DNA of 64,000 bases from Priestia megaterium NBRC 15308 = ATCC 14581 (GTDB lineage Bacteria > Bacillota > Bacilli > Bacillales > Bacillaceae_H), in the NCBI RefSeq assembly GCF_000832985.1, contig NZ_CP009920.1, positions 4,272,501-4,336,500 on the forward strand, written 5' to 3'. The notes beneath the pieces were generated by a model. That model saw only the letters and a program-made list of their open reading frames with translations, searched no databases and was not told the origin of the DNA. The position numbers were made by a program, and so were the translations under genes. Positions 1 through 64,000 of the stretch are shown here, one piece after another. Position 1 is the first letter of the stretch; each line of letters begins with the position of its first letter.

Positions 1-613
1 AGTGACGTCGGGATTGCATAAAAAGATTTTAGTTATTGGTGCTGAAGTCATGTCGAAAATTACAGATTATACGGACCGGGCCACATGCGTGCTGTTTGGT
101 GACGGAGCGGGAGCTATGCTTGTAGAGTACGATGAGCATAATCCGAGTTTCTTAGGATGTCACTACGGAACGGACGGAAGCGGAGGGGTGAATTTATATC
201 GTTCTAACTTATCTAATACTCTTTCAGGAAAAGAAATTAATTCGAGCGGGAATTTAGTTCAAAACGGGCGTGAAGTATACCGCTTTGCTGTCCGAACGAT
301 TCCAAAAGGAGTAGAAGCATTATTAAAGAATACTTCCATTTCTCTTTCTGATGTAAATTGGTTTATTCCGCATAGTGCAAACCTTCGAATGATTGAAGCT
401 ATTTGTGCTAAAACAGGTGTTTCAATGGATAAAACGTTAACGAGTGTGCAATACTGCGGAAATACATCTTCAGCTTCTATTCCGCTTGCTTTAAACGAAG
501 GAATAATGACAGGAAAAGTACAGGGTAATGACCTCCTTATTCTTTATGGGTTTGGAGGAGGATTAACGCACTGCGGTCTGTTAATTAAATGGACGTGTAA
601 AGAAAAAAGCTAA
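1..613 (+). CDS. fabH: 3-oxoacyl-ACP synthase III (FabH family), 5'-truncated
   Basis: C-terminal part (about 203 residues) of a beta-ketoacyl-ACP synthase III, which condenses an acyl-CoA primer with malonyl-ACP to start fatty acid synthesis in the cytoplasm. The reading frame is open at the window edge, and the GTG at position 2 has no ribosome binding site, so it is not the true start. Family members are about 310-330 residues, so the catalytic cysteine lies outside the window. The other two triad residues are visible: His in PHSANLRMIEA and Asn in CGNTSSASIPLAL. The glycine-rich end GFGGGLTHCG is also typical. A strong terminator follows the stop. The family is clear; which fabH paralogue it is cannot be told here. 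Confidence 0.88.
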   Translation, partial: VTSGLHKKILVIGAEVMSKITDYTDRATCVLFGDGAGAMLVEYDEHNPSFLGCHYGTDGSGGVNLYRSNLSNTLSGKEINSSGNLVQNGREVYRFAVRTIPKGVEALLKNTSISLSDVNWFIPHSANLRMIEAICAKTGVSMDKTLTSVQYCGNTSSASIPLALNEGIMTGKVQGNDLLILYGFGGGLTHCGLLIKWTCKEKS

Positions 614-637
614 AAGGCGATGCCTTTTAGCTTTTTT
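607..637 (+). terminator. Rho-independent terminator after the fabH-type gene
   Basis: A 12-bp perfect stem (AAGCTAAAAGGC with GCCTTTTAGCTT) and a 3-base loop are followed by a T run. The stop codon of the fabH-type gene lies inside the stem. Confidence 0.9.
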
Positions 638-697
638 GTCTTTTACTGCTAAGAAGAATTCGATAAAATGGAAAAAGAAGTAAAGGGGGGTGTGCAT

Positions 698-1366
698 ATG
701 AATCACGTTTTATACATTGAAGACAATGAAGAAATTGGATTAATGATTCAAAATGAGCTTAAAAAGCAAAACTATGAAGTTACTTGGTTACAATCAGGAG
801 ATATCGCCAGTCGGTTTATTAAACAAGCGGATATTGTCATTTTAGATGTAATGCTTCCTGGGTTAGATGGATTTACAGTGGGAAAAAAGCTTAAAAAACT
901 AGCACCTGATGTCCCAATTTTAATGCTTTCAGCTCGTACAGCTCTAGAAGATAAGATCATGGGACTAGAGTTTGCCGATGACTATGTCACAAAGCCGTTT
1001 CATCCAGAAGAGCTGCTTGCAAGGCTTGAAGTATTGTTAAGAAGATTTTCAAGAAAGAAAGAAGAGCTTATTTTAAAACATTTGCATATTTCGATGAGAG
1101 ACTATCGCGTGATGAACAGAGAGACAAGTGAAGAAATTAGTTTAACAGGTAAGCAATTTCATATTTTTACTTATTTCCTTCAGCATTTAAATCAAATTTT
1201 AACAAAAGAACAAATTTATGAAGGGGTATGGAAAGAGCGTTATATAGAAGGAGATAAAACATTAATGGTACATATTCGCTATTTGCGAGAAAAATTGGAG
1301 AAAAATGCAGCTAAGCCTGAAATTATTGAAACAATACGAGGGATTGGGTACAGGGTGAAGCAATGA
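698..1366 (+). CDS. OmpR-family response regulator
   Basis: Response regulator of 222 residues: an N-terminal receiver domain (about 1-115) and a C-terminal winged-helix DNA-binding domain (about 125-222). The acidic pocket is E8-D9, the phospho-acceptor is D50 in LDVMLPGLDG, and the conserved Lys is in VTKPFHPEE. The start is the ATG at 698, preceded by AAAGGGGGG with good spacing; an upstream in-frame ATG at 668 has no such site. It overlaps the kinase gene by 4 bases (ATGA), so the two are translationally coupled. Because an ABC exporter follows, it probably controls that exporter in response to an envelope-active compound. That role is inference. Confidence 0.93.
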   Translation: MNHVLYIEDNEEIGLMIQNELKKQNYEVTWLQSGDIASRFIKQADIVILDVMLPGLDGFTVGKKLKKLAPDVPILMLSARTALEDKIMGLEFADDYVTKPFHPEELLARLEVLLRRFSRKKEELILKHLHISMRDYRVMNRETSEEISLTGKQFHIFTYFLQHLNQILTKEQIYEGVWKERYIEGDKTLMVHIRYLREKLEKNAAKPEIIETIRGIGYRVKQ

Positions 1367-2727
1367 ATGTTACACAGTCTCTTATCACGAAATATATCTT
1401 AATTATGATTGCAGCTGTACTAATTATACCTGTATCATTTTTTGCAGGCTCATGGCTGATCACCGTTCCTTTTATGCATATTCAAGGATTATTAAATGAA
1501 GAGTATAAAGGAAAAAGCTACTACGAACAAATATGGAATCAAGAAGCCAAAAAGCTAGAAGGAGCAAATGAGAAAACAATTAATCAAAAGCTAAAATTAT
1601 TAAAAGAAAAATACCCTGAAGCTTCAATGTTCTGGGTAAACGAAGCTGGACAAACACAGCTTCCGCTTCCTTACCATGAATCCCTTCCGAAGCAATGGTC
1701 ATCTTCTTATACGGCTGAATTTATCAAAAAACGATACGGAAACGATCCGTATACGGTTATTACCTTTATTGGAACAGATAAAAAGCAAGGTTTTATGGTC
1801 ATTGAAGTGCCGGAAAAAGCCGTTGAGCCTCCTATTCAAAGGCTAGACCCAGCCTACTATAATATTTATTTAGGATTTGTTTTTATCATTGTGCTTTCTT
1901 TTATTGTACTTTCTCTATTCTTTTTTCTTCGAATTCGAAAAAGGCTGCGAGCGTTACAAGCTGCTATGAACAACAAAGACGAGCAAGGAATTCCTTTACC
2001 TGTTGTATCTGAGTCCACGGATGAAATTGGCCAGCTAGAACAATCGTTTAATCAAATGGTTAAACAGCTTCATGAAAGCCGGGACCGAGAGCAGCAAGAA
2101 GAACAGCTGCGACAAGACTTAATTATGAGTCTATCGCATGACTTACGAACACCGCTCACGACTGTTCGAACTCATATTTATCAGATGAAAAACGAAGAAA
2201 TGGCCTTGAACGTTCAACAATCTCTTGAGGTAATTGATACGAAAGTAGAATTTGTTAGTGATTTAATAGATAATTTATTTTCCTATACGCTGCTGTTAAA
2301 TAGAAAATATCCATATCGGGAAGAGGAAGTTGATATGGCTCGATTTCTTAGAAAAAGCATTGCACAATGGTATCCACTATTTGAAGAAGAGAATATGGAA
2401 GTGGATATTCAACTGCCTTCTCAGTCTATATATTGGCGCGGAGATGTTCAGTGGTTAGAAAGAATAATAGATAATTTATGTCAAAATGTCATTCGTCATG
2501 CCAAAGAAGGTAACTTTATTGGCTTTCGCCTTGTTCAAGAGCATGATTTATCTTCTCTCACCATTTCTGATAAAGGGTCAGGCTTTAACAAGAATAGCCA
2601 TACGAAGCAAAACGGTGTAGGTCTAGCGATTGTGGATGCGATGATTAAAGAAATGGGGTTAACGTGGTCAATTCATTCTACAAAACATGGAACGGATATT
2701 CAAATTGTGTACAAAGCGAGTGATTAA
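1363..2727 (+). CDS. Sensor histidine kinase, two-TM with HAMP
   Basis: Membrane histidine kinase of 454 residues, partner of the preceding regulator. It has TM1 at about 10-34, an extracytoplasmic region of about 130 residues, TM2 at about 167-190, HAMP at about 190-240, a HisKA domain with H259 in SLSHDLRTPL, and a HATPase domain with DKGSGF and NGVGLAIVDAMI. The sizeable extracellular domain sets it apart from the intramembrane-sensing BceS-type kinases that usually pair with bacitracin transporters. Its layout is closer to kinases that control lantibiotic-immunity ABC transporters in Firmicutes. The ligand cannot be deduced. Confidence 0.92.
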   Translation: MNVTQSLITKYILIMIAAVLIIPVSFFAGSWLITVPFMHIQGLLNEEYKGKSYYEQIWNQEAKKLEGANEKTINQKLKLLKEKYPEASMFWVNEAGQTQLPLPYHESLPKQWSSSYTAEFIKKRYGNDPYTVITFIGTDKKQGFMVIEVPEKAVEPPIQRLDPAYYNIYLGFVFIIVLSFIVLSLFFFLRIRKRLRALQAAMNNKDEQGIPLPVVSESTDEIGQLEQSFNQMVKQLHESRDREQQEEQLRQDLIMSLSHDLRTPLTTVRTHIYQMKNEEMALNVQQSLEVIDTKVEFVSDLIDNLFSYTLLLNRKYPYREEEVDMARFLRKSIAQWYPLFEEENMEVDIQLPSQSIYWRGDVQWLERIIDNLCQNVIRHAKEGNFIGFRLVQEHDLSSLTISDKGSGFNKNSHTKQNGVGLAIVDAMIKEMGLTWSIHSTKHGTDIQIVYKASD

Positions 2728-2739
2728 TTCACACGCTTT

Positions 2740-2794
2740 TTTAAACGAATTTTAACCTTTCTTTTCCTTCCTCTTAACTTTAGCTGTTTATAGT
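2740..2794 (+). promoter_or_regulatory. Direct-repeat operator and promoter ahead of the ABC operon
   Basis: The 85-bp gap between the kinase and ABC genes holds TTAAAC (2741-2746), TTTAAC (2751-2756) and CTTAAC (2773-2778), spaced 10 and 22 bp, so on the same helix face. A -10-like TATAGT lies at 2789-2794. No good -35 box is present. Tandem half-sites with a poor -35 are usual for promoters activated by OmpR-family regulators. That this regulator binds here is inference. Confidence 0.5.
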
Positions 2795-2812
2795 AAAGGA
2801 GAGGTGATAAAA

Positions 2813-3748
2813 GTGGAAATTGTTAAAACGATTCAGCTGATAAAAGTATTTAAAGGAGCAGAAGCTGTAAATGAAGTGAATTTATCCATTAAAGAAGGAG
2901 AAATCTACGGGTTTTTAGGACCCAATGGAGCAGGGAAGACGACAACGATCCGAATGCTGCTCGGGCTAATGAAGCCAACGAGCGGGGAAATTGAGCTGTT
3001 TGGAGAAAGAATAAAAAATCACAGGCAGCATATTCAAGCCTTAAAAAAGATAGGTTCACTTGTAGAGAGCCCTTCCTATTATGCGCATTTAACTGCGAGA
3101 GAAAATCTAGAGGTACTTCGCAAAATACTAGGTGTATCTAAAAACAGAGTGGATGAAGTACTAAATATTGTAAAATTAACAAAAGAAGCAAATCGTCCAG
3201 TCAAAGGCTTTTCTCTTGGGATGAAACAGCGGCTTGGCATTGCTTCTGCACTCCTCGGAAATCCTCGTTTATTAATCTTAGACGAACCAACCAACGGACT
3301 GGATCCTGCAGGAATTCAAGAAATTCGTTCATTAATTAAAGAAATGCCAGGGAAAAACGGAGTTACCGTATTGATTTCAAGTCATTTACTCTATGAAATC
3401 GACCATCTAGCGACTCAAGTAGGTATTATTACAAAAGGAAAGATGCTATTTAATGGATCGATTGAATCGCTTCGCAAAAAGGCTAAGCATCAAGTGGCAT
3501 TTACAACGGGAGAGATAGAAAAGGCTAAAACAATACTATTAGCAAATGGGTTTGTACCTACTATCGATAAACACAGTCTTCTTTTAGATTATATTGATCA
3601 TGAGCAAGTGGCCCATCTTGTTTATCAGCTTGTGCAAGAAAATGTCTCAATCTACCGAGTTGAAGAAAAATCGAAATCATTAGAAGATATCTTTTTAAAG
3701 CTGACGAGTGAGGAGAATGGATATGTTCACAAAAATACTGCAGGCTGA
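2813..3748 (+). CDS. ABC transporter ATP-binding protein (lantibiotic-immunity/BcrA type)
   Basis: ATPase subunit of 311 residues. Walker A is GPNGAGKTTT, the signature is FSLGMKQRLG, Walker B is LLILDEPTNGLD, and the switch His is in SSHLLYEI. A C-terminal extension of about 80 residues is typical of the BcrA/EpiF/NukF group. I chose the GTG at 2813 because AAAGGAGAGG ends about 9 bases before it; an in-frame GTG at 2804 overlaps that site. It is followed by two overlapping or abutting permease genes, so the complex is probably one ATPase plus two different six-TM subunits. Antimicrobial peptide export is the likely role, by analogy. Confidence 0.9.
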   Translation: MEIVKTIQLIKVFKGAEAVNEVNLSIKEGEIYGFLGPNGAGKTTTIRMLLGLMKPTSGEIELFGERIKNHRQHIQALKKIGSLVESPSYYAHLTARENLEVLRKILGVSKNRVDEVLNIVKLTKEANRPVKGFSLGMKQRLGIASALLGNPRLLILDEPTNGLDPAGIQEIRSLIKEMPGKNGVTVLISSHLLYEIDHLATQVGIITKGKMLFNGSIESLRKKAKHQVAFTTGEIEKAKTILLANGFVPTIDKHSLLLDYIDHEQVAHLVYQLVQENVSIYRVEEKSKSLEDIFLKLTSEENGYVHKNTAG

Positions 3749-4430
3749 GTGTATAAAGTTAAAAAGAAAATGGCTCCGGTTTTTACTATTTTTAGGTCCA
3801 GCGGGTGTAATTGGCTTAACGCTAGTTGATTATAGCGTTCGATATGAATATTTAATTCAGCAAAACCCGAACGTGTGGGAAGGTCTTTTGCATGAACTAA
3901 ACATCACGCTTCCAATAGCTTTTTTACTGGGAGGAACGATTCTTGCTTCAAATGTAGCACATATTGAATATCATAGAAGCTCATGGAAGCAGTTGCTGAG
4001 CTTACCTGTGAGCAGACTGAGTGTTTATACAGCAAAATTTGTAGTAGTTATGTTTATGCTACTTATCGCTTCTGCTGTTCTATTAATCGGTATAATTGGG
4101 CTAGGGTGGTGGTTAGGATTTGGTCTGCCTCCTTCTTGGAAAACTCTTTTTGTTTATACCTTTTATCCGTTTTTTTCGGCTATTCCGTTTGTGGCTATTC
4201 AAATATGGCTATCTATGCTTTTTAAAAATCAAAGCCGTTCTCTGGCACTAGGTATTGTGATGAGTGGGACAATGAGTGGTATGAGAGAATTGCCGAGCTG
4301 GTTTTTCTGGCAATGGCCAATGCTAGTGTTTTCCGATTATCGGAATACGTATATGATAACAGGTGTAATTATCGGCGTTTTTTTATATGCTGCAGGTGCT
4401 CTTCACTTTATCAAAAAGGATGTGGCCTAA
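3723..4430 (+). CDS. ABC-2 type permease, first subunit (EpiE/MutE-like)
   Basis: Integral membrane protein of 235 residues with about six hydrophobic segments. The N-terminus (KILQAECIKLKRKWLRF) is the basic amphipathic start usual for lantibiotic-immunity permeases. A conserved patch reads EYHRSSWKQLLSLPVSR, and the next gene has a matching EAGGWKQLLSLPVTR, so the two subunits are paralogues. The ATG at 3723 has AGGAGA six bases upstream; starts at 3708 and 3717 sit on top of that site. The gene overlaps the ATPase gene by 26 bases. Confidence 0.85.
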   Translation: MFTKILQAECIKLKRKWLRFLLFLGPAGVIGLTLVDYSVRYEYLIQQNPNVWEGLLHELNITLPIAFLLGGTILASNVAHIEYHRSSWKQLLSLPVSRLSVYTAKFVVVMFMLLIASAVLLIGIIGLGWWLGFGLPPSWKTLFVYTFYPFFSAIPFVAIQIWLSMLFKNQSRSLALGIVMSGTMSGMRELPSWFFWQWPMLVFSDYRNTYMITGVIIGVFLYAAGALHFIKKDVA

Positions 4431-5165
4431 ATGTTGTGGCAATTATGCAAGATAGAATGGTTTAAATTGTTTAAAACAAAAGCCTGGACTTACCTTTTTG
4501 TTAGTCCCATTCTTATTGCTGCTATCCTTTTTGTAGGTGATCAGGCAATGCCAAACGGGAGGATGAAATGGTTAATGGCAGATGCTTTGATTGCCAATGT
4601 TCACGGCTTACTGTTTTATCCGTTAATTGGCGGGTTAGTAACATCGTTCATCTGTCGGTATGAACACGAAGCCGGAGGGTGGAAGCAATTACTATCTCTT
4701 CCTGTGACAAGAACATCCGTATACGGAGCAAAATTGATCACATCAGCAGCTTTCATGGGAATTCTTCAAGTGCTTGTATTTGTTGTTTTATTAGGAGTTG
4801 GCATGTTGAAAGGCTATCCGAATGCTATTCCACTAAAAATGATAGCTGGAAATATGCTAGGCGGCTGGGTTGCAGTGTTGCCAATTCTAGCGTTTATGCT
4901 AGCTGTGTCAATGGCACTTTCTAGCTTTGGAGCATCTTTAACAGTCAATGTCATTTTAACACTACCGAATTTATTCGTTGCTAATTCTGAACGATTTGGT
5001 CCCTGGTACCCATGGACTCAGCCAATGTATGGAATGTTAGGTGTAACGGGAAAAGCATCATGGGGGTTGATGCTGACTACACAGAACTTCCTAGCAGTTG
5101 TTATAAGCAGCTTTCTGCTTTTTGGAGCAGCAGGTTTACTGTATTTTCAGCGCAAACATATATAA
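4431..5165 (+). CDS. ABC-2 type permease, second subunit (EpiG/MutG-like)
   Basis: Six-TM membrane protein of 244 residues whose ATG directly abuts the stop of the first permease. It shares the WKQLLSLPV(S/T)R motif with that subunit, consistent with duplication and a heteromeric pore. It ends the five-gene unit (regulator, kinase, ATPase, two permeases), which is closed by a terminator shared with the convergent yitT-like gene. The transported substrate is unknown; a cationic peptide is the best guess from family context. Confidence 0.85.
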   Translation: MLWQLCKIEWFKLFKTKAWTYLFVSPILIAAILFVGDQAMPNGRMKWLMADALIANVHGLLFYPLIGGLVTSFICRYEHEAGGWKQLLSLPVTRTSVYGAKLITSAAFMGILQVLVFVVLLGVGMLKGYPNAIPLKMIAGNMLGGWVAVLPILAFMLAVSMALSSFGASLTVNVILTLPNLFVANSERFGPWYPWTQPMYGMLGVTGKASWGLMLTTQNFLAVVISSFLLFGAAGLLYFQRKHI

Positions 5166-5170
5166 TAGAA

Positions 5171-5197
5171 AAAACCCGCTTTTTTATAGCGGGTTTT
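5171..5197. terminator. Bidirectional terminator between ABC operon and yitT-like gene
   Basis: Stem AAAACCCGCT/AGCGGGTTTT with a 7-base T-rich loop, and A and T tracts on either side. It serves both converging genes, and the yitT-like stop codon touches its edge. Confidence 0.85.
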
Positions 5198-6036
5198 CAG
5201 CCGGCTTTTGGAATGGTAAAACCTACTCCAAAGACGTCGCGCACATCGTGTACGACCACAAAAGCTTGTTCGTCGACTTTATGAATAATACGCTTTAATT
5301 CTAGCAGTTCTTGTTTGTTCACAACTACGTACAATACGTCTTTTGCTTCTTTTGTATAGCTTCCATGAGCAGAAAAGACAGTGACGCCGCGTTGCATCTT
5401 TTTATTGACTTGTTCGGCTACTTCAGCTGAACGGTGTGAAATAATAGTGATTGCTTTGCGAGGGTTGAGTCCTTCAATGATATAATCAAGCACCTTCGTT
5501 CCGATGTAAAGAGAAATAACCGTATACATCGTCTTTTCTCCACCGATGACAAAATAAGCGCTTGCTACAACTAATAAATCAATTGCCAGCATCGTTTTGC
5601 TAATATTCCAGTCTAGATATTGATTAGCTAAGCGGGCAATAACTGCAGAGCCTCCGGAAGTTCCGCCACCTCTAAACACAAGTCCGAGTCCTACACCAGC
5701 TAAAATACCAGCAAAAATAGCTCCCAGTAGCGTATCGTCAAGAGGATTTCCCAGTCCTTCAGTTATATGTAGGAATAGAGATGTAAAAATAATACATATA
5801 ATTGTGTAAGCAATCACACGTTTGTGAAGCAATTTGTATCCGATCAGTACCAGCAAACCGTTTAATATAAAGTTTGTGATACCCGGAGACCAGCCTAATA
5901 CATAATAGGTAATCATTGTTACACCGGTTACGCCGCCTTCTGCTAATTCATTTGGAATAGCAAAGTAATTAATGGCCAGTGCGAAAATGAGGCTCCCTAG
6001 AATAATGAGGATAATTTCTTTTATTTTATTAATCAT
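5197..6036 (-). CDS. YitT-family membrane protein (DUF161 + DUF2179)
   Basis: Protein of 279 residues with five or six TM segments in the first 190 residues (glycine-rich GGGTSGGSAVIARL, characteristic of YitT proteins) and a cytosolic DUF2179 domain at the C-terminus (about 195-279: ITIISHRSAEVAEQVNKKMQ). Bacillus genomes carry several paralogues; their function is not firmly known, and transport is assumed. The start is the ATG at 6036, with GGAGGT eight bases upstream. The longer frame begins at a TTG lying inside that site and is rejected. Confidence 0.88.
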   Translation of the reverse strand: MINKIKEIILIILGSLIFALAINYFAIPNELAEGGVTGVTMITYYVLGWSPGITNFILNGLLVLIGYKLLHKRVIAYTIICIIFTSLFLHITEGLGNPLDDTLLGAIFAGILAGVGLGLVFRGGGTSGGSAVIARLANQYLDWNISKTMLAIDLLVVASAYFVIGGEKTMYTVISLYIGTKVLDYIIEGLNPRKAITIISHRSAEVAEQVNKKMQRGVTVFSAHGSYTKEAKDVLYVVVNKQELLELKRIIHKVDEQAFVVVHDVRDVFGVGFTIPKAG

Positions 6037-6283
6037 GAACGTTACCTCCAATCATCAAAAGCTCCGAAAACACAGTCATGACAATGTATTATACCAACTC
6101 TAGAGACCGAATTAAAGATGGGATATCATTATTTTTTTAAAATCAGTTTCTGCTATTAACATAAAATCTTTTGACAGTTTTTATGGAGTATGAAAGAATG
6201 AATTGTTTGCTTTTATTTTGATTAAAAAGTTTTGCAATGAGAATGTTCGTTCGGTAAAATAGAAGCAAGAGTCAAGGGGGAGA

Positions 6284-6637
6284 ATGAACGTGTATCAAGA
6301 TGAATTAAAACAGTATGCGAAGTTAGTAATGCCCGAGCATTTAGAGAAAATGAAGAAAATGTACAGTCCCGATGCGCATAAGCAGCCTTTAGGGTTGAGA
6401 AAAGAAAAGATTGAGCATATTGAAAATGTCATTATGAACAGTTACTCGGAGCATCATCCAGTAACACTTCACGTCTATGAAGCAGGACATATTCAAAGGT
6501 ATGAACGAGTGACGATTGATAAAGTCTCGCTGCAGTCGAATACGCTGATGGTTACAGGCCCTTGTTATACATATTCGATTCGAGCGGATGCAGTAATTGA
6601 AGCAGATGTATGGAAAGATGAAAGCTACTCTAGCTAA
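6284..6637 (+). CDS. YolD-like family protein
   Basis: Soluble protein of 117 residues, beginning at an ATG with AAGGGGGAG upstream. It matches the YolD-like pattern: a basic helical N-terminal half with PLGLRKEKIEHIENVI, then a beta-rich domain starting HPVTLHVYEAGHIQRYERVTIDKV. YolD-like genes often accompany Y-family DNA polymerases such as UvrX; none is adjacent here, so this is a solitary copy. Function is unknown. Its stop codon lies in the terminator hairpin that follows. Confidence 0.8.
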   Translation: MNVYQDELKQYAKLVMPEHLEKMKKMYSPDAHKQPLGLRKEKIEHIENVIMNSYSEHHPVTLHVYEAGHIQRYERVTIDKVSLQSNTLMVTGPCYTYSIRADAVIEADVWKDESYSS

Positions 6638-6651
6638 GAGTAGCTTTTTTG
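6622..6651 (+). terminator. Terminator of the YolD-like gene
   Basis: A 10-bp perfect stem AAGCTACTCT/AGAGTAGCTT with a 5-base loop and T6 overlaps the end of the coding region. Confidence 0.9.
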
Positions 6652-6759
6652 TTCGTTTTGTATCTTTTTTTTAACGCATGCATACAATACATAAAAGTAT
6701 ATTCTGCGAGTAGCAACTTCTAGCTACTAGGAAATTTTAATTAAAGAAGGGATTATTGT

Positions 6760-6900
6760 ATGCAAAATGAAAAAACCCAAGTAAGAGAAATCGAATTAAC
6801 GCAGTTCATTAAAAAAAGACTCGTTCGTTTTATCTCAAGTTTAGCTATTTCTTCTGCCCTTGCTTCCATATTATATATGCTTCTGTTTTTATTTAAATGA
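6760..6900 (+). CDS. Small single-TM membrane protein (46 aa)
   Basis: Short frame with good gene signals: ATG at 6760, AAGAAGGGA seven bases upstream, and a strong terminator just after the stop. The product has a charged N-terminal half (MQNEKTQVREIELTQF, then KKRLVRF) and one hydrophobic C-terminal helix (about 27-45, ending LYMLLFLFK). The basic cluster before the helix predicts the N-terminus inside. I do not recognise a family. Confidence 0.65.
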   Translation: MQNEKTQVREIELTQFIKKRLVRFISSLAISSALASILYMLLFLFK

Positions 6901-6912
6901 TGGGTCACTTTG

Positions 6913-6941
6913 AGTTGTCCAAAAAGGTGGACAACTTTTTT
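6913..6941 (+). terminator. Terminator of the 46-aa gene
   Basis: Stem AGTTGTCCA/TGGACAACT, 6-base loop, T6. Confidence 0.88.
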
Positions 6942-7281
6942 GGTGTGTAAGCTTTTATGAAATCAGGACAAGCTATGCGTGATTCAGTCAGAAAAATTCA
7001 ATCGGTCAAGAAATAGTCAAAAACAGTCATAGCTAATTGGGTAGAAGAAAACCTTTACATATAATGAGAAAAGTAGACAAATTCTTGAATTACCAGCTTA
7101 TTTCCTTTTGTATAAACTATCATTAAAACAAATGCAAAACTAATTATTCATTCAAAAAACTTTATTTTGTAATTAAAAAAATGAATGTTTTTGATTTTTT
7201 ATGATTGATTTTGAATGTAAACCGTGATAAAGTAAGTACATGAAATAAATGAAAACGCTTTTTTGAAAAAGGAGCTAGAAC
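6942..7281 (+). promoter_or_regulatory. fruRKA upstream region with a cre-like site
   Basis: AT-rich gap with no coding signal. TGAAAACGCTTTTT at 7250-7263, just before the fruR ribosome binding site, matches the cre consensus TGWAANCGNTNWCA at all but the last two positions, so CcpA repression is plausible. A possible promoter lies near 7205-7233 (TTGATT, 17 bp, TAAAGT), but the boxes are weak. The remainder holds nothing I can assign. Confidence 0.4.
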
Positions 7282-8034
7282 ATGTTAACGCCGGAGAGAC
7301 ATCAACTAATCTTAAAACTTTTAAAAGAGAAAGAACTTGTAAAAGTGCAAGAGTTTATCGAAGTTACAGGCGCTTCGGAATCCACAATTAGAAGAGACTT
7401 AAGTCAACTAGAAGAAGAGCAAATGCTCAAACGTGTTCACGGTGGCGCTTCGCTTATTCGCAGTAAACGAATTGAACTGAGCGTTATCGAAAAATCTGCT
7501 AAAAATGTTCAAGATAAACGAAACATTGCAGAGTATGCGGCTTCCATTATAAATGAAGGTGACTGTATTTTTTTAGATGCAGGAACTACAACGTATGAAA
7601 TGATTCCTTTTTTAAAGCAAAAAGATGTAGTTGTCGTGACAAATGGTTTAATGCATTTAAACCCGATGCTAGAACAAGGTATCACCCTCTATTTAATTGG
7701 AGGATCCGTTAAACATAAAACGGGCGCTTTAATTGGCAATGGAGCTCTTTTAAGTCTTGAGCAATATCGTTTTGATAAGTGCTTTATGGGAGCGAATGGG
7801 ATTCATCATCAATATGGATATACAACTCCCGATCCAGAAGAAGCATTAATCAAGCAAACGGCAATGAAGCTGTCTAGAGAATCTTATATTTTATCAGATT
7901 CTACTAAGTTTTTTGAAACAAGTTTTGCGAAAATAGCCGATTTACATGAAGCAAAAATTATAACAAATGACGTACCTAGCGATGTACTTATACAGTATGC
8001 AAACAAAACAGACATAAAGGTTGTGAAATCATGA
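7282..8034 (+). CDS. fruR: Fructose operon repressor FruR (DeoR family)
   Basis: DeoR-type regulator of 250 residues. The N-terminal HTH spans about 1-57 (VQEFIEVTGASESTIRRDLSQLEEE), and the C-terminal sugar-phosphate sensor domain contains the DeoR patterns DAGTTTYEM, TNG and LIGGSVKHKTGALIG. First gene of fruR-fruK-fruA. DeoR-type FruR proteins repress the operon and are relieved by fructose 1-phosphate, the product of the EII encoded downstream. The ATG at 7282 has AAAGGAG upstream, and its end overlaps fruK by 4 bases. Confidence 0.93.
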   Translation: MLTPERHQLILKLLKEKELVKVQEFIEVTGASESTIRRDLSQLEEEQMLKRVHGGASLIRSKRIELSVIEKSAKNVQDKRNIAEYAASIINEGDCIFLDAGTTTYEMIPFLKQKDVVVVTNGLMHLNPMLEQGITLYLIGGSVKHKTGALIGNGALLSLEQYRFDKCFMGANGIHHQYGYTTPDPEEALIKQTAMKLSRESYILSDSTKFFETSFAKIADLHEAKIITNDVPSDVLIQYANKTDIKVVKS

Positions 8035-8945
8035 TTTATACATGTACGTTGAACCCATCCGTTGATTACGTAGTACATGTTTCAGCATTCGAAGAAGGCG
8101 GGCTTAACCGCACAACGAATGAAGCCAAGTTTCCAGGAGGAAAAGGCATTAACGTCTCTCGCGTTTTAAAGCGATTAGGTGTTGATAATAAAGCTCTCGG
8201 TTTTGTAGCCGGCTTTACAGGAACCTATATTGAAGACTACTTAAAAGCGGAGAATATCGAAACAGCTTTTACAAGAGTTGATGGAGATACCCGCATTAAC
8301 GTAAAGTTAAAAACGGAAAAAGAAACAGAAATTAACGGTCAAGGACCTGCTATTACAGACGAAGCGCTTCAGTCTTTATTGACTCAAGTAAAGCAAATGA
8401 CTGAAGGCGATATCTTCGTATTAGCAGGGAGTATACCGAAAACGCTTCCAAGTTCCGTGTATGAAACATTAACTGAACTAGCTGCAGCGAACGGAGTAAA
8501 AGTTGTAGTAGATGCAAGTGGAAAAACCTTGCTAGACGTCGTGTTTCACAAGCCGTTTTTTATCAAACCGAATCATCATGAACTTGCAGAATTGTTTGAT
8601 GTAGAAGTAAACAGTGCAGAAGATGCGCTAGTATATGGTAAAAAACTCGTGGAACAAGGAGCGCAAAACGTCGTTGTATCCATGGCAGGCGATGGAGCAC
8701 TTCTTATTAACGAAAGCGGTGTCTACAGTGCCACAGTCCCTAAAGGAACAGTGAAAAATTCTGTTGGAGCTGGCGATTCACTTGTAGCTGGATTTATTGC
8801 TTCTTATGTAAAGCAAGGGGATTTATTAGAAGCCTTTCAAACAGGAGTTGCTTCAGGAAGTGCCACAGCATTCTCACTTGAATTATGTACAGCAGAAGAT
8901 GTAAAGACGCTTCGTGAACAAGTGTCAATCACAAAGGTAGAGTAG
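8031..8945 (+). CDS. fruK: 1-phosphofructokinase
   Basis: PfkB-family kinase of 304 residues converting fructose 1-phosphate to fructose 1,6-bisphosphate in the cytosol. The N-terminal MIYTCTLNPSVDYVV, GGKGINVSRVLKRLG and the C-terminal anion-hole and catalytic motif SVGAGDSLVAGF are diagnostic; the catalytic Asp is in GAGDS. It is translationally coupled to fruR (ATGA overlap) and followed after 12 bases by fruA, so the three genes form one operon feeding imported fructose into glycolysis. Confidence 0.96.
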   Translation: MIYTCTLNPSVDYVVHVSAFEEGGLNRTTNEAKFPGGKGINVSRVLKRLGVDNKALGFVAGFTGTYIEDYLKAENIETAFTRVDGDTRINVKLKTEKETEINGQGPAITDEALQSLLTQVKQMTEGDIFVLAGSIPKTLPSSVYETLTELAAANGVKVVVDASGKTLLDVVFHKPFFIKPNHHELAELFDVEVNSAEDALVYGKKLVEQGAQNVVVSMAGDGALLINESGVYSATVPKGTVKNSVGAGDSLVAGFIASYVKQGDLLEAFQTGVASGSATAFSLELCTAEDVKTLREQVSITKVE

Positions 8946-8957
8946 GGGGAACCGAGA

Positions 8958-10829
8958 ATGAGAATTACAGAACTATTAAAAAAAGATACAATCATTCTTG
9001 ATTTAAAAAGCACGTCAAAAGCTGATGTTATTGATGAGTTAGTTGGAAAATTAGACGAAGCTGGTCGCTTAAGCGACCGAGCTGGCTATAAAGAAGCAAT
9101 TTTAAACCGTGAATCTCAAAGTACAACGGGAATTGGGGAAGGCATCGCCATTCCGCATGCGAAAACAAGCTCGGTAAAAACGCCGGCCATTGCATTTGGA
9201 CGCTCAACAGAAGGTATCGATTATGAATCATTAGACGGACAGCCTGCACATCTATTCTTTATGATTGCAGCGAGTGAAGGCGCAAATAACGCTCACTTAG
9301 AAACACTATCTCGTTTGTCTACGTTATTAATGGACGAATCGTTCCGAAAAACGTTGCTAACGGCATTATCGATTGATGAAGTTATTAAAGCAATTGATGA
9401 TAAAGAAACTGAAAATGAAGCGCCGGAAGAAGAAGTGGATACGGCTTCAGATCAATTAGTGCTTGCTGTAACGGCTTGTCCAACAGGAATTGCCCACACA
9501 TATATGGCAGCGGACAGCCTAAAAGCAAAAGCGAAAGATATGAACGTGACGCTCAAAGTTGAAACAAACGGTTCCAGCGGGGTTAAAAACGCGTTGACGA
9601 AGGAAGAAATTGAAAACGCTACCGCTATTATCGTTGCAGCGGACAAGCAAGTAGAAATGGAACGTTTTGCAGGTAAAAAAGTTATTCAAGTTCCAGTAGC
9701 TGAAGGAATTCGCAAGCCTGAAGAATTAATTAACCGCGCGTTAAAAGGAGATGCTCCTATATACAGCGGCGGCGGTGGCAGCAAAGAAGGCGGAGAAAGT
9801 AAAGGATCAGAGCGTACAGGGTTTTACAAACACCTAATGAGCGGTGTATCAGCAATGCTTCCGTTTGTTGTAGGGGGCGGGATCTTAATTGCTATTTCAT
9901 TCATGTTTGGCATTCACTCAGCAGAACCGAAAGATCCGACGTACAATGCATTTGCAGCGGCGCTAAAAACAATTGGCGGAGATAATGCATTCTTTTTACT
10001 AGTACCGGTACTAGCAGGGTTCATTGCAATGAGTATTGCTGATCGTCCTGGTTTAGCTCCTGGTATGGTTGCAGGTCTTTTAGCAGCTTCTGGTGGAGGC
10101 GGTTTCTTAGGTGGTTTAATCGCTGGTTTCTTAGCGGGTTATGTAGTAGTGGGATTAAAGAAATTATTCAGCGGTTTACCGCAAGCGCTTGATGGAATTA
10201 AGCCAGTTCTTCTTTATCCGCTATTTGGGATTTTTATCTCAGGATTGATTATGCTTTATGTTGTAAACGAGCCAGTTAGTGCAATTAACAAAGGATTAAC
10301 GCACTGGTTAAGTGGATTTGGTACAGGTAACTTAGTATTATTAGGTATTATCTTAGGCGGTATGATGGCAATTGATATGGGTGGCCCTATTAATAAAGCA
10401 GCCTTTACATTTGGTATTGCAATGATTGATGCTGGAAACTATGCACCACACGCAGCGATTATGGCAGGCGGTATGGTTCCACCATTAGGTATGGCTATTG
10501 CGACAACTTTGTTCAAAAACAAATTTACTCGCCAAGAGCGCGAAACAGGTAAAACGTGTTATGTAATGGGTCTGTCATTTATTACAGAAGGTGCGATTCC
10601 ATTCGCAGCAGCTGACCCAGGCCGTGTTATTCCCGCATCGGTTATCGGTGCTGCAGTAGCAGGTGCTTTAACAATGATGTTCCACATCGGTTTACCAGCA
10701 CCACACGGCGGTGTATTCGTTATCGGAATTGTACAAGGAAATCCTCTTTTATATGCACTAGCAATTTTAATTGGTGCAATTGTAACGGCGGTTCTTGTAG
10801 GGGTATTAAAAAAGCCAAAAGCAGAATAA
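8958..10829 (+). CDS. fruA: Fructose PTS transporter EIIABC
   Basis: Three-domain PTS permease of 623 residues that imports fructose as fructose 1-phosphate. EIIA comprises about 1-145 with phospho-His H67 (GIAIPHAKTSS). EIIB comprises about 165-262 with phospho-Cys C174 (VTACPTGIAHT). EIIC comprises about 285-620 with eight or more TM segments and the substrate motif ending in FITEGAIPFAAADPGR. The linker before EIIC is rich in Gly/Ser (YSGGGGSKEGGESKGS). GGGGGAACC precedes the ATG. The A-B-C order matches B. subtilis FruA. Confidence 0.96.
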   Translation: MRITELLKKDTIILDLKSTSKADVIDELVGKLDEAGRLSDRAGYKEAILNRESQSTTGIGEGIAIPHAKTSSVKTPAIAFGRSTEGIDYESLDGQPAHLFFMIAASEGANNAHLETLSRLSTLLMDESFRKTLLTALSIDEVIKAIDDKETENEAPEEEVDTASDQLVLAVTACPTGIAHTYMAADSLKAKAKDMNVTLKVETNGSSGVKNALTKEEIENATAIIVAADKQVEMERFAGKKVIQVPVAEGIRKPEELINRALKGDAPIYSGGGGSKEGGESKGSERTGFYKHLMSGVSAMLPFVVGGGILIAISFMFGIHSAEPKDPTYNAFAAALKTIGGDNAFFLLVPVLAGFIAMSIADRPGLAPGMVAGLLAASGGGGFLGGLIAGFLAGYVVVGLKKLFSGLPQALDGIKPVLLYPLFGIFISGLIMLYVVNEPVSAINKGLTHWLSGFGTGNLVLLGIILGGMMAIDMGGPINKAAFTFGIAMIDAGNYAPHAAIMAGGMVPPLGMAIATTLFKNKFTRQERETGKTCYVMGLSFITEGAIPFAAADPGRVIPASVIGAAVAGALTMMFHIGLPAPHGGVFVIGIVQGNPLLYALAILIGAIVTAVLVGVLKKPKAE

Positions 10830-10834
10830 CAAAT

Positions 10835-10872
10835 AAAGACTGATTTTACATGATGTAAAATCAGTCTTTTTG
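10835..10872 (+). terminator. fru operon terminator
   Basis: Long stem AAAGACTGATTTTACA/TGTAAAATCAGTCTTT with a minimal loop, then T5. Confidence 0.92.
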
Positions 10873-11024
10873 TGTTTTTCTGGTAGACATTTGTTCTCTA
10901 TGAGAGTACAATTACGGTAGTATTCCTTTAATTTTTAGAAAAGTTAGATAGATGAGCTTTTCTACTTGATAAAATATGGTACAATAATCGAATATTAAAA
11001 ACAAAGTAAGGAAGTGTCTCACAC

Positions 11025-12407
11025 ATGAAGGTTGCGAAGTTTGGCGGGAGTTCAGTTGCAAGCGCAGAGAAATTTAAACAGGTTGCGCATATTGTAACGT
11101 CTGATAAAGAGAGAAAGCTGGTAGTCGTATCAGCTCCGGGTAAGCGATACGGAGAAGATACAAAAATGACAGATTTGCTAATCGCACTTTCTGCCAAAAT
11201 ACAGCTTGGAGAAGATTACGTAGACGAGTTTGGGCAAGTAATTGATCGCTATCGTGAAATCGTTGTGGACTTGTCTATGCCAGAAACGATTATTACTGAC
11301 ATTATTACGAATTTACAATCACTTATTGATTTACATAAAAACGATCCATTTCGCTTATTAGACTGCCTAAAAGCAAGTGGAGAAGATAATAACGCAAAGG
11401 TAATGGCTGCTTATTTAAACCATTTAGGTTTTGAAGCTCATTATGTAAATCCAAAAGAAGCAGGTATTTTTGTTTCTGATGAACCCGGAAGAGCAAGAGT
11501 GCTTCCACTGTCTTATGAAAAATTACCGCAGCTAAGAGAGCGTTCGGGCATTTTGGTGATTCCAGGATTCTTTGGCTATTCTGAAGAAGGGAACATGGTT
11601 ACGTTCTCGCGCGGTGGATCAGATATCACAGGCTCAATTGTAGCAGCGGGAGTAAAAGCTGATTTGTATGAAAACTTTACCGACGTAGATGCTATTTATA
11701 GCGTAGATCCAAGACTTGTGGAAAAGCCTCATGAAATGAAAGAAGTAACATACAGAGAAATGCGTGAACTATCCTATGCAGGTTTTTCTGTCTTCCATGA
11801 TGAAGCGCTGGAGCCGGTTTATAAACTAGGCATTCCTGTATGTGTAAAGAATACAAATAATCCTGAAGCAAAGGGGACATTCATTGTAGCTGAGCGTCCT
11901 CACGGAGATACGCCGGTGGTCGGAATCGCTGGGGACAAAGGTTTTTGCAATATCCACGTGAGCAAATACTTATTAAACCGTGAAATTGGTTTTGGCAGAA
12001 GATTGCTTGAAATTTTAGAGGATGAAGGTATTTCATACGAACATACCCCTTCAGGAATTGATAATATCTCTGTCATCATGCGCGAGCATCAGCTTACGCC
12101 AGATGTTGAAAAGCGCGTATTTGCTCGAATTGAAAAAGAACTTGAGGTAGATGAAATCTTTATTGAACGTGATCTTGCTATGGTTATGGTAGTAGGAGAA
12201 GGAATGAATAGCACAGTAGGAATTGCTGCAAAAGCTACAGAAGCTTTTGCTCGTGCTGAAGTGAATCTTGAAATGATCAACCAAGGTTCTTCTGAGGTGA
12301 GCATGATGTTTGGTGTGAAAGCAGATGCTTTAGACCGTGCCGTTCAAGCTCTTTACAATACGTATTTTAACAGCATGTACAGTATTTCTTATTCGAATGT
12401 AAAATAA
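11025..12407 (+). CDS. Aspartate kinase (aspartokinase III type)
   Basis: Protein of 460 residues catalysing ATP-dependent phosphorylation of L-aspartate, first step to Lys, Thr, Met and diaminopimelate. The kinase domain starts MKVAKFGGSSVASAEKF and includes FSRGGSDITGS. Two ACT domains lie at the C-terminus (about 305-460; MVVGEGM and EVSMMFGV). Length and the VVVSAPGKR insert resemble B. subtilis YclM (ThrD, the Lys/Thr-inhibited isozyme) rather than LysC or DapG. AAGGAAG precedes the ATG. Monocistronic, between strong terminators; I see no lysine riboswitch upstream. Confidence 0.93.
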   Translation: MKVAKFGGSSVASAEKFKQVAHIVTSDKERKLVVVSAPGKRYGEDTKMTDLLIALSAKIQLGEDYVDEFGQVIDRYREIVVDLSMPETIITDIITNLQSLIDLHKNDPFRLLDCLKASGEDNNAKVMAAYLNHLGFEAHYVNPKEAGIFVSDEPGRARVLPLSYEKLPQLRERSGILVIPGFFGYSEEGNMVTFSRGGSDITGSIVAAGVKADLYENFTDVDAIYSVDPRLVEKPHEMKEVTYREMRELSYAGFSVFHDEALEPVYKLGIPVCVKNTNNPEAKGTFIVAERPHGDTPVVGIAGDKGFCNIHVSKYLLNREIGFGRRLLEILEDEGISYEHTPSGIDNISVIMREHQLTPDVEKRVFARIEKELEVDEIFIERDLAMVMVVGEGMNSTVGIAAKATEAFARAEVNLEMINQGSSEVSMMFGVKADALDRAVQALYNTYFNSMYSISYSNVK

Positions 12408-12416
12408 ACAAGACGA

Positions 12417-12452
12417 AAAACCCCCCTTTCTTTTTAGAGAGCGGGGTTTTCT
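12417..12452 (+). terminator. Aspartokinase gene terminator
   Basis: Stem AAAACCCC/GGGGTTTT around an 18-base loop that can add further CT/AG pairs, ending in T4. Confidence 0.8.
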
Positions 12453-12523
12453 AGTGAAGGCGTATAAAAATCAAATTTGTGGACATAAAGGGAAGGAAGA
12501 GTGAAGTCAAAGGAGGAAATACA

Positions 12524-13009
12524 GTGAAGAAACGACCCTTTTTCATATTCTTTTCCCTTATAAGTATTAGCGTACTTTCAGCATGCCACAATGATGATGC
12601 AGCACCAGCAAAAGAAGCTCAAAATAAACAAGGCGTGACGAATGGCGGAACGCCGATGAGCTATGATAATCAAAGCGAAAACACATCTTTTAACTTTTCA
12701 AAATTTGATTTAGAAGTAGATTATAAGGGGCTCAACAATGATTATGAAGCCGACTACGAAAATGAAAATGATGAGATAGAAGCCAAAGTGGATGATAATA
12801 TTAACGATGAGCACTTGAACGGAGATAAAGCTTTTAATAAATTATCTTCAAAATTTAAAAAGTTAAATTTTGATCAGCGCACGCCCGATGAAGATGTAAA
12901 AAAGGAAGTAATCGATGCGTTTGGTCTAAAAAAAGATTTTCAGTCGTTTGAATTAGAAGTTCGTTTTTCAAACGGAACGGAAAAAGAATACAACTTTAAA
13001 CAGAAGTAA
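12524..13009 (+). CDS. YusW-like lipoprotein
   Basis: Secreted lipoprotein of 161 residues. The N-terminal signal has basic VKKR, a hydrophobic core and a lipobox LSAC ending in the lipidated Cys at residue 20. The mature part is very acidic (DYEADYENENDEIEAKVDD), and FDLEVDYK and FELEVRFSNGTEKEY resemble the YusW repeat. GTG at 12524 is chosen as start because AGGAGG is seven bases upstream; a longer frame from 12479 would bury the signal peptide. Function unknown. Confidence 0.75.
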   Translation: MKKRPFFIFFSLISISVLSACHNDDAAPAKEAQNKQGVTNGGTPMSYDNQSENTSFNFSKFDLEVDYKGLNNDYEADYENENDEIEAKVDDNINDEHLNGDKAFNKLSSKFKKLNFDQRTPDEDVKKEVIDAFGLKKDFQSFELEVRFSNGTEKEYNFKQK

Positions 13010-13020
13010 GACGTTAAAGT

Positions 13021-13124
13021 AAAGTATTTTAGTTGAAGGAAAATCCGAACGATGAATCGAGGTTCTTCATTAAGAATCCAACTCGTTCCGATTTTTTCAT
13101 TGGCAAGGTGAACGTATGTCTCAA
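13021..13124 (+). repeat. Interspersed repeat copy 1 (decayed)
   Basis: Contains the family core: AGTATTTTAGTTGAAGGA, then a large hairpin opening with ATCCGAACGA and closing with ACTCGTTCCGAT, then GTGAACGTA. The outer inverted termini seen in other copies are lost. It sits just after a + strand gene and its hairpin, followed by T6, could act as the terminator of the lipoprotein gene. Confidence 0.75.
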
Positions 13125-13197
13125 TCTTATTTTTGATGTCTAAAAAAAGGAAAATAGTGAAAGGATGGTGATAAATAAGAAAAAGGAGGAATCACGG

Positions 13198-13788
13198 ATG
13201 CAAAAGTTGATAATGAACGGATGCGTAGTCTTTGTGCTGTTATTGTTAGGAGCATGCAGCATGGTAAAAGAGCAAAATAACGCTCATGAAAACCACCTGA
13301 AAATAGAGGAAGCGAAAGAAACAAGCGAAGTATCAGTAGAACCTGTTAAAGTGGATTTAACAAATACATCGGGCAAAAAAGTAGGAGAGGCTACCCTGTC
13401 AGAAGCAAAGAACGGCGTGCACATTAAATTAACTGCTCAAGGTCTTTCACCGGGGAGACATGGATTTCATATTCATGAAATAGGAAAATGTGAGGTGCCG
13501 GATTTTAAAACAGCGGGTGCCCATTTTAATCCTTTTAAACGTGAACACGGCCTTAAAAATACAAAAGGCCCGCATGCAGGTGATTTGCCCAATCTAGAAG
13601 TTGCTCCAAATGGCAAAGTAGATACAGAAATTTTTGCTTCTCTTGTCACGCTGCAAGAAGGAAAGCCGAATTCTCTTTTGGATATGGATGGATCGGCATT
13701 AGTGATACATGATAAAGTCGACGACTACACAACGGATCCTTCAGGAAACTCAGGAGATCGGATTGTTTGTGGAGTGATTATAAAATAA
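13198..13788 (+). CDS. sodC: Cu,Zn superoxide dismutase-like lipoprotein (SodC/YojM family)
   Basis: Lipoprotein of 196 residues; signal peptide with lipobox LGAC, Cys20. The SOD fold is recognisable from GRHGFHIHEIGKC to GDRIVCGVI. Predicted Cu ligands are H91, H93, H109 and H171; Zn ligands are H109, H117, H126 and D129; C98 and C191 can form the disulfide; the active-site Arg is in GDRIVCG. All seven metal ligands are therefore present, unlike B. subtilis YojM, which is known to lack two Cu ligands. The enzyme would dismutate superoxide outside the membrane. ATG at 13198 follows AAGGAGGA. Confidence 0.9.
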   Translation: MQKLIMNGCVVFVLLLLGACSMVKEQNNAHENHLKIEEAKETSEVSVEPVKVDLTNTSGKKVGEATLSEAKNGVHIKLTAQGLSPGRHGFHIHEIGKCEVPDFKTAGAHFNPFKREHGLKNTKGPHAGDLPNLEVAPNGKVDTEIFASLVTLQEGKPNSLLDMDGSALVIHDKVDDYTTDPSGNSGDRIVCGVIIK

Positions 13789-13792
13789 GCCA

Positions 13793-13823
13793 AAAAGCTG
13801 TGAGATCATTCACGGCTTTTTTA
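13793..13823 (+). terminator. sodC terminator
   Basis: Stem AAAAGCTGTGA/TCACGGCTTTT with one G.T pair, then further T residues. Confidence 0.85.
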
Positions 13824-13904
13824 TTTCAGTAACGAGCCGCTTCTAAATTGCGGTGAGCTTCTTTTTTTTGCACAATAGAAGAAAGAGCTAAAGAAGGTGA
13901 AAAC

Positions 13905-15392
13905 ATGCATAAGCAAGTTGTCGTAATAGGCGGAGGAATAGGTGGGTTAACAGCGGGAGCGCTTTTAGCTAAACATGACTATGAAGTGACGGTTTTAGAA
14001 GCTTCTCGAGAATGGGGAGGCTGTGCAGGGAAATTTCAGCGTCATTTGTATACGTTTCCTGTTGGGGCGACGCTTGGAATGGGATTTGAGCACGGAGGGA
14101 TACATGAGCGAATCGGCACGTACCTTGGCCTAGAAATTGAAAAGGTTTCTCTTGAGAAAATCATGAAAGTTCATCTTCCTCATCGTACACTGATTTATTA
14201 TCAAGACCGGTATCAGCATATTTCCTATCTCCAAAAACAATTTCCTCATAAAGCAAAAAATATTAGGAGTTTTTATGAAAATGTTTTTAGAATTGCAAAA
14301 GAAATTCGCAAGCTTATGCAGTCTCTGCCGGTTCTTCCTCCTCTAACAGTCGGTGAGTGGAGCAGGCTGGTAAGTTCGTTGAATGTTGGTTCTGTGAAGC
14401 TGTTGCCTTATTTTCATCAATCGTTTAGTTATTTACTAAAAAAACACAGCTTGTTAGACGAAGCGGACTTTCTTCATTTTGCTGATGGTCAATTAATAGA
14501 CAGCATGCAGACAACGAGTGAGAACTGTTCAATGCTTATTGGATGTTTAGCGTTAGATATTTATCACGAAGGTGCTTTTTATGTAAAAGGTGGCTTATAC
14601 AAAGTCGCAGAAGCGCTGCAAAAATCGATTAAAGTCAACGGAGGAAAAACGATTCTAGGAAGGAAAGTAGTAAAGATAGAGCGTGATAATGACGGGTGGA
14701 TCGTGCATGATCATAGAGGTAATCGTTACTGGGCATCAGACATTGTATGCAACGCGCCGGTTCAAAGCTTAAAGTCTTTGCTGCATGATGAAGATTACCA
14801 ACATATTCATAAGCGAGCAAAAGAAAAAAGCGAGCTTTCGCAGTGGGGAACGTTTTCGATGTATTTTGCGATTGATGAAAGAGATCTGCCGCAAAAGGTA
14901 GAGTTGTTTCATCAAGTACTTCAATCCGAACAAGGGGAAATGACGGAAGGAAATCATTTATTTCTCTCAGTCTCTCATCCTGATGATCGTTTTCGAGCGC
15001 CTGAAGGCAAGCGTACAATTACAGCGTCTACTCACATTGATCTTAGCAAGTGGAGTAACAAAGAAGCCTATGACCTTCAAAAACAAGTTCTTGAGAAAAA
15101 AATGGTAGCAGGCATTAAAACCATTATTCCTGGCATTGAAAAAGCAGAGCATCAAATTTCGGGAGCTCCTAAAGCATGGGAAAGGTTCACCTCTCGCCCA
15201 AACGGGGGAGTGGGAGGCTTTCCGCAAACTTTAGATCATGCCTTGTTCAACAGCATTTCGCATCGATCTGGCTTACAAGGACTGTGGTTATGTGGAGATA
15301 CAGTGTTTCCGGGAGCGGGAACTATAGGCGTATCGGTAAGCGGCTATCATGTGTTTCAAAGTATAACGTCTCATCGCCATACGTTACCTTAA
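13905..15392 (+). CDS. Phytoene desaturase-like FAD-dependent oxidoreductase
   Basis: Flavoprotein amine-oxidase/CrtI superfamily member of 495 residues. It has the N-terminal dinucleotide-binding motif VVVIGGGIGGLTAGALLA, then GGCAGKFQRH, and the C-terminal FAD-contact motif LWLCGDTVFPGAGTIGVSVSG. It falls in the COG1233 group, which covers carotenoid desaturases and isomerases, retinol saturases and hydroxysqualene reductases. No carotenoid synthase is adjacent, so the substrate is open. A terpenoid link to the cyclase at 53 kb is only a guess. AAGAAGGTG precedes the ATG. Confidence 0.82.
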   Translation: MHKQVVVIGGGIGGLTAGALLAKHDYEVTVLEASREWGGCAGKFQRHLYTFPVGATLGMGFEHGGIHERIGTYLGLEIEKVSLEKIMKVHLPHRTLIYYQDRYQHISYLQKQFPHKAKNIRSFYENVFRIAKEIRKLMQSLPVLPPLTVGEWSRLVSSLNVGSVKLLPYFHQSFSYLLKKHSLLDEADFLHFADGQLIDSMQTTSENCSMLIGCLALDIYHEGAFYVKGGLYKVAEALQKSIKVNGGKTILGRKVVKIERDNDGWIVHDHRGNRYWASDIVCNAPVQSLKSLLHDEDYQHIHKRAKEKSELSQWGTFSMYFAIDERDLPQKVELFHQVLQSEQGEMTEGNHLFLSVSHPDDRFRAPEGKRTITASTHIDLSKWSNKEAYDLQKQVLEKKMVAGIKTIIPGIEKAEHQISGAPKAWERFTSRPNGGVGGFPQTLDHALFNSISHRSGLQGLWLCGDTVFPGAGTIGVSVSGYHVFQSITSHRHTLP

Positions 15393-15432
15393 CATTTCTT
15401 ACATACAAACTACTATTGTTCATACTATTAAA

Positions 15433-15468
15433 AAAACACCGGCCCTATTACCATAGGGCCGGTGTTTT
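15433..15468. terminator. Bidirectional terminator
   Basis: A 15-bp GC-rich stem AAAACACCGGCCCTA/TAGGGCCGGTGTTTT with a 6-base loop lies between convergent genes. The stop of the minus-strand gene touches it. Confidence 0.93.
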
Positions 15469-16700
15469 CAGGAGAGGAACAGCTTCCACCACTTCCGTTT
15501 TCGCTTCATATCAGCAGCGGCGGTTTGTCTAAAGGTTTGGACAAAATCACTAAACATCTCTTCGCGTTCAGCTACGCTTTGACGATGGAGCTTACGCTCT
15601 TTCTCCATTTCTTTTAAATAATAGACTCGTTCCTCGTTCATTGAATCAATTAAATCACGAAGCTCTTCTGTCGTATTGGTTGAAGAATTGTTTAATTTTT
15701 CAACCATAAATTTTACTTGATTCATCGCAACGGTGGAATTACTGGAGAATCGATCTAATAAATACTGCATTTCTTTAGAGGATTCATCCGCATTCTCCAT
15801 GACATCTTTCATGAAAAGGCGCATATCCTCGGTTTTCTCTTCAGCGATTGTTGAATAATCTTCAATCAAAGAAGTGACTTCATCAAACGATTTTTCGTTA
15901 GAACGGATAATTTTTTTAGACATATTTTCTACATCTCTTGCGCTGCGTTCTGAAGACTCAGAGATATATGCCCCAACCGACTCCACCATTTCTACAGTTT
16001 GGGTAGCGCTTTTTTCAAGCTCTCTTTTTACTTCTCCGACAATTTCTTCGCGAACTTCATTTCGCATACCTTCTCGCATTTCTTTTAACAAATCAGCTTT
16101 AAATGTATCAAGCACTTCAAACACATCTTCATAGCGGCGAACAGCTTCTACTAATTCCCCTTGAAGCAGTTCTTTTTCATTCACAACAAGGTCGTTTGGT
16201 TTTGGCTCTTCAATAGAAGCAGAAATAGCCTGCTTTTCTTCTTCAGTAGCCAATCGTGCTTCAGGTATAGGAGGGGTCTTCTCTTGCTTATTTTCTGAAA
16301 TGCTTTCCTGCTTTTCAGCAGCTTTTTTCTTTTCTTGCTTCATTTGTTTATTGGAATGTTCTTGAAAATCAATGACGTTTTCTTTTTTAGCAGTTTTCAA
16401 CTGTGCCGGTTCTTCTTCTTTTGAAACCGCTGCCTCAGATTCCATCACTAAATGCTCCTGTTCTTCTTGTTCTTTTATCAGCAGCTGAACGTATTCTTTG
16501 ACTTCATCTAACGTACATTGTTCATCAAACAGCTGTTTAATATCATTAAATAATTCAATTTGTTCCTCTGTATAAACACGGGCACCATCTACTCGTTCAA
16601 TTGTTAAATAGCTGCCCAATAATTTTTCCCATTGTTTTAGCGTTTTCTTTTCTACCTCTAATTGATCACTTACTTTTTTAATTGTATATGTCTCCATCAT
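15468..16700 (-). CDS. MerR-type HTH protein with long coiled coil
   Basis: Protein of 410 residues. Residues 1-75 form a MerR-like HTH (YTIKKVSDQLEVEKKTLKQWEK ... RVYTEEQIELFNDI). A Lys/Glu-rich low-complexity stretch follows (about 85-165), then a long alpha-helical coiled coil (about 175-395). The C-terminus is strongly basic and aromatic (RKRKWWKLFLS) and could touch membrane. This build recalls RacA-type or DUF3967 MerR proteins, in which the HTH binds DNA and the coil anchors or oligomerises, rather than effector-sensing MerR regulators. GGAGGAAAT precedes two adjacent ATGs (16700 or 16697). Function is not established. Confidence 0.7.
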   Translation of the reverse strand: MMETYTIKKVSDQLEVEKKTLKQWEKLLGSYLTIERVDGARVYTEEQIELFNDIKQLFDEQCTLDEVKEYVQLLIKEQEEQEHLVMESEAAVSKEEEPAQLKTAKKENVIDFQEHSNKQMKQEKKKAAEKQESISENKQEKTPPIPEARLATEEEKQAISASIEEPKPNDLVVNEKELLQGELVEAVRRYEDVFEVLDTFKADLLKEMREGMRNEVREEIVGEVKRELEKSATQTVEMVESVGAYISESSERSARDVENMSKKIIRSNEKSFDEVTSLIEDYSTIAEEKTEDMRLFMKDVMENADESSKEMQYLLDRFSSNSTVAMNQVKFMVEKLNNSSTNTTEELRDLIDSMNEERVYYLKEMEKERKLHRQSVAEREEMFSDFVQTFRQTAAADMKRKRKWWKLFLS

Positions 16701-16929
16701 TTTTCATTTCCTCCCTTATCTATTTTCATCCAACTATGTAATGGATTATTTGTTGTATGTTGTATTCACCATATCTTCACTTGTTTTCCTGCTAGGTGAC
16801 AAAGGTTGTCAAAACTAGACGACATTAGCCTTCTATGTAAAGAAAACGCATATTTTGTAAAAAAATGTACATAAATGCGTAAATGGCAAAAATGGAAAAT
16901 ACAAAAGAAAAGAAGAGTATAGAAAACAG

Positions 16930-16992
16930 TTGACGGGAAAAAATGAATCCTATAAGATAAGTTTAAATGTTTAAGTTCTTGAACATTTAAAC
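16930..16992 (+). promoter_or_regulatory. Promoter and palindromic operator of the SDR-arsR-ALDH operon
   Basis: TTGACG at 16930-16935, a 17-bp spacer and TAAGAT at 16953-16958 form a sigma-A-type promoter. Immediately downstream, GTTTAAATGTT (16961-16971) and AACATTTAAAC (16982-16992) are perfect 11-bp inverted arms. A repressor bound there would block the start site. The ArsR-family gene in the same operon is the natural candidate (autoregulation, inferred). Confidence 0.7.
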
Positions 16993-17008
16993 ATAAGGAG
17001 TGAACACT

Positions 17009-17788
17009 ATGTCACAGCATTATGCGCTCATCACCGGTGCGTCGGGAGGAATAGGTAAAGAGTTAGCTTATCAATTCGCAAAGGATGGGCATCCTGTAAT
17101 TTTAGTTGCCAGAAGCGCTGATAAACTAGCGGCTATTGGAGAGAATTTAAAATCTACTTATAATATTGAAGTCATAACGGTTGTTAAGGATTTATCAAGA
17201 GAAGAAGAGATACAGTCATTATATGAAGAACTTAAAAATAAAAAAATGCACGTTGATTATTTAGTGAACAATGCTGGTTTTGGACTATACGGCAAATTTA
17301 TTGAAACAGCTTTAGATGAAGAGTTAAACATGATTGATTTAAATATTCGAGCATTAACTCATTTAACAAAATTATTTTTACCGGATATGATCAAAAGAAA
17401 TCGTGGGAAAATTTTAAATATTGCATCTGTTGCTGCATTTATGCCAGGTCCACTTATGACGGTATATTACGCAACGAAAGCGTACGTATTATCTTTCACA
17501 GAGGCCCTTGAAAATGAATTAAGAGGTACCAATGTAACGGTAAGTGCTCTATGCCCGGGTCCAACTAAAACGGGTTTTAGCGACCGAGCCCAGCTAAGCA
17601 ACTCCAAACTTTTTCAAAGCGGTGCAATGGATGTAGAAACAGTAACGAAAGTTGGCTATAAAAAATTTATGAAAGGGCAGACGGTTATCGTACCAGGAGT
17701 ACAGTTTCGTCTTGCTACGTTCATCCCGCGCTTCGTGCCAAGAAAGTGGCTTACATCCGTTGTCCGCAGAACACAAGAAATTAAATAA
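17009..17788 (+). CDS. Short-chain dehydrogenase/reductase
   Basis: Classical SDR of 259 residues. The cofactor motif TGASGGIGKE is at the N-terminus, followed by NNAGFG, the catalytic Ser region (NIASVAAFMPGP) and YYATKAY with the Tyr-x3-Lys pair. A C-terminal extension FRLATFIPRFVPRKWL is hydrophobic and basic, as in DltE/YqjQ-like SDRs associated with lipid or membrane substrates. The ATG at 17009 has AAGGAG eight bases upstream. First gene of a three-gene operon with an ArsR regulator and an aldehyde dehydrogenase; the substrate may be a long-chain alcohol, aldehyde or ketone (inference). Confidence 0.88.
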   Translation: MSQHYALITGASGGIGKELAYQFAKDGHPVILVARSADKLAAIGENLKSTYNIEVITVVKDLSREEEIQSLYEELKNKKMHVDYLVNNAGFGLYGKFIETALDEELNMIDLNIRALTHLTKLFLPDMIKRNRGKILNIASVAAFMPGPLMTVYYATKAYVLSFTEALENELRGTNVTVSALCPGPTKTGFSDRAQLSNSKLFQSGAMDVETVTKVGYKKFMKGQTVIVPGVQFRLATFIPRFVPRKWLTSVVRRTQEIK

Positions 17789-17800
17789 AGGAGAATCTAT

Positions 17801-18103
17801 ATGAGTGAAAAAGCAGTCGAGTTATTTCGTGCCAGCATTCCCATTTTTCAGGCTCTAAGTGATTCAGCAAGACAAGATATTATTTTGCTGCTCGCCGAAA
17901 AAGAGCCTTTAACCGTTAATGAAATTGCAAACGAGTCTACTCTATCACGACCGGCGATTTCTCATCATTTAAAAATTCTACGCGATCAAAAGCTTGTGCA
18001 AATTGAGCAAAAAGGAACGCAGAGATATTATTCATTAGCTTTGAATGAGGCAGTTGAGCTATTAAAAAACTTGCTTGCTACAGTTGAAGCCGAATGTTTA
18101 TAG
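17801..18103 (+). CDS. ArsR-family transcriptional repressor
   Basis: Winged-helix regulator of 100 residues covering the ArsR fold: FQALSDSARQDIILLLAEKEPLTVNEIANESTLSRP as helices 1-3, AISHHLKILRDQKLV as the recognition helix, then a beta wing with GTQRYYSL. No cysteine pair for metal binding is present in the usual alpha-3 position, so it is unlikely to sense arsenic or cadmium. It sits between the SDR and ALDH genes (12-base and 13-base gaps) and probably binds the palindrome upstream of the SDR gene. Confidence 0.9.
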   Translation: MSEKAVELFRASIPIFQALSDSARQDIILLLAEKEPLTVNEIANESTLSRPAISHHLKILRDQKLVQIEQKGTQRYYSLALNEAVELLKNLLATVEAECL

Positions 18104-18116
18104 GGAGATGAAAGGA

Positions 18117-19517
18117 ATGAACCACGAGCGATTCTATATCACAGATGAAACAGTCATTGAACATATTGTTTCTACACAAAAGCAGTATTTCTATGCGCAA
18201 AAGACAAAGAGTATCAGCAGCCGCATTCAAGCGCTGAATAAGCTAAGAGACGCAGTCAAACAAAACGAGCAGAGAATTATGGATGCTTTAAAACAAGATT
18301 TAAATAAATCTGAAGTAGAGGCTTACACGTCGGAAATTGGGATTTTACTAGAGGAGATTCGATTTACGCTTAAGCATTTAGCAAAATGGATGAAGCCTAA
18401 AAAAGTAAAAACTGCTTTAACACATGTGGGCTCTAAAGGGAAAATTGTTCCTGAACCGTATGGAGTCGCGTTAATTATTGCTCCGTGGAACTATCCGTTT
18501 CAATTAGCACTGTCTCCTTTAGTAGGAGCGATTGCTGCTGGAAACACGGCGATTATAAAACCTTCTGAATTAACGCCTAGCGTATCTCGCGTTATACAAG
18601 AATTACTGGCTGAAGCTTTTGACCCAGCATTTGTGACGGTGATTGAAGGCGCTGTAGAAACGACAAGCCTGCTTTTAAAACAGGCGCTTGATTATATTTT
18701 CTTTACGGGAAGTGTAAATGTAGGGAAAATTATTATGCAAGAAGCAGGGAAGCAGCTTATTCCAGTCACGCTTGAGCTAGGCGGAAAAAGTCCGTGCATT
18801 GTACATGAAGACGCAAACCTAGATCTTGCAGCGAAGCGAATTATGTTTGGTAAAGGGATGAATGCAGGCCAAACGTGCGTTGCTCCTGATTATTTGCTCG
18901 TGCATAAAAAAGTGAAAGCGCAGCTTGTAGAGAAACTTCGCGAAGCAATTTCTCAATTTTACGGTAGTAATCCACTTGAAAGCAACCGCTACGGCCGTAT
19001 TGTCAGTGAGCGTCATTTTACTCGGCTAGTTGAGTTTTTAAAAGACGGAAATGCTATAGTTGGAGGCGGGTACAATAAAAACACGCTAACAATAGAACCT
19101 ACGGTGTTAAGTGAAGTAAGCTGGACATCAGATGTTATGCAAGAAGAAATCTTTGGGCCTATTCTTCCTATGATTGAATATGAAACACTAGACGAAGTCA
19201 TTCATAAAGTTCAAGAAAAAGCTAAGCCGTTAGCTCTTTACTTATTTACAGAAAGTGAAGATGTGCAAAACGTGATAACGGAGCGCCTTTCATTTGGAGG
19301 AGGCTGTATAAACGATACGCTTATGCATATCGCTACGCCATATTTGCCGTTTGGCGGAGTGGGAGAAAGCGGCACGGGTCAATATCATGGAAAAGACAGC
19401 TTTCAGACATTCACTCATTTTAAAAGCATGCTGTCTCAAACAACCAAGTTTGATTTGTCATTCCGCTATCCTTCGGAAAAACAAAGCTTGAAAATGATCA
19501 AAAAATTATTGAAATAA
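18117..19517 (+). CDS. Aldehyde dehydrogenase (class 3/YwdH-like)
   Basis: NAD(P)-dependent aldehyde dehydrogenase of 466 residues. Landmarks are APWNYPFQLALSPLVGAIAAGN, FTGSVNVGKI, the catalytic-base region LELGGKSP, and the nucleophile Cys in NAGQTCVAPDY. The C-terminus is hydrophobic and basic, which in class 3 enzymes can mediate membrane association and fatty-aldehyde use. I chose the ATG at 18117, nine bases after AGGGAG; an in-frame ATG at 18108 is too close to it. Together with the SDR it could oxidise an alcohol through an aldehyde to an acid. Confidence 0.9.
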   Translation: MNHERFYITDETVIEHIVSTQKQYFYAQKTKSISSRIQALNKLRDAVKQNEQRIMDALKQDLNKSEVEAYTSEIGILLEEIRFTLKHLAKWMKPKKVKTALTHVGSKGKIVPEPYGVALIIAPWNYPFQLALSPLVGAIAAGNTAIIKPSELTPSVSRVIQELLAEAFDPAFVTVIEGAVETTSLLLKQALDYIFFTGSVNVGKIIMQEAGKQLIPVTLELGGKSPCIVHEDANLDLAAKRIMFGKGMNAGQTCVAPDYLLVHKKVKAQLVEKLREAISQFYGSNPLESNRYGRIVSERHFTRLVEFLKDGNAIVGGGYNKNTLTIEPTVLSEVSWTSDVMQEEIFGPILPMIEYETLDEVIHKVQEKAKPLALYLFTESEDVQNVITERLSFGGGCINDTLMHIATPYLPFGGVGESGTGQYHGKDSFQTFTHFKSMLSQTTKFDLSFRYPSEKQSLKMIKKLLK

Positions 19518-19520
19518 AAG

Positions 19521-19545
19521 AGCCTCCTGATAGGAGGCTTTTTCG
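19521..19545. terminator. Terminator between ALDH and tenA
   Basis: Stem AGCCTCCT/AGGAGGCT, 3-base loop, T6 downstream and an A-rich flank upstream, so it may serve both converging genes. Confidence 0.85.
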
Positions 19546-20235
19546 TTATTTTGAAAGTAAAAGCTGAGAAAGCGGCCATTTTTCTTGGGTATATGCCATT
19601 TCCCAAAATAAATACTCCAGTTCACAGCTTTTGATGAAGTGATCTTTCATACGGTTACGTTCTTCTTCAGTCGCTTGTTCGGCGAGTTCATCAAGCTTGT
19701 TACAAAACCATTGTGTTGTGCCATTCATTTCTTCATTATTATAAAACTGAATCCATTCATAAAAAGGATGAGAAGGAGATGGATTTACTTGTTCTGTAAT
19801 GCGCTGGCCAATTTCAACGTACGTCCATGGACATGGAAGAAGCACTGCAATGATTTCTGCTAAGCTGCCTGTATGCGCAACACTTGTCATATGGTTAATG
19901 TAGTGGCTGGCCGTCGGTGAAAGCGTCTCAGTGTGAAGGTCTTCATAACGTACGCCTGCTACTTCACAAAAATTATTGTGAGGGTGTACTTCACTATGTA
20001 ATACCGTAGAAATGCCGGCATTAAAGGCTTCCATTTCGGTACGCGTGCGGCATTTTGTTAAAGCAGCGCCGTAAATGCGAACAAATGCTGTTAAGTATTC
20101 GTAATCTTGAGAAACGTAGTGAATAAGCGCTTCTTTTGGCACGTTTCCTTCAGCAATTCCTTTAATAAAAGGATGGTTAAAAATGGCTTCGTAAATATAG
20201 TTTGCTTCTTGTCTTAATTGAGATGAAAATGACAT
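19546..20235 (-). CDS. tenA: Aminopyrimidine aminohydrolase (thiaminase II) TenA
   Basis: TenA of 229 residues, salvaging degraded thiamin by hydrolysing aminopyrimidine derivatives to HMP. C135 in LLPCPWTY coincides in number with the nucleophile of B. subtilis TenA, and D44 lies in the YVSQDYEYL motif. The ATG at 20235 follows GGAGGA; a TTG one codon upstream is rejected. It is transcribed behind a TPP riboswitch and terminator on the same strand, so expression rises when thiamin pyrophosphate is low. Here it stands alone, whereas in B. subtilis it heads the tenAI-thiOSGFD operon. Confidence 0.95.
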   Translation of the reverse strand: MSFSSQLRQEANYIYEAIFNHPFIKGIAEGNVPKEALIHYVSQDYEYLTAFVRIYGAALTKCRTRTEMEAFNAGISTVLHSEVHPHNNFCEVAGVRYEDLHTETLSPTASHYINHMTSVAHTGSLAEIIAVLLPCPWTYVEIGQRITEQVNPSPSHPFYEWIQFYNNEEMNGTTQWFCNKLDELAEQATEEERNRMKDHFIKSCELEYLFWEMAYTQEKWPLSQLLLSK

Positions 20236-20286
20236 CAAAATCCTCCTTTAATATGAGGAAGTCACAAACAAGCACATAAAGGAAAT

Positions 20287-20314
20287 AAAAAACACTCCGT
20301 TTATAAACGGAGTG
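20287..20314 (-). terminator. Riboswitch-controlled terminator before tenA
   Basis: On the minus strand, CACTCCGT/ACGGAGTG with a TTATAA loop is followed by T6. It lies between the TPP aptamer and tenA, the expected place for the attenuator. Confidence 0.85.
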
Positions 20315-20337
20315 GCAAAGGACAGTAAAAAACTGAA

Positions 20338-20430
20338 CATTGCCACTTTCCTACGCTGGTATGAGCCAGATCAGGTTCAAAGGGATCAAGAAAACTTGTC
20401 TCAGCCGGTGGCACCCCTAGTGGACTTCCT
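20338..20430 (-). ncRNA. TPP riboswitch controlling tenA
   Basis: The minus strand carries the TPP aptamer signature in order: AGGGGTGCC, GGCTGAGA, CCCTTTGAACCTGATCTGG, and ATACCAGCGTAGGAAAGTGG. These form the pyrimidine-sensing CUGAGA bulge and the pyrophosphate-binding arm. The terminator about 25 bases downstream indicates transcriptional attenuation by thiamin pyrophosphate. Confidence 0.96.
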
Positions 20431-20654
20431 ATTAATCTACGTTTAACTTACCATATATTCTGAAAAATAGAAAGCGTTATGGGGAATTGTGTGCTAATAA
20501 CTTTTCTTTCTTAAAGAGGAAATTTCTTAAAGCTATTTTTAATCATTTTTGGTTAAAAATGCATATTTTTAGGGGAGAAGAGGTATTAATGAAGGGAAGA
20601 GCCGTTTTCGTCTCCGAAACACTCCCATATAAATAGAAGAAAGGAGAGAACAAA

Positions 20655-21401
20655 ATGGCGAAATTTCGTTTGTATGCTGTATTAAATACAGTAGGCTTGG
20701 CTATTACACTACTTGTGAATTATTTAGCAAATGCCATTCCAATAGGAGGCAAAACAACGGGAGAAGCTTCTGCGCAAGTTCCTACGTTGTTTACACCAGC
20801 GGGTTATGCCTTTGCTATCTGGGGCGTTATTTATTTATTATTAACCATTTGGGTTATACGCCAATTTTTTGCAAGAGAAGATCAAAAGGAAATATATGCA
20901 CGTATCGGCATTTGGTTTTTTCTAAACTGTTTGTTAAATAGTGCGTGGATCTTTATTTTCCAAAACGATTACTATAAGTTATCTCTTTTAGTTATGCTCT
21001 TTATTCTAGGCACATTAATGATTGTGTATTCCACTATTCAGCATTCTCGAATGACGACATGGTTTATGCGTCTGCCGATTTCGCTTTATCTTGGATGGAT
21101 TTCTGTTGCGACTATTGTCAATGTGTTTGTCGTATTTCAAGCAAATGGAATACAGCACTTGATTGGCTTAAACGAGTTAACATGGACGATTATTATGCTG
21201 CTGGTAGGAGCTGTGCTGGGCATTATGTTTACATTAAAAAACCGAGACGCTGTTTATCCGCTTGTTTTTATTTGGGCTTATATTGCCATTGCAGTGAAGC
21301 AAAGTGGAAATCAGCCAATTGTCATTACTGTCATCATTTTAGTTGTTTTATTAGCAATTGCCATTATTGTGGGATTGATTAAACGCTATAGACGTTTTTA
21401 A
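20655..21401 (+). CDS. TspO/MBR-related tryptophan-rich membrane protein
   Basis: Membrane protein of 248 residues with about seven hydrophobic segments. The N-terminal half matches the TspO-like pattern FTPAGYAFAIWGVIYLLL and NCLLNSAWIFIF, but the protein is about 90 residues longer than typical TspO (around 155), as in the group annotated tryptophan-rich sensory protein. A porphyrin or stress link is known only for true TspO. AAAGGAGAG precedes the ATG. The upstream gap (about 20431-20654) shows no clear promoter. Confidence 0.75.
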   Translation: MAKFRLYAVLNTVGLAITLLVNYLANAIPIGGKTTGEASAQVPTLFTPAGYAFAIWGVIYLLLTIWVIRQFFAREDQKEIYARIGIWFFLNCLLNSAWIFIFQNDYYKLSLLVMLFILGTLMIVYSTIQHSRMTTWFMRLPISLYLGWISVATIVNVFVVFQANGIQHLIGLNELTWTIIMLLVGAVLGIMFTLKNRDAVYPLVFIWAYIAIAVKQSGNQPIVITVIILVVLLAIAIIVGLIKRYRRF

Positions 21402-21405
21402 AAAG

Positions 21406-21436
21406 AAGCTCTAGCTTTTGTAAGCTAGAGCTTTTT
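21406..21436. terminator. Shared terminator between the TspO-like gene and the 37-aa gene
   Basis: A 12-bp perfect stem AAGCTCTAGCTT/AAGCTAGAGCTT with T5. The stop codon of the minus-strand 37-aa gene lies in its right arm. Confidence 0.9.
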
Positions 21437-21538
21437 ATGATGCTCTTTTGATTGTAAAAAAGCAGCTGTAAAAGCAATTAAGCTAATTAAAATACCAAAA
21501 GGAACAACAATTGGTACGAATGATAAAATAAATGTCAT
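21425..21538 (-). CDS. Small single-TM membrane protein (37 aa)
   Basis: Short frame below usual ORF cut-offs. On the minus strand GGAGGT lies seven bases before the ATG at 21538. The product has one long hydrophobic helix (MTFILSFVPIVVPFGILI, continuing to about residue 28) and a basic tail QSKEHHKKL. The stop codon lies inside the convergent terminator, so the gene uses that hairpin. No family recognised; such peptides often regulate membrane complexes, but that is not shown here. Confidence 0.65.
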   Translation of the reverse strand: MTFILSFVPIVVPFGILISLIAFTAAFLQSKEHHKKL

Positions 21539-21703
21539 AAGTGTAACCTCCATGTTGCATCGGTGCATAATGAAAAATTCAACTTTTTTAAATTGAAGTT
21601 CCGCTACTATAGTATGCTAGGCTTTATGTTTGGAGCCTATATGTTTAGAAATAAACGAAAAAGGCAAAATACGTTACATATAGGTTATATAGGAGGAGTT
21701 AAA

Positions 21704-21886
21704 ATGGAAACATATTTAGTTGCTTACACAGATAAAGATGATATGGAATATAAACAAGTGACATGCGAGAGCTATGAAGATGCAGAGCGTACGGTTCTTC
21801 GTTTAGAGAGAGAAGGGCATATGCATATTGAAGAAATATCAAATCAAGAAGCCTATCGCGGAGACGAATCATCGTACAGAGAATGA
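21704..21886 (+). CDS. Small hypothetical protein (60 aa)
   Basis: Soluble, strongly charged protein of 60 residues (METYLVAYTDKDDMEYKQVT ... SYEDAERTVLRLEREGH). The ATG at 21704 follows AGGAGGAG, a near-perfect ribosome binding site. The longer in-frame extension from 21563 has none and reads as low-quality sequence. A strong terminator follows. I do not recognise the family. Confidence 0.7.
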   Translation: METYLVAYTDKDDMEYKQVTCESYEDAERTVLRLEREGHMHIEEISNQEAYRGDESSYRE

Positions 21887-21910
21887 TTTTTGAATAGAAA
21901 CATCAAACTT

Positions 21911-21942
21911 AAAATGAAGAAGCAGCTGCTTCTTCATTTTTT
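21911..21942 (+). terminator. Terminator of the 60-aa gene
   Basis: Perfect palindrome with 15-base arms (AAAATGAAGAAGCAG and its complement) ending in T6. Confidence 0.9.
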
Positions 21943-22062
21943 CTATTCTATATAGATATCGTTTTATAGAAAAAAGTAAAACGGGAATGATTTTCTTCTG
22001 CATTTATGGTACAGTACTAATCAGGTGAGTTTTGAGTTTAGAAGAGGAGAGAGTAACATTAT

Positions 22063-23397
22063 ATGAGTAAAGGAAATCAGTGGTCTTCACGCCTCGGTTT
22101 TATTTTAGCATCTGCTGGGGCAGCAATTGGTCTAGGAGCGATATGGAAGTTTCCATACGTAACGGGAACCAGTGGCGGTGGAGCGTTTTTTGCGTTGTTT
22201 ATTTTATTTACGATTTTTATTGGATTGCCGCTTCTGTTGGCAGAATTTATCATTGGAAGACATACGGGGAAAGAAGCGATTAGTGCTTATAAGGCAATTG
22301 CTCCAAAATCCGCTTGGGTATGGATTGGCAGGCTGGGAGTACTAAGCTGTGTCATTTTGCTTTCCTTTTACAGCGTCGTTGGCGGCTGGGTGATTTTATA
22401 TACGATTATGAGCGTAACCGGTATGCTAAGCGGAAAAGAGTACGGCCCGTTGTTCAATGCCGTCATTAGCCAACCTTATGTAGTATTAGGTGCACAGGCG
22501 CTGTTTTTATTAATTACAGTGTTTGTTATTTCAAAAGGCGTACAAAAAGGAATAGAGCGTGCTAATAAATACATGATGCCGCTGTTATTTATCTGTTTTA
22601 TCATTATCGTGGTGCGTTCTTTAACATTAGACGGAGCAATGGACGGAGTAAAGTTCTTTTTGAAACCGGATTTTTCAGCCATTACAGGGGCATCTGTTCT
22701 CTATGCGCTCGGTCAGTCGTTTTTCTCGCTTTGCGTGGGATTATCCTGCATGGTGACATATAGCTCTTATTTAGGGAAAAAAGTAAGCTTGACACGTTCA
22801 GCTGGTACTATTGCTCTTTTGAACTTGTTTGTTTCGCTGCTGGCGGGCTTGGCTATTTTTCCAGCCGTTTTTTCATTTGGATTAAAGCCAACTGAAGGAC
22901 CTGGACTTTTGTTTGTGGTCTTGCCAACAGTATTTGAGAAAATGCCGTTTGGTACCGTCTTTTTAGCACTGTTTTTAATTTTATTTCTATTTGCTACGCT
23001 TACGTCTGCTTTTTCACTGCTGGAAATTATCGTAGCTGCTTTAACCAAAGACGATCAGACAAAACGAACTCGCTACGCTTCTTTATCAGGGATTATTGTG
23101 TTTGTGGTAGGTATCCCATCAGCGCTTTCGTTTGGTGTACTAAAACATGTCTCACTTTTTGGCAGAAGTATATTTGACGTAGCTGACTTTTTTGTGAGCA
23201 ACTTAATGCTGCCTCTGGGAAGTTTAGCCATTGCGATTTTTGTGACATTTAAAATGAAAAAAGAAGCCGTGTATGAAGAGTTTATTTCAGGAAGTACAAA
23301 AGGCGCTAAATTATTCAACGCATGGTTCTTTCTAGTTAAATACGTATTGCCTATTATTATTATAGCTGTTCTATTAAGCTTACTTGTTGCATATTAA
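22063..23397 (+). CDS. Sodium-dependent transporter (NSS/SNF family)
   Basis: Integral membrane protein of 444 residues with about 11 TM segments, neurotransmitter:sodium symporter family (LeuT fold), similar to B. subtilis YocR/YhdH. The N-terminus WSSRLGFILASAGAAIGLGAIWKFPYVTGTSGGGAFF is the conserved TM1 sodium and substrate site. The single-gene unit sits between terminators. The substrate is probably an amino acid. GAGGAGAGAG precedes the ATG. Confidence 0.93.
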   Translation: MSKGNQWSSRLGFILASAGAAIGLGAIWKFPYVTGTSGGGAFFALFILFTIFIGLPLLLAEFIIGRHTGKEAISAYKAIAPKSAWVWIGRLGVLSCVILLSFYSVVGGWVILYTIMSVTGMLSGKEYGPLFNAVISQPYVVLGAQALFLLITVFVISKGVQKGIERANKYMMPLLFICFIIIVVRSLTLDGAMDGVKFFLKPDFSAITGASVLYALGQSFFSLCVGLSCMVTYSSYLGKKVSLTRSAGTIALLNLFVSLLAGLAIFPAVFSFGLKPTEGPGLLFVVLPTVFEKMPFGTVFLALFLILFLFATLTSAFSLLEIIVAALTKDDQTKRTRYASLSGIIVFVVGIPSALSFGVLKHVSLFGRSIFDVADFFVSNLMLPLGSLAIAIFVTFKMKKEAVYEEFISGSTKGAKLFNAWFFLVKYVLPIIIIAVLLSLLVAY

Positions 23398-23427
23398 AAA
23401 AAGCACTCATCTGAGTGCTTTTTTTGT
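23396..23427. terminator. Bidirectional terminator
   Basis: Stem AAAAAAAGCACTCA/TGAGTGCTTTTTTT lies between the transporter and the convergent cell-wall hydrolase gene. Confidence 0.92.
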
Positions 23428-24003
23428 TTATTTTGCAAAAACGTGATTTCCGATTGTAATCGTAACCTGTTTTTGACGAAGCCATTGGTCACTTGTTTTA
23501 TCTGGATTAAAGAAGAATAACGAACCTTTTCCTTGGCCTCTAAAAGCTAGTGCTTCATTCACAGCTTTTTTTGCTTCAGCATCCGCTGCTTTATTGATTT
23601 CACCGTTTTGTACGGGTGTAAACTGTCTACCTTGATAAATCACATCATGAATAGAATTTGGGAAAGAATCGCTATCCACGCGGTTTAAGACAACTGTTGC
23701 TACAGCCACTTTGCCAGCGTAAGGTTCGCCTTTTGCTTCAGCTTGTACAAGGCGAGCTAACAATTCTTTATCACTTTCGCTAATAGAGTTAGGGATTGTT
23801 AGTGTTTCATTTGCATTAATAGAGTCGGTAGATTTGTGATTCGCTTCTTTTAACTGTTCAACCGTAACTCCGTATTCAGCGCCAATCTTGTAAAGAGTCT
23901 CTCCAGCTTTTACGCGATGGGTTGTTTCAGCGGCATTTGCCACGTGACTCATGCCGAACATAGGAACTGCTAGTGCTCCAATAATTACTAGTTTCTTAAA
24001 CAT
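23428..24003 (-). CDS. Secreted cell-wall hydrolase, LysM + SleB/CwlJ domain
   Basis: Protein of 191 residues: a Sec signal peptide (1-26, cleavage near ANA-AE), a LysM domain (about 29-73, HRVKAGETLYKIGAEYGVTVEQL), then a hydrolase_2 domain (about 80-191) with ARLVQAEAKGEPYAGKVAVATVVLNR including the catalytic Glu. SleB/CwlJ-type enzymes are lytic transglycosylases acting on spore cortex. This LysM-bearing, YkvT-like form may instead act on the vegetative wall. ATG at 24003 follows AGGAGGT; a longer frame to 24069 is rejected because it hides the signal peptide. Confidence 0.9.
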   Translation of the reverse strand: MFKKLVIIGALAVPMFGMSHVANAAETTHRVKAGETLYKIGAEYGVTVEQLKEANHKSTDSINANETLTIPNSISESDKELLARLVQAEAKGEPYAGKVAVATVVLNRVDSDSFPNSIHDVIYQGRQFTPVQNGEINKAADAEAKKAVNEALAFRGQGKGSLFFFNPDKTSDQWLRQKQVTITIGNHVFAK

Positions 24004-24159
24004 AAAGTAAGTACCTCCTGAAATCCTTTTGAACGCCCCTTTTATCACGGATCGGTGCGTGCTGTGCACCGAACTTTATATGTACGTTTCAAAGATTAAC
24101 AGGTGTCAATACATCTTGTCACTGCTTAAAACATACCAATCTAGGAAGAAATTATAATA

Positions 24160-24241
24160 GTTAACAGATAATTTGAAAAATACGTTGACTGATAATAAAG
24201 GAGTGAATTATAATGAACGAGTAAATAGTTAACCGTTTAAC
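24160..24241 (+). promoter_or_regulatory. Promoter and LacI-type operator upstream of the lacI-like gene
   Basis: TTGACT (24185-24190), 18-bp spacer and a perfect TATAAT (24209-24214) form a strong sigma-A promoter. GTTAACCGTTTAAC (24228-24241) lies at the expected transcription start and recurs almost exactly at 25296. A weaker match, GTTAACAGATAATT, starts at 24160. A LacI-family repressor is encoded directly downstream, so this is most likely its own operator. Confidence 0.75.
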
Positions 24242-24253
24242 TGGAGAGATTTT

Positions 24254-25285
24254 ATGGGAGAAAAGATAACGATTCGTGATGTAGCGAAGCATGCAGGAGT
24301 GTCTGCAGCTTCAGTATCTTACGTCTTAAACGGAATTAACAAAGTATCCGATGAAACAAAAGAGCGAATTTTAACAGCGGTAAAAGAATTAAACTACGAA
24401 CCAAATTTAACCGCCGTTAGTCTTTCGAAACAAAAGTCAAATATGATTGGCGTTATGTTCCCGCTTACCGATGATTCACTTTCTACTATATTTAAAGATA
24501 ACCATTATTACAGTGAAATGATTAGTGGAATTGAATATGTAATCCGTAAGCATGGTTATGATCTAGTCATATCTGGAGCGAGTAGCCCGGCTGATTGCCT
24601 AAAATGGATTCGAACGAGAAATATTGATGGTCTTCTGTTTTTAGGAGCCTTCCCGCATCGATTGTATGAGAAAATGAAAGCGTTATCGAATCCGATTGTG
24701 CTAGTAGATACATATGAAAGGTACGAACGTGATTATCATCATATTTCTGTAGACGATGAGTATGGAGGATATCTAGCTACAACCCATTTAGTGAATTTGG
24801 GGCACAAAGAAATTGCCTTTGTTGCTCATCACCTCGTCAATAGTCCAGTAGATAAAAAGAGGTATATAGGCTACGAGAAAGCATTAAAAGAAGCGGGCAT
24901 TACACCATCAAAGACGTTTGTTTTTGAAGTGAACGAAAGTTCGTTTGATAACGGTTACAATTTAGGGAACAAGCTGCTGAAAGATCACAAGGATATTCGG
25001 GCGGTTTTTGCATCCTCTGATACGCTGGCGCTTGGAATTATGAAAGCACTGCAAGAAAAGGGGAAAAAAATTCCGCAGGACTACTCAATCGTAGGGTTTG
25101 ATGACATAACGTTTAGTAGCTATGCATCTCCCAGTCTAACAACCATTCGTCAAGATGTATTTAACAAAGGAGTCGTCGCCGCGACGTCGGTTATTCAAGC
25201 AATTGAACACCGTTTCAGCACGCTGCAGCATGTGAAATTATCGGTTGAACTTATTATTCGAGATTCAACTGCTAAGCGCGGGTGA
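24254..25285 (+). CDS. LacI-family transcriptional regulator
   Basis: Repressor of 343 residues. The HTH and hinge occupy 1-60 (TIRDVAKHAGVSAASVSYVLNG ... LNYEPNLTAVSLS), and a periplasmic-binding-protein-like sensor domain follows (IGVMFPLTDDS ... FASSDTLALGIMKALQEKG ... YSIVGFDDITFSSYASPSLTTIRQD). It heads a cluster of ThuA, two Gfo/Idh oxidoreductases and a TIM-barrel epimerase, with matching operators ahead of itself and of thuA. The inducer is probably a sugar or keto-sugar from that pathway. GGAGAG precedes the ATG. Confidence 0.92.
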   Translation: MGEKITIRDVAKHAGVSAASVSYVLNGINKVSDETKERILTAVKELNYEPNLTAVSLSKQKSNMIGVMFPLTDDSLSTIFKDNHYYSEMISGIEYVIRKHGYDLVISGASSPADCLKWIRTRNIDGLLFLGAFPHRLYEKMKALSNPIVLVDTYERYERDYHHISVDDEYGGYLATTHLVNLGHKEIAFVAHHLVNSPVDKKRYIGYEKALKEAGITPSKTFVFEVNESSFDNGYNLGNKLLKDHKDIRAVFASSDTLALGIMKALQEKGKKIPQDYSIVGFDDITFSSYASPSLTTIRQDVFNKGVVAATSVIQAIEHRFSTLQHVKLSVELIIRDSTAKRG

Positions 25286-25295
25286 ACCGCAGTAA

Positions 25296-25309
25296 GTTAA
25301 CCGATTAAC
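25296..25309 (+). promoter_or_regulatory. Second LacI-type operator, upstream of thuA-like gene
   Basis: GTTAACCGATTAAC differs by one base from the operator at 24228-24241. It lies between the regulator and the catabolic genes, ahead of TATAAA at 25324. This supports control of the downstream operon by the adjacent LacI protein. Confidence 0.72.
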
Positions 25310-25374
25310 CAAAGTTTAGCCTTTATAAAAAAAGGGGATATAAGTTAGCATTCACAAAAAAAGGGGATATGAAA

Positions 25375-26100
25375 ATGATTAATGTTACAGTATGGAATGA
25401 AAATCGTCATGAACAGAAAAATCCGGTTGTAAGAGAAATTTACCCTGAAGGCATTCACGGTGCCATCGCTTCTTTTTTAGAAGAAGGAGGGTTTCGTACA
25501 CACACCGCAACATTAGACGAAGTAGAACACGGGTTGACTGAAGAAGTATTAAATCAAACGGATGTTTTAGTATGGTGGGGTCATTTAGCACATGACGAAG
25601 TGAAAGATGACATCGTTGAGAAAGTAAAGCAGCGCGTGCTAGACGGTATGGGGCTTATTGTCTTACACTCAGGTCACTTTTCTAAAATTTTTAAAACGTT
25701 AATGGGCACAAGCTGCGACTTAAAATGGCGTGAAGCGGATGAAAAAGAGCGCTTGTGGGTAGTAGAACCGAGCCATCCGATTGTGGAAGGTATTGGTGAA
25801 TTTATCGAGCTTGAGCGCGAAGAAATGTATGGAGAGCACTTTGATATTCCAGCACCTGATGAACTAATTTTCACGAGCTGGTTTGAAGGCGGAGAAATTT
25901 TCAGAAGCGGCTGCACGTACAAACGCGGAAACGGAAAAGTATTTTATTTCAGACCTGGACATGAAACATATCCAACATACCATAACAAAGACATTCAGCG
26001 TGTCATTATGAATGCTATTAAATGGGCGAAGCCAGCGGAGAGAAAACGTCCTGTTTACGGCAATGCGCAACCGCTTGAATCAATCGCTGTTAAAAACTAA
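25375..26100 (+). CDS. ThuA-domain protein (trehalose-utilisation family)
   Basis: Cytosolic protein of 241 residues with the ThuA fold, related to class I glutamine amidotransferases. Features are [57 protein letters not shown] and a C-terminal [16 protein letters not shown]. ThuA proteins act with ThuB-type Gfo/Idh dehydrogenases on 3-keto-disaccharides. I start at the ATG at 25375, nine bases after AAAGGGG; the ATG at 25369 is too close. AAAAAAGGGGATAT occurs twice upstream (25328 and 25357), a local direct repeat. Confidence 0.85.
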
Positions 26101-26132
26101 TTAATAATGCTTAAGCAAAGGGGATAGGAAAG

Positions 26133-27158
26133 ATGGCAAAAGTAAAAATTGGCGTTATTGGGTGCGGAAGCATTGCGCAACACCGTCACTTACCAGAATA
26201 TAAGATGAATGAACAAGTAGAATTAGTAGCCGTTTGCGATATAAACACAGAACGTGCAAACAGCGTAGCACAGCAGTACGGTTTAAAAGCTTACACAAAC
26301 TACGAAGAACTTTTAGCAAGCGGTACAGTGGAAGCAGTGAGCGTATGTACGCCCAATTATCTTCATGCGCCTATTTCGGTTGCAGCGTTAAACAGCGGAG
26401 TTCATGTCCTGTGTGAAAAGCCGATGGCAACATCAGAAGAAGAAGCAAAAGCAATGATTGAAGCAGCAAAAACAAACGGTAAAAAACTAATGATCGGACA
26501 TAATCAGCGCTTTGTAGCTTCTCATCAAAAAGCTCGTGAACTTATTGAAAAAGGGGAAATCGGTAAAATTTACAGTTTCCGTACGGCTTTTGGCCACGGT
26601 GGTCCTGAAGGTTGGAGCGTGGACGGAAAAGACAGCTGGTTCTTCAAAAAAGACGAAGCGTTTATTGGGGCTATGGGGGATTTAGGCGTTCACAAAACTG
26701 ATATGCTCCGCTACATATTGAATGAAGAAATTGTAGAAGTCGGTGCATTTGTAGAAAGCAATGCAAAAGACTTTGCAAATGTAGATGACAATGCTGTGTG
26801 CGTATTAAAAACGGAAAGCGGGATTATCGGGACGCTTGCGGCAAGCTGGGCTTACAATGGAAAAGAAGATAACTCCACGATCGTTTACGGAGAGAAAGGG
26901 ATTCTTCGTTTGGAGGACGATCCGACGTATTCATTAGTTGCACAATATGCAACGGGTGAAGTGGTGAACTATGAATTAGGAAAAATCCAGTCGAACGATG
27001 AAGGCGGACAAAGTAATTCTCACGTCATTGAACAATTTGTAGATGCAGTGGCGGAAGATAAAGAATCTCCTGTTCCTGGTGAAGAAGGATTAAAATCACT
27101 TGCTGTTATTTTAGCAGCTTTAAAATCAAGTCAAACGAAACAAATTACGCGCGTGTAA
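26133..27158 (+). CDS. Gfo/Idh/MocA-family oxidoreductase (first)
   Basis: NAD(P)-dependent sugar oxidoreductase of 341 residues. The Rossmann motif is KIGVIGCGSIAQHRHLPEY, the catalytic motif is LCEKPMATSEEEA with the EKP lysine, and GDLGVHKTDMLRYIL carries the second active-site His. It is most like ThuB/YjhC-type dehydrogenases oxidising a sugar hydroxyl, often at C3. It lies 32 bases after thuA and 12 before a second Gfo/Idh gene, all probably one transcript. Confidence 0.9.
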   Translation: MAKVKIGVIGCGSIAQHRHLPEYKMNEQVELVAVCDINTERANSVAQQYGLKAYTNYEELLASGTVEAVSVCTPNYLHAPISVAALNSGVHVLCEKPMATSEEEAKAMIEAAKTNGKKLMIGHNQRFVASHQKARELIEKGEIGKIYSFRTAFGHGGPEGWSVDGKDSWFFKKDEAFIGAMGDLGVHKTDMLRYILNEEIVEVGAFVESNAKDFANVDDNAVCVLKTESGIIGTLAASWAYNGKEDNSTIVYGEKGILRLEDDPTYSLVAQYATGEVVNYELGKIQSNDEGGQSNSHVIEQFVDAVAEDKESPVPGEEGLKSLAVILAALKSSQTKQITRV

Positions 27159-27170
27159 GAGGTGAAAAAC

Positions 27171-28175
27171 GTGAGAATTGGCATAATCGGAGCAGGAGGG
27201 ATTGCTGTAAGCAGGCATATCCCGGCATTCAAGCAACTGGGTGATGAATGTGTGATTTGGGGGCTTAGCGATATTAATAGTGAAAGAGCCACAGAGGTAG
27301 CCAATGAGCATAATATCCCTCACGTATTTGTTGATTACAAAGATATGTTTAAAGAAGTGGATGCTGTATGTATTTGTACACCGAATAAATTTCACGCCGA
27401 GTTTGCAGTAGAAGCGCTAAAAGCAGGCGTTCACGTCCTATGTGAAAAGCCAATGGCGATGTCTAAAGAGCAAGGTGAAAAAATGCTTGCTGCTGCTAGA
27501 GAATCGGGTAAGCAGTTAGCGATTGCGTATCATTACCGATTCATGAAAGAAGCGCAGGCTGCGAAAAAAATGATGACAGAGGTAGGGCGCCCATTAGTTG
27601 CACGTGTCAGAGCAATGCGTCGCCGAAAGGTTCCCGGTTGGGGAGTATTTACGAACAAAGATCTTCAAGGAGGAGGCAGCTTAATTGATTACGGCTGCCA
27701 TTTGCTTGATTTAACGCTTTGGCTGATGGGAAACCCAAAGCATACTGAAGTGCTGGGAAGTACATATAATGACCTGAGTAAGACGCCTAACCAATTAAAT
27801 CAATGGGGAGCATTTGATCATGAAACATTCAGCGTAGATGATCATGTAACGGCCTATATTAAATTTGAAAATGGAGCGTCGCTTCTTTTAGAAACTTCTT
27901 GGGCTGCTAATATCCAAGATGATGAAGAGCACGTAAGCATATCAGGGGTAGAGGGCGGTTTAAGTGTGTTTCCATTTGAACTATACACGTCTAAAAACGG
28001 TATGCTCATGAACAGTACGTCACCTTGGATAGATGGAGAAGATGATTACAGCCTGAGTCAGGCTAAAAATTTCGTTGAAGCGTGTAAAGGAAATGCTGAA
28101 TTAGTGGTAAAGCCACAAGAAGCGCTTCAAGTCTCAGCTATTATTGACGAAATATATCGCACAGGAGGAAATTAA
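27171..28175 (+). CDS. Gfo/Idh/MocA-family oxidoreductase (second)
   Basis: Paralogue of the preceding gene, 334 residues: RIGIIGAGGIAVSRHIPAF for NAD(P) binding, LCEKPMAMSKEQGEKM with the catalytic Lys, and GGSLIDYGCHLLDLTLWLMG for the active-site His. Two such enzymes in one pathway usually oxidise one position and reduce another. I prefer the GTG at 27171, placed properly behind AAGAGGTGA, over the GTG at 27162 inside that site. The next gene starts one base after the stop. Confidence 0.9.
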   Translation: MRIGIIGAGGIAVSRHIPAFKQLGDECVIWGLSDINSERATEVANEHNIPHVFVDYKDMFKEVDAVCICTPNKFHAEFAVEALKAGVHVLCEKPMAMSKEQGEKMLAAARESGKQLAIAYHYRFMKEAQAAKKMMTEVGRPLVARVRAMRRRKVPGWGVFTNKDLQGGGSLIDYGCHLLDLTLWLMGNPKHTEVLGSTYNDLSKTPNQLNQWGAFDHETFSVDDHVTAYIKFENGASLLLETSWAANIQDDEEHVSISGVEGGLSVFPFELYTSKNGMLMNSTSPWIDGEDDYSLSQAKNFVEACKGNAELVVKPQEALQVSAIIDEIYRTGGN

Positions 28176-28176
28176 A

Positions 28177-29145
28177 ATGAAACTTGGAGTATTCACGGTC
28201 TTATTTGCGGATCTTTCTTTTGAAGAGATGTTAGATAAAGTAAAAGCAGCAGGTCTTCATGCTGTTGAAATCGGAACGGGCGGCTATCCGGGAAACAGCC
28301 ATTGTCCGCTAGATGAGCTGCTTGAAGATGAAGAAAAAAGAGAAGCATATATGAAGCAGATAAAAGACCGTGGACTTACAATCAGCGCATTTAGCTGCCA
28401 CGGCAATCCTATTTCACCTGAGGCAAGTTTTGCAAAAGAATCTGACGAAACGCTTCGCAAGACCATTCAACTAGCATCATTAGTAGGTGTTCCAGTGGTT
28501 AACTGCTTCTCTGGAACAGCTGGAGATCACGAAGAGGCGAAGTACCCAAACTGGCCTGTTACTCCCTGGCCTAACGAGTATGGAGACGTATTGAATTGGC
28601 AGTGGGAAAATAAGCTTGTTCCTTATTGGAAAGAAATTGGAGAACTAGCGGAGGAGCAAAATGTAAAAATTGGTTTAGAACTTCACGGCGGATTTTTAGT
28701 TCATACTCCGTATACGCTCCTAAAGCTTCGCGAAAAAACAAGTCCAGCGATTGGCGCTAACCTTGATCCAAGTCATTTATGGTGGCAAGGAATTGATCCG
28801 GTAGGAGCTATTAAAATTTTAGCAAAAGAAAATGCAATTCATCATTTCCACGCAAAGGATACGTACTTGGATCAGGATAATATTAACATGTACGGCCTGA
28901 CGGATATGCAGCCATACGGAGAAGTCCAAACGCGTGCATGGACGTTTAGATCCGTAGGATGCGGACATGATGTAAAAGAGTGGTCTGATATGATGAGTGC
29001 ACTTCGCACATACGGATACGATTATGTAGTCAGCATTGAACACGAAGATCCAATCATGTCGATTGAAGAAGGATTTAAACGCGCGGTTACAAACTTACAA
29101 AGTGTATTAATTGAAGAAACTCCCTCACAAATGTGGTGGGCGTAA
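28177..29145 (+). CDS. Sugar phosphate isomerase/epimerase-like TIM barrel
   Basis: Xylose-isomerase-like (AP endonuclease 2) TIM-barrel enzyme of 322 residues. Metal-ligand positions are visible: Glu in HAVEIGTGGYPG, Glu-Leu-His in KIGLELHGGFLVH, LDPSHLWWQ, HHFHAKDTY, and the last Glu in VVSIEHEDPIMS. Family members isomerise or epimerise sugars or cleave keto-glycosides. ATG at 28177 follows AGGAGGA. It ends the thuA-Gfo-Gfo operon and is closed by a terminator. Exact chemistry cannot be told from sequence. Confidence 0.88.
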   Translation: MKLGVFTVLFADLSFEEMLDKVKAAGLHAVEIGTGGYPGNSHCPLDELLEDEEKREAYMKQIKDRGLTISAFSCHGNPISPEASFAKESDETLRKTIQLASLVGVPVVNCFSGTAGDHEEAKYPNWPVTPWPNEYGDVLNWQWENKLVPYWKEIGELAEEQNVKIGLELHGGFLVHTPYTLLKLREKTSPAIGANLDPSHLWWQGIDPVGAIKILAKENAIHHFHAKDTYLDQDNINMYGLTDMQPYGEVQTRAWTFRSVGCGHDVKEWSDMMSALRTYGYDYVVSIEHEDPIMSIEEGFKRAVTNLQSVLIEETPSQMWWA

Positions 29146-29148
29146 GCA

Positions 29149-29182
29149 AAAAGAAGCATCTCTAAAAAGAGGTGCTTCTTTT
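29149..29182. terminator. Terminator of the thuA operon
   Basis: Stem AAAAGAAGCATCTCT/AGAGGTGCTTCTTTT with one G.T pair, between converging genes. Confidence 0.9.
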
Positions 29183-29213
29183 ATTTTCGTTAATAAATCA
29201 ATTCGCCTTTTGT

Positions 29214-29822
29214 TCACCTGAATTTCGATACAAACGGGTGATTGGCAACCCAAAAACGCCAAGGGTAATCCTTCGCTTCACCAGAATTATCAATGCCAAC
29301 GCGAGGTCCGGCGGAAATCTCTGAAGGAGTGAAGCCACGAGCAATATAAAGAGGAGGACTGGTTAAATCATGACCGTACAAATCCATTGAAACCCCTAGT
29401 GCTTTTGTTAGTTTCCCAGGGCCGTTTGTCCAATTTATTTCATTTTCCATCCCTCGACGTCTATGTTTCATCAAATTTTTTCCGCTAAATGGCTCAATAG
29501 CTCGAATGAGGACGCCTTCTGGACAATCGATGTCGCTGCTTACAACATTGAGTAAACAATGTGTATGCATTGTATGCGTATAGGCATGACCAGAACGACC
29601 GAACATTACCTCCGTTCTTTTTGTGCGCCGGTTATTAAAGCTATGAGCTGCTCGGTCGAAAGGCCCTTTATAAGCCTCAGTTTCTACAATGAAACCAGAT
29701 GCAGTTCCTTCCGCCGTTTCGTGAACAAGAAGACATCCTAACAGCGACTGAGCTAATTCAAGTGTAGGCTGTTGATAAAATAAAAGAGGAAGTGGTTCAA
29801 TCGCTAAAAGAGAACGCGTCAT
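29214..29822 (-). CDS. DNA-3-methyladenine glycosylase (AAG/MPG type)
   Basis: Alkyladenine glycosylase of 202 residues that removes 3-methyladenine and related lesions in base excision repair. Motifs are LAQSLLGCLLVHE, the catalytic Glu in FIVETEAYKGPFDRAAHSFNNRRTKR, YTHTMHTHCLLNVV, and GPGKLTKALGV near the C-terminus. It resembles B. subtilis YxlJ (Aag). Position 84 in GHAYTH is the base-stacking Tyr region. Single-gene unit convergent with the thuA operon. Confidence 0.93.
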   Translation of the reverse strand: MTRSLLAIEPLPLLFYQQPTLELAQSLLGCLLVHETAEGTASGFIVETEAYKGPFDRAAHSFNNRRTKRTEVMFGRSGHAYTHTMHTHCLLNVVSSDIDCPEGVLIRAIEPFSGKNLMKHRRRGMENEINWTNGPGKLTKALGVSMDLYGHDLTSPPLYIARGFTPSEISAGPRVGIDNSGEAKDYPWRFWVANHPFVSKFR

Positions 29823-30284
29823 TTGCTGTAGTCCATCCTTTCAAAACAGAGTCATTCACGCTGTTATGCGCATCTTTTATTATGATGTTTTCTTTGTTAT
29901 TTTGCAAAGGAAGGCACTGATTAATACAGTAATCTTTCTTACCCCACGTTCAAGTATTTATCATGATTCAACTTACTCTATGAAATTATTTTATTTTAAA
30001 GAGTGGTTTCGTTTTGCACGTATAGGGGGAATATTTTACTACAATACTTCGCTTTTGCTGCTGGTATGATATACACAGTTCATCCATATTTTACATACTT
30101 TTAGTTTTGAAAAATAGTGATCCGGCTTTTCTTTATTTTCGTTCTACACATGAAAGCAAAATAAAAAGATTGAATTGTAGAAAGTTCTTTATAAATGGAA
30201 ATAAAGAAAAAATATCCTTCAAAGAGTATTTAAGGGATTTTAGAACATATTAAAAATAAAATTTATACACTGTGAGGAATAGCT
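29823..30284 (+). promoter_or_regulatory. 462-bp AT-rich gap upstream of murE-like gene
   Basis: No convincing gene. A 67-codon frame at 29866-30069 lacks a ribosome binding site. TATGATATA near 30066 could be a -10 element, and TTGAAT...TATAAA near 30170-30195 could be another, but their -35 spacing is poor. GAGGAA seven bases before the ATG at 30285 fixes the start of the next gene. Confidence 0.3.
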
Positions 30285-31784
30285 ATGAACATCCACTTTG
30301 ATACATTAATGAACTTATCAATTAAACATATTTTTGGGCCTGCCTCTCAAACGATCAACCATCTGACATATCACTCAAAGCAGGTTCACGACGGATCAGT
30401 ATTTTTTAGTATAAAAGGTGAAAATGAAGATGGACATCAATATATTAAAGAAGCTATAGCTAGAGGAGCCGTAGCAGTCTTTGGGACAAGCATTGAGGAG
30501 CTTCGTCTTTTGAGCACTCAGTATTCTCACTGTACGTTTTTAGCAGTTGACGACGTTCGCAAAGTAATGGCATCTTTTTCTAAAATGTATTTTGATTATA
30601 CGGATGAAAAAATTGAGACAATTGGCGTTACAGGTACAAATGGTAAAACAACCGTAGCAGCTTACGTAAGGTCGCTTTTAACCCTTTTAAAATTGCCGAC
30701 AGGATCGATTGGCACGACCGGCATTTGGTCATCAAAGAAGAAGTTAGTTTATAAAAAAAGTACGCCTACAACACCTGAATCGGTAGACTTGCATAAAATT
30801 TTTTATGATTTGTATACAAGAGGCGACGAAGCGGCAGTGATGGAAGTATCTTCAATTGCGATTGATCAGCAGCGAGTAGAAAATATTTATTTTGATGTAG
30901 CCATTCACACAAATCTTTCAGAAGAGCATCTAGAGTATCATAAAACGTTTGAACACTATAAAAAGTGCAAGATGAAATTATTTCAGCAGGCAAAACATGC
31001 CGTTATTAATATAGATGATCAGGACATGGGTAAAGACTTAAGCAGGCTATTTGAAGGAACTAAAGTCACGTATAGCTTATTAAATAATGCGGAGGCCACT
31101 CTGCAAGCAAAAAATATTACTGTCAAAGAAGGGGGCTCTTTCTTTGATTTACTGTATAAAGGACAGTCATACAAAGTAGCAGTGCCTGTATATGGCGATT
31201 ACAACATTGCTAACGTGCTAGCGGCCATTGGTACAGCTCTTCACTTTGAATACCACATTGAGGATATTATTAGCGTGCTTCCTCAATTGGAAAGTCCAGA
31301 AGGGCGCTTTCAAGTGATAGAAGGTCCTAATAACCAAAAAGTGATTTTAGACTATGCCCATACGCCTGTTGCCCTTACGCGTTTAGTAGAAGAAGTAAAA
31401 AAGATGGAGTATAACCAGCTAATTGTCATGATTGCAGGGATTGGCATTCGAGATTTTAATAAAATGCCTAAAATGGCGCGTGTCATTGAAGGAAAAGCTG
31501 ATGAAATTGTCGTAACTGTTGATCATCCAGGTCACCATGATCCGAACGTAATTGTAGATCAAGTAATGACGGGTTTTTCAAATCCAAGCGCAAGTAATAT
31601 TCACCGTGCCCCTACTCGAACAGAAGGAGTATTAAAGTCGCTTTCTTTAGGAAAGCCGAATGATATTATTTTACTCACAAGCGGCTGTATTAACGGCGCT
31701 CAGCTTGTAAAAGGCAACGAAATTCCGCATTCAGATGAAGAAATTATTGCCTCTTATTATGCATCGTTAAGCAATATTTCCTAA
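30285..31784 (+). CDS. Divergent MurE-type Mur ligase
   Basis: Mur ligase of 499 residues with all three domains. The P-loop is GVTGTNGKTT (114-123), the nucleotide and Mg region HLEYHKT is at 215-221, the likely carbamylated Lys is K229 in CKMKLF, and the linker is EGRFQVI. MurE of Bacillus should end with GDRDRTKRP, DNPR for meso-diaminopimelate, and GKGHE. Here these read IRDFNKMP, DHPG (413-416) and SGCING (466-471). The enzyme probably ligates something other than DAP. It stands alone, not in a division/cell-wall cluster, so the housekeeping murE must be elsewhere. Confidence 0.82.
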   Translation: MNIHFDTLMNLSIKHIFGPASQTINHLTYHSKQVHDGSVFFSIKGENEDGHQYIKEAIARGAVAVFGTSIEELRLLSTQYSHCTFLAVDDVRKVMASFSKMYFDYTDEKIETIGVTGTNGKTTVAAYVRSLLTLLKLPTGSIGTTGIWSSKKKLVYKKSTPTTPESVDLHKIFYDLYTRGDEAAVMEVSSIAIDQQRVENIYFDVAIHTNLSEEHLEYHKTFEHYKKCKMKLFQQAKHAVINIDDQDMGKDLSRLFEGTKVTYSLLNNAEATLQAKNITVKEGGSFFDLLYKGQSYKVAVPVYGDYNIANVLAAIGTALHFEYHIEDIISVLPQLESPEGRFQVIEGPNNQKVILDYAHTPVALTRLVEEVKKMEYNQLIVMIAGIGIRDFNKMPKMARVIEGKADEIVVTVDHPGHHDPNVIVDQVMTGFSNPSASNIHRAPTRTEGVLKSLSLGKPNDIILLTSGCINGAQLVKGNEIPHSDEEIIASYYASLSNIS

Positions 31785-31834
31785 TACTCTTCTTCATTTA
31801 TCGAACGAACGTGGAGAAATTGAAACAGCATATG

Positions 31835-31873
31835 AAAGAAGGTCTCTTACTATTTTTAGAGACCTTCTTTTTG
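31835..31873. terminator. Terminator after murE-like gene
   Basis: A 13-bp perfect stem AAAGAAGGTCTCT/AGAGACCTTCTTT with a 10-base loop, between converging genes. Confidence 0.9.
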
Positions 31874-31881
31874 CATCAAAA

Positions 31882-32388
31882 CTATAGGCTATTTTCTCGC
31901 TGTGTTTTTGGTTCTTCAATTTTCACATCATGTTCTTTAGCCAGCTTTTTAATAGCTGCATTGTAATCGCGTATGCCTTTTCGTGCCTCATCAAGCATAG
32001 CGTTTGCCTCAGCAATAAGGTTGCGGTCCTGCTTTTCTAAAGCGCTGACAATTTTAATGAAAGCATTATACTGGGTATTGGCAGCCTTTATATAGCCTTC
32101 ATGAACCTTTCGAAGATCGTCGGTTTCTACATCGATGTTTTCTAGTTCGTCAACAAATTTACGATAGGTAGGAATGACTTCACTCGTCATCGTATCGTAC
32201 ATTACCGCGTCACTTGTGTAGTTAGCGCCTGTAACAGAATCGTATGAGTCAATCGCTTCTTTTTCAAGCTGAGCGGCTTTTTTTAAATCTTGGTTGTTAT
32301 AGTCGATTAAATCATCTTGAACAGGATCACTAAAGCAGGCGGATAATAAAAACAAAAGAGGGACAAGACAAAATAAAACCTTCTTCAA
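31882..32388 (-). CDS. Lipoprotein, alpha-helical (168 aa)
   Basis: Lipoprotein of 168 residues: signal MKKVLFCLVPLLFLLSAC with lipidated Cys at 18. The mature part is predicted all-helical and highly charged (LKKAAQLEKEAIDSYDS ... AIVSALEKQD-like heptads). The start codon is TTG at 32388, seven bases after GGAGGTG; no ATG alternative exists nearby. I cannot assign a function; it resembles small helical lipoproteins common in Bacillus. Confidence 0.75.
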   Translation of the reverse strand: MKKVLFCLVPLLFLLSACFSDPVQDDLIDYNNQDLKKAAQLEKEAIDSYDSVTGANYTSDAVMYDTMTSEVIPTYRKFVDELENIDVETDDLRKVHEGYIKAANTQYNAFIKIVSALEKQDRNLIAEANAMLDEARKGIRDYNAAIKKLAKEHDVKIEEPKTQRENSL

Positions 32389-32558
32389 CGAATTTCACCT
32401 CCGTTTAACAATGTATGAAATATCTGCTTGGCAAAGTCGGTTTTAATAACTGGAGAAAAAGAAGGGAGTGTATAAAAGGATTTTTAAAGGTCGGCAGTGA
32501 ATTTATTCATAAGTCGGTTTGTAGTTGACCACCCCTTAGTAGCAGGAAGGAAGAGAAA

Positions 32559-33023
32559 ATGATTAAAATAAAAAGAGACCACTTAACGAACAATGAAGTT
32601 ATTGAACTAGTAAGTTCTCACCTTCAAGGAATGAACTTACATTCACCCCCTGAAAGTATTCATGCTCTAAATATTGAAAGCTTAAAACACCGTGATACTA
32701 CGTTTTGGAGCGTGTGGGAAGACAGCCAGCTAGCAGGATGCGGGGCTATAAAAGAGTTAGATGAGCACCACGGAGAAATTAAATCGATGCGAACAGCCGC
32801 GGCTCATTTGCGAAAAGGAATTGCTAGGAAGCTGCTGCAATACATAATAAATGAAGCACAAAAACGAGGGTACCGACGCTTAAGCTTAGAAACAGGATCC
32901 GCGTCTGCTTTTGAACCGGCTAGAAAGCTGTACGCCAGTTTTGGATTTTACGAGTGCGAACCGTTTTCTACTTACAAAGAAGATCCATACAGTGTATTTA
33001 TGACAAAGAAATTGAATGATTAA
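32559..33023 (+). CDS. GNAT-family N-acetyltransferase
   Basis: Acetyl-CoA-dependent acyltransferase of 154 residues. The acetyl-CoA motif A is KSMRTAAAHLRKGIARKLLQYI (basic, with HLRKGIA as the pyrophosphate loop), then YRRLSLETGSASAFEPARKLYASFGF, a pattern found in YobR/PhnO-like enzymes. The substrate is unknown. Ends immediately before repeat copy 2. Confidence 0.88.
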   Translation: MIKIKRDHLTNNEVIELVSSHLQGMNLHSPPESIHALNIESLKHRDTTFWSVWEDSQLAGCGAIKELDEHHGEIKSMRTAAAHLRKGIARKLLQYIINEAQKRGYRRLSLETGSASAFEPARKLYASFGFYECEPFSTYKEDPYSVFMTKKLND

Positions 33024-33183
33024 AAGAGGATGGGACAAAAGTATTTTAGTTGAAGGAACATCCGAACGAGGAATCAAGATTCTTGATGAAGAATCCAACT
33101 CGTTCGGATTTGTCATGGTGATGGTGAACGTAGGTTTCGTATATGTAGTTGCTTCAAGCGGTTGATTTAGTTATGTCTCCACC
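33024..33183 (+). repeat. Interspersed repeat copy 2 (short form)
   Basis: Starts GAGGATGGGACAAAAG and ends TTATGTCTCCACC, which are complementary termini. Inside are TATTTTAGTTGAAGGA, a hairpin with arms ATCCGAACGAG and CTCGTTCGGAT enclosing a second dyad (TCAAGATTCTTGATGAAGAA), and GTGAACGTAGGTTTC. About 160 bp, directly after the GNAT stop codon. Confidence 0.85.
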
Positions 33184-33290
33184 TATTTATTTTTTGTTTT
33201 GTCATAATTCATATAAAAAGGTATAAACTAGGTTTTTTCACTAGACAAAAAGGTTTTTCCTATGTAGTATAGGTGTCAGATAATACAAAA

Positions 33291-33308
33291 CGAATGTTCA
33301 GTATAAAT
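33291..33308 (+). promoter_or_regulatory. TetR-type operator upstream of the tetR-like gene
   Basis: AACGAATGTTCAGTAT (from 33290) shares CGAAYGTTCAGTAT with a site ahead of the adjacent efflux gene. The element is palindromic around GAAYRTTC. Confidence 0.65.
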
Positions 33309-33336
33309 AATAAATGTGCAGGGCGGTGGAAATAGC

Positions 33337-33936
33337 TTGAATAAAAAAAAGCTTCAAAGTGAACAAACCAAAAGAAAAGTGGCAGATGCCGCTAAAGCAT
33401 TGTTTTCTCAAAAAGGTTATAAAGCTACATCTATTGAGGAAATTGTAGAAGCTACGGGAAGCAGTAAAGGGAATATTTATTATCACTTTAAAAGTAAAGA
33501 AGGGCTTTTTCTCTATTTAATAGACGAATGGGATCTCGAGTGGGAACGAAACTGGAAAGAAAGAGAGTCTCTTTACAAAACAACAAGAGATAAGCTTTTT
33601 GGAATTGCGGAGCAAATCATTTTAGATGATTTGAATCATCCTCTTACGAAAGCCGCCGATGAGTTTTTTAACAACGAGGAAAAGGGCAGCGACATCGAAG
33701 AGCGAATTGATGAGATGGTGAAACGACACGTGGAGTTTAACCGGGAACTTTTGCAAAAAGGCATTGATGAAGGAGAGTTTTCTCCTAAAAATGCAGAACA
33801 GCTTGCAGTGATTTTAGAAGGGCTGTTTGTTGGAATGAGCCGCATGTCTCGAAAAATGAACACGGAAAATGCCCTGCAGCTTTATCATTCAGCAATCGAT
33901 GTATTTTTAAACGGAATTATAGCAAGGTCTTCTTAA
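33337..33936 (+). CDS. TetR/AcrR-family repressor
   Basis: Repressor of 199 residues with N-terminal HTH (KVADAAKALFSQKGYKATSIEEIVEATGSSKGNIYYHFKSKEGL) and a helical ligand domain. It is followed, 96 bases on, by an MFS exporter, and the same palindromic box lies before both genes, so it probably represses itself and the pump until a toxic ligand binds. The likely start is TTG at 33337 behind GGCGGTGG; an in-frame GTG at 33316 has no ribosome binding site. Confidence 0.88.
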   Translation: MNKKKLQSEQTKRKVADAAKALFSQKGYKATSIEEIVEATGSSKGNIYYHFKSKEGLFLYLIDEWDLEWERNWKERESLYKTTRDKLFGIAEQIILDDLNHPLTKAADEFFNNEEKGSDIEERIDEMVKRHVEFNRELLQKGIDEGEFSPKNAEQLAVILEGLFVGMSRMSRKMNTENALQLYHSAIDVFLNGIIARSS

Positions 33937-33995
33937 ATAATCGGGGATGCTTATTGCGGTAATGAGTAATCCCTCATTATTTTGTATTTTTATAG

Positions 33996-34011
33996 ACCGA
34001 ACGTTCAGTAT
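33996..34011 (+). promoter_or_regulatory. TetR-type operator upstream of MFS gene
   Basis: ACCGAACGTTCAGT (33996-34009) is a perfect ACnGAACGTTCnGT palindrome and shares CGAACGTTCAGTAT with the site ahead of the tetR-like gene. Confidence 0.7.
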
Positions 34012-34032
34012 TTTTGTAATCAGGAGGTTTAT

Positions 34033-35250
34033 ATGTCATTATTGTTAAGAAATCGAGCGGCGATTTTGCTGCTCATGCTAAACATTTTTATTATTTTTAC
34101 AGGAATCGGTCTCGTTATTCCAATTATGCCAACATATATGACGGAGCTTCATATCAACGGCAGCGTGATGGGGCTTTTAGTAGCGGTGTTTTCACTAACT
34201 CAATTTCTGTTTTCACCTTTAGCGGGCCGGTTATCAGATTCGTTAGGGAGAAAGAAAATTATTGTAGCGGGAATGATTGTTTTTGCTTTGTCTGAATGGT
34301 TCTTTGGTTCAGTGAGTACACCTCTTTTATTATTTGTATCGAGAATGTTAGGCGGGGTCGGGGCCGCGCTTATTATGCCTGCTGTTATGGCCTATACAGC
34401 GGACGTCACGTCTGCTAAAGAACGCGCTAAAGGAATGGGCTATGTGACGGCGGCGATTACAACAGGATTTATTATTGGGCCCGGTATTGGAGGCTTTTTA
34501 GCTGAATACGGCATGCGTGTACCATTTTATATGGCCGCAGTAGCAGGAGGCTTGGCTGCAGTGATTACGCTTTTTGTTTTGCCAGAGTCTCGTCCTGTAC
34601 AAAATCATGCTGTTTCAAACAATGAGAATCCAAAAGAAGATCGGCTGCTACTGCAGCTTATGAATTCCTATAAAGAACCTTATTTTCTAAGTTTAATTAT
34701 TGTTTTTGTGACATCGTTTGGATTATCCAATTATGAAACGATTTTTTCACTATTTGTTGATCATAAATTTAGCTTTACGCCAAAAGATATTGCGTTTGTT
34801 ATTACGTTTGGCTCTATTGCGGGGGCTGTAGTGCAGGTTACGATTTTTGGCTGGATTTTAAATAAGTTTGGTGAAAAAAGAGTGATTTCGTTTTGCTTGA
34901 TGATGACGGGACTTTTTATTTTACTTACGCTGTTTGTGCACACGTACTGGCTTATTATTGTTGTGACATTCATCGTCTTTTTAGCAACAGATATTTTACG
35001 TCCGGCAATCAGCACGCAAATGTCGATGATGGCACAAGACGACCAAGGGTATGTAGCCGGACTAAATTCTGCTTATACAAGTCTTGGGAATATTATTGGA
35101 CCAGTTGTAGCAGGCTTTCTCTTTGATATAAACATTAATTATCCGTACGTATCAGCTGCACTTGTACTGCTGCTTTGTTTTCTTTTATCTTTAAGAACAG
35201 GGAAGGACAGAAAAACAGCTGTGAGAAATCAAGCGGTTCAAGAGAAATAA
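34033..35250 (+). CDS. MFS multidrug efflux transporter (Bmr/NorA/TetA-like)
   Basis: Twelve-TM drug:proton antiporter of 405 residues. Motif A is GRLSDSLGRKKI in the first cytoplasmic loop, and motif C (antiporter) is GYVTAAITTGFIIGPGIGGFL in TM5. ATG at 34033 follows AGGAGGT; the longer frame from 33982 overlaps the operator and is rejected. Controlled by the neighbouring TetR protein. Substrate range cannot be predicted. Confidence 0.92.
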   Translation: MSLLLRNRAAILLLMLNIFIIFTGIGLVIPIMPTYMTELHINGSVMGLLVAVFSLTQFLFSPLAGRLSDSLGRKKIIVAGMIVFALSEWFFGSVSTPLLLFVSRMLGGVGAALIMPAVMAYTADVTSAKERAKGMGYVTAAITTGFIIGPGIGGFLAEYGMRVPFYMAAVAGGLAAVITLFVLPESRPVQNHAVSNNENPKEDRLLLQLMNSYKEPYFLSLIIVFVTSFGLSNYETIFSLFVDHKFSFTPKDIAFVITFGSIAGAVVQVTIFGWILNKFGEKRVISFCLMMTGLFILLTLFVHTYWLIIVVTFIVFLATDILRPAISTQMSMMAQDDQGYVAGLNSAYTSLGNIIGPVVAGFLFDININYPYVSAALVLLLCFLLSLRTGKDRKTAVRNQAVQEK

Positions 35251-35286
35251 CCATAAGGAAAAAATGATAGAATTCCTAGGGAATTG

Positions 35287-35318
35287 AAGACTTCGAGTAG
35301 CTTACTGGAGGTCTTTTG
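35287..35318 (+). terminator. MFS gene terminator (weak)
   Basis: Stem AAGACTTC/GAGGTCTT with one T.G pair and a 13-base loop, then T4. Confidence 0.55.
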
Positions 35319-35448
35319 ATTATTCTTTTAGTAAAGGTGTAAGGTTTACAATGGTACTCAGCCTATAGAGAAGCTTTATTTTATCGGCAAAATAGTGAAA
35401 TGGTTGCAAATAAAAAAGGTTAATAGTAAACTTTATACGTAACAAGAA

Positions 35449-35540
35449 TAGTATGGGAGCTTGTGCGGGGCAGGCTGAGAGTACAGGGACGCCTGTTGAC
35501 CATTTGAACCTGTTGGATAATGCCAGCGCAGGGAATGTGA
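35449..35540 (+). ncRNA. TPP riboswitch controlling thiM-thiE
   Basis: Plus-strand TPP aptamer: GGGAGCTTGTGCGGGGC, GGCTGAGAG, GACCATTTGAACCTGTTGG, ATAATGCCAGCGCAGGGAA. It precedes an intrinsic terminator and thiM, giving thiamin pyrophosphate-dependent attenuation. This is the second TPP switch in the window, on the opposite strand to the tenA one. Confidence 0.96.
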
Positions 35541-35549
35541 GTACATACC

Positions 35550-35580
35550 AAAGCACTTTGCGCATGCAAGGTGCTTTTTT
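35550..35580 (+). terminator. Riboswitch-controlled terminator before thiM
   Basis: Stem AAAGCACTTTGC/GCAAGGTGCTTT with GCAT loop and T6, 13 bases after the aptamer. Confidence 0.92.
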
Positions 35581-35625
35581 GTCTTTTTTTGCAGTGTTAA
35601 AACTAAATGAAAAGAGTGAGAGAAT

Positions 35626-36432
35626 ATGGATATTAGTAAAATTTCAGCTCAATTAGAAAAAGTAAGAGATACAAGTCCGCTTGTTCATAATATTACGAAT
35701 GTTGTGGTAACCAATTTTACAGCAAATGGCCTGCTTGCACTAGGAGCTTCACCTGTTATGGCTTATGCGAAGGAAGAAGTGGCTGACATGGCACGAATCG
35801 CCGGAGCGCTTGTCTTAAATATGGGTACACTGACGGCTCAAGAAGTAGAAGCGATGAGAATAGCAGGAAAATCTGCAAATGAAAATGGCGTGCCGGTTAT
35901 TTTCGATCCTGTAGGAGCCGGAGCGACACCGTTTCGTACAGAAGTAGCACGTCAGCTTGTAGAAGAATTAAATATTGCAGTTATTCGTGGTAACGCTGCT
36001 GAAGTTGCGAATGTAGTAGGCGAGTCATGGCTCATTAAAGGCGTTGATTCATTAGAAGGGCAAGGAGACGTCATTGAACTTGCTGAGAAAGCAGCGAACA
36101 AATTAGATACAGTGATTGTTATCACGGGTAAACAAGATGTAATCACAGATGGAAACACAACGTATACAGTAGACAACGGTCACCCGTTATTTACGAAAGT
36201 GACGGGGACTGGGTGTCTGCTGACATCAATTATAGGAGCTTTCGCTGCTGTAGAAAAAGAATATGTCGAGGCAAGCGTTGCGGCTTTAAGTTTTTACGGA
36301 GTGGCAGGTCAAATCGCCGCAGCGAAAAAAGGTGAAGAAGGACCGGGAAGCTTTCAAATTGAGCTGTTAAATCAGCTTCATCTTTTATCAGGGCAGGATA
36401 TTGAATCATATGCAAGAGTACATCAACGTTAA
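35626..36432 (+). CDS. thiM: Hydroxyethylthiazole kinase
   Basis: Ribokinase-fold enzyme of 268 residues that phosphorylates 4-methyl-5-(2-hydroxyethyl)thiazole in thiamin salvage. Diagnostic stretches are [53 protein letters not shown] and the catalytic loop [16 protein letters not shown]; the Cys in TGTGC is conserved. It is downstream of the TPP riboswitch and 13 bases before thiE, so the operon assembles thiamin phosphate from salvaged thiazole. Confidence 0.97.
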
Positions 36433-36445
36433 AAGGAGCCGGAAA

Positions 36446-37090
36446 ATGACAAACGAAGAAATCAAAAAGCTGCTGCAAGTTTATTTTATAATGGGCAGCA
36501 ATAACTGTACAAAAGATCCGAAAGAAGTGTTGAAAGAAGCAATTGAAGGCGGAGTTACCGTGTTTCAATTTCGTGAAAAAGGCGAGGGTGCCCTAACAGG
36601 AGAAGCGAAGTATCAGCTTGCGAAGGAACTTCAGCAAATTTGTCAGCAGCACAGCGTTCCTTTTGTTGTGAATGATGATCTTGACTTAGCCATCCGCTTA
36701 CAAGCAGATGGCGTTCATATTGGACAGGAAGATGAAAAAGCTCATATTGTTCGAGAGAAAATAGGAAAAGGAATTGTAGGCGTCTCTGTTCATAATGTAC
36801 AAGAGCTGCAGCAAGCGATAAAAGACGGGGCAGATTATGTAGGAATGGGACCTGTTTTTCCTACTTCTACAAAAAAAGACGCAAAAGCAGTGCAAGGTAC
36901 AAAGTTAATTGAAGAAGTGCGAAACCAGAATATTGACTTTCCAATTGTAGGAATCGGTGGCATCACGCCTGAAAATGCCAAACAAGTAGTAGAGGCAGGT
37001 GCAGATGGCGTTTCTATTATTACCGCGATTAGCTTAGCAGCGTCTCCAAAAGAAAAAGCAGCTCAATTGAAAGAAGCGGTAGGAAAATAA
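36446..37090 (+). CDS. thiE: Thiamine-phosphate synthase
   Basis: TIM-barrel enzyme of 214 residues joining HMP pyrophosphate and thiazole phosphate to give thiamin phosphate. Motifs are [15 protein letters not shown] (pyrophosphate and Lys), [24 protein letters not shown] (Asp for Mg), [15 protein letters not shown], and [28 protein letters not shown] at 36446 follows AAAGGAG; the longer frame from 36401 runs into thiM. It acts directly after thiM. Confidence 0.97.
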
Positions 37091-37116
37091 AAAAGCGCAC
37101 AGTGTGCGCTTTTTTA
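37090..37116. terminator. Bidirectional terminator after thiE
   Basis: Stem AAAAAGCGCACA/TGTGCGCTTTTT separates thiE and the convergent flavoprotein gene. Confidence 0.92.
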
Positions 37117-37545
37117 TTATAGCTGAACAGTTTGGGGAGTTTCTTCGCCTTCATTCATAAAGCGAATTTCGTTCGGCGTAATTTCAAGAACAACATACTC
37201 AGGGTCATTTGGACCGTCAAACCATTCTTTCATGTGATCGTTCCATATACGCCCTTTTAATTGATCACCAGTACGAAGAACAGCTGTACCAGATAATTCT
37301 AAGTATTGATCGCCATATCCTTCGCCGCTGTAGCCCAATAGTACGTGCACGTTCGGATTGGCTTCGATTTCTTCTGCCTTATGTGTATTGATATTTGTTG
37401 GTGTGTAAAGAGCGATACCATCTTCATCGCTAAAGAATGTCATATAGCGAGAGTGGGGTTTGTTGTTTACAACTGTGGCTAATGTTCCTACACGATTTCC
37501 TTCTAATACTTCGTTTACTTTTTTAGCAATTTTTTGTTCATTCAT
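37117..37545 (-). CDS. Pyridoxamine 5'-phosphate oxidase-family protein (general stress protein 26/YdaG-like)
   Basis: FMN-binding split-barrel protein of 142 residues. KKVNEVLEGNRVGTLATVVNNKPHSRYMTFF at the N-terminus and VHVLLGYSGEGYGDQYLELSGTAVL in the middle match YdaG-type general stress proteins, which have no proven enzyme activity. ATG at 37545 lies nine bases after GGAG; an earlier in-frame ATG at 37554 abuts that site. No clear sigma-B promoter is seen. A structured RNA candidate ending in a terminator lies about 120 bases upstream on the same strand. Confidence 0.85.
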   Translation of the reverse strand: MNEQKIAKKVNEVLEGNRVGTLATVVNNKPHSRYMTFFSDEDGIALYTPTNINTHKAEEIEANPNVHVLLGYSGEGYGDQYLELSGTAVLRTGDQLKGRIWNDHMKEWFDGPNDPEYVVLEITPNEIRFMNEGEETPQTVQL

Positions 37546-37663
37546 TTTATCCATCTCCTTTATTACTTTTTATGTTCCTCAAACGAAGATAAATAAAACA
37601 TACATGTCTAAAAAAATATAAGTTAACAATAAAATAATTATGTAAACTAGTAAAATGAAAAAT

Positions 37664-37687
37664 AAAAAAAGCTAGCTACAGCTAACT
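37664..37687 (-). terminator. Terminator of the structured RNA candidate
   Basis: On the minus strand AGTTAGC/GCTAGCT with a TGTA loop is followed by T7. Confidence 0.8.
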
Positions 37688-37843
37688 AAAAAATAAGCCC
37701 GCACTGCCGTAACCCTAAGTGTCTTAAATACCCAGATCTACTAGGTGGGTGCCCTCATAGCCGGGTTTAGCGTCCCAAGAAGGGCGTGCTATCTGCAGCT
37801 AAATTTTGAGCTCCCTTTTAACACTCAAAGGTTTAAGACAACA
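37664..37843 (-). ncRNA. Structured RNA candidate (family not identified; 6S-like outline possible)
   Basis: GC-richer, non-coding island in a 430-bp gap. On the minus strand TTGTTA (37871-37876), 19 bp and TATACT (37846-37851) could start an RNA near 37840. A long-range helix pairs 37837-37841 with 37704-37708 and 37820-37833 with 37711-37723. Inside are hairpins at 37768-37791 (TAGC...GCTA with a CCC/GGG stem) and 37730-37750 (ACCCA/TGGGT). A terminator follows the closing helix. It is either a stand-alone RNA of about 180 nt or a cis-regulatory leader of the stress-protein gene. GGGTTACGGCAG recalls 6S RNA, but I cannot confirm this. It matches none of the TPP, SAM, T-box, FMN or lysine patterns. 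Confidence 0.45.
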
Positions 37844-37978
37844 TGAGTATACGCACAGCGCAGGTATGTATAACAAATGTAAATAAGATGCCGATATATA
37901 AATGTTTTCTAATTAATCAACTTTCATCGTACAAGAAATGATTATAACGGAATAATGAATGGAACGCAAGACTTTTAT

Positions 37979-38598
37979 TTAAAGTTTTTCTTCTCTAACA
38001 TCTTGGCGGGGAAGCAGTAACAAAATAAGAAAAGGGCCCGCAACTGGAATGAAACATAAAAGAAGGTAAGGCCGGGATGCTATCCTTTCTTTTGTCATAA
38101 CGGAGTAAGAAAGCCACGTTAAAACAAAAAAATCAGCGGTCATCACGCTAACAAGCTGTGACTGCATAAAAGCATCTCCATAAGCTTTTATTGAACCTAC
38201 GGATAGTCCGTATACGTAACCTGCAATCGTGAGCACTAAGCATAGTCCAATCCATAGATGAGAAGAAATGATAGCAATGAAACGTGAAGGAATACGCGAA
38301 CGTGTTCGAACTTTTTGTCCTTTCCAATGATAATAGAACAAAAGAGAAAAAGCTCCAAGCGCAAATGATAGAAGAGAAAATGGCCATCCAGGCAGTTGTA
38401 TGTATCTTTTTTACAGATTATTACCATAAACAATACTGGGAAAAGTCCTAAAAAAGAGAATACCATAACCACGAGCGGATCTACCAGTTGAAAATTTTCG
38501 GTGATAAGATTTTTAAACAGCAAATCATTACCGGCGCTTGCTCCCGGAGCTAGCAGCCAGGCGTATAGTACAAGCATAGCCCATACAATGATATACAT
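37979..38598 (-). pseudogene. Multi-TM membrane protein, split by a -1 frameshift at A6
   Basis: Two overlapping minus-strand frames join into one protein of about 205 residues. The first runs from ATG 38598 (behind AAAGGAG) with MYIIVWAMLVLYAWLLAPGA to VLFMVIICKK. At 38407-38412 (A6 on the coding strand, followed by G) the frame is lost. A -1 shift there continues RYIQLPGWPFSLLSFALG ... IPVAGPFLILLLLP to the stop at 37979. The repaired product has six or seven TM helices. Causes could be a one-base deletion, a sequencing error, or genuine slippage on AAAAAAG. Divergent from an XRE regulator. Family unknown. Confidence 0.7.
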
Positions 38599-38677
38599 AT
38601 TCTCAACTCCTTTTAATTGTTTTAGTGTACAAAAACCATTTCAGTATATTTCCCCGTCTTGTGACGAAGGGAAACGC

Positions 38678-38712
38678 TTGAAACTCTTCTTTAATTAGGT
38701 GTAATATTACAC
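38678..38712 (+). promoter_or_regulatory. Promoter and palindromic operator between XRE gene and membrane gene
   Basis: TTGAAA (38678-38683), 18 bp and TAATAT (38702-38707) form a plus-strand promoter. GTGTAATATTACAC (38699-38712) is a perfect 14-bp palindrome covering its -10 box, and lies between the divergent genes. Autoregulation by the XRE protein is likely. Confidence 0.65.
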
Positions 38713-38751
38713 TAAAGAAATGTACGTGTATAGAAAGAAAGGGCTGTGAAA

Positions 38752-39204
38752 ATGAATAAACAAGAAGTAATTAAATCAGTATCGGATAAAATACGATTAA
38801 TTCGTTTAGAAAGAAACTATTCACAAGACAGAATGGCTGAAGTCATTGGTATTTCCAAAAAAACATTGGTTCAAATTGAAAAAGGGCGCACGGAAGCAGG
38901 GTGGACGACCACTGTTGCAGTATGCGGTTTGTTTGGTGACAGTGAAATCCTTCAATCGGTTTTGGGAGACGTTCCTTTAGAAGTAGTAGAAATCATTGCT
39001 CATAACGGCGTATCTTCTCCAAAAGATAAAACGCTCGGAGGAAGAGTATGGTGGAAAGAAATTCAAAAAGAAGGCTCTTTTCGTCTGCAGCAAAATATGA
39101 TTAGTCAGCACTATCGCATTTTAGATGACCAAGACTATCGATGGTTTAGTTCATTTGATAAAAGCGAAGCGGTGAAAAGGTTTGAACAATTAACGAATGA
39201 ATAA
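38752..39204 (+). CDS. XRE-family HTH regulator
   Basis: Protein of 150 residues. N-terminal XRE HTH at about 12-65 (KIRLIRLERNYSQDRMAEVIGISKKTLVQIEKGR), then a C-terminal domain of about 75 residues (GGRVWWKEIQKEGSFRLQQN ... YRILDDQDYRWFSSFD) of unknown role. ATG at 38752, with AAAGGG upstream; an in-frame GTG at 38746 is too close to it. Divergent from the frameshifted membrane gene, which may be its target. Confidence 0.85.
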   Translation: MNKQEVIKSVSDKIRLIRLERNYSQDRMAEVIGISKKTLVQIEKGRTEAGWTTTVAVCGLFGDSEILQSVLGDVPLEVVEIIAHNGVSSPKDKTLGGRVWWKEIQKEGSFRLQQNMISQHYRILDDQDYRWFSSFDKSEAVKRFEQLTNE

Positions 39205-39208
39205 AAAA

Positions 39209-39356
39209 GAGGCCGAGACGTAACGACATCACTGCATATATGAAACCTACGTTCACTCTATCCATAAAAAAAATCCGAACGAATTTGATTCTCTATCAAG
39301 AGTCTTGATTCATCGTTCGGATTTTTCTTCCACTGCTATACTTTTGTCTCAGCTTC
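39209..39356 (-). repeat. Interspersed repeat copy 3 (short form, reverse)
   Basis: Termini GAGGCCGAGACGTAA and TTTTGTCTCAGCTTC are inverted. Inside are GAAACCTACGTTCAC and the hairpin arms AAATCCGAACGA and TCGTTCGGATTT. It lies exactly between the XRE stop and the convergent anti-sigma stop codon, which overlaps its last base. Confidence 0.85.
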
Positions 39357-40546
39357 TACTGATTCATTAAGGTACCTGATGAGGGACGACTGAACCAATT
39401 CCATAGTTCTACATCTCCAAGTGACGCATATGTGATCGACGGATCATTTTTTAATTTCAGAAGCTTTTTTGTAGGCCCTGTAATCACAACGCCGTACACG
39501 CCGACGCCATGTTTTTTTACATAAGAATATCGCTGCTTTAGCAACAGATCAGAATGGTCTAGCTGACGAACTTTTTGGACCGTTTCTTCATTATCGGCTA
39601 ATAGTTTCATCATATTTAAAACGTTCGACTTGCTAGTAGAGTGGGTTTGATTTCCTTTGTGATCGTAAGGTAAGTCTAAAAACTCTGGAAAGCCAAAGGT
39701 TGATGTTAAGTCAATTAATGGCTCATCTTTTGTGCTTGTTTTTTGTTCGTGCCCTGTATTAAGCGCGTACCAAGAGGTAGAAAAATCACGGCTGTCGATG
39801 ACGTTCATTTTTTGCTGAACTTCTTTTAGCGAATACGTATCATCAAAAGAAATAGCCACTTCGCTCACCGTTCCTTTTGGTAGATTTTCTAACGCTTTCC
39901 ATGTTTCGTTTGTCCATTGCTTATACTCTTTTGCATGTAGCTTTAGTTTTTTGGGATCAGGATAGACAAAAGAAAGGTTAAGGTCGTATTTGCCGCCGGA
40001 GAATTCTTTTTCTACACCGCTTGTTTTATCAAACAGCTGATGAAATGTAAACGTCCCAATGGCCTGCTCTTCACGTCCAATTTGCTTATAAGCTTCCATT
40101 TGCGACTGCATGCGGAAAAAGGACTGTGTATCAGAAGTGGTTTCACGTATATGAACGTTCGGAAAAGCAGATTCGATAGCCGCTTGATTCACGCTGTTTA
40201 TGTATTCGGTTTTTGATTGATGATAATATACAATAGATAAAAAGCTGCCGATTATCCATAGCAGAACGACAGAGCCAATGACAGTTGTCACATTTGAAAG
40301 GCGCTGCTTCCATTTGGCGATATAAATGGACTTTTTAACTTTTTTATTATCCAACATCGTATCGTCACTTAGTGAAGTAGCTGATGAAGTTGGCGGTAAC
40401 GGTTCATCTTCGGTTAGCAAGTGCTCCAAATGAGCTGAGCATGCTTCGCAATTTTCCGTATGTTCTTCAAGTGCTTCTGCTTCTTTGTCTGTCAAAGTGC
40501 CGTTTTTATATTTTTCCCATTGATGCTTCATATCTTGACAGCTCAT
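39356..40546 (-). CDS. Anti-sigma factor, zinc-finger, single-pass membrane
   Basis: Protein of 396 residues. The N-terminal ZAS-type zinc site is HTENCEAC (His-x3-Cys-x2-Cys), one TM helix lies at about 88-110 (VTTVIGSVVLLWIIGSFLSIVYY), and an extracytoplasmic sigma-factor-regulator domain follows. It overlaps the ECF sigma gene by 4 bases, the usual layout for a cognate pair that holds the sigma factor at the membrane until an envelope signal releases it. The signal is unknown. Its stop codon coincides with the edge of repeat copy 3. Confidence 0.9.
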   Translation of the reverse strand: MSCQDMKHQWEKYKNGTLTDKEAEALEEHTENCEACSAHLEHLLTEDEPLPPTSSATSLSDDTMLDNKKVKKSIYIAKWKQRLSNVTTVIGSVVLLWIIGSFLSIVYYHQSKTEYINSVNQAAIESAFPNVHIRETTSDTQSFFRMQSQMEAYKQIGREEQAIGTFTFHQLFDKTSGVEKEFSGGKYDLNLSFVYPDPKKLKLHAKEYKQWTNETWKALENLPKGTVSEVAISFDDTYSLKEVQQKMNVIDSRDFSTSWYALNTGHEQKTSTKDEPLIDLTSTFGFPEFLDLPYDHKGNQTHSTSKSNVLNMMKLLADNEETVQKVRQLDHSDLLLKQRYSYVKKHGVGVYGVVITGPTKKLLKLKNDPSITYASLGDVELWNWFSRPSSGTLMNQ

Positions 40547-41037
40547 CCGTCCTCTTCCTTTCTTTTTTTCAATTGTTGACGACCACGATACAAGTCCATT
40601 TTCACTTTTGACAGAGTATAGCCAGTCATTTCTGCAATCTCTTCATATGTGAAGCCGTGATAATCTCGTAACAGTACAATATTCTGCTTAGCTGGAGGCA
40701 AAGCAGATACATCAGAAAGCCAGCCGTCGATTTCACTTTGAATCATCACTTGTTCTTCAGCACTTGGCTGAGGAGTAAAGTGCCATTCTTCTATTTCGAC
40801 AGTAGGGCGTTTTTTTTCTTTTCGATACCAGTCAATAAAGGCGTGATAAGCAATTTTGAACAGCCAAGGCTTCACTTCCTCGCCTTTATATGTTTCTAAG
40901 TGTAAAAGTGCCCGGTAAAAGGTCTCCTGCATTAAATCTTCCGCTGATTCTTTTCTGCGAGTAAGAGAGAGAAGATAGCGCAGCAAATCATGCATGTGCT
41001 GTTTATAAATGTGTTCAAAGTTATGCTGTTGTGCCAT
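40543..41037 (-). CDS. ECF-type RNA polymerase sigma factor
   Basis: Sigma factor of 164 residues with region 2 (YLLSLTRRKESAEDLMQETFYRALLHLETYKGEEVKPWLFKIAYHAFIDWYRKEKKR) and region 4 (LPPAKQNIVLLRDYHGFTYEEIAEMTGYTLSKVKMDLYRGRQQLKKR). It is near B. subtilis SigM/YlaC in pattern, but I cannot fix the orthologue. The promoter upstream has the ECF motif recognised by this class, so it probably drives its own operon. AAGGGGGAG precedes the ATG. Confidence 0.93.
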   Translation of the reverse strand: MAQQHNFEHIYKQHMHDLLRYLLSLTRRKESAEDLMQETFYRALLHLETYKGEEVKPWLFKIAYHAFIDWYRKEKKRPTVEIEEWHFTPQPSAEEQVMIQSEIDGWLSDVSALPPAKQNIVLLRDYHGFTYEEIAEMTGYTLSKVKMDLYRGRQQLKKRKEEDG

Positions 41038-41059
41038 TTTCTCCCCCTTTCATTTAATC

Positions 41060-41085
41060 AACGCAATTTGTGGATAAAAGTTTCG
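41060..41085 (-). promoter_or_regulatory. ECF-type autoregulatory promoter
   Basis: On the minus strand CGAAAC (41085-41080), 16 bp, then CGTT (41063-41060), 22 bases before the start codon. This closely fits the Bacillus ECF consensus TGAAAC-N16-CGTC shared by SigM, SigW and SigX. The rest of the 41038-41458 gap is AT-rich with no gene; a sigma-A promoter for the next gene may lie near TTATGATAG at 41251. Confidence 0.7.
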
Positions 41086-41458
41086 GTTTTTTTATCAAAA
41101 ATCGTATGTAATAGATAAAAGATGCTTAAAATACGATATATAGCTTATCATATTAAAAAGAAAACCATATGAAATTCGACATAATTCCGTGTGATTTGTC
41201 ATTTTTTTAAAAAACTAAAGGGTAATTGGTGTTCGAAGGAAACAGAAAATGTTATGATAGAACAAGGATGTGCTCTTACAAAAAACAGCTACATACATAA
41301 TAAAAAATACAGCGTTTGTTTGCAAAATAAAAATGGACAAACACATGGTGTTTAACCATGGATGTTTGTGGGAAAATAAACTAAGTATTTTCAACAAAAA
41401 GTAAATTAAATTGTGTTTTCACTTATAAAAAACACGGTAAATTGGAAAAGGTGGGGTC

Positions 41459-41689
41459 ATGATGGACGTAGAAAATACACAAGGTACAGAAGAACAAGCA
41501 CCTAAAGTCAAAGCAGCTAAAGTTGGCGATACAATTCAGCCAAAAAAAGGCGACTATAAAGGATTTAAAGGAATTGTTATGGTAGTGCGAGACAATTCGG
41601 TTATCGTAGATTTTGGAAAAGATGCTGAAACGGGCGAATCCATGAAAACAGTCGTTAATCATAAAAACTATAAAATCGTAAAAAAGTAG
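41459..41689 (+). CDS. DUF2187-family protein (KOW-like)
   Basis: Protein of 76 residues with an acidic N-terminal tail and a KOW/SH3-like barrel: VGDTIQPKKGDYKGFKGIVMVVRDNSVIVDFGK, then NHKNYKIVKK. This matches DUF2187, a small family in Bacillus related to the KOW motif of ribosome- and RNA polymerase-associated proteins; no function has been shown. AAAGGTGGGG precedes two tandem ATGs. The stop codon lies in the terminator hairpin. Confidence 0.85.
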   Translation: MMDVENTQGTEEQAPKVKAAKVGDTIQPKKGDYKGFKGIVMVVRDNSVIVDFGKDAETGESMKTVVNHKNYKIVKK

Positions 41690-41710
41690 GTGAATAACCT
41701 ACTTTTTTTT
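41681..41710 (+). terminator. Terminator of DUF2187 gene
   Basis: Stem AAAAAGTAGGT/ACCTACTTTTT, 5-base loop, T8. Confidence 0.92.
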
Positions 41711-41844
41711 ACTGAATATATGTTTAAAGACTGCGGTTTTTCTATCGGAAACCTTAGAGAAAAGCGTAGGTAAGGCAATTCTTTGAGAAGAAGAATGTTT
41801 TTTAGTAAACTATAGAAAGTATGCAGAAAGAAAGGATTTTTGTT

Positions 41845-42735
41845 ATGTCAATTCAACTATCACAATTATCATTACCACAAGAGGTTCTTTCGCTTTTAGC
41901 GAATCGTAAATATGGAAACTTGTCCGATGCTGATCAGCTATTAATTGGAAAAGGCGGCTATACAGCAGAAGAAGCAGATATTTTAGAAGATGCCATTATT
42001 GCCTTGTCACTAGGGAAAAACGTACTTTTAAAAGGACCAACAGGTTCAGGTAAAACAAAGCTTGCTGAAACGCTGTCGCATTTATTTTCTCAGCCGATGC
42101 ATAGCGTTAACTGCTCGGTTGACTTAGATGCAGAAGCGCTGCTTGGTTTTAAAACAATTGCGGAACAAGAAGGGAAAACAGGTATTGAGTTTGTGGAAGG
42201 ACCTGTTATTCAGGCAATGAAAAAAGGCCATTTACTATATATTGATGAAATTAACATGGCTAAACCTGAAACACTTCCTATTTTAAACGGGGTTCTTGAT
42301 TACCGAAAAATGATTACGAACCCATTCACTGGAGATGTAGTACGCGGTCAGCAAACGTTCGGCGTAGTAGCGGCTATTAATGAGGGGTATGTTGGTACTG
42401 TTCCATTAAACGAAGCGTTAAAAAATCGTTTTGTTGTTATTGAAGTGCCGTATATTCAAGGAGGCAGCTTAAAGCAAGTTCTGATGTCTCAGTCTCAGTT
42501 AAAAGACGAAAAATTAATTGATAAATTTGTCACGCTCTCTGCGGATTTAATTACTCAAGTTCAAAGCGGCCATGTATCAGAAGAAGCTGCGTCTATTCGT
42601 GCGCTTATCGATACGTGTGATTTAGCTCTTTATATGCCGCCTCTTCGCGCGATTAGACGCGGTATTATTGAAAAGCTAGAAGATGAAAGGGAAAAAGCCG
42701 CCATTCAAAATATTGCTGAAACATTATTTGAGTAA
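41845..42735 (+). CDS. yojN: MoxR-family AAA+ ATPase (YojN-like)
   Basis: AAA+ ATPase of 296 residues. Walker A is [17 protein letters not shown], Walker B is [24 protein letters not shown], and sensor-2 region Arg lies in PPLRAIRRG. MoxR/NorQ-type ATPases act with a VWA partner as metal-insertion or maturation chaperones. ATG at 41845 follows AAAGGA; a longer frame from 41821 is rejected. It is 11 bases before the VWA gene, the same pair as B. subtilis yojN-yojO. Confidence 0.92.
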
Positions 42736-42746
42736 GGAGTGGCGCT

Positions 42747-44663
42747 ATGCGATTTATTAAATTTAACGACAAAAATGTAGATTCCTTTCTCTATATGGAG
42801 CTGGCAGATTTAACGAAAACATTAACAAAAAATGATGAAATTGAAGTAGAGTATCGCGTTTCTTCTTATTATGATCCTGTACACGGCATTATTTATCTCA
42901 GTCACTTTTGGGATAACCGTCCAGAAGAAGACAAAGTGTACGGCTTAAAAAGTGATGTATTTTTAAGAAGTATTGGAAGCTATAAGCATTCAAACTTCAA
43001 AGAAATTAATGCATATTTAAAGAAAATAAATAAAACCTCGGTACCTGGCTTAGCTAAGCAGCTGTTTATGCTGTTTGAAGATATTCGTTTAGAAGAAGTA
43101 TGCAAACGCGAACGTCCTGGAACGAAAAAAGCCTTCGCCGTCAGAAGACAGCTCTACAGAAAATATTTTGCTACACAAATGAGCGCAAATTTAACAAAAA
43201 GCGTGTATACGGATGCACTTTTTAACGGCATCTACTTGCTATTGACGGCCGAAAATCCATTTGAAGAAATTCCTTCAATGAGTGAATCGATTAATTTAGC
43301 GATGCCTTTTATTCGCAGACAGCTAACAAATGTATATGAAGCTAAAACAACAAAAGATGTATCGCGCATCTGTCTTGAACTTTTAGATGTTTTTGATGAT
43401 ATTATTGAAAAAGATATGCTTAATACTTATTTCTTCTTGGCTGAACTCCAGTATGATCAGTTAGAAGAAGGGTTAACATTTGAAGATTTAAAGCGCAAAG
43501 ATTCATTAGTGAACGATGATATTTTAGAACATGAAAAAGACGGAGATGAAGACATTCACGAAGAGAAAATGGAAATGTGGCATCGAGAGACAAGCGAAGC
43601 GACGCAAAGTTTTCTACAGTTTGATATGGATCAAGGCTCAAAAACAGACATGCTAGGCGATGGTGTTCGTGAAGGCGACGATGGAGATCAAGCAATGGGC
43701 ATGGTGCAAGGGTCTTCTCAAAAAACATCGCGGAACGATTATTCTCAAATCGAAGCCATGGAGCAAACGCATCCGGAAAAAGATGGGGAAGCGGATTATG
43801 AGTATGGGAAAGAAAATAAGCATGCCTATGCTGTTTTTATAGATTCTAAACTTCCGAACGACGATCACGTTGTTCAGTATGATGAGAATAAAAAAATTAT
43901 TGCATCGTATCAAAAAAAATTAAAGCAAATGATTGAAAAAACGCTTGAACATAAAAAAACGCTTCCTAGAAGCGAGCTGCACTTTGGCCGATTAAATAAA
44001 AAGCTTCTAAAACTATGGACAGACGACAATCCTCGTTTGTTTTATAAAAAAGATGAAGATTCTGCGCAAATTGATGCTGTCTTTTCTCTTTTAGTTGATT
44101 GTTCCGCATCAATGTACGACAAAATGGATGAAACGAAGCTTGGGATTACGCTATTTCATGAAGCGTTAAAGTCTGTTATGGTGCCTCATCAAATTGTAGG
44201 ATTTTGGGAAGATACAAATGATGCCACCGAAACGAGCCAGCCTAACTACCTGCAGACAGTTATGGACTTTCAAGCATCGTTAAAGCGTAAAAGCGGTCCT
44301 GAAATTATGCAGCTTGAGCCTGAAGAAGACAACCGTGATGGATTTGCCATTCGCCATATGACACGCCGCTTGCTTCAGCGTTCTGAACAGCAGAAGTTTT
44401 TACTTGTGTTTTCAGACGGTGAACCAGCCGCTATGGGATATGAACAAAATGGTATTGTAGATACGCACGAAGCGGTATTAGAAGCACGCAAGCACGGAAT
44501 TGAAGTCATCAACGTCTTTTTATCCAACGGGGAAATTGATGAAGGACAAAAGAAAACCATTCAAAATATGTACGGGAAATATAGTATTCTAGTACCAAAC
44601 ATCGAAGAACTTCCCGATGTGCTATTTCCTTTACTCAAGAAATTACTTCATAAAAGCATTTAA
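42747..44663 (+). CDS. yojO: VWA-domain protein (YojO/NorD/CobT-like)
   Basis: Protein of 638 residues: a helical N-terminal region, an acidic linker (about 255-350, many Asp/Glu), and a C-terminal von Willebrand A domain (about 445-638) with MIDAS motif DCSASMYDK, the later metal residues and FSDGEPAAMGYE. It pairs with the MoxR ATPase in the same operon. By analogy with NorQ/NorD and CobS/CobT, the pair could load a metal or remodel an enzyme complex; the client is unknown, and no nitric oxide reductase is adjacent. Confidence 0.9.
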   Translation: MRFIKFNDKNVDSFLYMELADLTKTLTKNDEIEVEYRVSSYYDPVHGIIYLSHFWDNRPEEDKVYGLKSDVFLRSIGSYKHSNFKEINAYLKKINKTSVPGLAKQLFMLFEDIRLEEVCKRERPGTKKAFAVRRQLYRKYFATQMSANLTKSVYTDALFNGIYLLLTAENPFEEIPSMSESINLAMPFIRRQLTNVYEAKTTKDVSRICLELLDVFDDIIEKDMLNTYFFLAELQYDQLEEGLTFEDLKRKDSLVNDDILEHEKDGDEDIHEEKMEMWHRETSEATQSFLQFDMDQGSKTDMLGDGVREGDDGDQAMGMVQGSSQKTSRNDYSQIEAMEQTHPEKDGEADYEYGKENKHAYAVFIDSKLPNDDHVVQYDENKKIIASYQKKLKQMIEKTLEHKKTLPRSELHFGRLNKKLLKLWTDDNPRLFYKKDEDSAQIDAVFSLLVDCSASMYDKMDETKLGITLFHEALKSVMVPHQIVGFWEDTNDATETSQPNYLQTVMDFQASLKRKSGPEIMQLEPEEDNRDGFAIRHMTRRLLQRSEQQKFLLVFSDGEPAAMGYEQNGIVDTHEAVLEARKHGIEVINVFLSNGEIDEGQKKTIQNMYGKYSILVPNIEELPDVLFPLLKKLLHKSI

Positions 44664-44694
44664 AAAAGTCGAAGCATATTGCTTCGACTTTTTT
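44663..44694 (+). terminator. yojNO terminator
   Basis: Stem AAAAAGTCGAAGC/GCTTCGACTTTTT, 5-base loop. Confidence 0.93.
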
Positions 44695-44761
44695 TGCTAT
44701 TGACCGTTAAAGAAGAGCGAGGTAAGTTAAATATATATGAAAAAGAGAGAAGGAATGGCAA

Positions 44762-45673
44762 GTGGAAGGAGTTCAAACGTCATCTAGAAGAGCATGGGGG
44801 CTGCTGCTTGTAATCATTGGTGCCACAATGTGGGGAGTATCTGGCACGGTGGCTCAATATTTATTTCAGCATAAAAGTTTTAACGCAGAGTGGCTGGTCG
44901 TCGTTCGTATGTTAGTATCCGGATTGCTGCTTTTGGCAATAGCCTCTAAGCAGCGCAATATTTTTGCAATTTGGAAAACAAAAGAAGAGAGGACTTCGCT
45001 GCTTTTGTTTGGTGTAATCGGTATGCTCGGCGTGCAGTATACGTATTTTGCAGCTATTGAAGCAGGAAACGCTGCTACAGCTACAGTGCTTCAATATACG
45101 TCGCCAATATTTATTATTGGCTATTTAGCCCTGCAAGCAAGAAAGTGGCCGGTGAAAGTAGAAATGATTTCTGTTGTGCTCGTCATAACAGGGACCTTTT
45201 TTCTTGCAACAAGCGGGAATTTTAACGAGCTGTCTATTACAGGGTGGGCGTTGTTTTGGGGAATTGGGGCAGCTGTGACGTCTGCTTTTTATACGCTTCA
45301 GCCTAAGCGTCTTCTTGCGAAATGGAGCTCAATTGAAGTAGTAGGCTGGGGAATGGTGATAGGCGGCGCAAGTTTTTCATTTATTCACCCGCCGTGGCAT
45401 ATAGCAGGTGAGTGGTCGCTATTGTCGCTGTGTGCGGTGTTATTTGTAATCATCTTCGGAACGCTCATTGCATTTTATTGCTATTTGGAAAGCTTGAAGC
45501 ATATTAGCGCTTCTGAAGCCATTGTTCTTGCGTCAGCGGAACCTTTATCAGCAGCGGCGCTCTCTGTTCTATGGCTTCATGTGACCTTTGGATGGACGGA
45601 GTGGTTAGGTACGATTCTTATTATCGCTACGGTATTTTTACTTTCTCAGCGAAAGCCAGAGGTGACATCATAA
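44762..45673 (+). CDS. EamA-family DMT transporter
   Basis: Ten-TM transporter of 303 residues built from two EamA repeats (about 15-145 and 155-298). It starts with IGATMWGVSGTVAQYLF and has the second-repeat motif SASEAIVLASAEPLSAAALSVLWL. DMT proteins export metabolites such as amino acids; the substrate is unknown. Start is GTG at 44762, following AAGGAATGGC. Confidence 0.9.
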   Translation: MEGVQTSSRRAWGLLLVIIGATMWGVSGTVAQYLFQHKSFNAEWLVVVRMLVSGLLLLAIASKQRNIFAIWKTKEERTSLLLFGVIGMLGVQYTYFAAIEAGNAATATVLQYTSPIFIIGYLALQARKWPVKVEMISVVLVITGTFFLATSGNFNELSITGWALFWGIGAAVTSAFYTLQPKRLLAKWSSIEVVGWGMVIGGASFSFIHPPWHIAGEWSLLSLCAVLFVIIFGTLIAFYCYLESLKHISASEAIVLASAEPLSAAALSVLWLHVTFGWTEWLGTILIIATVFLLSQRKPEVTS

Positions 45674-45678
45674 GTAAA

Positions 45679-45709
45679 AAGGACTTTCAAATGAAAGTCC
45701 TTCTTGTTT
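45679..45709. terminator. Terminator between EamA gene and bgaM
   Basis: Stem AAGGACTTTCA/TGAAAGTCCTT; the T run is interrupted (CTTCTTGTTTTT). Confidence 0.75.
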
Positions 45710-48823
<3,114 letters not shown>

Positions 48824-48860
48824 TCATTTCTAAATTACTAGGTTATTAGTTTATATGAAA

Positions 48861-48889
48861 ATGATAACGTTTTCTGAAAACCTTATCAA
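48861..48889 (-). promoter_or_regulatory. bgaM promoter with overlapping cre-like dyad
   Basis: On the minus strand TTGATA (48889-48884), 17 bp, TATCAT (48866-48861). The spacer and boxes are filled by a 27-bp dyad: arms TGATAACGTTTTC and GAAAACCTTATCA with one mismatch. Each half reads as a cre-like site (48862-48875 and 48875-48888, about 12-13 of 14 consensus positions). CcpA or another LacI-type repressor bound here would cover the promoter. Confidence 0.72.
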
Positions 48890-48943
48890 TCTAATTATTT
48901 TCATGATAATATAACTATATTCACATAGAAAGGGGGAAGTAAT

Positions 48944-49771
48944 ATGGACCGTATGTACTTTCCGGCTCTTTCAGATGAAGATATGAAACTGCCATTTTAT
49001 GTTACAAGCGCTGGAAGCTGGAGACATCAAACGCATATTAACCGTCAGGGAGAGTTTCCTGATTATCAATGGATTCAATGTATAAAAGGAAGAGGCGAGC
49101 TTCATGTAAATGACGAGGTTTATATTATAAAAGAAAATGAAGGGATGTTTCTGACGCCGCACGTTCCGCACGAATACTATCCCGTTACGAGCGAATGGCA
49201 AGTATGCTGGGTTTCTTTTAACGGAAGTGTGATGGATGATATTATGCTTTCTCTTCAATTTATTAATTCGGGAAAAATCGTCCTTACAAATGCTGAAAGT
49301 CTTTACAGGATGCTTCAAGAACTAATGAATCGGTTAGAAGAAAATCATACCTTTAGCACCATGCAGTGCTCTGAACTACTATACAGCGTCATTTTAAAAC
49401 TTCGCCAAGACAGCGTATATATAGAAAGCAAAAGTCGCCTGCAGCAAATTACTCAGCTAAACCCAGTCCTTCGTTATATCGAGGAATATTATCATCAGCC
49501 GTTAACGCTAGAAGTACTGGCGCAGCAGCTCAGCGTAACGGAGCAGTATACGTGTTTGCTTTTTCAACAATCTCTTGGCATCCGGCCATTTGAATACGTA
49601 ACGCGCGTGCGGATTCAAAAAGCAAAGAAACTGCTGCTTAAAAACAACCAAATCTCTGTACAAGATGTAGCAAGACAAGTAGGGTATGAACATCCAAGCT
49701 ACTTTATCAAGCGTTTCAAAGAACAGGAAAACGTTACGCCAACTATTTTTCGAAAAATGTATTTTTCATAA
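48944..49771 (+). CDS. bgaR: AraC/XylS-type activator BgaR
   Basis: Regulator of 275 residues: an N-terminal cupin sugar-sensing domain (about 15-145; IKGRGELHVNDEVYIIKENEGMFLTPHVPHEYYP) and a C-terminal pair of AraC HTH motifs (about 175-275; LTLEVLAQQLSVTEQYTCLLFQQ and VQDVARQVGYEHPSYFIKRFKE). It is divergent from bgaM, 129 bp apart, and is the likely lactose- or galactoside-responsive activator, as reported for B. megaterium. AAAGGGGGAAG precedes the ATG. Confidence 0.94.
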   Translation: MDRMYFPALSDEDMKLPFYVTSAGSWRHQTHINRQGEFPDYQWIQCIKGRGELHVNDEVYIIKENEGMFLTPHVPHEYYPVTSEWQVCWVSFNGSVMDDIMLSLQFINSGKIVLTNAESLYRMLQELMNRLEENHTFSTMQCSELLYSVILKLRQDSVYIESKSRLQQITQLNPVLRYIEEYYHQPLTLEVLAQQLSVTEQYTCLLFQQSLGIRPFEYVTRVRIQKAKKLLLKNNQISVQDVARQVGYEHPSYFIKRFKEQENVTPTIFRKMYFS

Positions 49772-49917
49772 GCTACATATATCGGGTTTTATCTAGGTCA
49801 TAAGACACGATGTATATGCTAGTTATTTCGTATGAGTTTTAAAAAAGAAATTAAATGTAGTTTTAAGTGAAAACGGGGAGGAAAAGTAGAGAGAAGAAAC
49901 AAAAAGGAGGGATAAAG

Positions 49918-50394
49918 GTGTTTGGGTTAAATGATCTTCCAAAATTTGTGTGGTCATTCTGTCTTGTATTGCCACTTGTATCATTTGTTCATCAGCTGGG
50001 GCATTCCGTCATGGCAATTATTTTCGGAGGGAAGGTCGATTTTACTATTGGGCGGGGGAAAACGATTCTTAAAATGGGGAAGTTTAAAATTAAGTCAGTC
50101 TATTTTTTAGACTCGTTTTGTAAATATGAAAATCTTAAGAATGACAGTCGCATTTCTCATGCAGTGGTGTATGCTGGTGGTGTACTGTTTAATTTGCTTA
50201 CTATTTTTATAATAAATGGATTAATTATGGCTAATATTCTGCCTGAAGATATATTTTGCTATCAATTTGTTTATTTTTCAGTCTATTATGTTATTTTCTC
50301 ACTGCTGCCAATTCAATATACAGAGACAACTGCAAGTGATGGACGTGCTATATATAACGTATTACGGTACGGGAAAACGTGTGATCCAGATTAA
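49918..50394 (+). CDS. M50-like membrane protein with altered HExxH
   Basis: Membrane protein of 158 residues with about four hydrophobic segments. The first carries HQLGHSVMAIIFGG (H25, H29), in the place where M50/site-2 proteases have HExxH, and the C-terminal part has LLPIQYTETTASDGRAI, like the LLP...DG motif with the third metal ligand. The catalytic Glu is Gln here, so protease activity is doubtful. Start is GTG at 49918 behind AAGGAGG; the longer frame from 49867 is not supported. Function unknown. Confidence 0.7.
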   Translation: MFGLNDLPKFVWSFCLVLPLVSFVHQLGHSVMAIIFGGKVDFTIGRGKTILKMGKFKIKSVYFLDSFCKYENLKNDSRISHAVVYAGGVLFNLLTIFIINGLIMANILPEDIFCYQFVYFSVYYVIFSLLPIQYTETTASDGRAIYNVLRYGKTCDPD

Positions 50395-50419
50395 AGGGCT
50401 GTGTGTAGCAGCCTTTTTT
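50393..50419 (+). terminator. Terminator of the M50-like gene
   Basis: Stem AAAGGGCTG with CAGCCTTTT-type right arm, 7-base loop, T6; overlaps the stop codon. Confidence 0.75.
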
Positions 50420-50534
50420 GGTGCGTTTTTTCCCGGTCATTTAAATAAAAAAAGGAAAACTTTACGAAAAGAAAATAGTAGCGGATAATAAAGATAGTAG
50501 ATGTTGGAATGTAAGAAAGGAGAGGATTCATACG

Positions 50535-51035
50535 ATTATTGAGACAGAACGAATGACGCTGCGAGCCATGGCCGAAAGCGATGCAGGAAATTTACTGAAA
50601 ATCTTTGAGGATGCTGAAGCAATGAAGTATTATTCTTCTACTAAAAGCGAACAAGACACACGTCGCTGGATTCAATGGATGAAGCAGCATTATCAAACGT
50701 ACGGCATTAGCATGTGGATCGCTGAGGATAAGCAGAAAGGAGAGTTTCTTGGGCAGTGTGGCATGGTTCTTCAAAAAGTAGACGGAAAGGTAGATCCAGA
50801 ACTTGGTTATTTATTTTTACGCAGCCGCTGGGGCAAAGGCTATGCGAGTGAAGCAGCAAAAGCTTGCTTAGATTATGGACTTCATACGCTGAAATTTCAG
50901 AAGATTATATCATTAATAGATCCTGACAATTTCCCATCGATTAAACTGGCTGAAAGAATTGGCATGAAAAAAGAAAAGCAAGTTAACAAATGGGATAAAT
51001 CGTTATTCTTTTATAGTATATATAATGAAAAATGA
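50535..51035 (+). CDS. GNAT (RimJ/RimL-type) acetyltransferase, non-ATG start
   Basis: Acetyltransferase of about 166 residues. The conserved RimJ-type N-terminus is IETERMTLRAMAESDA and the acetyl-CoA site is LGYLFLRSRWGKGYASEAAKACLDYG, then NFPSIKLAERIGMKKE. The only ATG (50553) lies inside the conserved strand and lacks a ribosome binding site. AAGGAGAGG at 50517-50525 points to initiation at ATT 50535 or 50538 (or ACG 50532), all in frame. ATT is a rare start. The protein target is unknown. The ABC ATPase gene follows after 18 bases. Confidence 0.82.
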   Translation: MIETERMTLRAMAESDAGNLLKIFEDAEAMKYYSSTKSEQDTRRWIQWMKQHYQTYGISMWIAEDKQKGEFLGQCGMVLQKVDGKVDPELGYLFLRSRWGKGYASEAAKACLDYGLHTLKFQKIISLIDPDNFPSIKLAERIGMKKEKQVNKWDKSLFFYSIYNEK

Positions 51036-51053
51036 GAGTATAGGAGTGTTAGC

Positions 51054-51845
51054 ATGATCAAAATTAAGAACGTTTCGGTAAAACGAGCAGAAAAAGAAAT
51101 TTTAAAAAACGTGTCGTGGTTAGTGGAAAAAGGGGAACATTGGTGTTTGCTTGGGTTAAATGGTTCCGGAAAAACGACGCTTTTAAATATAATCAACGGA
51201 TATATCTGGCCTACAAAAGGTCAAGTAGAAGTTCTTTCAAGGAAATTTGGAGAAACAAATCTGTCTGAGCTCAGAAAAGAAATTGGATGGGTAAGCTCTT
51301 CGCTTCAACAGCGGTTTCGAGATGACGATACGGTTGTAGAAATGATTTTAAGCGGAAAATTTGCATCTATTGGTTTATATGAACAAGTGGAGCAAAAAGA
51401 TATGAACCAAGCCATAGAATTAATGCAGCTGCTAAATTGCGCAGATTTACAAAATCAGGCGTACGGAACACTTTCTCAAGGAGAGCGCCAGCGAGTGCTA
51501 ATTGCCCGAGCTCTTATGGCTTCACCAAAGCTTTTAATACTTGATGAGCCATGTACAGGTCTAGATATAATGGCCCGCGAACAGCTTCTTCAGCTAATCG
51601 CAAAAATGGCAGAGCAGCCAAAAGCGCCTACGCTTATTTATGTTACTCACCATGTAGAAGAAATTTTGCCTTGCTTTACCCATACGCTTTGTATGCGCCA
51701 AGGAGAAGTGTTTTCTTCTGGGAAAACGAAAGACCAGCTCACTGAGCCGCATCTTTCTAAATTTTTTAATCACTCCGTAGAGATTCAGCAGCAGAAGGAA
51801 CGCACTTGGCTGTCATTAAAAGAACCGGTACCGGTAAAAAGCTGA
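51054..51845 (+). CDS. ABC transporter ATP-binding protein (YlmA-like)
   Basis: ATPase of 263 residues with Walker A LLGLNGSGKTTLLNIING, signature LSQGERQRVLIARAL, Walker B LLILDEPCTGLD and switch His in YVTHHVEEI. It resembles B. subtilis YlmA and ModF-type solo ATPases (WLVEKGEHWCLLG, iron/molybdate-like group). No permease gene is adjacent, so the membrane partner is unknown. TAGGAG precedes the ATG. Confidence 0.9.
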   Translation: MIKIKNVSVKRAEKEILKNVSWLVEKGEHWCLLGLNGSGKTTLLNIINGYIWPTKGQVEVLSRKFGETNLSELRKEIGWVSSSLQQRFRDDDTVVEMILSGKFASIGLYEQVEQKDMNQAIELMQLLNCADLQNQAYGTLSQGERQRVLIARALMASPKLLILDEPCTGLDIMAREQLLQLIAKMAEQPKAPTLIYVTHHVEEILPCFTHTLCMRQGEVFSSGKTKDQLTEPHLSKFFNHSVEIQQQKERTWLSLKEPVPVKS

Positions 51846-51846
51846 T

Positions 51847-52041
51847 CTAACGTCGAGAAACCTTCTTGCATACCATGGGAAAAAGGGCGCTGCTTGCAAT
51901 GGAAACAAGCTCATTGTGAAGATAATGTTTACATGCTACATAAATAGTGGTGCCGCAAATAATATCAATTAGTAAAAAAGCAGCAATGTCATGTTTATCA
52001 ATGGTTACAAATACAAAAGAAGAGGAATCATAAGCTGTCAT
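51847..52041 (-). CDS. Small hypothetical protein (64 aa)
   Basis: Minus-strand frame with AAAGGAGCC seven bases before the ATG at 52041. The product is 64 residues with a hydrophobic middle (FVFVTIDKHDIAAFLLIDIICG), a Cys-rich patch (CGTTIYVACKHYLH) and a basic end. It converges on the ABC ATPase gene with one base between stops. The ribosome binding site is the main support; no family recognised. Confidence 0.5.
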   Translation of the reverse strand: MTAYDSSSFVFVTIDKHDIAAFLLIDIICGTTIYVACKHYLHNELVSIASSALFPMVCKKVSRR

Positions 52042-52142
52042 CGTTGGCTCCTTTGGTCATATCGTTATGTTACTTTATTCACAAAAGGCTTGGGCTATAC
52101 GAACTTTTAAAGAAGTACGATGATGACAGCTGGTTCTCTCCT

Positions 52143-52685
52143 CTAAAGCTGATAATACTCTTGTTCGAGTATACTCATGATAAGATCTGTCTGAAATGCT
52201 TCTTCAATAAAAGCACCTTCACGCTCTATTCCTTCTTTTACAAAACCGCATTTTTCATAACAAGCAATGGCTCTATGGTTGTATTCGAGCACTCGTAAAT
52301 CGACTCTGTGCAAGTGAAGGTGTTCAAATGCGTACGCAAGTACCAATTTTGTAACTTCAGTGCCTAGCCCTTGACTCCAAACGGAAGAATCAAATAAACC
52401 AATTGCATACCGTGCGCGCCGGTCGTACTCGTTAACGGTCAGCCGGGCCTCTCCAACAAAACGCTGCTGATATTCAATGCACCAATTCAGCTTTTGAGAC
52501 TTTATGTACTCGACGTGCCGCTTGGCATCTTGTAATGTAAGAGGTTTTAAGTTTCGGGTATCGCCTCCGTACATGCGAATAAGTTCTTTTGTTTGTTTGC
52601 ATGCTAGATAGTCATTTACATCGCTGTCCTTTGGTTTTCTTAGTATCACGTTTTTTCCTTTTAAAAGTGGTGAAACATTATTCAT
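52143..52685 (-). CDS. GNAT (RimJ/RimL-type) acetyltransferase
   Basis: Acetyltransferase of 180 residues: VILRKPKDSDVNDYLACK at the N-terminus, IGLFDSSVWSQGLGTEVTKLVLAYAFEHLHLHRVDLRVLEYNHRAIACYEKCGFVKEG for acetyl-CoA binding and the C-terminal motif. This is the standard YoaA/SpeG-like layout. ATG at 52685 follows AAAGGATG; longer in-frame starts lack a site. Target unknown. Confidence 0.9.
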   Translation of the reverse strand: MNNVSPLLKGKNVILRKPKDSDVNDYLACKQTKELIRMYGGDTRNLKPLTLQDAKRHVEYIKSQKLNWCIEYQQRFVGEARLTVNEYDRRARYAIGLFDSSVWSQGLGTEVTKLVLAYAFEHLHLHRVDLRVLEYNHRAIACYEKCGFVKEGIEREGAFIEEAFQTDLIMSILEQEYYQL

Positions 52686-52763
52686 TTGATGCATCCTTTC
52701 TTTTCTAACATTTAAAAAGGTATTCCACTTGTTTCTTAAAAAACCTGCTTTTACGTATAAAAA

Positions 52764-53016
52764 GAAATTGAGACACAACTACGTCCATCGAATCTCAAGA
52801 CAAACAAATGGGATCAATGTGCTAGTGTGGAGTGCTTGTTACACCGCGGTTGATTTCCGTGCAAGACTTGGCTTCCCATTAACTGCTCTACATATATGGA
52901 GCAAGCCTACGTTCATCCTACAAATAAAAAAATCCGAACGAGTTGGATTCTCAAGCAAGAATCTCAATTCATCGTTCGAATCTTCCTTCAGCTAAACTCC
53001 TTTTGTCCCAGCCTTT
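52764..53016 (-). repeat. Interspersed repeat copy 4 (long form, reverse)
   Basis: Left end TTGAGACACAACTACG, right end CTTTTGTCCCAGCC. Between them lie a central module (GGTTGATTTCCGTGCAAGAC), CCTACGTTCATCC, and hairpin arms AATCCGAACGAG and TCGTTCGAATC. It ends at the stop codon of the cyclase gene. Confidence 0.85.
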
Positions 53017-54885
53017 TTACGAAGAATGTTTTTTTGCGTAGTGGGCAAGTGCAAGAAGAGGAAAAATATCATTGTAGCTGTGGTACTGAATATAAAATTG
53101 TCCAGGAAGACCAATTCCCGTGGGGTAATGAGTTTGCTGCTCTGTAAGATTTGGATTTAGTAAAAATTTAATTCCTTTTTCAACGGATTGATCTTTTAAC
53201 GGACATATTGTCATTAAAGCATCGAGAGCCCAAGCCGTTTGAGAGGGGGTGCTAAACGATAGTGGCACATATTTTTTTAAAGAAGCGCTATAGCATGATT
53301 CTCCGAATCCACCGTCTTCTTGTTGAATGCTTTTGAGCCAGTTGATAGCTTTGATGATACGCGGATCAGAAGCAGAAACCCCTACAGCACGGAGTCCTGT
53401 AATAGCGGCCCACGTTCCGTAAATATAGCAAACTCCCCACCGGCCGTACCAGCTCCCGTTATCCAATTGATGATCAAACAGCCATTTTACTGCAGCTTTA
53501 ATCGAAGGGTGGGATTTATTCATACCAGCAAAGTTTCCGAGACACTCAAGCACTCGACCGGTTAAATCGGCAGTAGCCGGATCCGTCGCTGCATCTTTTG
53601 CATTTTCAAGCGGCAGATAAGTAAATAAAATAGAGTCGGTATTTTTTTCAAATGCAGCAAAACCCCCATCTTTGTTTTGCATGGACAGCAGCCAGTTAAT
53701 CCCTCTTTGCCAAGACTCCAAATAATCTGTATCGGTTTGCGCTCTTCTAGAAAGAGCTCTGATAGCAGCAGACGTATCGTCTAAGTCAGGGTTATTTGTA
53801 TTAATATCGGAAAACCCCCAGCCTCCAGGTGCTGTATTTGGGTTATGAAACTGCCAATCTCCAAGCTTTGTATGCTGTCTTTTCTTTAAGTAGCGAGTTG
53901 TGCCTTTAATCATGGGATCTTGCTGCGGTACACCTGCTTCCTGTAGAGCGTAAGAGAGCAGCGCGGTATCCCAAACGGTTGACGTGGAGTTTTCTACGTG
54001 CACGTGGCCGCTGCATGTACTAAGTAGTGAACAAATCCCGTCAATTGCTTTTTGGATCACAAATGAATCTTTTTTATAGCCAAGAGCCAAAAGACCGTAA
54101 ATCATAAAAAAAGTAGAGGTGGCGTAGCTGTAGAGTGTTCCATCTTTTTCAATTCTTTCTAGCATGTAACGCTCGGCTGCTTGATAACCAAGTTTGTGGA
54201 TGTAAGAAGGTAAAGAAGCCAGCTGTTTTAAATGGTCGACTAAAAAAATTGAAGCGCGTGATTCTTGAGTAGTTTCCTCCGATTCCTGTTTCTGTTCTCT
54301 TACATCTAAATGAGAAAGAGAAGGTGTATGCCTAGAAGTAAGTGAAAATTTTTTGTTTCCTGCTACCATCATCGGAACGAAGTGAATTCTGGCATAAGTG
54401 CTTAATTCATAAAAGTTAAGCGGTACATAGGTAGGCACGAGCAAAAGAGAAAGCGGGAGGTAAAATAGCTTTGGCCACTCGTATAGACCGTTAACAGAAA
54501 GCATCCATCTTGTGAGAAAATGAGCGCGCGAAATGCCTCCTGAATCTATAATATATCTTTCTGCTTTTCGCAAAATCCGGTCGTTTTTTTGGTAATATCC
54601 TGAATATAAAAGAGCTGTATAAGCTTGAATAGTGGCAGATAAGTTATGTTCTTCATCATCAAACAACGTCCAAAGACCATCTTCATTTTGAAGGGAAACG
54701 ATCCGTTCGGTTAATTGTTTAATCAACACTTCTTTATCTAAATCAAAGGTGCGAAGAAGCATAATTAAAAACGCATCAGGCATAACGCCTGTTTCAAAAC
54801 AGTAGCGAAATGACCCGTCATTTTTTTGTGTTGGGCGCAGATAGGCGATTCTTCGCTGAATCTCTAGCTGAACTTCCTTTAGCAA
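53017..54885 (-). CDS. sqhC: Squalene/tetraprenyl-beta-curcumene cyclase
   Basis: Class II terpene cyclase of 622 residues. The protonating DxDD motif is D367-L-D-D370, and several QW repeats are visible (QKNDGSFRYCFE, QLDNGSWYGRWGVCYIYGTWAA, QQEDGGFGESC). B. megaterium's enzyme is known to cyclise both squalene and tetraprenyl-beta-curcumene; the B. subtilis homologue is sporulenol synthase. It acts at the membrane face. I place the start at TTG 54885, properly spaced behind AGAGGTG; a GTG at 54894 lies in that site. Its stop is at the edge of repeat copy 4. Confidence 0.95.
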   Translation of the reverse strand: MLKEVQLEIQRRIAYLRPTQKNDGSFRYCFETGVMPDAFLIMLLRTFDLDKEVLIKQLTERIVSLQNEDGLWTLFDDEEHNLSATIQAYTALLYSGYYQKNDRILRKAERYIIDSGGISRAHFLTRWMLSVNGLYEWPKLFYLPLSLLLVPTYVPLNFYELSTYARIHFVPMMVAGNKKFSLTSRHTPSLSHLDVREQKQESEETTQESRASIFLVDHLKQLASLPSYIHKLGYQAAERYMLERIEKDGTLYSYATSTFFMIYGLLALGYKKDSFVIQKAIDGICSLLSTCSGHVHVENSTSTVWDTALLSYALQEAGVPQQDPMIKGTTRYLKKRQHTKLGDWQFHNPNTAPGGWGFSDINTNNPDLDDTSAAIRALSRRAQTDTDYLESWQRGINWLLSMQNKDGGFAAFEKNTDSILFTYLPLENAKDAATDPATADLTGRVLECLGNFAGMNKSHPSIKAAVKWLFDHQLDNGSWYGRWGVCYIYGTWAAITGLRAVGVSASDPRIIKAINWLKSIQQEDGGFGESCYSASLKKYVPLSFSTPSQTAWALDALMTICPLKDQSVEKGIKFLLNPNLTEQQTHYPTGIGLPGQFYIQYHSYNDIFPLLALAHYAKKHSS

Positions 54886-55036
54886 TATGATCACCTCTTA
54901 TGATAATGCTTTTCAATCTTTCGACCTGTTTCTTTATAACTGTATTCAAAGGAAGAGAGTTCTATGAGAGGAGAAAGTTGCAAAGAATAGAGCGCTTGCT
55001 GCACAATAAAGGTACTGGAAAATTGGAGTGATAGAA

Positions 55037-56077
55037 GTGAAAGAAATACAGGTAGAAGTTATTCAAGGGCGGGGCTCTTACCGAGAGCTTGGTGAAATGC
55101 AAGGGAAATTACATAAAGGGACAAAGCTGTTTGAAAATCATCAAAAAAGAAGAAAACGTTCATTACGAAGCTATCAAACGATAGTAAAAGAAGCTCGTCA
55201 TTATTACGACTTATTTGCTCGGGGACTGTGGGATGAGCTAGTGGGCTTAGCAGAAGGCTTAGATTGGCCTCTTGAAGACGTTATTCATGAGTACAGCGGG
55301 TATCAGCAAGAGTGGAAAAAAACGGGATGTTCGGCTCTTATGCAGCACGGCGTGTATGTACGAAACTATGATTATCATCCTAAAACGTACGAAGGTCGAT
55401 TTTTGCTTTTTCAGCCAAATGAAGGATATGCAAGCGTCGGATTTGGAACAAGAATGATTGGGCGAATGGATGGAATGAATGAAAAAGGACTGGCAATTGG
55501 CTATCATTTTGTTAATCGCCGCCGTCAAACAAACGGATTTATTTGCTGTACGCTCGCTCGGTTTATTTTAGAAACATGTGAAACGACAGAAGAGGCTGTT
55601 GCTATTTTAGAAAGAGCACCGCATCGTCATGCGTTTAATTATTCCATTTATGACCGCAGTGGACAGGGAGCAGTAGTCGAAGCATCTGGACGAGGCGTTC
55701 ATGTACAAAGAGGGACGATGATGGGGTGTACGAACCATTTTAATCAGCTGGTCGAAGAAAATCGTCATCATTTGGTAGAGTCAAAGGAAAGGCTCGATCA
55801 TATTCGAGATCATATTGAAAAAAAGCTATCGCCTCTTGAAGCTTTTTCTTTATTTAATGAAGATGAATACGGTATTTTTAAAGAAGATTACCGGAATTCT
55901 GCTGGAACGCTTCATACAGTAGCATATGTACCGGAGACGCTGCAAGTCATTGTGGGGATTGGACGAAAAGCAAAGCCTCTCATTTTCTCGTTTGAAGATT
56001 GGGTGAAAGGAGAACAATTAACTATAACGAAAATAAAAGGAACGGTAAATACAGATGAACCATTTCCGTTTCAGTAA
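55037..56077 (+). CDS. C45-type autoproteolytic acyltransferase/hydrolase
   Basis: Ntn-hydrolase of the C45 (acyl-CoA:6-aminopenicillanate acyltransferase) group, 346 residues. The predicted self-cleavage site is Gly-Cys98 in KKTGCSALM, which would free Cys as the N-terminal nucleophile. RNYDYHPKTYEGRF, MIGRMDGMNEKGLAIGYHFVN and MGCTNHF match the family. Bacillus members have unknown substrates and need not act on penicillin. GTG at 55037 is eight bases after TTGGAG; GTG 55028 overlaps it. The gene is 11 bases ahead of nnr. Confidence 0.85.
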   Translation: MKEIQVEVIQGRGSYRELGEMQGKLHKGTKLFENHQKRRKRSLRSYQTIVKEARHYYDLFARGLWDELVGLAEGLDWPLEDVIHEYSGYQQEWKKTGCSALMQHGVYVRNYDYHPKTYEGRFLLFQPNEGYASVGFGTRMIGRMDGMNEKGLAIGYHFVNRRRQTNGFICCTLARFILETCETTEEAVAILERAPHRHAFNYSIYDRSGQGAVVEASGRGVHVQRGTMMGCTNHFNQLVEENRHHLVESKERLDHIRDHIEKKLSPLEAFSLFNEDEYGIFKEDYRNSAGTLHTVAYVPETLQVIVGIGRKAKPLIFSFEDWVKGEQLTITKIKGTVNTDEPFPFQ

Positions 56078-56088
56078 GGAGCAGCATA

Positions 56089-57591
56089 ATGAGAATTGTA
56101 ACGAATCAAGAGATGTATCAAGTGGATGATTATGTGATGAATACAATTGGGATGAGTGAAGAGTCCCTTATGGAAAATGCCGGGCAGGCTGCTGCCAACG
56201 CGCTGAGTGAGCGAATCAAAAAACATGAAAACATAGGGCTGCTTATAGGAACGGGAAACAATGGAGGAGACGGCTTTGTTATTGCCCGTGCTTTGAAGTC
56301 AAAAGGCTATGAAGTTGACGTCTGGGTAGTTCCTGCACGGGAAAAAATAAAAGGCGCGGCTAAAAAAGCCATGATCATCTATGAAAATGCTGGGTTCACG
56401 TGGCAATCGGCTGGAGACAACTTCTCTGTGAAAAAGTATACGGTTCTTATTGATTGTTTATTAGGTATAGGCGTAAAAGGCAGCATCAAATCTCCTTACG
56501 ATGACATTATAAAAAAAATAAACGATTCTAATGCTTACATATACAGCATCGATGTCCCAAGTGGAGTAATGGAACAGAAGCAAGAGCTTACGGTACGTGC
56601 AGATGCTACGATTACGCTTCAGCAGCCGAAAGTCACGGCATTTACATACCCGAGCAAAGAAAGTTACGGTGAATTGATTGTAGTAGATATCGGTATTCCG
56701 CCGCTAGCAATTGAAAAAAGTTCATCTCTTAAGGAAGTATGGTCAACTCAGCATATTAAACAATCTTTTCCCATTCGAAACGCTTCGTCCAATAAAGGTA
56801 CGCATGGAAAAGGAATCGTAATAGGAGGTTCACTCCAAACACCCGGAGCGCCAATGCTAACGTCCAAAGCAGCACTCACAAGCGGAGCGGGGCTTTTAAC
56901 TCTTGCGCTTCCGAGTGATATTCATGCGATTGCAGCTGCTCACATGTTGGAAGTGATGTACAAGCCATGCCTAAGCAAAGATGGCTTTTTTGCAGGCGAG
57001 ATTCCTTTAGAAGAAGAAAAGTATGATGCAATTGCAGTGGGACCGGGGCTTGGGAGAACGAAAGAAACGAAGAAAGTTGTCGAGCAAGTGCTTCAACAGC
57101 CGGTTTCTGTTGTAATCGACGCAGATGCTCTTTTTCATCTGCCAGATTTGATGAAAGAAGTAAAAGAAAGAGAACACGCAACGATTTTAACACCTCATCC
57201 GGGAGAAATGGCTAGACTCGTGGATACATCAATCTCAGAAGTAGAAGAGAATCGATTTTTAATATCTAGACAATACGCAGTGGAAAATGGTGTGTACCTT
57301 GTATTAAAAGGTCCAAATACGATTGTTACAACACCTGACGGAAAACAATACGTAAATACCACTGGAAATGCGGGACTTGCAAAAGGCGGAACGGGTGATA
57401 CGTTAACAGGGATCATCCTCGCTTTTATCATGCAGCATGATTCTCTGCAAGAAGCAATAAGCAATGCGGTATATGTTCATGGAAAAGCAGCGGATGTGCT
57501 GCTCGATCAGGGGCATACAATGATAGATATATTAGCAAGCGACGTTATTTCTGCACTTCCGTCAGTCTTCGGCCAGCTGAATGAGAAGTAA
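56089..57591 (+). CDS. nnr: Bifunctional NAD(P)HX epimerase/dehydratase
   Basis: Metabolite-repair enzyme of 500 residues. The N-terminal YjeF_N domain (about 1-210; LMENAGQAAANAL, IGTGNNGGDGFVIARAL) epimerises NAD(P)HX. The C-terminal ribokinase-like domain (about 220-498; TPHPGEMARLV, NAGLAKGGTGDTLTGIILAF) is the ADP-dependent dehydratase restoring NAD(P)H. B. subtilis keeps these as separate proteins (YxkO is dehydratase only), so the fused form here is a difference. AAGGAGCAG precedes the ATG. Confidence 0.95.
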   Translation: MRIVTNQEMYQVDDYVMNTIGMSEESLMENAGQAAANALSERIKKHENIGLLIGTGNNGGDGFVIARALKSKGYEVDVWVVPAREKIKGAAKKAMIIYENAGFTWQSAGDNFSVKKYTVLIDCLLGIGVKGSIKSPYDDIIKKINDSNAYIYSIDVPSGVMEQKQELTVRADATITLQQPKVTAFTYPSKESYGELIVVDIGIPPLAIEKSSSLKEVWSTQHIKQSFPIRNASSNKGTHGKGIVIGGSLQTPGAPMLTSKAALTSGAGLLTLALPSDIHAIAAAHMLEVMYKPCLSKDGFFAGEIPLEEEKYDAIAVGPGLGRTKETKKVVEQVLQQPVSVVIDADALFHLPDLMKEVKEREHATILTPHPGEMARLVDTSISEVEENRFLISRQYAVENGVYLVLKGPNTIVTTPDGKQYVNTTGNAGLAKGGTGDTLTGIILAFIMQHDSLQEAISNAVYVHGKAADVLLDQGHTMIDILASDVISALPSVFGQLNEK

Positions 57592-57614
57592 TTTCTTCTG
57601 GATTATTAAAATTT

Positions 57615-57668
57615 GTTGACAAAATCCTTCAAAAAGTTGTCAAAACTCTGTGTAAATGATAACGTTAT
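57615..57668 (+). promoter_or_regulatory. Upstream region of the 92-aa membrane gene: inverted repeat and cre-like core
   Basis: TTGACAA (57615-57621) and TTGTCAA (57637-57643) are inverted arms 22 bp apart. ATGATAACGTTATTTT (57657-57672) has the palindromic core ATAACGTTAT (57659-57668) and resembles a cre site imperfectly. TTGTCA with TAACGT 17 bp downstream may form the promoter. Confidence 0.4.
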
Positions 57669-57704
57669 TTTACGTAAGATTTTACATAGAAAGAAAGTGA
57701 TGTT

Positions 57705-57983
57705 GTGTACTACTCAATGAGACCAAGAGGCATTCATTTAGCCGTGCCTACACTTTTCTTCCTTATTACAGTCGTGTTATTTGCGATGATGCAGTTTGGT
57801 TTTTATTTGGATTCCAGCATTCTTCGTAAAATTTGGGTCATCATTATGGCTTTATTGCCCATTGCTGGACTAATCACGGCTATTAAAGGTAGAAGAGGAA
57901 GCGCAAAGCCGTGGTTAATTATAGGGAACGTGATTCTTATTTTAACCGTTACAATAATGAGCGTACAGGCTATTATTTACTAA
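57705..57983 (+). CDS. Small membrane protein (92 aa, three TM)
   Basis: Protein of 92 residues with three hydrophobic helices (LAVPTLFFLITVVLFAMMQF; IWVIIMALLPIAGLI; WLIIGNVILILTVTIM) and a basic loop KGRRGSAK. Start GTG at 57705 with weak GAAAGTGA upstream; an ATG at 57717 is an alternative. A strong terminator follows. No family recognised. Confidence 0.7.
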   Translation: MYYSMRPRGIHLAVPTLFFLITVVLFAMMQFGFYLDSSILRKIWVIIMALLPIAGLITAIKGRRGSAKPWLIIGNVILILTVTIMSVQAIIY

Positions 57984-57986
57984 ACA

Positions 57987-58022
57987 AAAAACGTGTTCGC
58001 CAAAAAGGCGGACACGTTTTTA
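57987..58022. terminator. Bidirectional terminator
   Basis: A 15-bp stem AAAAACGTGTTCGCC/GGCGGACACGTTTTT with a 5-base loop. Confidence 0.92.
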
Positions 58023-58913
58023 TTAGGAAAGAGAAACGATTTGCTTGGTTACATAGGCAGCTTCTCCTGCGATTACCACACCATACGTATTCTCTTTTTT
58101 TGTGATTTCTACATGAACGAAGCCATCTCTATCTATTTCCTGCCCTTGTTCAATCACAAATTGCCAGCGGTCGGTTTTTTGTTGATCCACATATCTCGCA
58201 TAATAGGCGCCCATTACGCCAGAAGCTGTTCCCGTTACAGCATCTTCTACCGTACCCGAAAATGGTGAAGAGAAATGTCTTCCGTGCATATGAGCTTCTG
58301 GATGGATCGTGTCAAAACAAAAGGGATGAATAGATGCTTTTGGCATATCAGTTAAAATATGAGGGAAATCTTCTTGATTAGGCTTCATCTTTTTACAGGC
58401 ATCTAAATTTTTTAAAGGTACAAGAAGCGTCCAGTTTCCTGTGCTTCCATATACAATAGGAAGTGTTTGATCAAGGTCATCAATATGAAGATTAAGAGCT
58501 TTTGCCAGTTTTTCTTTTGAACCTGAAAACGGATGAAACTGCGGAGAAGCTTGACTCATGGTGATAACAGGCTGTCCGTTTCTGCTCTGTACCGTCATCG
58601 GCAAAATTCCAGCATTTGTTTCCACTGTAAATGTAGTTTTTGGAAGTTTATTTTTACTATGTAAAGCATAAAGAGAAGCGACGGTCGCATGGCCGCACAA
58701 ATCTGCTTCTTGTCCGGGCGTAAAGTAACGAATTCGTAAATCAGCGCGGAAAGACTTCATGATAAAAGCCGTCTCGTTAAACTGTGCTTGATAAGCAATC
58801 TTCTGCATTTCTTCAGCTGAAAAATCATCTCCGTTAAACACAATTCCTGCAGGATTTCCTTTATTAGGGAGCGTGCTAAACGCGTCGTATTGATATACAG
58901 TCGCTTCTTTCAT
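58023..58913 (-). CDS. PhzF-family isomerase
   Basis: Protein of 296 residues in the PhzF/diaminopimelate-epimerase-like fold. YQYDAFSTLPNKGNPAGIVF, AQFNETAFI (catalytic Glu), RYFTPGQEADLCGHATVA, and EDAVTGTASGVMGAYY are typical. Most Bacillus PhzF-like proteins have no known substrate, and no phenazine genes are present. ATG at 58913 follows GGAGGT. Confidence 0.9.
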   Translation of the reverse strand: MKEATVYQYDAFSTLPNKGNPAGIVFNGDDFSAEEMQKIAYQAQFNETAFIMKSFRADLRIRYFTPGQEADLCGHATVASLYALHSKNKLPKTTFTVETNAGILPMTVQSRNGQPVITMSQASPQFHPFSGSKEKLAKALNLHIDDLDQTLPIVYGSTGNWTLLVPLKNLDACKKMKPNQEDFPHILTDMPKASIHPFCFDTIHPEAHMHGRHFSSPFSGTVEDAVTGTASGVMGAYYARYVDQQKTDRWQFVIEQGQEIDRDGFVHVEITKKENTYGVVIAGEAAYVTKQIVSLS

Positions 58914-59059
58914 AGAAATTACCTCCATTTTTATATCATTGTATGAAAGCTTTACCCAGTGTGTTATTAAATGATCGCCTATTAAAATAGGGAAGTACGT
59001 GAACGTTATTTAGAATAAAAAAACAGTAGTTTTTACCTGCTGCTTTTCACTTCGCAAAA

Positions 59060-59716
59060 CTATTCTTGCATCGCGGCATTTATTCCTTCTTTTCTAATTT
59101 CTAGCATATGAGTAGCTTTTTTATCAATATCTTTAGCTGTATCGGAAGAAATGACGCCTACGCTGCTTAAGTCATAGGCAAGACTTGTAACAAGCAGCTG
59201 CTCTCTTTGTGCTAGTGTGCCGTATGTAAGTGCAGCGGTTTTAGCTTGAATGCCACTCATATTTAATTCGTCAGTAGAAGAAGCTGCTTCTTTTTTTGCA
59301 GCTATTGCTTCTTGATAAAGAGAATCATATCCTCCAAACCCTACTTGGGCAATTAGAAAGTTATAAATGTCATCGGCCGATTTTTTAGAAGGCTGAGAAA
59401 AAGCTCTTTGAAATTTATTGCGCGGTAGAAAGTTTAGTGCCGCCTGTCTTCCATCTTCATAAATTTTTTCTTGTATTTCTTTAGTAGCTTTTTCGTCGGT
59501 TTTTTTCTGTGCTGCATCTAGCTGTTTGCGATATTTTTGAATAATGACCCCGTCCTGCTGATTGTTCCCCTCTTTGAAAGTAGCTGCGGCTTGTGGAACA
59601 TCTGACGTTGCTAGCGTCTCAGCGGCGTTCTCTGAAGAAGAAAAGAACGTATTTTTAACAAAAATAAGTGCAAAGATCAACAAGATAAACCATAAAAATC
59701 TGAATTTCTTAAACAA
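59060..59716 (-). CDS. Membrane-anchored hypothetical protein (218 aa)
   Basis: N-terminal signal anchor (FKKFRFLWFILLIFALIFV, no lipobox or clear cleavage site), then a soluble, helical, Lys/Gln/Ala-rich extracytoplasmic domain (KYRKQLDAAQKKTDEKATKEIQ ...). The likely start is TTG at 59716, eight bases after AGAGG; a GTG at 59725 overlaps that site. I do not recognise the family. Confidence 0.72.
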   Translation of the reverse strand: MFKKFRFLWFILLIFALIFVKNTFFSSSENAAETLATSDVPQAAATFKEGNNQQDGVIIQKYRKQLDAAQKKTDEKATKEIQEKIYEDGRQAALNFLPRNKFQRAFSQPSKKSADDIYNFLIAQVGFGGYDSLYQEAIAAKKEAASSTDELNMSGIQAKTAALTYGTLAQREQLLVTSLAYDLSSVGVISSDTAKDIDKKATHMLEIRKEGINAAMQE

Positions 59717-59889
59717 AATGTTCACCTCTGTATAATACTTCTAAATTATGTAAAACAACATGGACCAGTATACAACAATTTTAGTGTTTTTTTACACATT
59801 TACCCAAAAATAAGAAAATAGTAAGAGGTGGTTTTATTAATCTAATAGATATATAGGTTCATTGTTATGGTTCTAAAGAAACCATTGAT

Positions 59890-60663
59890 CTATTTGTACT
59901 GATTTACATAATCAAATATGTTTTTGCTAATAAGGCTTAAAGTGACAAGGATAAAAAGCGTTCGGACGTACGTCACGCCTTTTGATAGAGCGACATTTGA
60001 CCCGACAAAAGAACCCGCGATCATCGCAACCCCCATAATTAATCCGTAAGAAAATACAACAGAATCGAAATATAAAAACACAAGCAAAGCACCTAAGTTA
60101 CTGCCGAAATTTAAAAATTTTGCGCTGCCTGCTGACTGCAGGAAATCAAATCCCATAAATAAAAAAGCAAATAAAATAAATGAACCTGTGCCTGCTCCTA
60201 AAAATCCATCGTAAAAGCCAATAATAAAAATAAGTGCGGTAAAGAAAATAAGTTTCTTAATAGACAGCGGCTTATACGTAGACGTGGTGCCCCAGTTTTT
60301 TTTGAAGATTGTATAAATAGCAACTAAAACAAGGAGAATCAAAATAACAGGTTTCAAAAAAGCAGAGGATAGAAAATGAACGGTGATTGAACCTCCTAAA
60401 GAACCAATAAATACAAAAGGAAACCATTTACCTACGACGCGAAAGTCGACTTTTCCGGATTTTACAAATCGAATGGTACTCGTTAATACGCCCATCGTTC
60501 CGGCTAATTTATTTGTAGCTAAGGCAGCAGCGGGAGGCAGGCCTAAAAATAAAAGAGCAGGCGTTGAAATTAAACCGCCTCCGCCAACTACAGAGTCAAT
60601 GAATGCGGCTAAAAAACCAAATAGTAAAAGCAAAAGAACAATCTGTAAACTTAATTCTTCCAT
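59890..60663 (-). CDS. TauE/SafE-family sulfite/anion exporter
   Basis: Membrane protein of 257 residues with about eight TM helices. FGFLAAFIDSVVGGGGLISTPALLFLGLPPAAALATNKLAGTMG and its C-terminal echo GFYDGFLGAGTGSF are the two TauE/SafE repeats. Substrates in the family include sulfite, sulfoacetate and other organic anions. Divergent from a TrmB-type regulator, with a palindrome between the genes that may control it. Confidence 0.92.
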   Translation of the reverse strand: MEELSLQIVLLLLLFGFLAAFIDSVVGGGGLISTPALLFLGLPPAAALATNKLAGTMGVLTSTIRFVKSGKVDFRVVGKWFPFVFIGSLGGSITVHFLSSAFLKPVILILLVLVAIYTIFKKNWGTTSTYKPLSIKKLIFFTALIFIIGFYDGFLGAGTGSFILFAFLFMGFDFLQSAGSAKFLNFGSNLGALLVFLYFDSVVFSYGLIMGVAMIAGSFVGSNVALSKGVTYVRTLFILVTLSLISKNIFDYVNQYK

Positions 60664-60689
60664 AAAGCACCTTCCTCATGTCATAATAT

Positions 60690-60715
60690 ATAGTGACTAC
60701 TTAAATAGTAACTAT
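60690..60715. promoter_or_regulatory. Palindrome between tauE-like and trmB-like genes
   Basis: ATAGTGACTA (60690-60699) and TAGTAACTAT (60706-60715) are inverted arms with one mismatch, and lie in the divergent promoter region. The TrmB-type regulator next to it is the candidate binder. Confidence 0.6.
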
Positions 60716-60785
60716 ATAAAAAGCAGTTGTAAATATGTAAATGATAAAAATTTCAAATAACTTAAAAAACAGGGAGGTTTCCTTT

Positions 60786-61553
60786 ATGGAAAATATTATT
60801 CAGCAGCTGCAGTCGCTTGGATTTAATCAGTATGAATCAAAAGTATACGTGACGCTTGTCAAAAAAGGATCTTCCACTGCTTATAGCATTAGTAAACATT
60901 CAGGTGTGCCAAGAGCGCGTGTATACGATATTTTACAAACACTAGAGGAAAAAGGCATGGTGTTAAAAGAAGAGAGTAATGATGGCACCCAGTACACGTC
61001 GTTGCCCGTCGATGCTTTTTTGCATTCGCTGCAAAAAAAATGGAACGAAACGTATGAAGGCGTTAGCGAAACGCTTAAACGTCTTGAAGCTGCAGAGTCT
61101 ATAGAAGAAAGCCGGGTTATGACGATGAAAGGAGAAAGAGCCATTCTTGCTTTTTGTGAGTCGCTATTGTTAAAAGCAAAAAATAAAATTGTCATCTCGC
61201 TTTGGCCCGATATTTATAATGAGTTGAAGCCTCTTTTATTACAGCTAAGGGAGAGCGTCACACTAAAAGGAATTGTGTTTGAACAAGATGAAGCGATGGA
61301 GGAATTTGACCGGCACCGCCATACAAGCTATACCGAAAACATTGGGAATCAAAACTGGTTTATTATATCTGTTGACAGCAGTGAAATGATTTATGGTCAT
61401 AAAGAAATGGCGTACTATACAAATAACGCAGTCAACATTAATTTACTTGAAAATTATATTTGGCATGATATTCTCGTTAACAGACTTGTAGAAAAAAGTG
61501 ATAGAGAAATGGACAGGTGGATCGAAAAGGAAAGAGAAAGTTTTTTTGCGTAG
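60786..61553 (+). CDS. TrmB-family transcriptional regulator
   Basis: Regulator of 255 residues: a winged HTH at about 1-75 (LGFNQYESKVYVTLVKKGSSTAYSISKHSGVPRARVYDILQTLEEKGMV) and a C-terminal phospholipase-D-like TrmB sensor domain from about 105 (MTMKGERAILAFCESLLLKAKNKIVISLWPD). ATG at 60786 follows GGGAGGT; the upstream extension from 60741 is rejected. Divergent from the TauE/SafE gene, its probable target. Confidence 0.9.
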   Translation: MENIIQQLQSLGFNQYESKVYVTLVKKGSSTAYSISKHSGVPRARVYDILQTLEEKGMVLKEESNDGTQYTSLPVDAFLHSLQKKWNETYEGVSETLKRLEAAESIEESRVMTMKGERAILAFCESLLLKAKNKIVISLWPDIYNELKPLLLQLRESVTLKGIVFEQDEAMEEFDRHRHTSYTENIGNQNWFIISVDSSEMIYGHKEMAYYTNNAVNINLLENYIWHDILVNRLVEKSDREMDRWIEKERESFFA

Positions 61554-61554
61554 A

Positions 61555-61908
61555 AAAGAGACTTAGACATAACGAAATCACTTCCATCGAAAGACGAACA
61601 AACGGGATAAATGATCTAGTATGAATGGGTTGTTACATCGCAGTTAATTTCCGTGCAAGGCTTCGCTTTCCGCGGCCGGCCGATGAGCCTCCTCGTCGCT
61701 TACGCGCCTGTGGGGTCTCATCTGTTCCGCTTTTCCCGCAGGAGTCTTCGCCTTGCCCTCCAATTAACTACTGGAAGCAGCCACCATGCATGAAAGCTAC
61801 GTTCGTCCTACCAACAGAAAAATCCGAACAAAGTTGATGCTCCATTAAGAGTCTCGAGTCCTCGTTCGGATCTTCCTTCAATTAAAATATTTTTGTTACA
61901 GCCTCTTT
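61555..61908 (-). repeat. Interspersed repeat copy 5 (longest form, reverse)
   Basis: Ends AGAGACTTAGACATAACG and TTTTGTTACAGCCTCT. The middle contains GTTAATTTCCGTGCAAGGCT as in copy 4, plus an extra GC-rich block of about 90 bp (CGCGGCCGGCCGATGAGCC ... TCCCGCAGGAGTC) absent from copy 4, then GCTACGTTCGTCC and hairpin arms AATCCGAACAAAG and CCTCGTTCGGAT. It fills the whole 358-bp gap between two converging genes. Confidence 0.85.
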
Positions 61909-61911
61909 ATA

Positions 61912-62538
61912 TTAAAAAGTTTGGGCAAGTTTTTTTGCTTCTGCTATTCCTTTTTCTTTAATTTCTTGGGCTTTATCTGGCATTGCGTTATGCCCTTCCA
62001 CAAAAATGCCGTCTAACGAAGGTACTCCGAAGAAATTCATCATAATCCCAATATAACGATGCCCCATTTCCATATCAGCTGCAGGCCCTTCAGAATAAAT
62101 GCCTCCGCGCGCTTGAATATGAAGCGCTTTTTTATCCGTTAATAGCCCAACCGGACCCTCTGCCGTGTATTTAAATGACTTACCCGCTACGGCTACAGAG
62201 TCTAAATAGGCTTTCATAACCGGTGGAAACGAAAAGTTCCACATAGGCGTTACAAAAACATATTTGTCCGCTGATACAAACTGTTCGCTCAATTCTGCAA
62301 GGCGATTGACCTTCTCCTGTTCATGAGAAGAAAGTTCAGAGCCAGACTGAAGTTTGCCCCAGCCGCTAAATACATCCGCATCAATATGAGGAATATTTTC
62401 TTTATAAAGGTCAATATGTACAACTTCGTCACTTGAATTGTGCTCTTTGTAAGCATCGATAAATGCTTTTCCAGTTGCCATACTGAATGATTGAGACTCA
62501 TCGTGAGGATGAGCTGTAATATAAAGTACTTTTGCCAC
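61912..62538 (-). CDS. azoR: FMN-dependent NADH-azoreductase
   Basis: Flavodoxin-like quinone/azo reductase of 208 residues: [20 protein letters not shown] binds FMN phosphate, [32 protein letters not shown] and [15 protein letters not shown] are typical of AzoR/AcpD. It reduces quinones and azo compounds with NADH, and in Bacillus such enzymes protect against quinone and thiol stress. Start is GTG at 62538. No MhqR-like regulator is adjacent. Confidence 0.92.
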
Positions 62539-62735
62539 GTCTTATCATCTCTTTCTTGTTTGGAATAATGTACTGTCTTATCGTTATCACTCCTATAAAA
62601 AACTATACGCGCTTTGTCAGGAAAGCTAAAAAAGAACGCAAGAAAGGGATGTCTATATAGAAAATAATGGTATAATAAATGTTTGAATATTTACATAACA
62701 AGTATGTTTAACAGAAGTGAATAAGAGGTGTCGAG

Positions 62736-63455
62736 ATGAAAGAAAAATGGATAATCGTTACGGGTGCAGGTTCTGGAATTGGCAAAGAAATTGTAAAAGA
62801 GTGTGTGTCGAAGGGCTATTCAGTTATTGCTTGTGATATTAACGATGGAGCTTTGAAACAGCTAGCTGAAGATACAAAGGGCCATATTGAAACACACGTA
62901 GTAGATGTAAAAAAAGGCAACGATGTAAAAGATCTTTTTTATCAAATAAAAGATAAAAGCTTGTATGGGTTAGTTAATAATGCAGGCGTGTATTTAGGGA
63001 AAAATTTATTGGACTATGAAGAAAATGAAATAGATTTTGTAATGGATATTAATATTAAAGGATATGTTTATTTCTCCAAGTACTTTGGCGAAGTATTAAT
63101 GAAAAAGGAAGTAGAAGGAGCGATTATTAATATATCGTCCGTGTCAGGAATGGAAGGAAGCTCCGATGCTATATATGGAATGTCTAAAGCAGCAATACTA
63201 GGATTAACTAAGAGCTGTGCAATGAATTTTTCTCCTTATATCCGGGTGAACGCCGTAGCACCTACAATGGTAAATACCGATATGATGAAAAATATTCCAG
63301 AGTGGCGCAAAAATGAATACATCGCTCATCAGCTGATTCCAAGCTTTGTTACGCCTCAAGACGTGGCAGATACGGTTCTTTTTTTACTGAGCCCTCAAGC
63401 AAAACATTATACAGGAGCCACCTTCGATTTAAATAGCGGATGTTATTTACGATAA
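62736..63455 (+). CDS. Short-chain dehydrogenase/reductase
   Basis: Classical SDR of 239 residues with TGAGSGIGKE, NNAGVY, catalytic Ser in NISSVSGMEGSS and Tyr-x3-Lys in YGMSKAA. The C-terminal TGATFDLNSGCY matches FabG-like oxidoreductases. Substrate unknown. AAGAGGTGTCGAG precedes the ATG. The single-gene unit is followed by repeat copy 6. Confidence 0.9.
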   Translation: MKEKWIIVTGAGSGIGKEIVKECVSKGYSVIACDINDGALKQLAEDTKGHIETHVVDVKKGNDVKDLFYQIKDKSLYGLVNNAGVYLGKNLLDYEENEIDFVMDINIKGYVYFSKYFGEVLMKKEVEGAIINISSVSGMEGSSDAIYGMSKAAILGLTKSCAMNFSPYIRVNAVAPTMVNTDMMKNIPEWRKNEYIAHQLIPSFVTPQDVADTVLFLLSPQAKHYTGATFDLNSGCYLR

Positions 63456-63477
63456 ATTATCTTTTAAACGAGTAATC

Positions 63478-63739
63478 GAGGCTGGACAAAAATATTTTAG
63501 TTAAGGATAAATTCGAATGATCAATCGATATTATTGACTGACCATTCGGATTTTTTACTGTTATTATGAACGTGGGTTTCACCGCTTCTAGCTGTTGATT
63601 GGAGGGCAAGGTGAAGACTCCCGCGGAAAGCGAAGTCTTGCATGGAAATCAACAGCGGTGTCAAGAGCAATCCATATGAGTTTATTAATCCAATTTGCTC
63701 GTCTTTAGATTGGGTTAATTCCGTTATGTCCCATCCTCC
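63478..63739 (+). repeat. Interspersed repeat copy 6 (long form, forward)
   Basis: Begins GAGGCTGGACAAAAATATTT and ends TTATGTCCCATCCTCC: inverted termini. It has TTTTAGTTAAGGA, a diverged hairpin, GAACGTGGGTTTC, and the central module in the orientation opposite to copies 4 and 5 (CGCGGAAAGCGAAGTCTTGC, then GGAAATCAACAGCGG). Confidence 0.85.
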
Positions 63740-63746
63740 TTTTTGT

Positions 63747-63768
63747 TTTCTTAAGAATTCTTAAGAAA
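63747..63768. promoter_or_regulatory. 22-bp perfect palindrome upstream of the methyltransferase gene
   Basis: TTTCTTAAGAA followed by its exact complement TTCTTAAGAAA. It sits between repeat copy 6 and the last gene. It could be an operator or a stable hairpin; no T run follows, so a terminator is unlikely. Confidence 0.5.
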
Positions 63769-63835
63769 TTTACTTAACGTTTCTTTAGATTTTTTTTCTA
63801 TTCTAGAAAGAAAGAATAGAAAGAAGGAATAGAAA

Positions 63836-64000
63836 ATGAATTTAGCTTTTATGTATCAATATTTTCACCAGCCGCGAACGGTAGGCGCACTTTTGCCGAG
63901 CTCTACGCACTTAGCGAAAAAAATGGTAAAAGGGATTGATTTTGAACATGCAGGCTGTATAGTAGAGTACGGGCCAGGAACCGGAGTTTTTACCCGTGAA
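63836..64000 (+). CDS. SAM-dependent methyltransferase, 3'-truncated
   Basis: First 55 codons of a methyltransferase cut by the window end. FHQPRTVGALLPSSTHLAKKM followed by IVEYGPGTGVFTRE is the start of the phospholipid N-methyltransferase/KsgA-like Rossmann domain, with motif I EYGPGTG binding S-adenosylmethionine. Full-length relatives are about 190 residues. AAGAAGGAA precedes the ATG. Substrate (lipid or RNA) cannot be decided. Confidence 0.75.
   Translation, partial: MNLAFMYQYFHQPRTVGALLPSSTHLAKKMVKGIDFEHAGCIVEYGPGTGVFTRE

Follow-up and report, generated by a model that had tools for sequence, protein, structure and literature searches.

The window analysed here, a 64-kb stretch of the genome of Priestia megaterium NBRC 15308 = ATCC 14581, a soil relative of Bacillus, contains six copies of an interspersed repeat, and the question it raises is what kind of element this is and how it came to lie where it does. 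The initial annotation, which described the copies as a MITE or a mobile structured-RNA element, had placed all six correctly: each was found by an nhmmer profile (E-values from 1e-77 to 4e-20, with 864 kb searched). This profile was built from seven source copies, five of them window copies (copy 13021 was left out), so that the matches of these five are partly built-in. The preferred bounds of copies 2 to 6 are those listed below, and the copies at 39209, 52764 and 61558 are corrected to the minus strand.

13021..13123, plus strand: copy 1, left end gone and right half deleted; hairpin core at about 13043-13094
33026..33184, plus strand: copy 2, internal deletion with both ends retained; T-tract interrupted
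33060..33109, plus strand: example of the internal hairpin, ATCCGAACGAG..CTCGTTCGGAT, within copy 2
39209..39356, minus strand: copy 3, internal deletion; between convergent genes; fold z -5.13
52764..53015, minus strand: copy 4, GC-rich module partly deleted; fold z -5.31
61558..61905, minus strand: copy 5, full length, GC-rich module included; lies between convergent genes; fold z -6.36
61822..61871, minus strand: internal hairpin of copy 5, followed by TTTTT
63478..63738, plus strand: copy 6, fold z -4.38

The elements measure about 100-350 bp and, as first noted, have no coding capacity, neither a transposase nor any other gene of their own. A full copy consists, in order, of an A-tract, GAGGCTGGGACAAAA, a terminator-like hairpin with its T-tract, an optional GC-rich module, TTATGTCTCAAYCTC and a final T-tract; a conserved GTGAACGTAGGTTTC follows the hairpin, beyond the T-tract. 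The terminal inverted repeats reported earlier are present but imperfect (left GAGGCTGGGACAAAA, right, in reverse complement, approximately GAGRTTGAGACATAA), with a left/right difference of ACAAAA/ACATAA and the base A preceding TGTC at the right end in 37 of 44 cases. The ends are not common to all six copies as initially described, since copy 13021 has lost the left one.

Whether the family extends beyond the window was answered by a covariance model made from 17 copies, which gave at least 150 matches in the host's own genome. By hand count 13 of these are the opposite strand of another match, leaving at least 137 distinct places, a lower bound because 150 is also the number of matches scored. 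Further copies thus exist, although the several hundred per genome proposed initially is too high: 26 elements in 864 kb of contiguous chromosome (about 30 per Mb) extrapolate to about 160 on the 5.34-Mb chromosome, and the overestimate arose because the window holds elements at about three times the density of this 864-kb average. The genome's six other contigs hold none of the 150 matches listed. No element was caught in the act of moving; among the stretches examined, the most similar paralogues with a length of 230 nt or more are only 68-91% identical. We found no description of the family in the literature searched, the coverage of which excluded most subscription journals.

The two facts that matter most, both absent from the initial annotation, are the position of the copies relative to genes and the fate of the sequence that they displaced. 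Copies begin a median of 6 nt past a stop codon, almost always in the sense orientation; of the 52 copies with gene context, 42 have their start no more than 25 nt from a sense gene's stop codon, as do 4.1% of random intergenic positions. In the window, the left end of copy 3 abuts the TAG stop codon of gene 39356-40546. Between tandem genes of the host genome, 31 copies are sense and one is antisense, and in the related genome G007 two of 16 tandem cases are antisense; hence, a sense bias and a placement after stop codons are evident from the gene context, the bias not being absolute. At three sites, different species carry the element in opposite orientations.

Insertion polymorphism was compared among five related genomes, the host (G000) and G002, G006, G007 and G008; the latter four are close relatives of the host and are themselves rich in elements. 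The search for empty sites, proposed at the outset, yielded 15 polymorphic sites, at 14 of which a native hairpin stands in the element's place, the 15th being ambiguous; five of the six window copies are among the 14 sites with an element-free counterpart. These counterparts consist of a native hairpin between A-rich and T-rich tracts, and the breakpoints agree within 3 nt in at least one genome pair at 13 of the 14 sites. After filtering, which 42 of 57 element-by-empty-genome rows passed, native segments folded better than 95% of shuffles in 41 of the 42, rows that are not independent because several come from one site. The target-site duplications for which the initial annotation suggested looking were not seen at the element junctions, where the target hairpin has disappeared. 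Judged from these aligned sites, insertion evidently swaps out a native hairpin and makes no target duplication.

The individual window sites illustrate this variation. Copy 1 (fold -13.8 kcal/mol, z -1.95) has a longer orthologue in G008 and a native hairpin as its counterpart in G002. The site of copy 2 holds a native hairpin in G002 and 110-118 nt of other sequence in G006 and G007, and that of copy 5 holds ACCCGCTTTATGCGGGT or a close variant in G008, G002 and G006. At the site of copy 4, G007 has the element in the opposite orientation, and at the site of copy 6 each of the five genomes compared carries the element, G002 and G006 in the opposite orientation. In-place internal deletions do happen, and they would be the basis for reading these comparisons backwards, with the element ancestral and the short hairpins as remnants of deletion. 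However, the short hairpins, which vary by site, form no part of the element, and where a single genome has the element the others have a hairpin in common (four against one at G008 440777, three against one at G002 4313), which makes the reversed polarity very improbable.

Being short, non-coding, repeated many times, bounded by terminal inverted repeats and polymorphic for insertion, the elements bear out the MITE of the initial annotation, and their ends match those of an autonomous insertion sequence; a canonical MITE with target duplication was rejected on the junctions. We consider it highly probable that they form an IS1182-derived MITE family which replaces the terminators it destroys with a terminator-like hairpin of its own. 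Such MITEs would originate from an IS1182-family (IS1272-type) insertion sequence, and a transposase acting in trans from the autonomous element, none of which is found in the genome today, would recognise the ends GAGGCTGGGACAAAA / TTATGTCTCAACCTC. The transposase would target short inverted repeats that can form cruciforms, which in practice means intrinsic terminators, and joining at the feet of the hairpin would remove the hairpin and leave the flanking A- and T-tracts. Because the element brings a terminator-like hairpin and T-tract of its own, placed immediately within its left end, insertion in sense may give 3'-end formation back to the gene whose terminator was destroyed, and would therefore be tolerated or kept; later deletions would take the right half and retain the hairpin half.

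The link to IS1182 comes from autonomous elements elsewhere. The ends GAGGCTGGGACA flank genes that pass NF033551 (IS1182-family transposase), and element-like ends around IS1182-family transposase genes show a constant spacing of 1.8 kb. Ends of AGAGGCTGGGACA or similar are found on autonomous IS1182-family elements in G103, G118 and G255 and on plasmids of Mesobacillus, Cytobacillus, Terribacillus and Kurthia; the ACAAAA/ACATAA difference recurs in those of G118 and G255 and in the four plasmid elements, and the G103 element has ACAAAA at both ends. As with the Priestia repeats, the flanks of these elements are mostly rich in A and T, and a hairpin lies immediately within the left end; unlike the repeats, they carry a transposase gene and, where seen, another hairpin within the right end. 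We found no internal sequence common to the two. The family itself, its ends and the match of its architecture to these autonomous elements are apparent at the sequence level.

No IS1182-type transposase exceeds the family cut-off in any of the five genomes, and a search of the host genome by transposase similarity and family model found none. Among 120 genomes of the order, no autonomous element carries the right-end sequence of the repeat beyond the ends; this sequence matches in three of them (G000, G005 and G378), at 15 loci that all lack the transposase. As a derivative of IS1182 (IS1272-type), the element thus has the matching ends and the replacement of stem-loops without duplication, but no matching transposase was found in the same genome; the transposase search urged by the initial annotation gave matching ends outside the host. 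We infer that an IS1182-type transposase moved the element. The missing transposase, together with junctions that keep only A-/T-rich tracts and show no duplication, would also fit ectopic copying between terminators, by template switching or gene conversion on the short tract homologies and with no transposase involved. We regard this as improbable, since the specific ends match those of IS1182-family elements, in most cases including the left/right difference, homology so short would be expected to spread ordinary terminators as well, and IS1272 is reported to achieve the same outcome with a transposase.

According to the accessible text of two reports (PMC4923244, PMC5678879), IS1272 of staphylococci, an IS1182-family member, replaces stem-loops without target duplication; the hairpins targeted by IS1272 and TnSha1 are often terminators and are deleted in whole or in part, either orientation is possible at one target, and IS1272 lies immediately downstream of genes in the four gene-near cases. 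The Priestia element shares with them the hairpin target, the hairpin loss, the lack of duplication, both orientations and the place downstream of genes, and differs in that IS1272 is autonomous, with 14 and 15 copies in two genomes, whereas the Priestia element is non-coding with well over 100. The portions available of these two reports do not mention a terminator carried by an IS1272-type element, nor does the word 'terminator' occur in the accessible text of PMC5678879. Stem-loop replacement as such is already published for IS1272 and TnSha1; the Priestia family shows it in a non-coding element with more than 100 copies and 14 matched before/after sites.

That the element's hairpin ends transcription is suggested by several features. 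At a score of 10, 53 of 54 copies are terminator-like, compared with 25 of 1,080 shuffles; the sole failing copy is copy 2 (fold z -4.35). The scored copies have 53 distinct hairpin sequences, and 4 of 16 paired positions have changed on both sides, a value matched by none of 500 shuffles, with modest covariation (5 changed cells of 248). GC-containing hairpins followed by a T-tract downstream of genes are what is expected of intrinsic terminators; a stricter consensus scan, limited to loops of 3-8 nt, missed all three element hairpins in the sequence it covered, since their loops exceed that length. A regulatory RNA, riboswitch-like or small, might likewise account for a conserved hairpin followed by the conserved GTGAACGTAGGTTTC. 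Yet the element follows genes rather than preceding them, its conserved part lies beyond the T-tract, and neither the window copies nor four additional loci gave an Rfam match at the gathering score (loci L001, L004, L005 and L007, searched at E up to 1; three sub-threshold matches, all in L007, the best being mir-1255 with 30.4 of 63 bits). On position and Rfam we judge this reading most unlikely; the structured RNA of the initial annotation survives as a terminator-like hairpin, and its first interpretation overall is partly supported.

Decay of the copies is one-sided: 27 of 70 left-half matches lack the right half and none of 43 right-half matches lacks the left, so that decayed copies visibly lose the right half and keep the hairpin half. 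This bears on the possibility that insertion chemistry alone, through A-tract to T-tract polarity, sets orientation and closeness to stop codons, the hairpin merely shielding the insertion sequence from read-through at no consequence to the host. The insulator-like hairpins inside both ends of autonomous elements and the three sites occupied in both orientations agree with it, and we give it a minor but real chance; the one-sided decay and the pairing maintained as the hairpin sequence changes argue against it. Selection, rather than insertion polarity, is thus the probable cause of the orientation bias.

For the terminator-replacing MITE family, a wider claim is about evenly balanced: that an IS1182-type lineage and its MITEs live by terminator exchange across Bacilli, Priestia having had well over 100 gene 3' ends rewritten and domesticated terminators left after transposase loss. 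If so, excising the host hairpin and supplying another would make transposition nearly neutral and the host dependent on the newcomer. With a family of this scale, target choice, the precision of the junctions and selection can be measured, and the family supplies a mechanism by which terminators may turn over between species, in which a mobile element destroys a terminator and brings the substitute.

Other terminator-like repeats may deserve re-examination for hairpin replacement. SPRITE of Streptococcus pneumoniae is, in the description available (PMC3049150), a small dispersed repeat of 30 copies that looks like a Rho-independent terminator and shows enrichment near 3' ends and where genes converge, with suggested terminator co-option; an easily comparable empty site was not found for it. 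By that description the Priestia element resembles SPRITE as a dispersed terminator-like repeat at gene 3' ends and between convergent genes, but is not SPRITE, whose terminal repeats are only AAAA/TTTT around one 18-bp stem, whereas the Priestia element has GAGGCTGGGACAAAA at one end and an imperfect complement of it at the other. Bacterial MITEs such as Nezha and the pneumococcal BOX and RUP are, as far as the consulted text goes (PMC3049150, PMC10969869), likewise dispersed repeats that are non-autonomous and bounded by terminal inverted repeats, and insertion sequence transposases are thought to move them; BOX and RUP make target duplications (PMC3049150), unlike the Priestia element, and the same text does not describe hairpin replacement for BOX, RUP or Nezha. 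None of the phage sequences searched matched the element, and four Priestia megaterium plasmids from other strains match 48-99% of the element query.

The initial annotation had described six copies of a short repeat in the window, and all six were found at the positions that it gave (copies are named here by their revised starts: 13021, 33026, 39209, 52764, 61558 and 63478). In a nucleotide profile search of 864 kb of the genome their E-values ranged from 1e-77 to 4e-20; the seven copies that made up the profile include five from the window, though not copy 13021. Nucleotide profile searching of these 864 kb yielded 26 elements. The assembly (5.75 Mb, 7 contigs) carries the window on a 5.34-Mb contig, C6, and a covariance model built from 17 copies gave at least 150 matches, 13 of them merely repeating another match on its complementary strand. 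This leaves at least 137 distinct places, among the matches listed all on C6; none of the at least 150 matches listed falls on the other contigs (about 403 kb), and plasmids of other P. megaterium strains do carry copies, as four plasmid records of that name matched 48-99% of the element's length. One element is also present at a Priestia aryabhattai locus (L267). Among the matches listed, no element lies at about 3.71-4.05 Mb and 4.54-4.88 Mb of C6, and the strand along C6 is mostly minus, next mostly plus, then mostly minus, as expected if the elements follow gene direction.

From its left, or start, the element consists of an A-tract, GAGGCTGGGACAAAAG, TATTTTAGTTGAAGGA, a hairpin with the arms ATCCGAACGA and TCGTTCGGAT (AACGAACCATTGATCAAGATGTTTGATTAGTGGTTCG in a second subfamily) and a T-tract, followed by GTGAACGTAGGTTTC, an optional GC-rich module, TTCGTCTTTAGATTGGATT.ATTTCG, TTATGTCTCAAYCTC and a closing T-tract. 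The two ends form an imperfect, non-identical inverted repeat: the left end is GACAAAA, each of the 52 left ends scored having the A (5 were not scored), and the right end reads GACATAA in reverse complement in 37 of 44. The GC-rich module (about 61650-61790 in the window; loci L332-L340) looks like a separate repeat. Its sequence GACTCCTGCGGGAAAAGCG, with at most one mismatch, was found in 41 of 120 genomes from the order, some of which, such as G054 and G026, lack any match to the left half of the element, and the module stands alone on plasmids of other Bacillaceae.

A terminator-like hairpin was found within the first 130 nt of 53 of 54 copies, distinct by place, with a score reached by 25 of 1,080 dinucleotide shuffles, and all 53 hairpin sequences are distinct. 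In the 17-copy alignment, 94.0% of cells pair, versus at most 61.4% when the alignment is slid; both sides have changed in 4 of 16 pairs, a level reached by none of 500 shuffles, with changed cells being few (5 of 248). The fold z of the six window hairpins ranged from -1.95 to -6.36, and a terminator scan with loops limited to 3-8 nt missed all three element hairpins contained in the two stretches scanned. Moreover, the hairpin half is the part retained: in separate searches of G000 (this genome) and its relatives G007 and G008, the left-half profile gave 70 hits and the right-half profile 43, the right half missing from 27 left-half hits and the left half present for every right-half hit. 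Copies 13021, 33026 and 39209 are short in G000 and long at the same site in G008; hence, the missing sequence was lost in place.

We compared matched sites over about 100 kb of synteny in four close relatives (G002, G006, G007 and G008), and over 500 kb each of G007 and G008 against 864 kb of G000. At 14 of the 15 distinct polymorphic sites, where the element is present in at least one genome and missing from another, an element-free genome shows a hairpin between A- and T-rich tracts at the element's place (e.g., AAAAA-TCCCGTGCGTATATGCACGGGA-TTTTTTTT versus AAAAA-GAGGCTGAGACA...TGTCTGAATC-TTTTTTT). These native hairpins have no sequence relation to the element. Breakpoints were resolved to 3 nt or less in at least one genome pair at 13 of the 14 sites; the exception is 33026, with GCCTTTTTAAAAGGC in G002 and, in G006 and G007, 110-118 nt of different sequence that terminates in a GGC/GCC hairpin. 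At the fifteenth site (G007 356499 / G008 358432) G000 has another hairpin and then ATCTCAGCTTC, perhaps a decayed element, and the site was counted as ambiguous. From 57 element-by-empty-genome rows, 42 were kept whose breakpoints were clean and whose segments measured 10-70 nt, several per site and with the ambiguous site included; 41 of these 42 segments surpass 95% of their mononucleotide shuffles in folding. When trimmed by hand, 13 of the 14 native hairpins fold better than at least 97% of their dinucleotide shuffles, the exception again being 33026. No target-site duplication was seen at the element junctions compared. The simple reading of these alignments is that the element would have been gained by replacing a native hairpin; the hairpin is found in more genomes than the element at G008 440777 (4 versus 1), G002 4313 (3 versus 1) and G008 366881 (2 versus 1). 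Five of the six window copies have an element-free hairpin counterpart, and 63478 is occupied in all five genomes. At 13021, neighbouring bases were also lost in the G000-type insertion, and the oppositely oriented insertion in G006 took out the 25-nt hairpin alone. Both orientations occur at 13021 (G006 opposite to G000, G007 and G008), 52764 (G007 opposite to G000 and G008) and 63478 (G002 and G006 opposite to G000, G007 and G008), and at each of these sites one terminator seems to have been hit by separate insertions.

The position of the element relative to genes was analyzed, using simple open-reading-frame calls, for 54 G000 copies (26 from the 864 kb and 28 from other loci, chosen not at random but for top model scores or an exact end), of which 2 were unclassifiable and 52 were used. 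A sense gene lies upstream of 50 of the 52, and 42 begin no more than 25 nt from its stop codon (median 6 nt); with a random intergenic position and orientation 4.1% would do so in sense, the distances counted being -25 to 25 for the observed copies and -5 to 25 for the null. By gap, 31 copies are tandem sense, 19 convergent, 1 tandem antisense and 1 divergent, the null placing 27.6% in divergent gaps. The divergent case probably reflects a missed gene, since in both of its orthologues a sense gene lies 28-29 nt upstream. Sense versus antisense counts in tandem gaps were 17 versus 0 in G008 and 14 versus 2 in G007, counts that overlap those of G000 by orthology. Three structured RNAs in the window scored above the gathering score:
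37692-37869, minus strand, 6S RNA
20331-20428, minus strand, TPP riboswitch
35443-35551, plus strand, TPP riboswitch

Insertion of this kind is known. IS1272 and TnSha1 are described as targeting hairpins and terminators, with the stem-loop deleted and no duplication (PMC4923244, PMC5678879); the absence of a canonical target duplication at our sites is as expected for this mode. Judged by its anatomy, the element is a MITE, and its ends and insertion mode identify it as a probable IS1182/IS1272-type derivative. Within the class, 78 of 299 genomes contain the pattern AGAGGCTGGGACA, while the reversed-pattern control gave single hits in 7 (counted by eye). In G103, G118 and G255 it forms facing pairs 1.8 kb apart that enclose genes matching the L167 transposase, and the two enclosed genes scanned both pass the IS1182 transposase model NF033551 (342.8 and 392.1 bits; cut-off 270). 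Flanks of these IS copies are mostly A-rich and T-rich, and no direct repeat was seen at their junctions. The G103 left end reads GAGGCTGGGACAAAAC, followed after some tens of nucleotides by a hairpin and T-tract. In a scan of 39 loci, several of which could not be delimited, a hairpin followed by a T-rich tail lies inside each end of the five delimited ISs of this end type (L178, L179, L180, L365 and L371), and results for other end types were mixed. Plasmid ISs of Mesobacillus, Cytobacillus, Terribacillus and Kurthia have the left hairpin in four of four cases, and the right one in all three with full right-end sequence. The element shares its left/right difference ACAAAA/ACATAA with G118, G255 and the four plasmid ISs; in G103, both ends read ACAAAA.

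Among ten genomes of the genus only G001 has an NF033551 match over the cut-off, in an IS1182-family element whose ends differ from those of the MITE. Matches and fragments in G003 and G005 are all below it, G008 has one match of 19.6 bits, and none was found at E 0.001 in G000, G002, G004, G006, G007 and G009. Hence, the family is either an orphan in the element-rich genomes examined or moved by a transposase of other strains.

SPRITE, a pneumococcal repeat, is likewise terminator-like, and its description reports that empty sites were not found (PMC3049150). IS1182 does not occur in the accessible text of a review of bacterial MITEs (PMC10969869), and our literature searches found no published account of this family. 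As far as that literature goes, the non-coding, high-copy version with matched before/after sites is new, as is the predicted substitute terminator-like hairpin inside the element and the autonomous relatives examined.

Two further observations concern related repeats. IS1182-family elements with ends like CAGACTGTAGACAAA at L346, L350 and L358 (genomes G227, G058 and G198) carry a full copy of the same hairpin on both sides, i.e., the stem-loop has been duplicated, not replaced, in agreement with pathway b drawn in PMC5678879; flanking hairpin copies were not seen at L347 and L359, which have similar ends. Streptococcal loci (L215, L220, L222, L226 and others) carry, in several Streptococcus species, a different short repeat beginning AAAAAGAGGCTGGGACAAAAGTCCTAGCCTC, often accompanied by a second end some 145 nt further on; this repeat may represent a parallel MITE belonging to the same type of IS.
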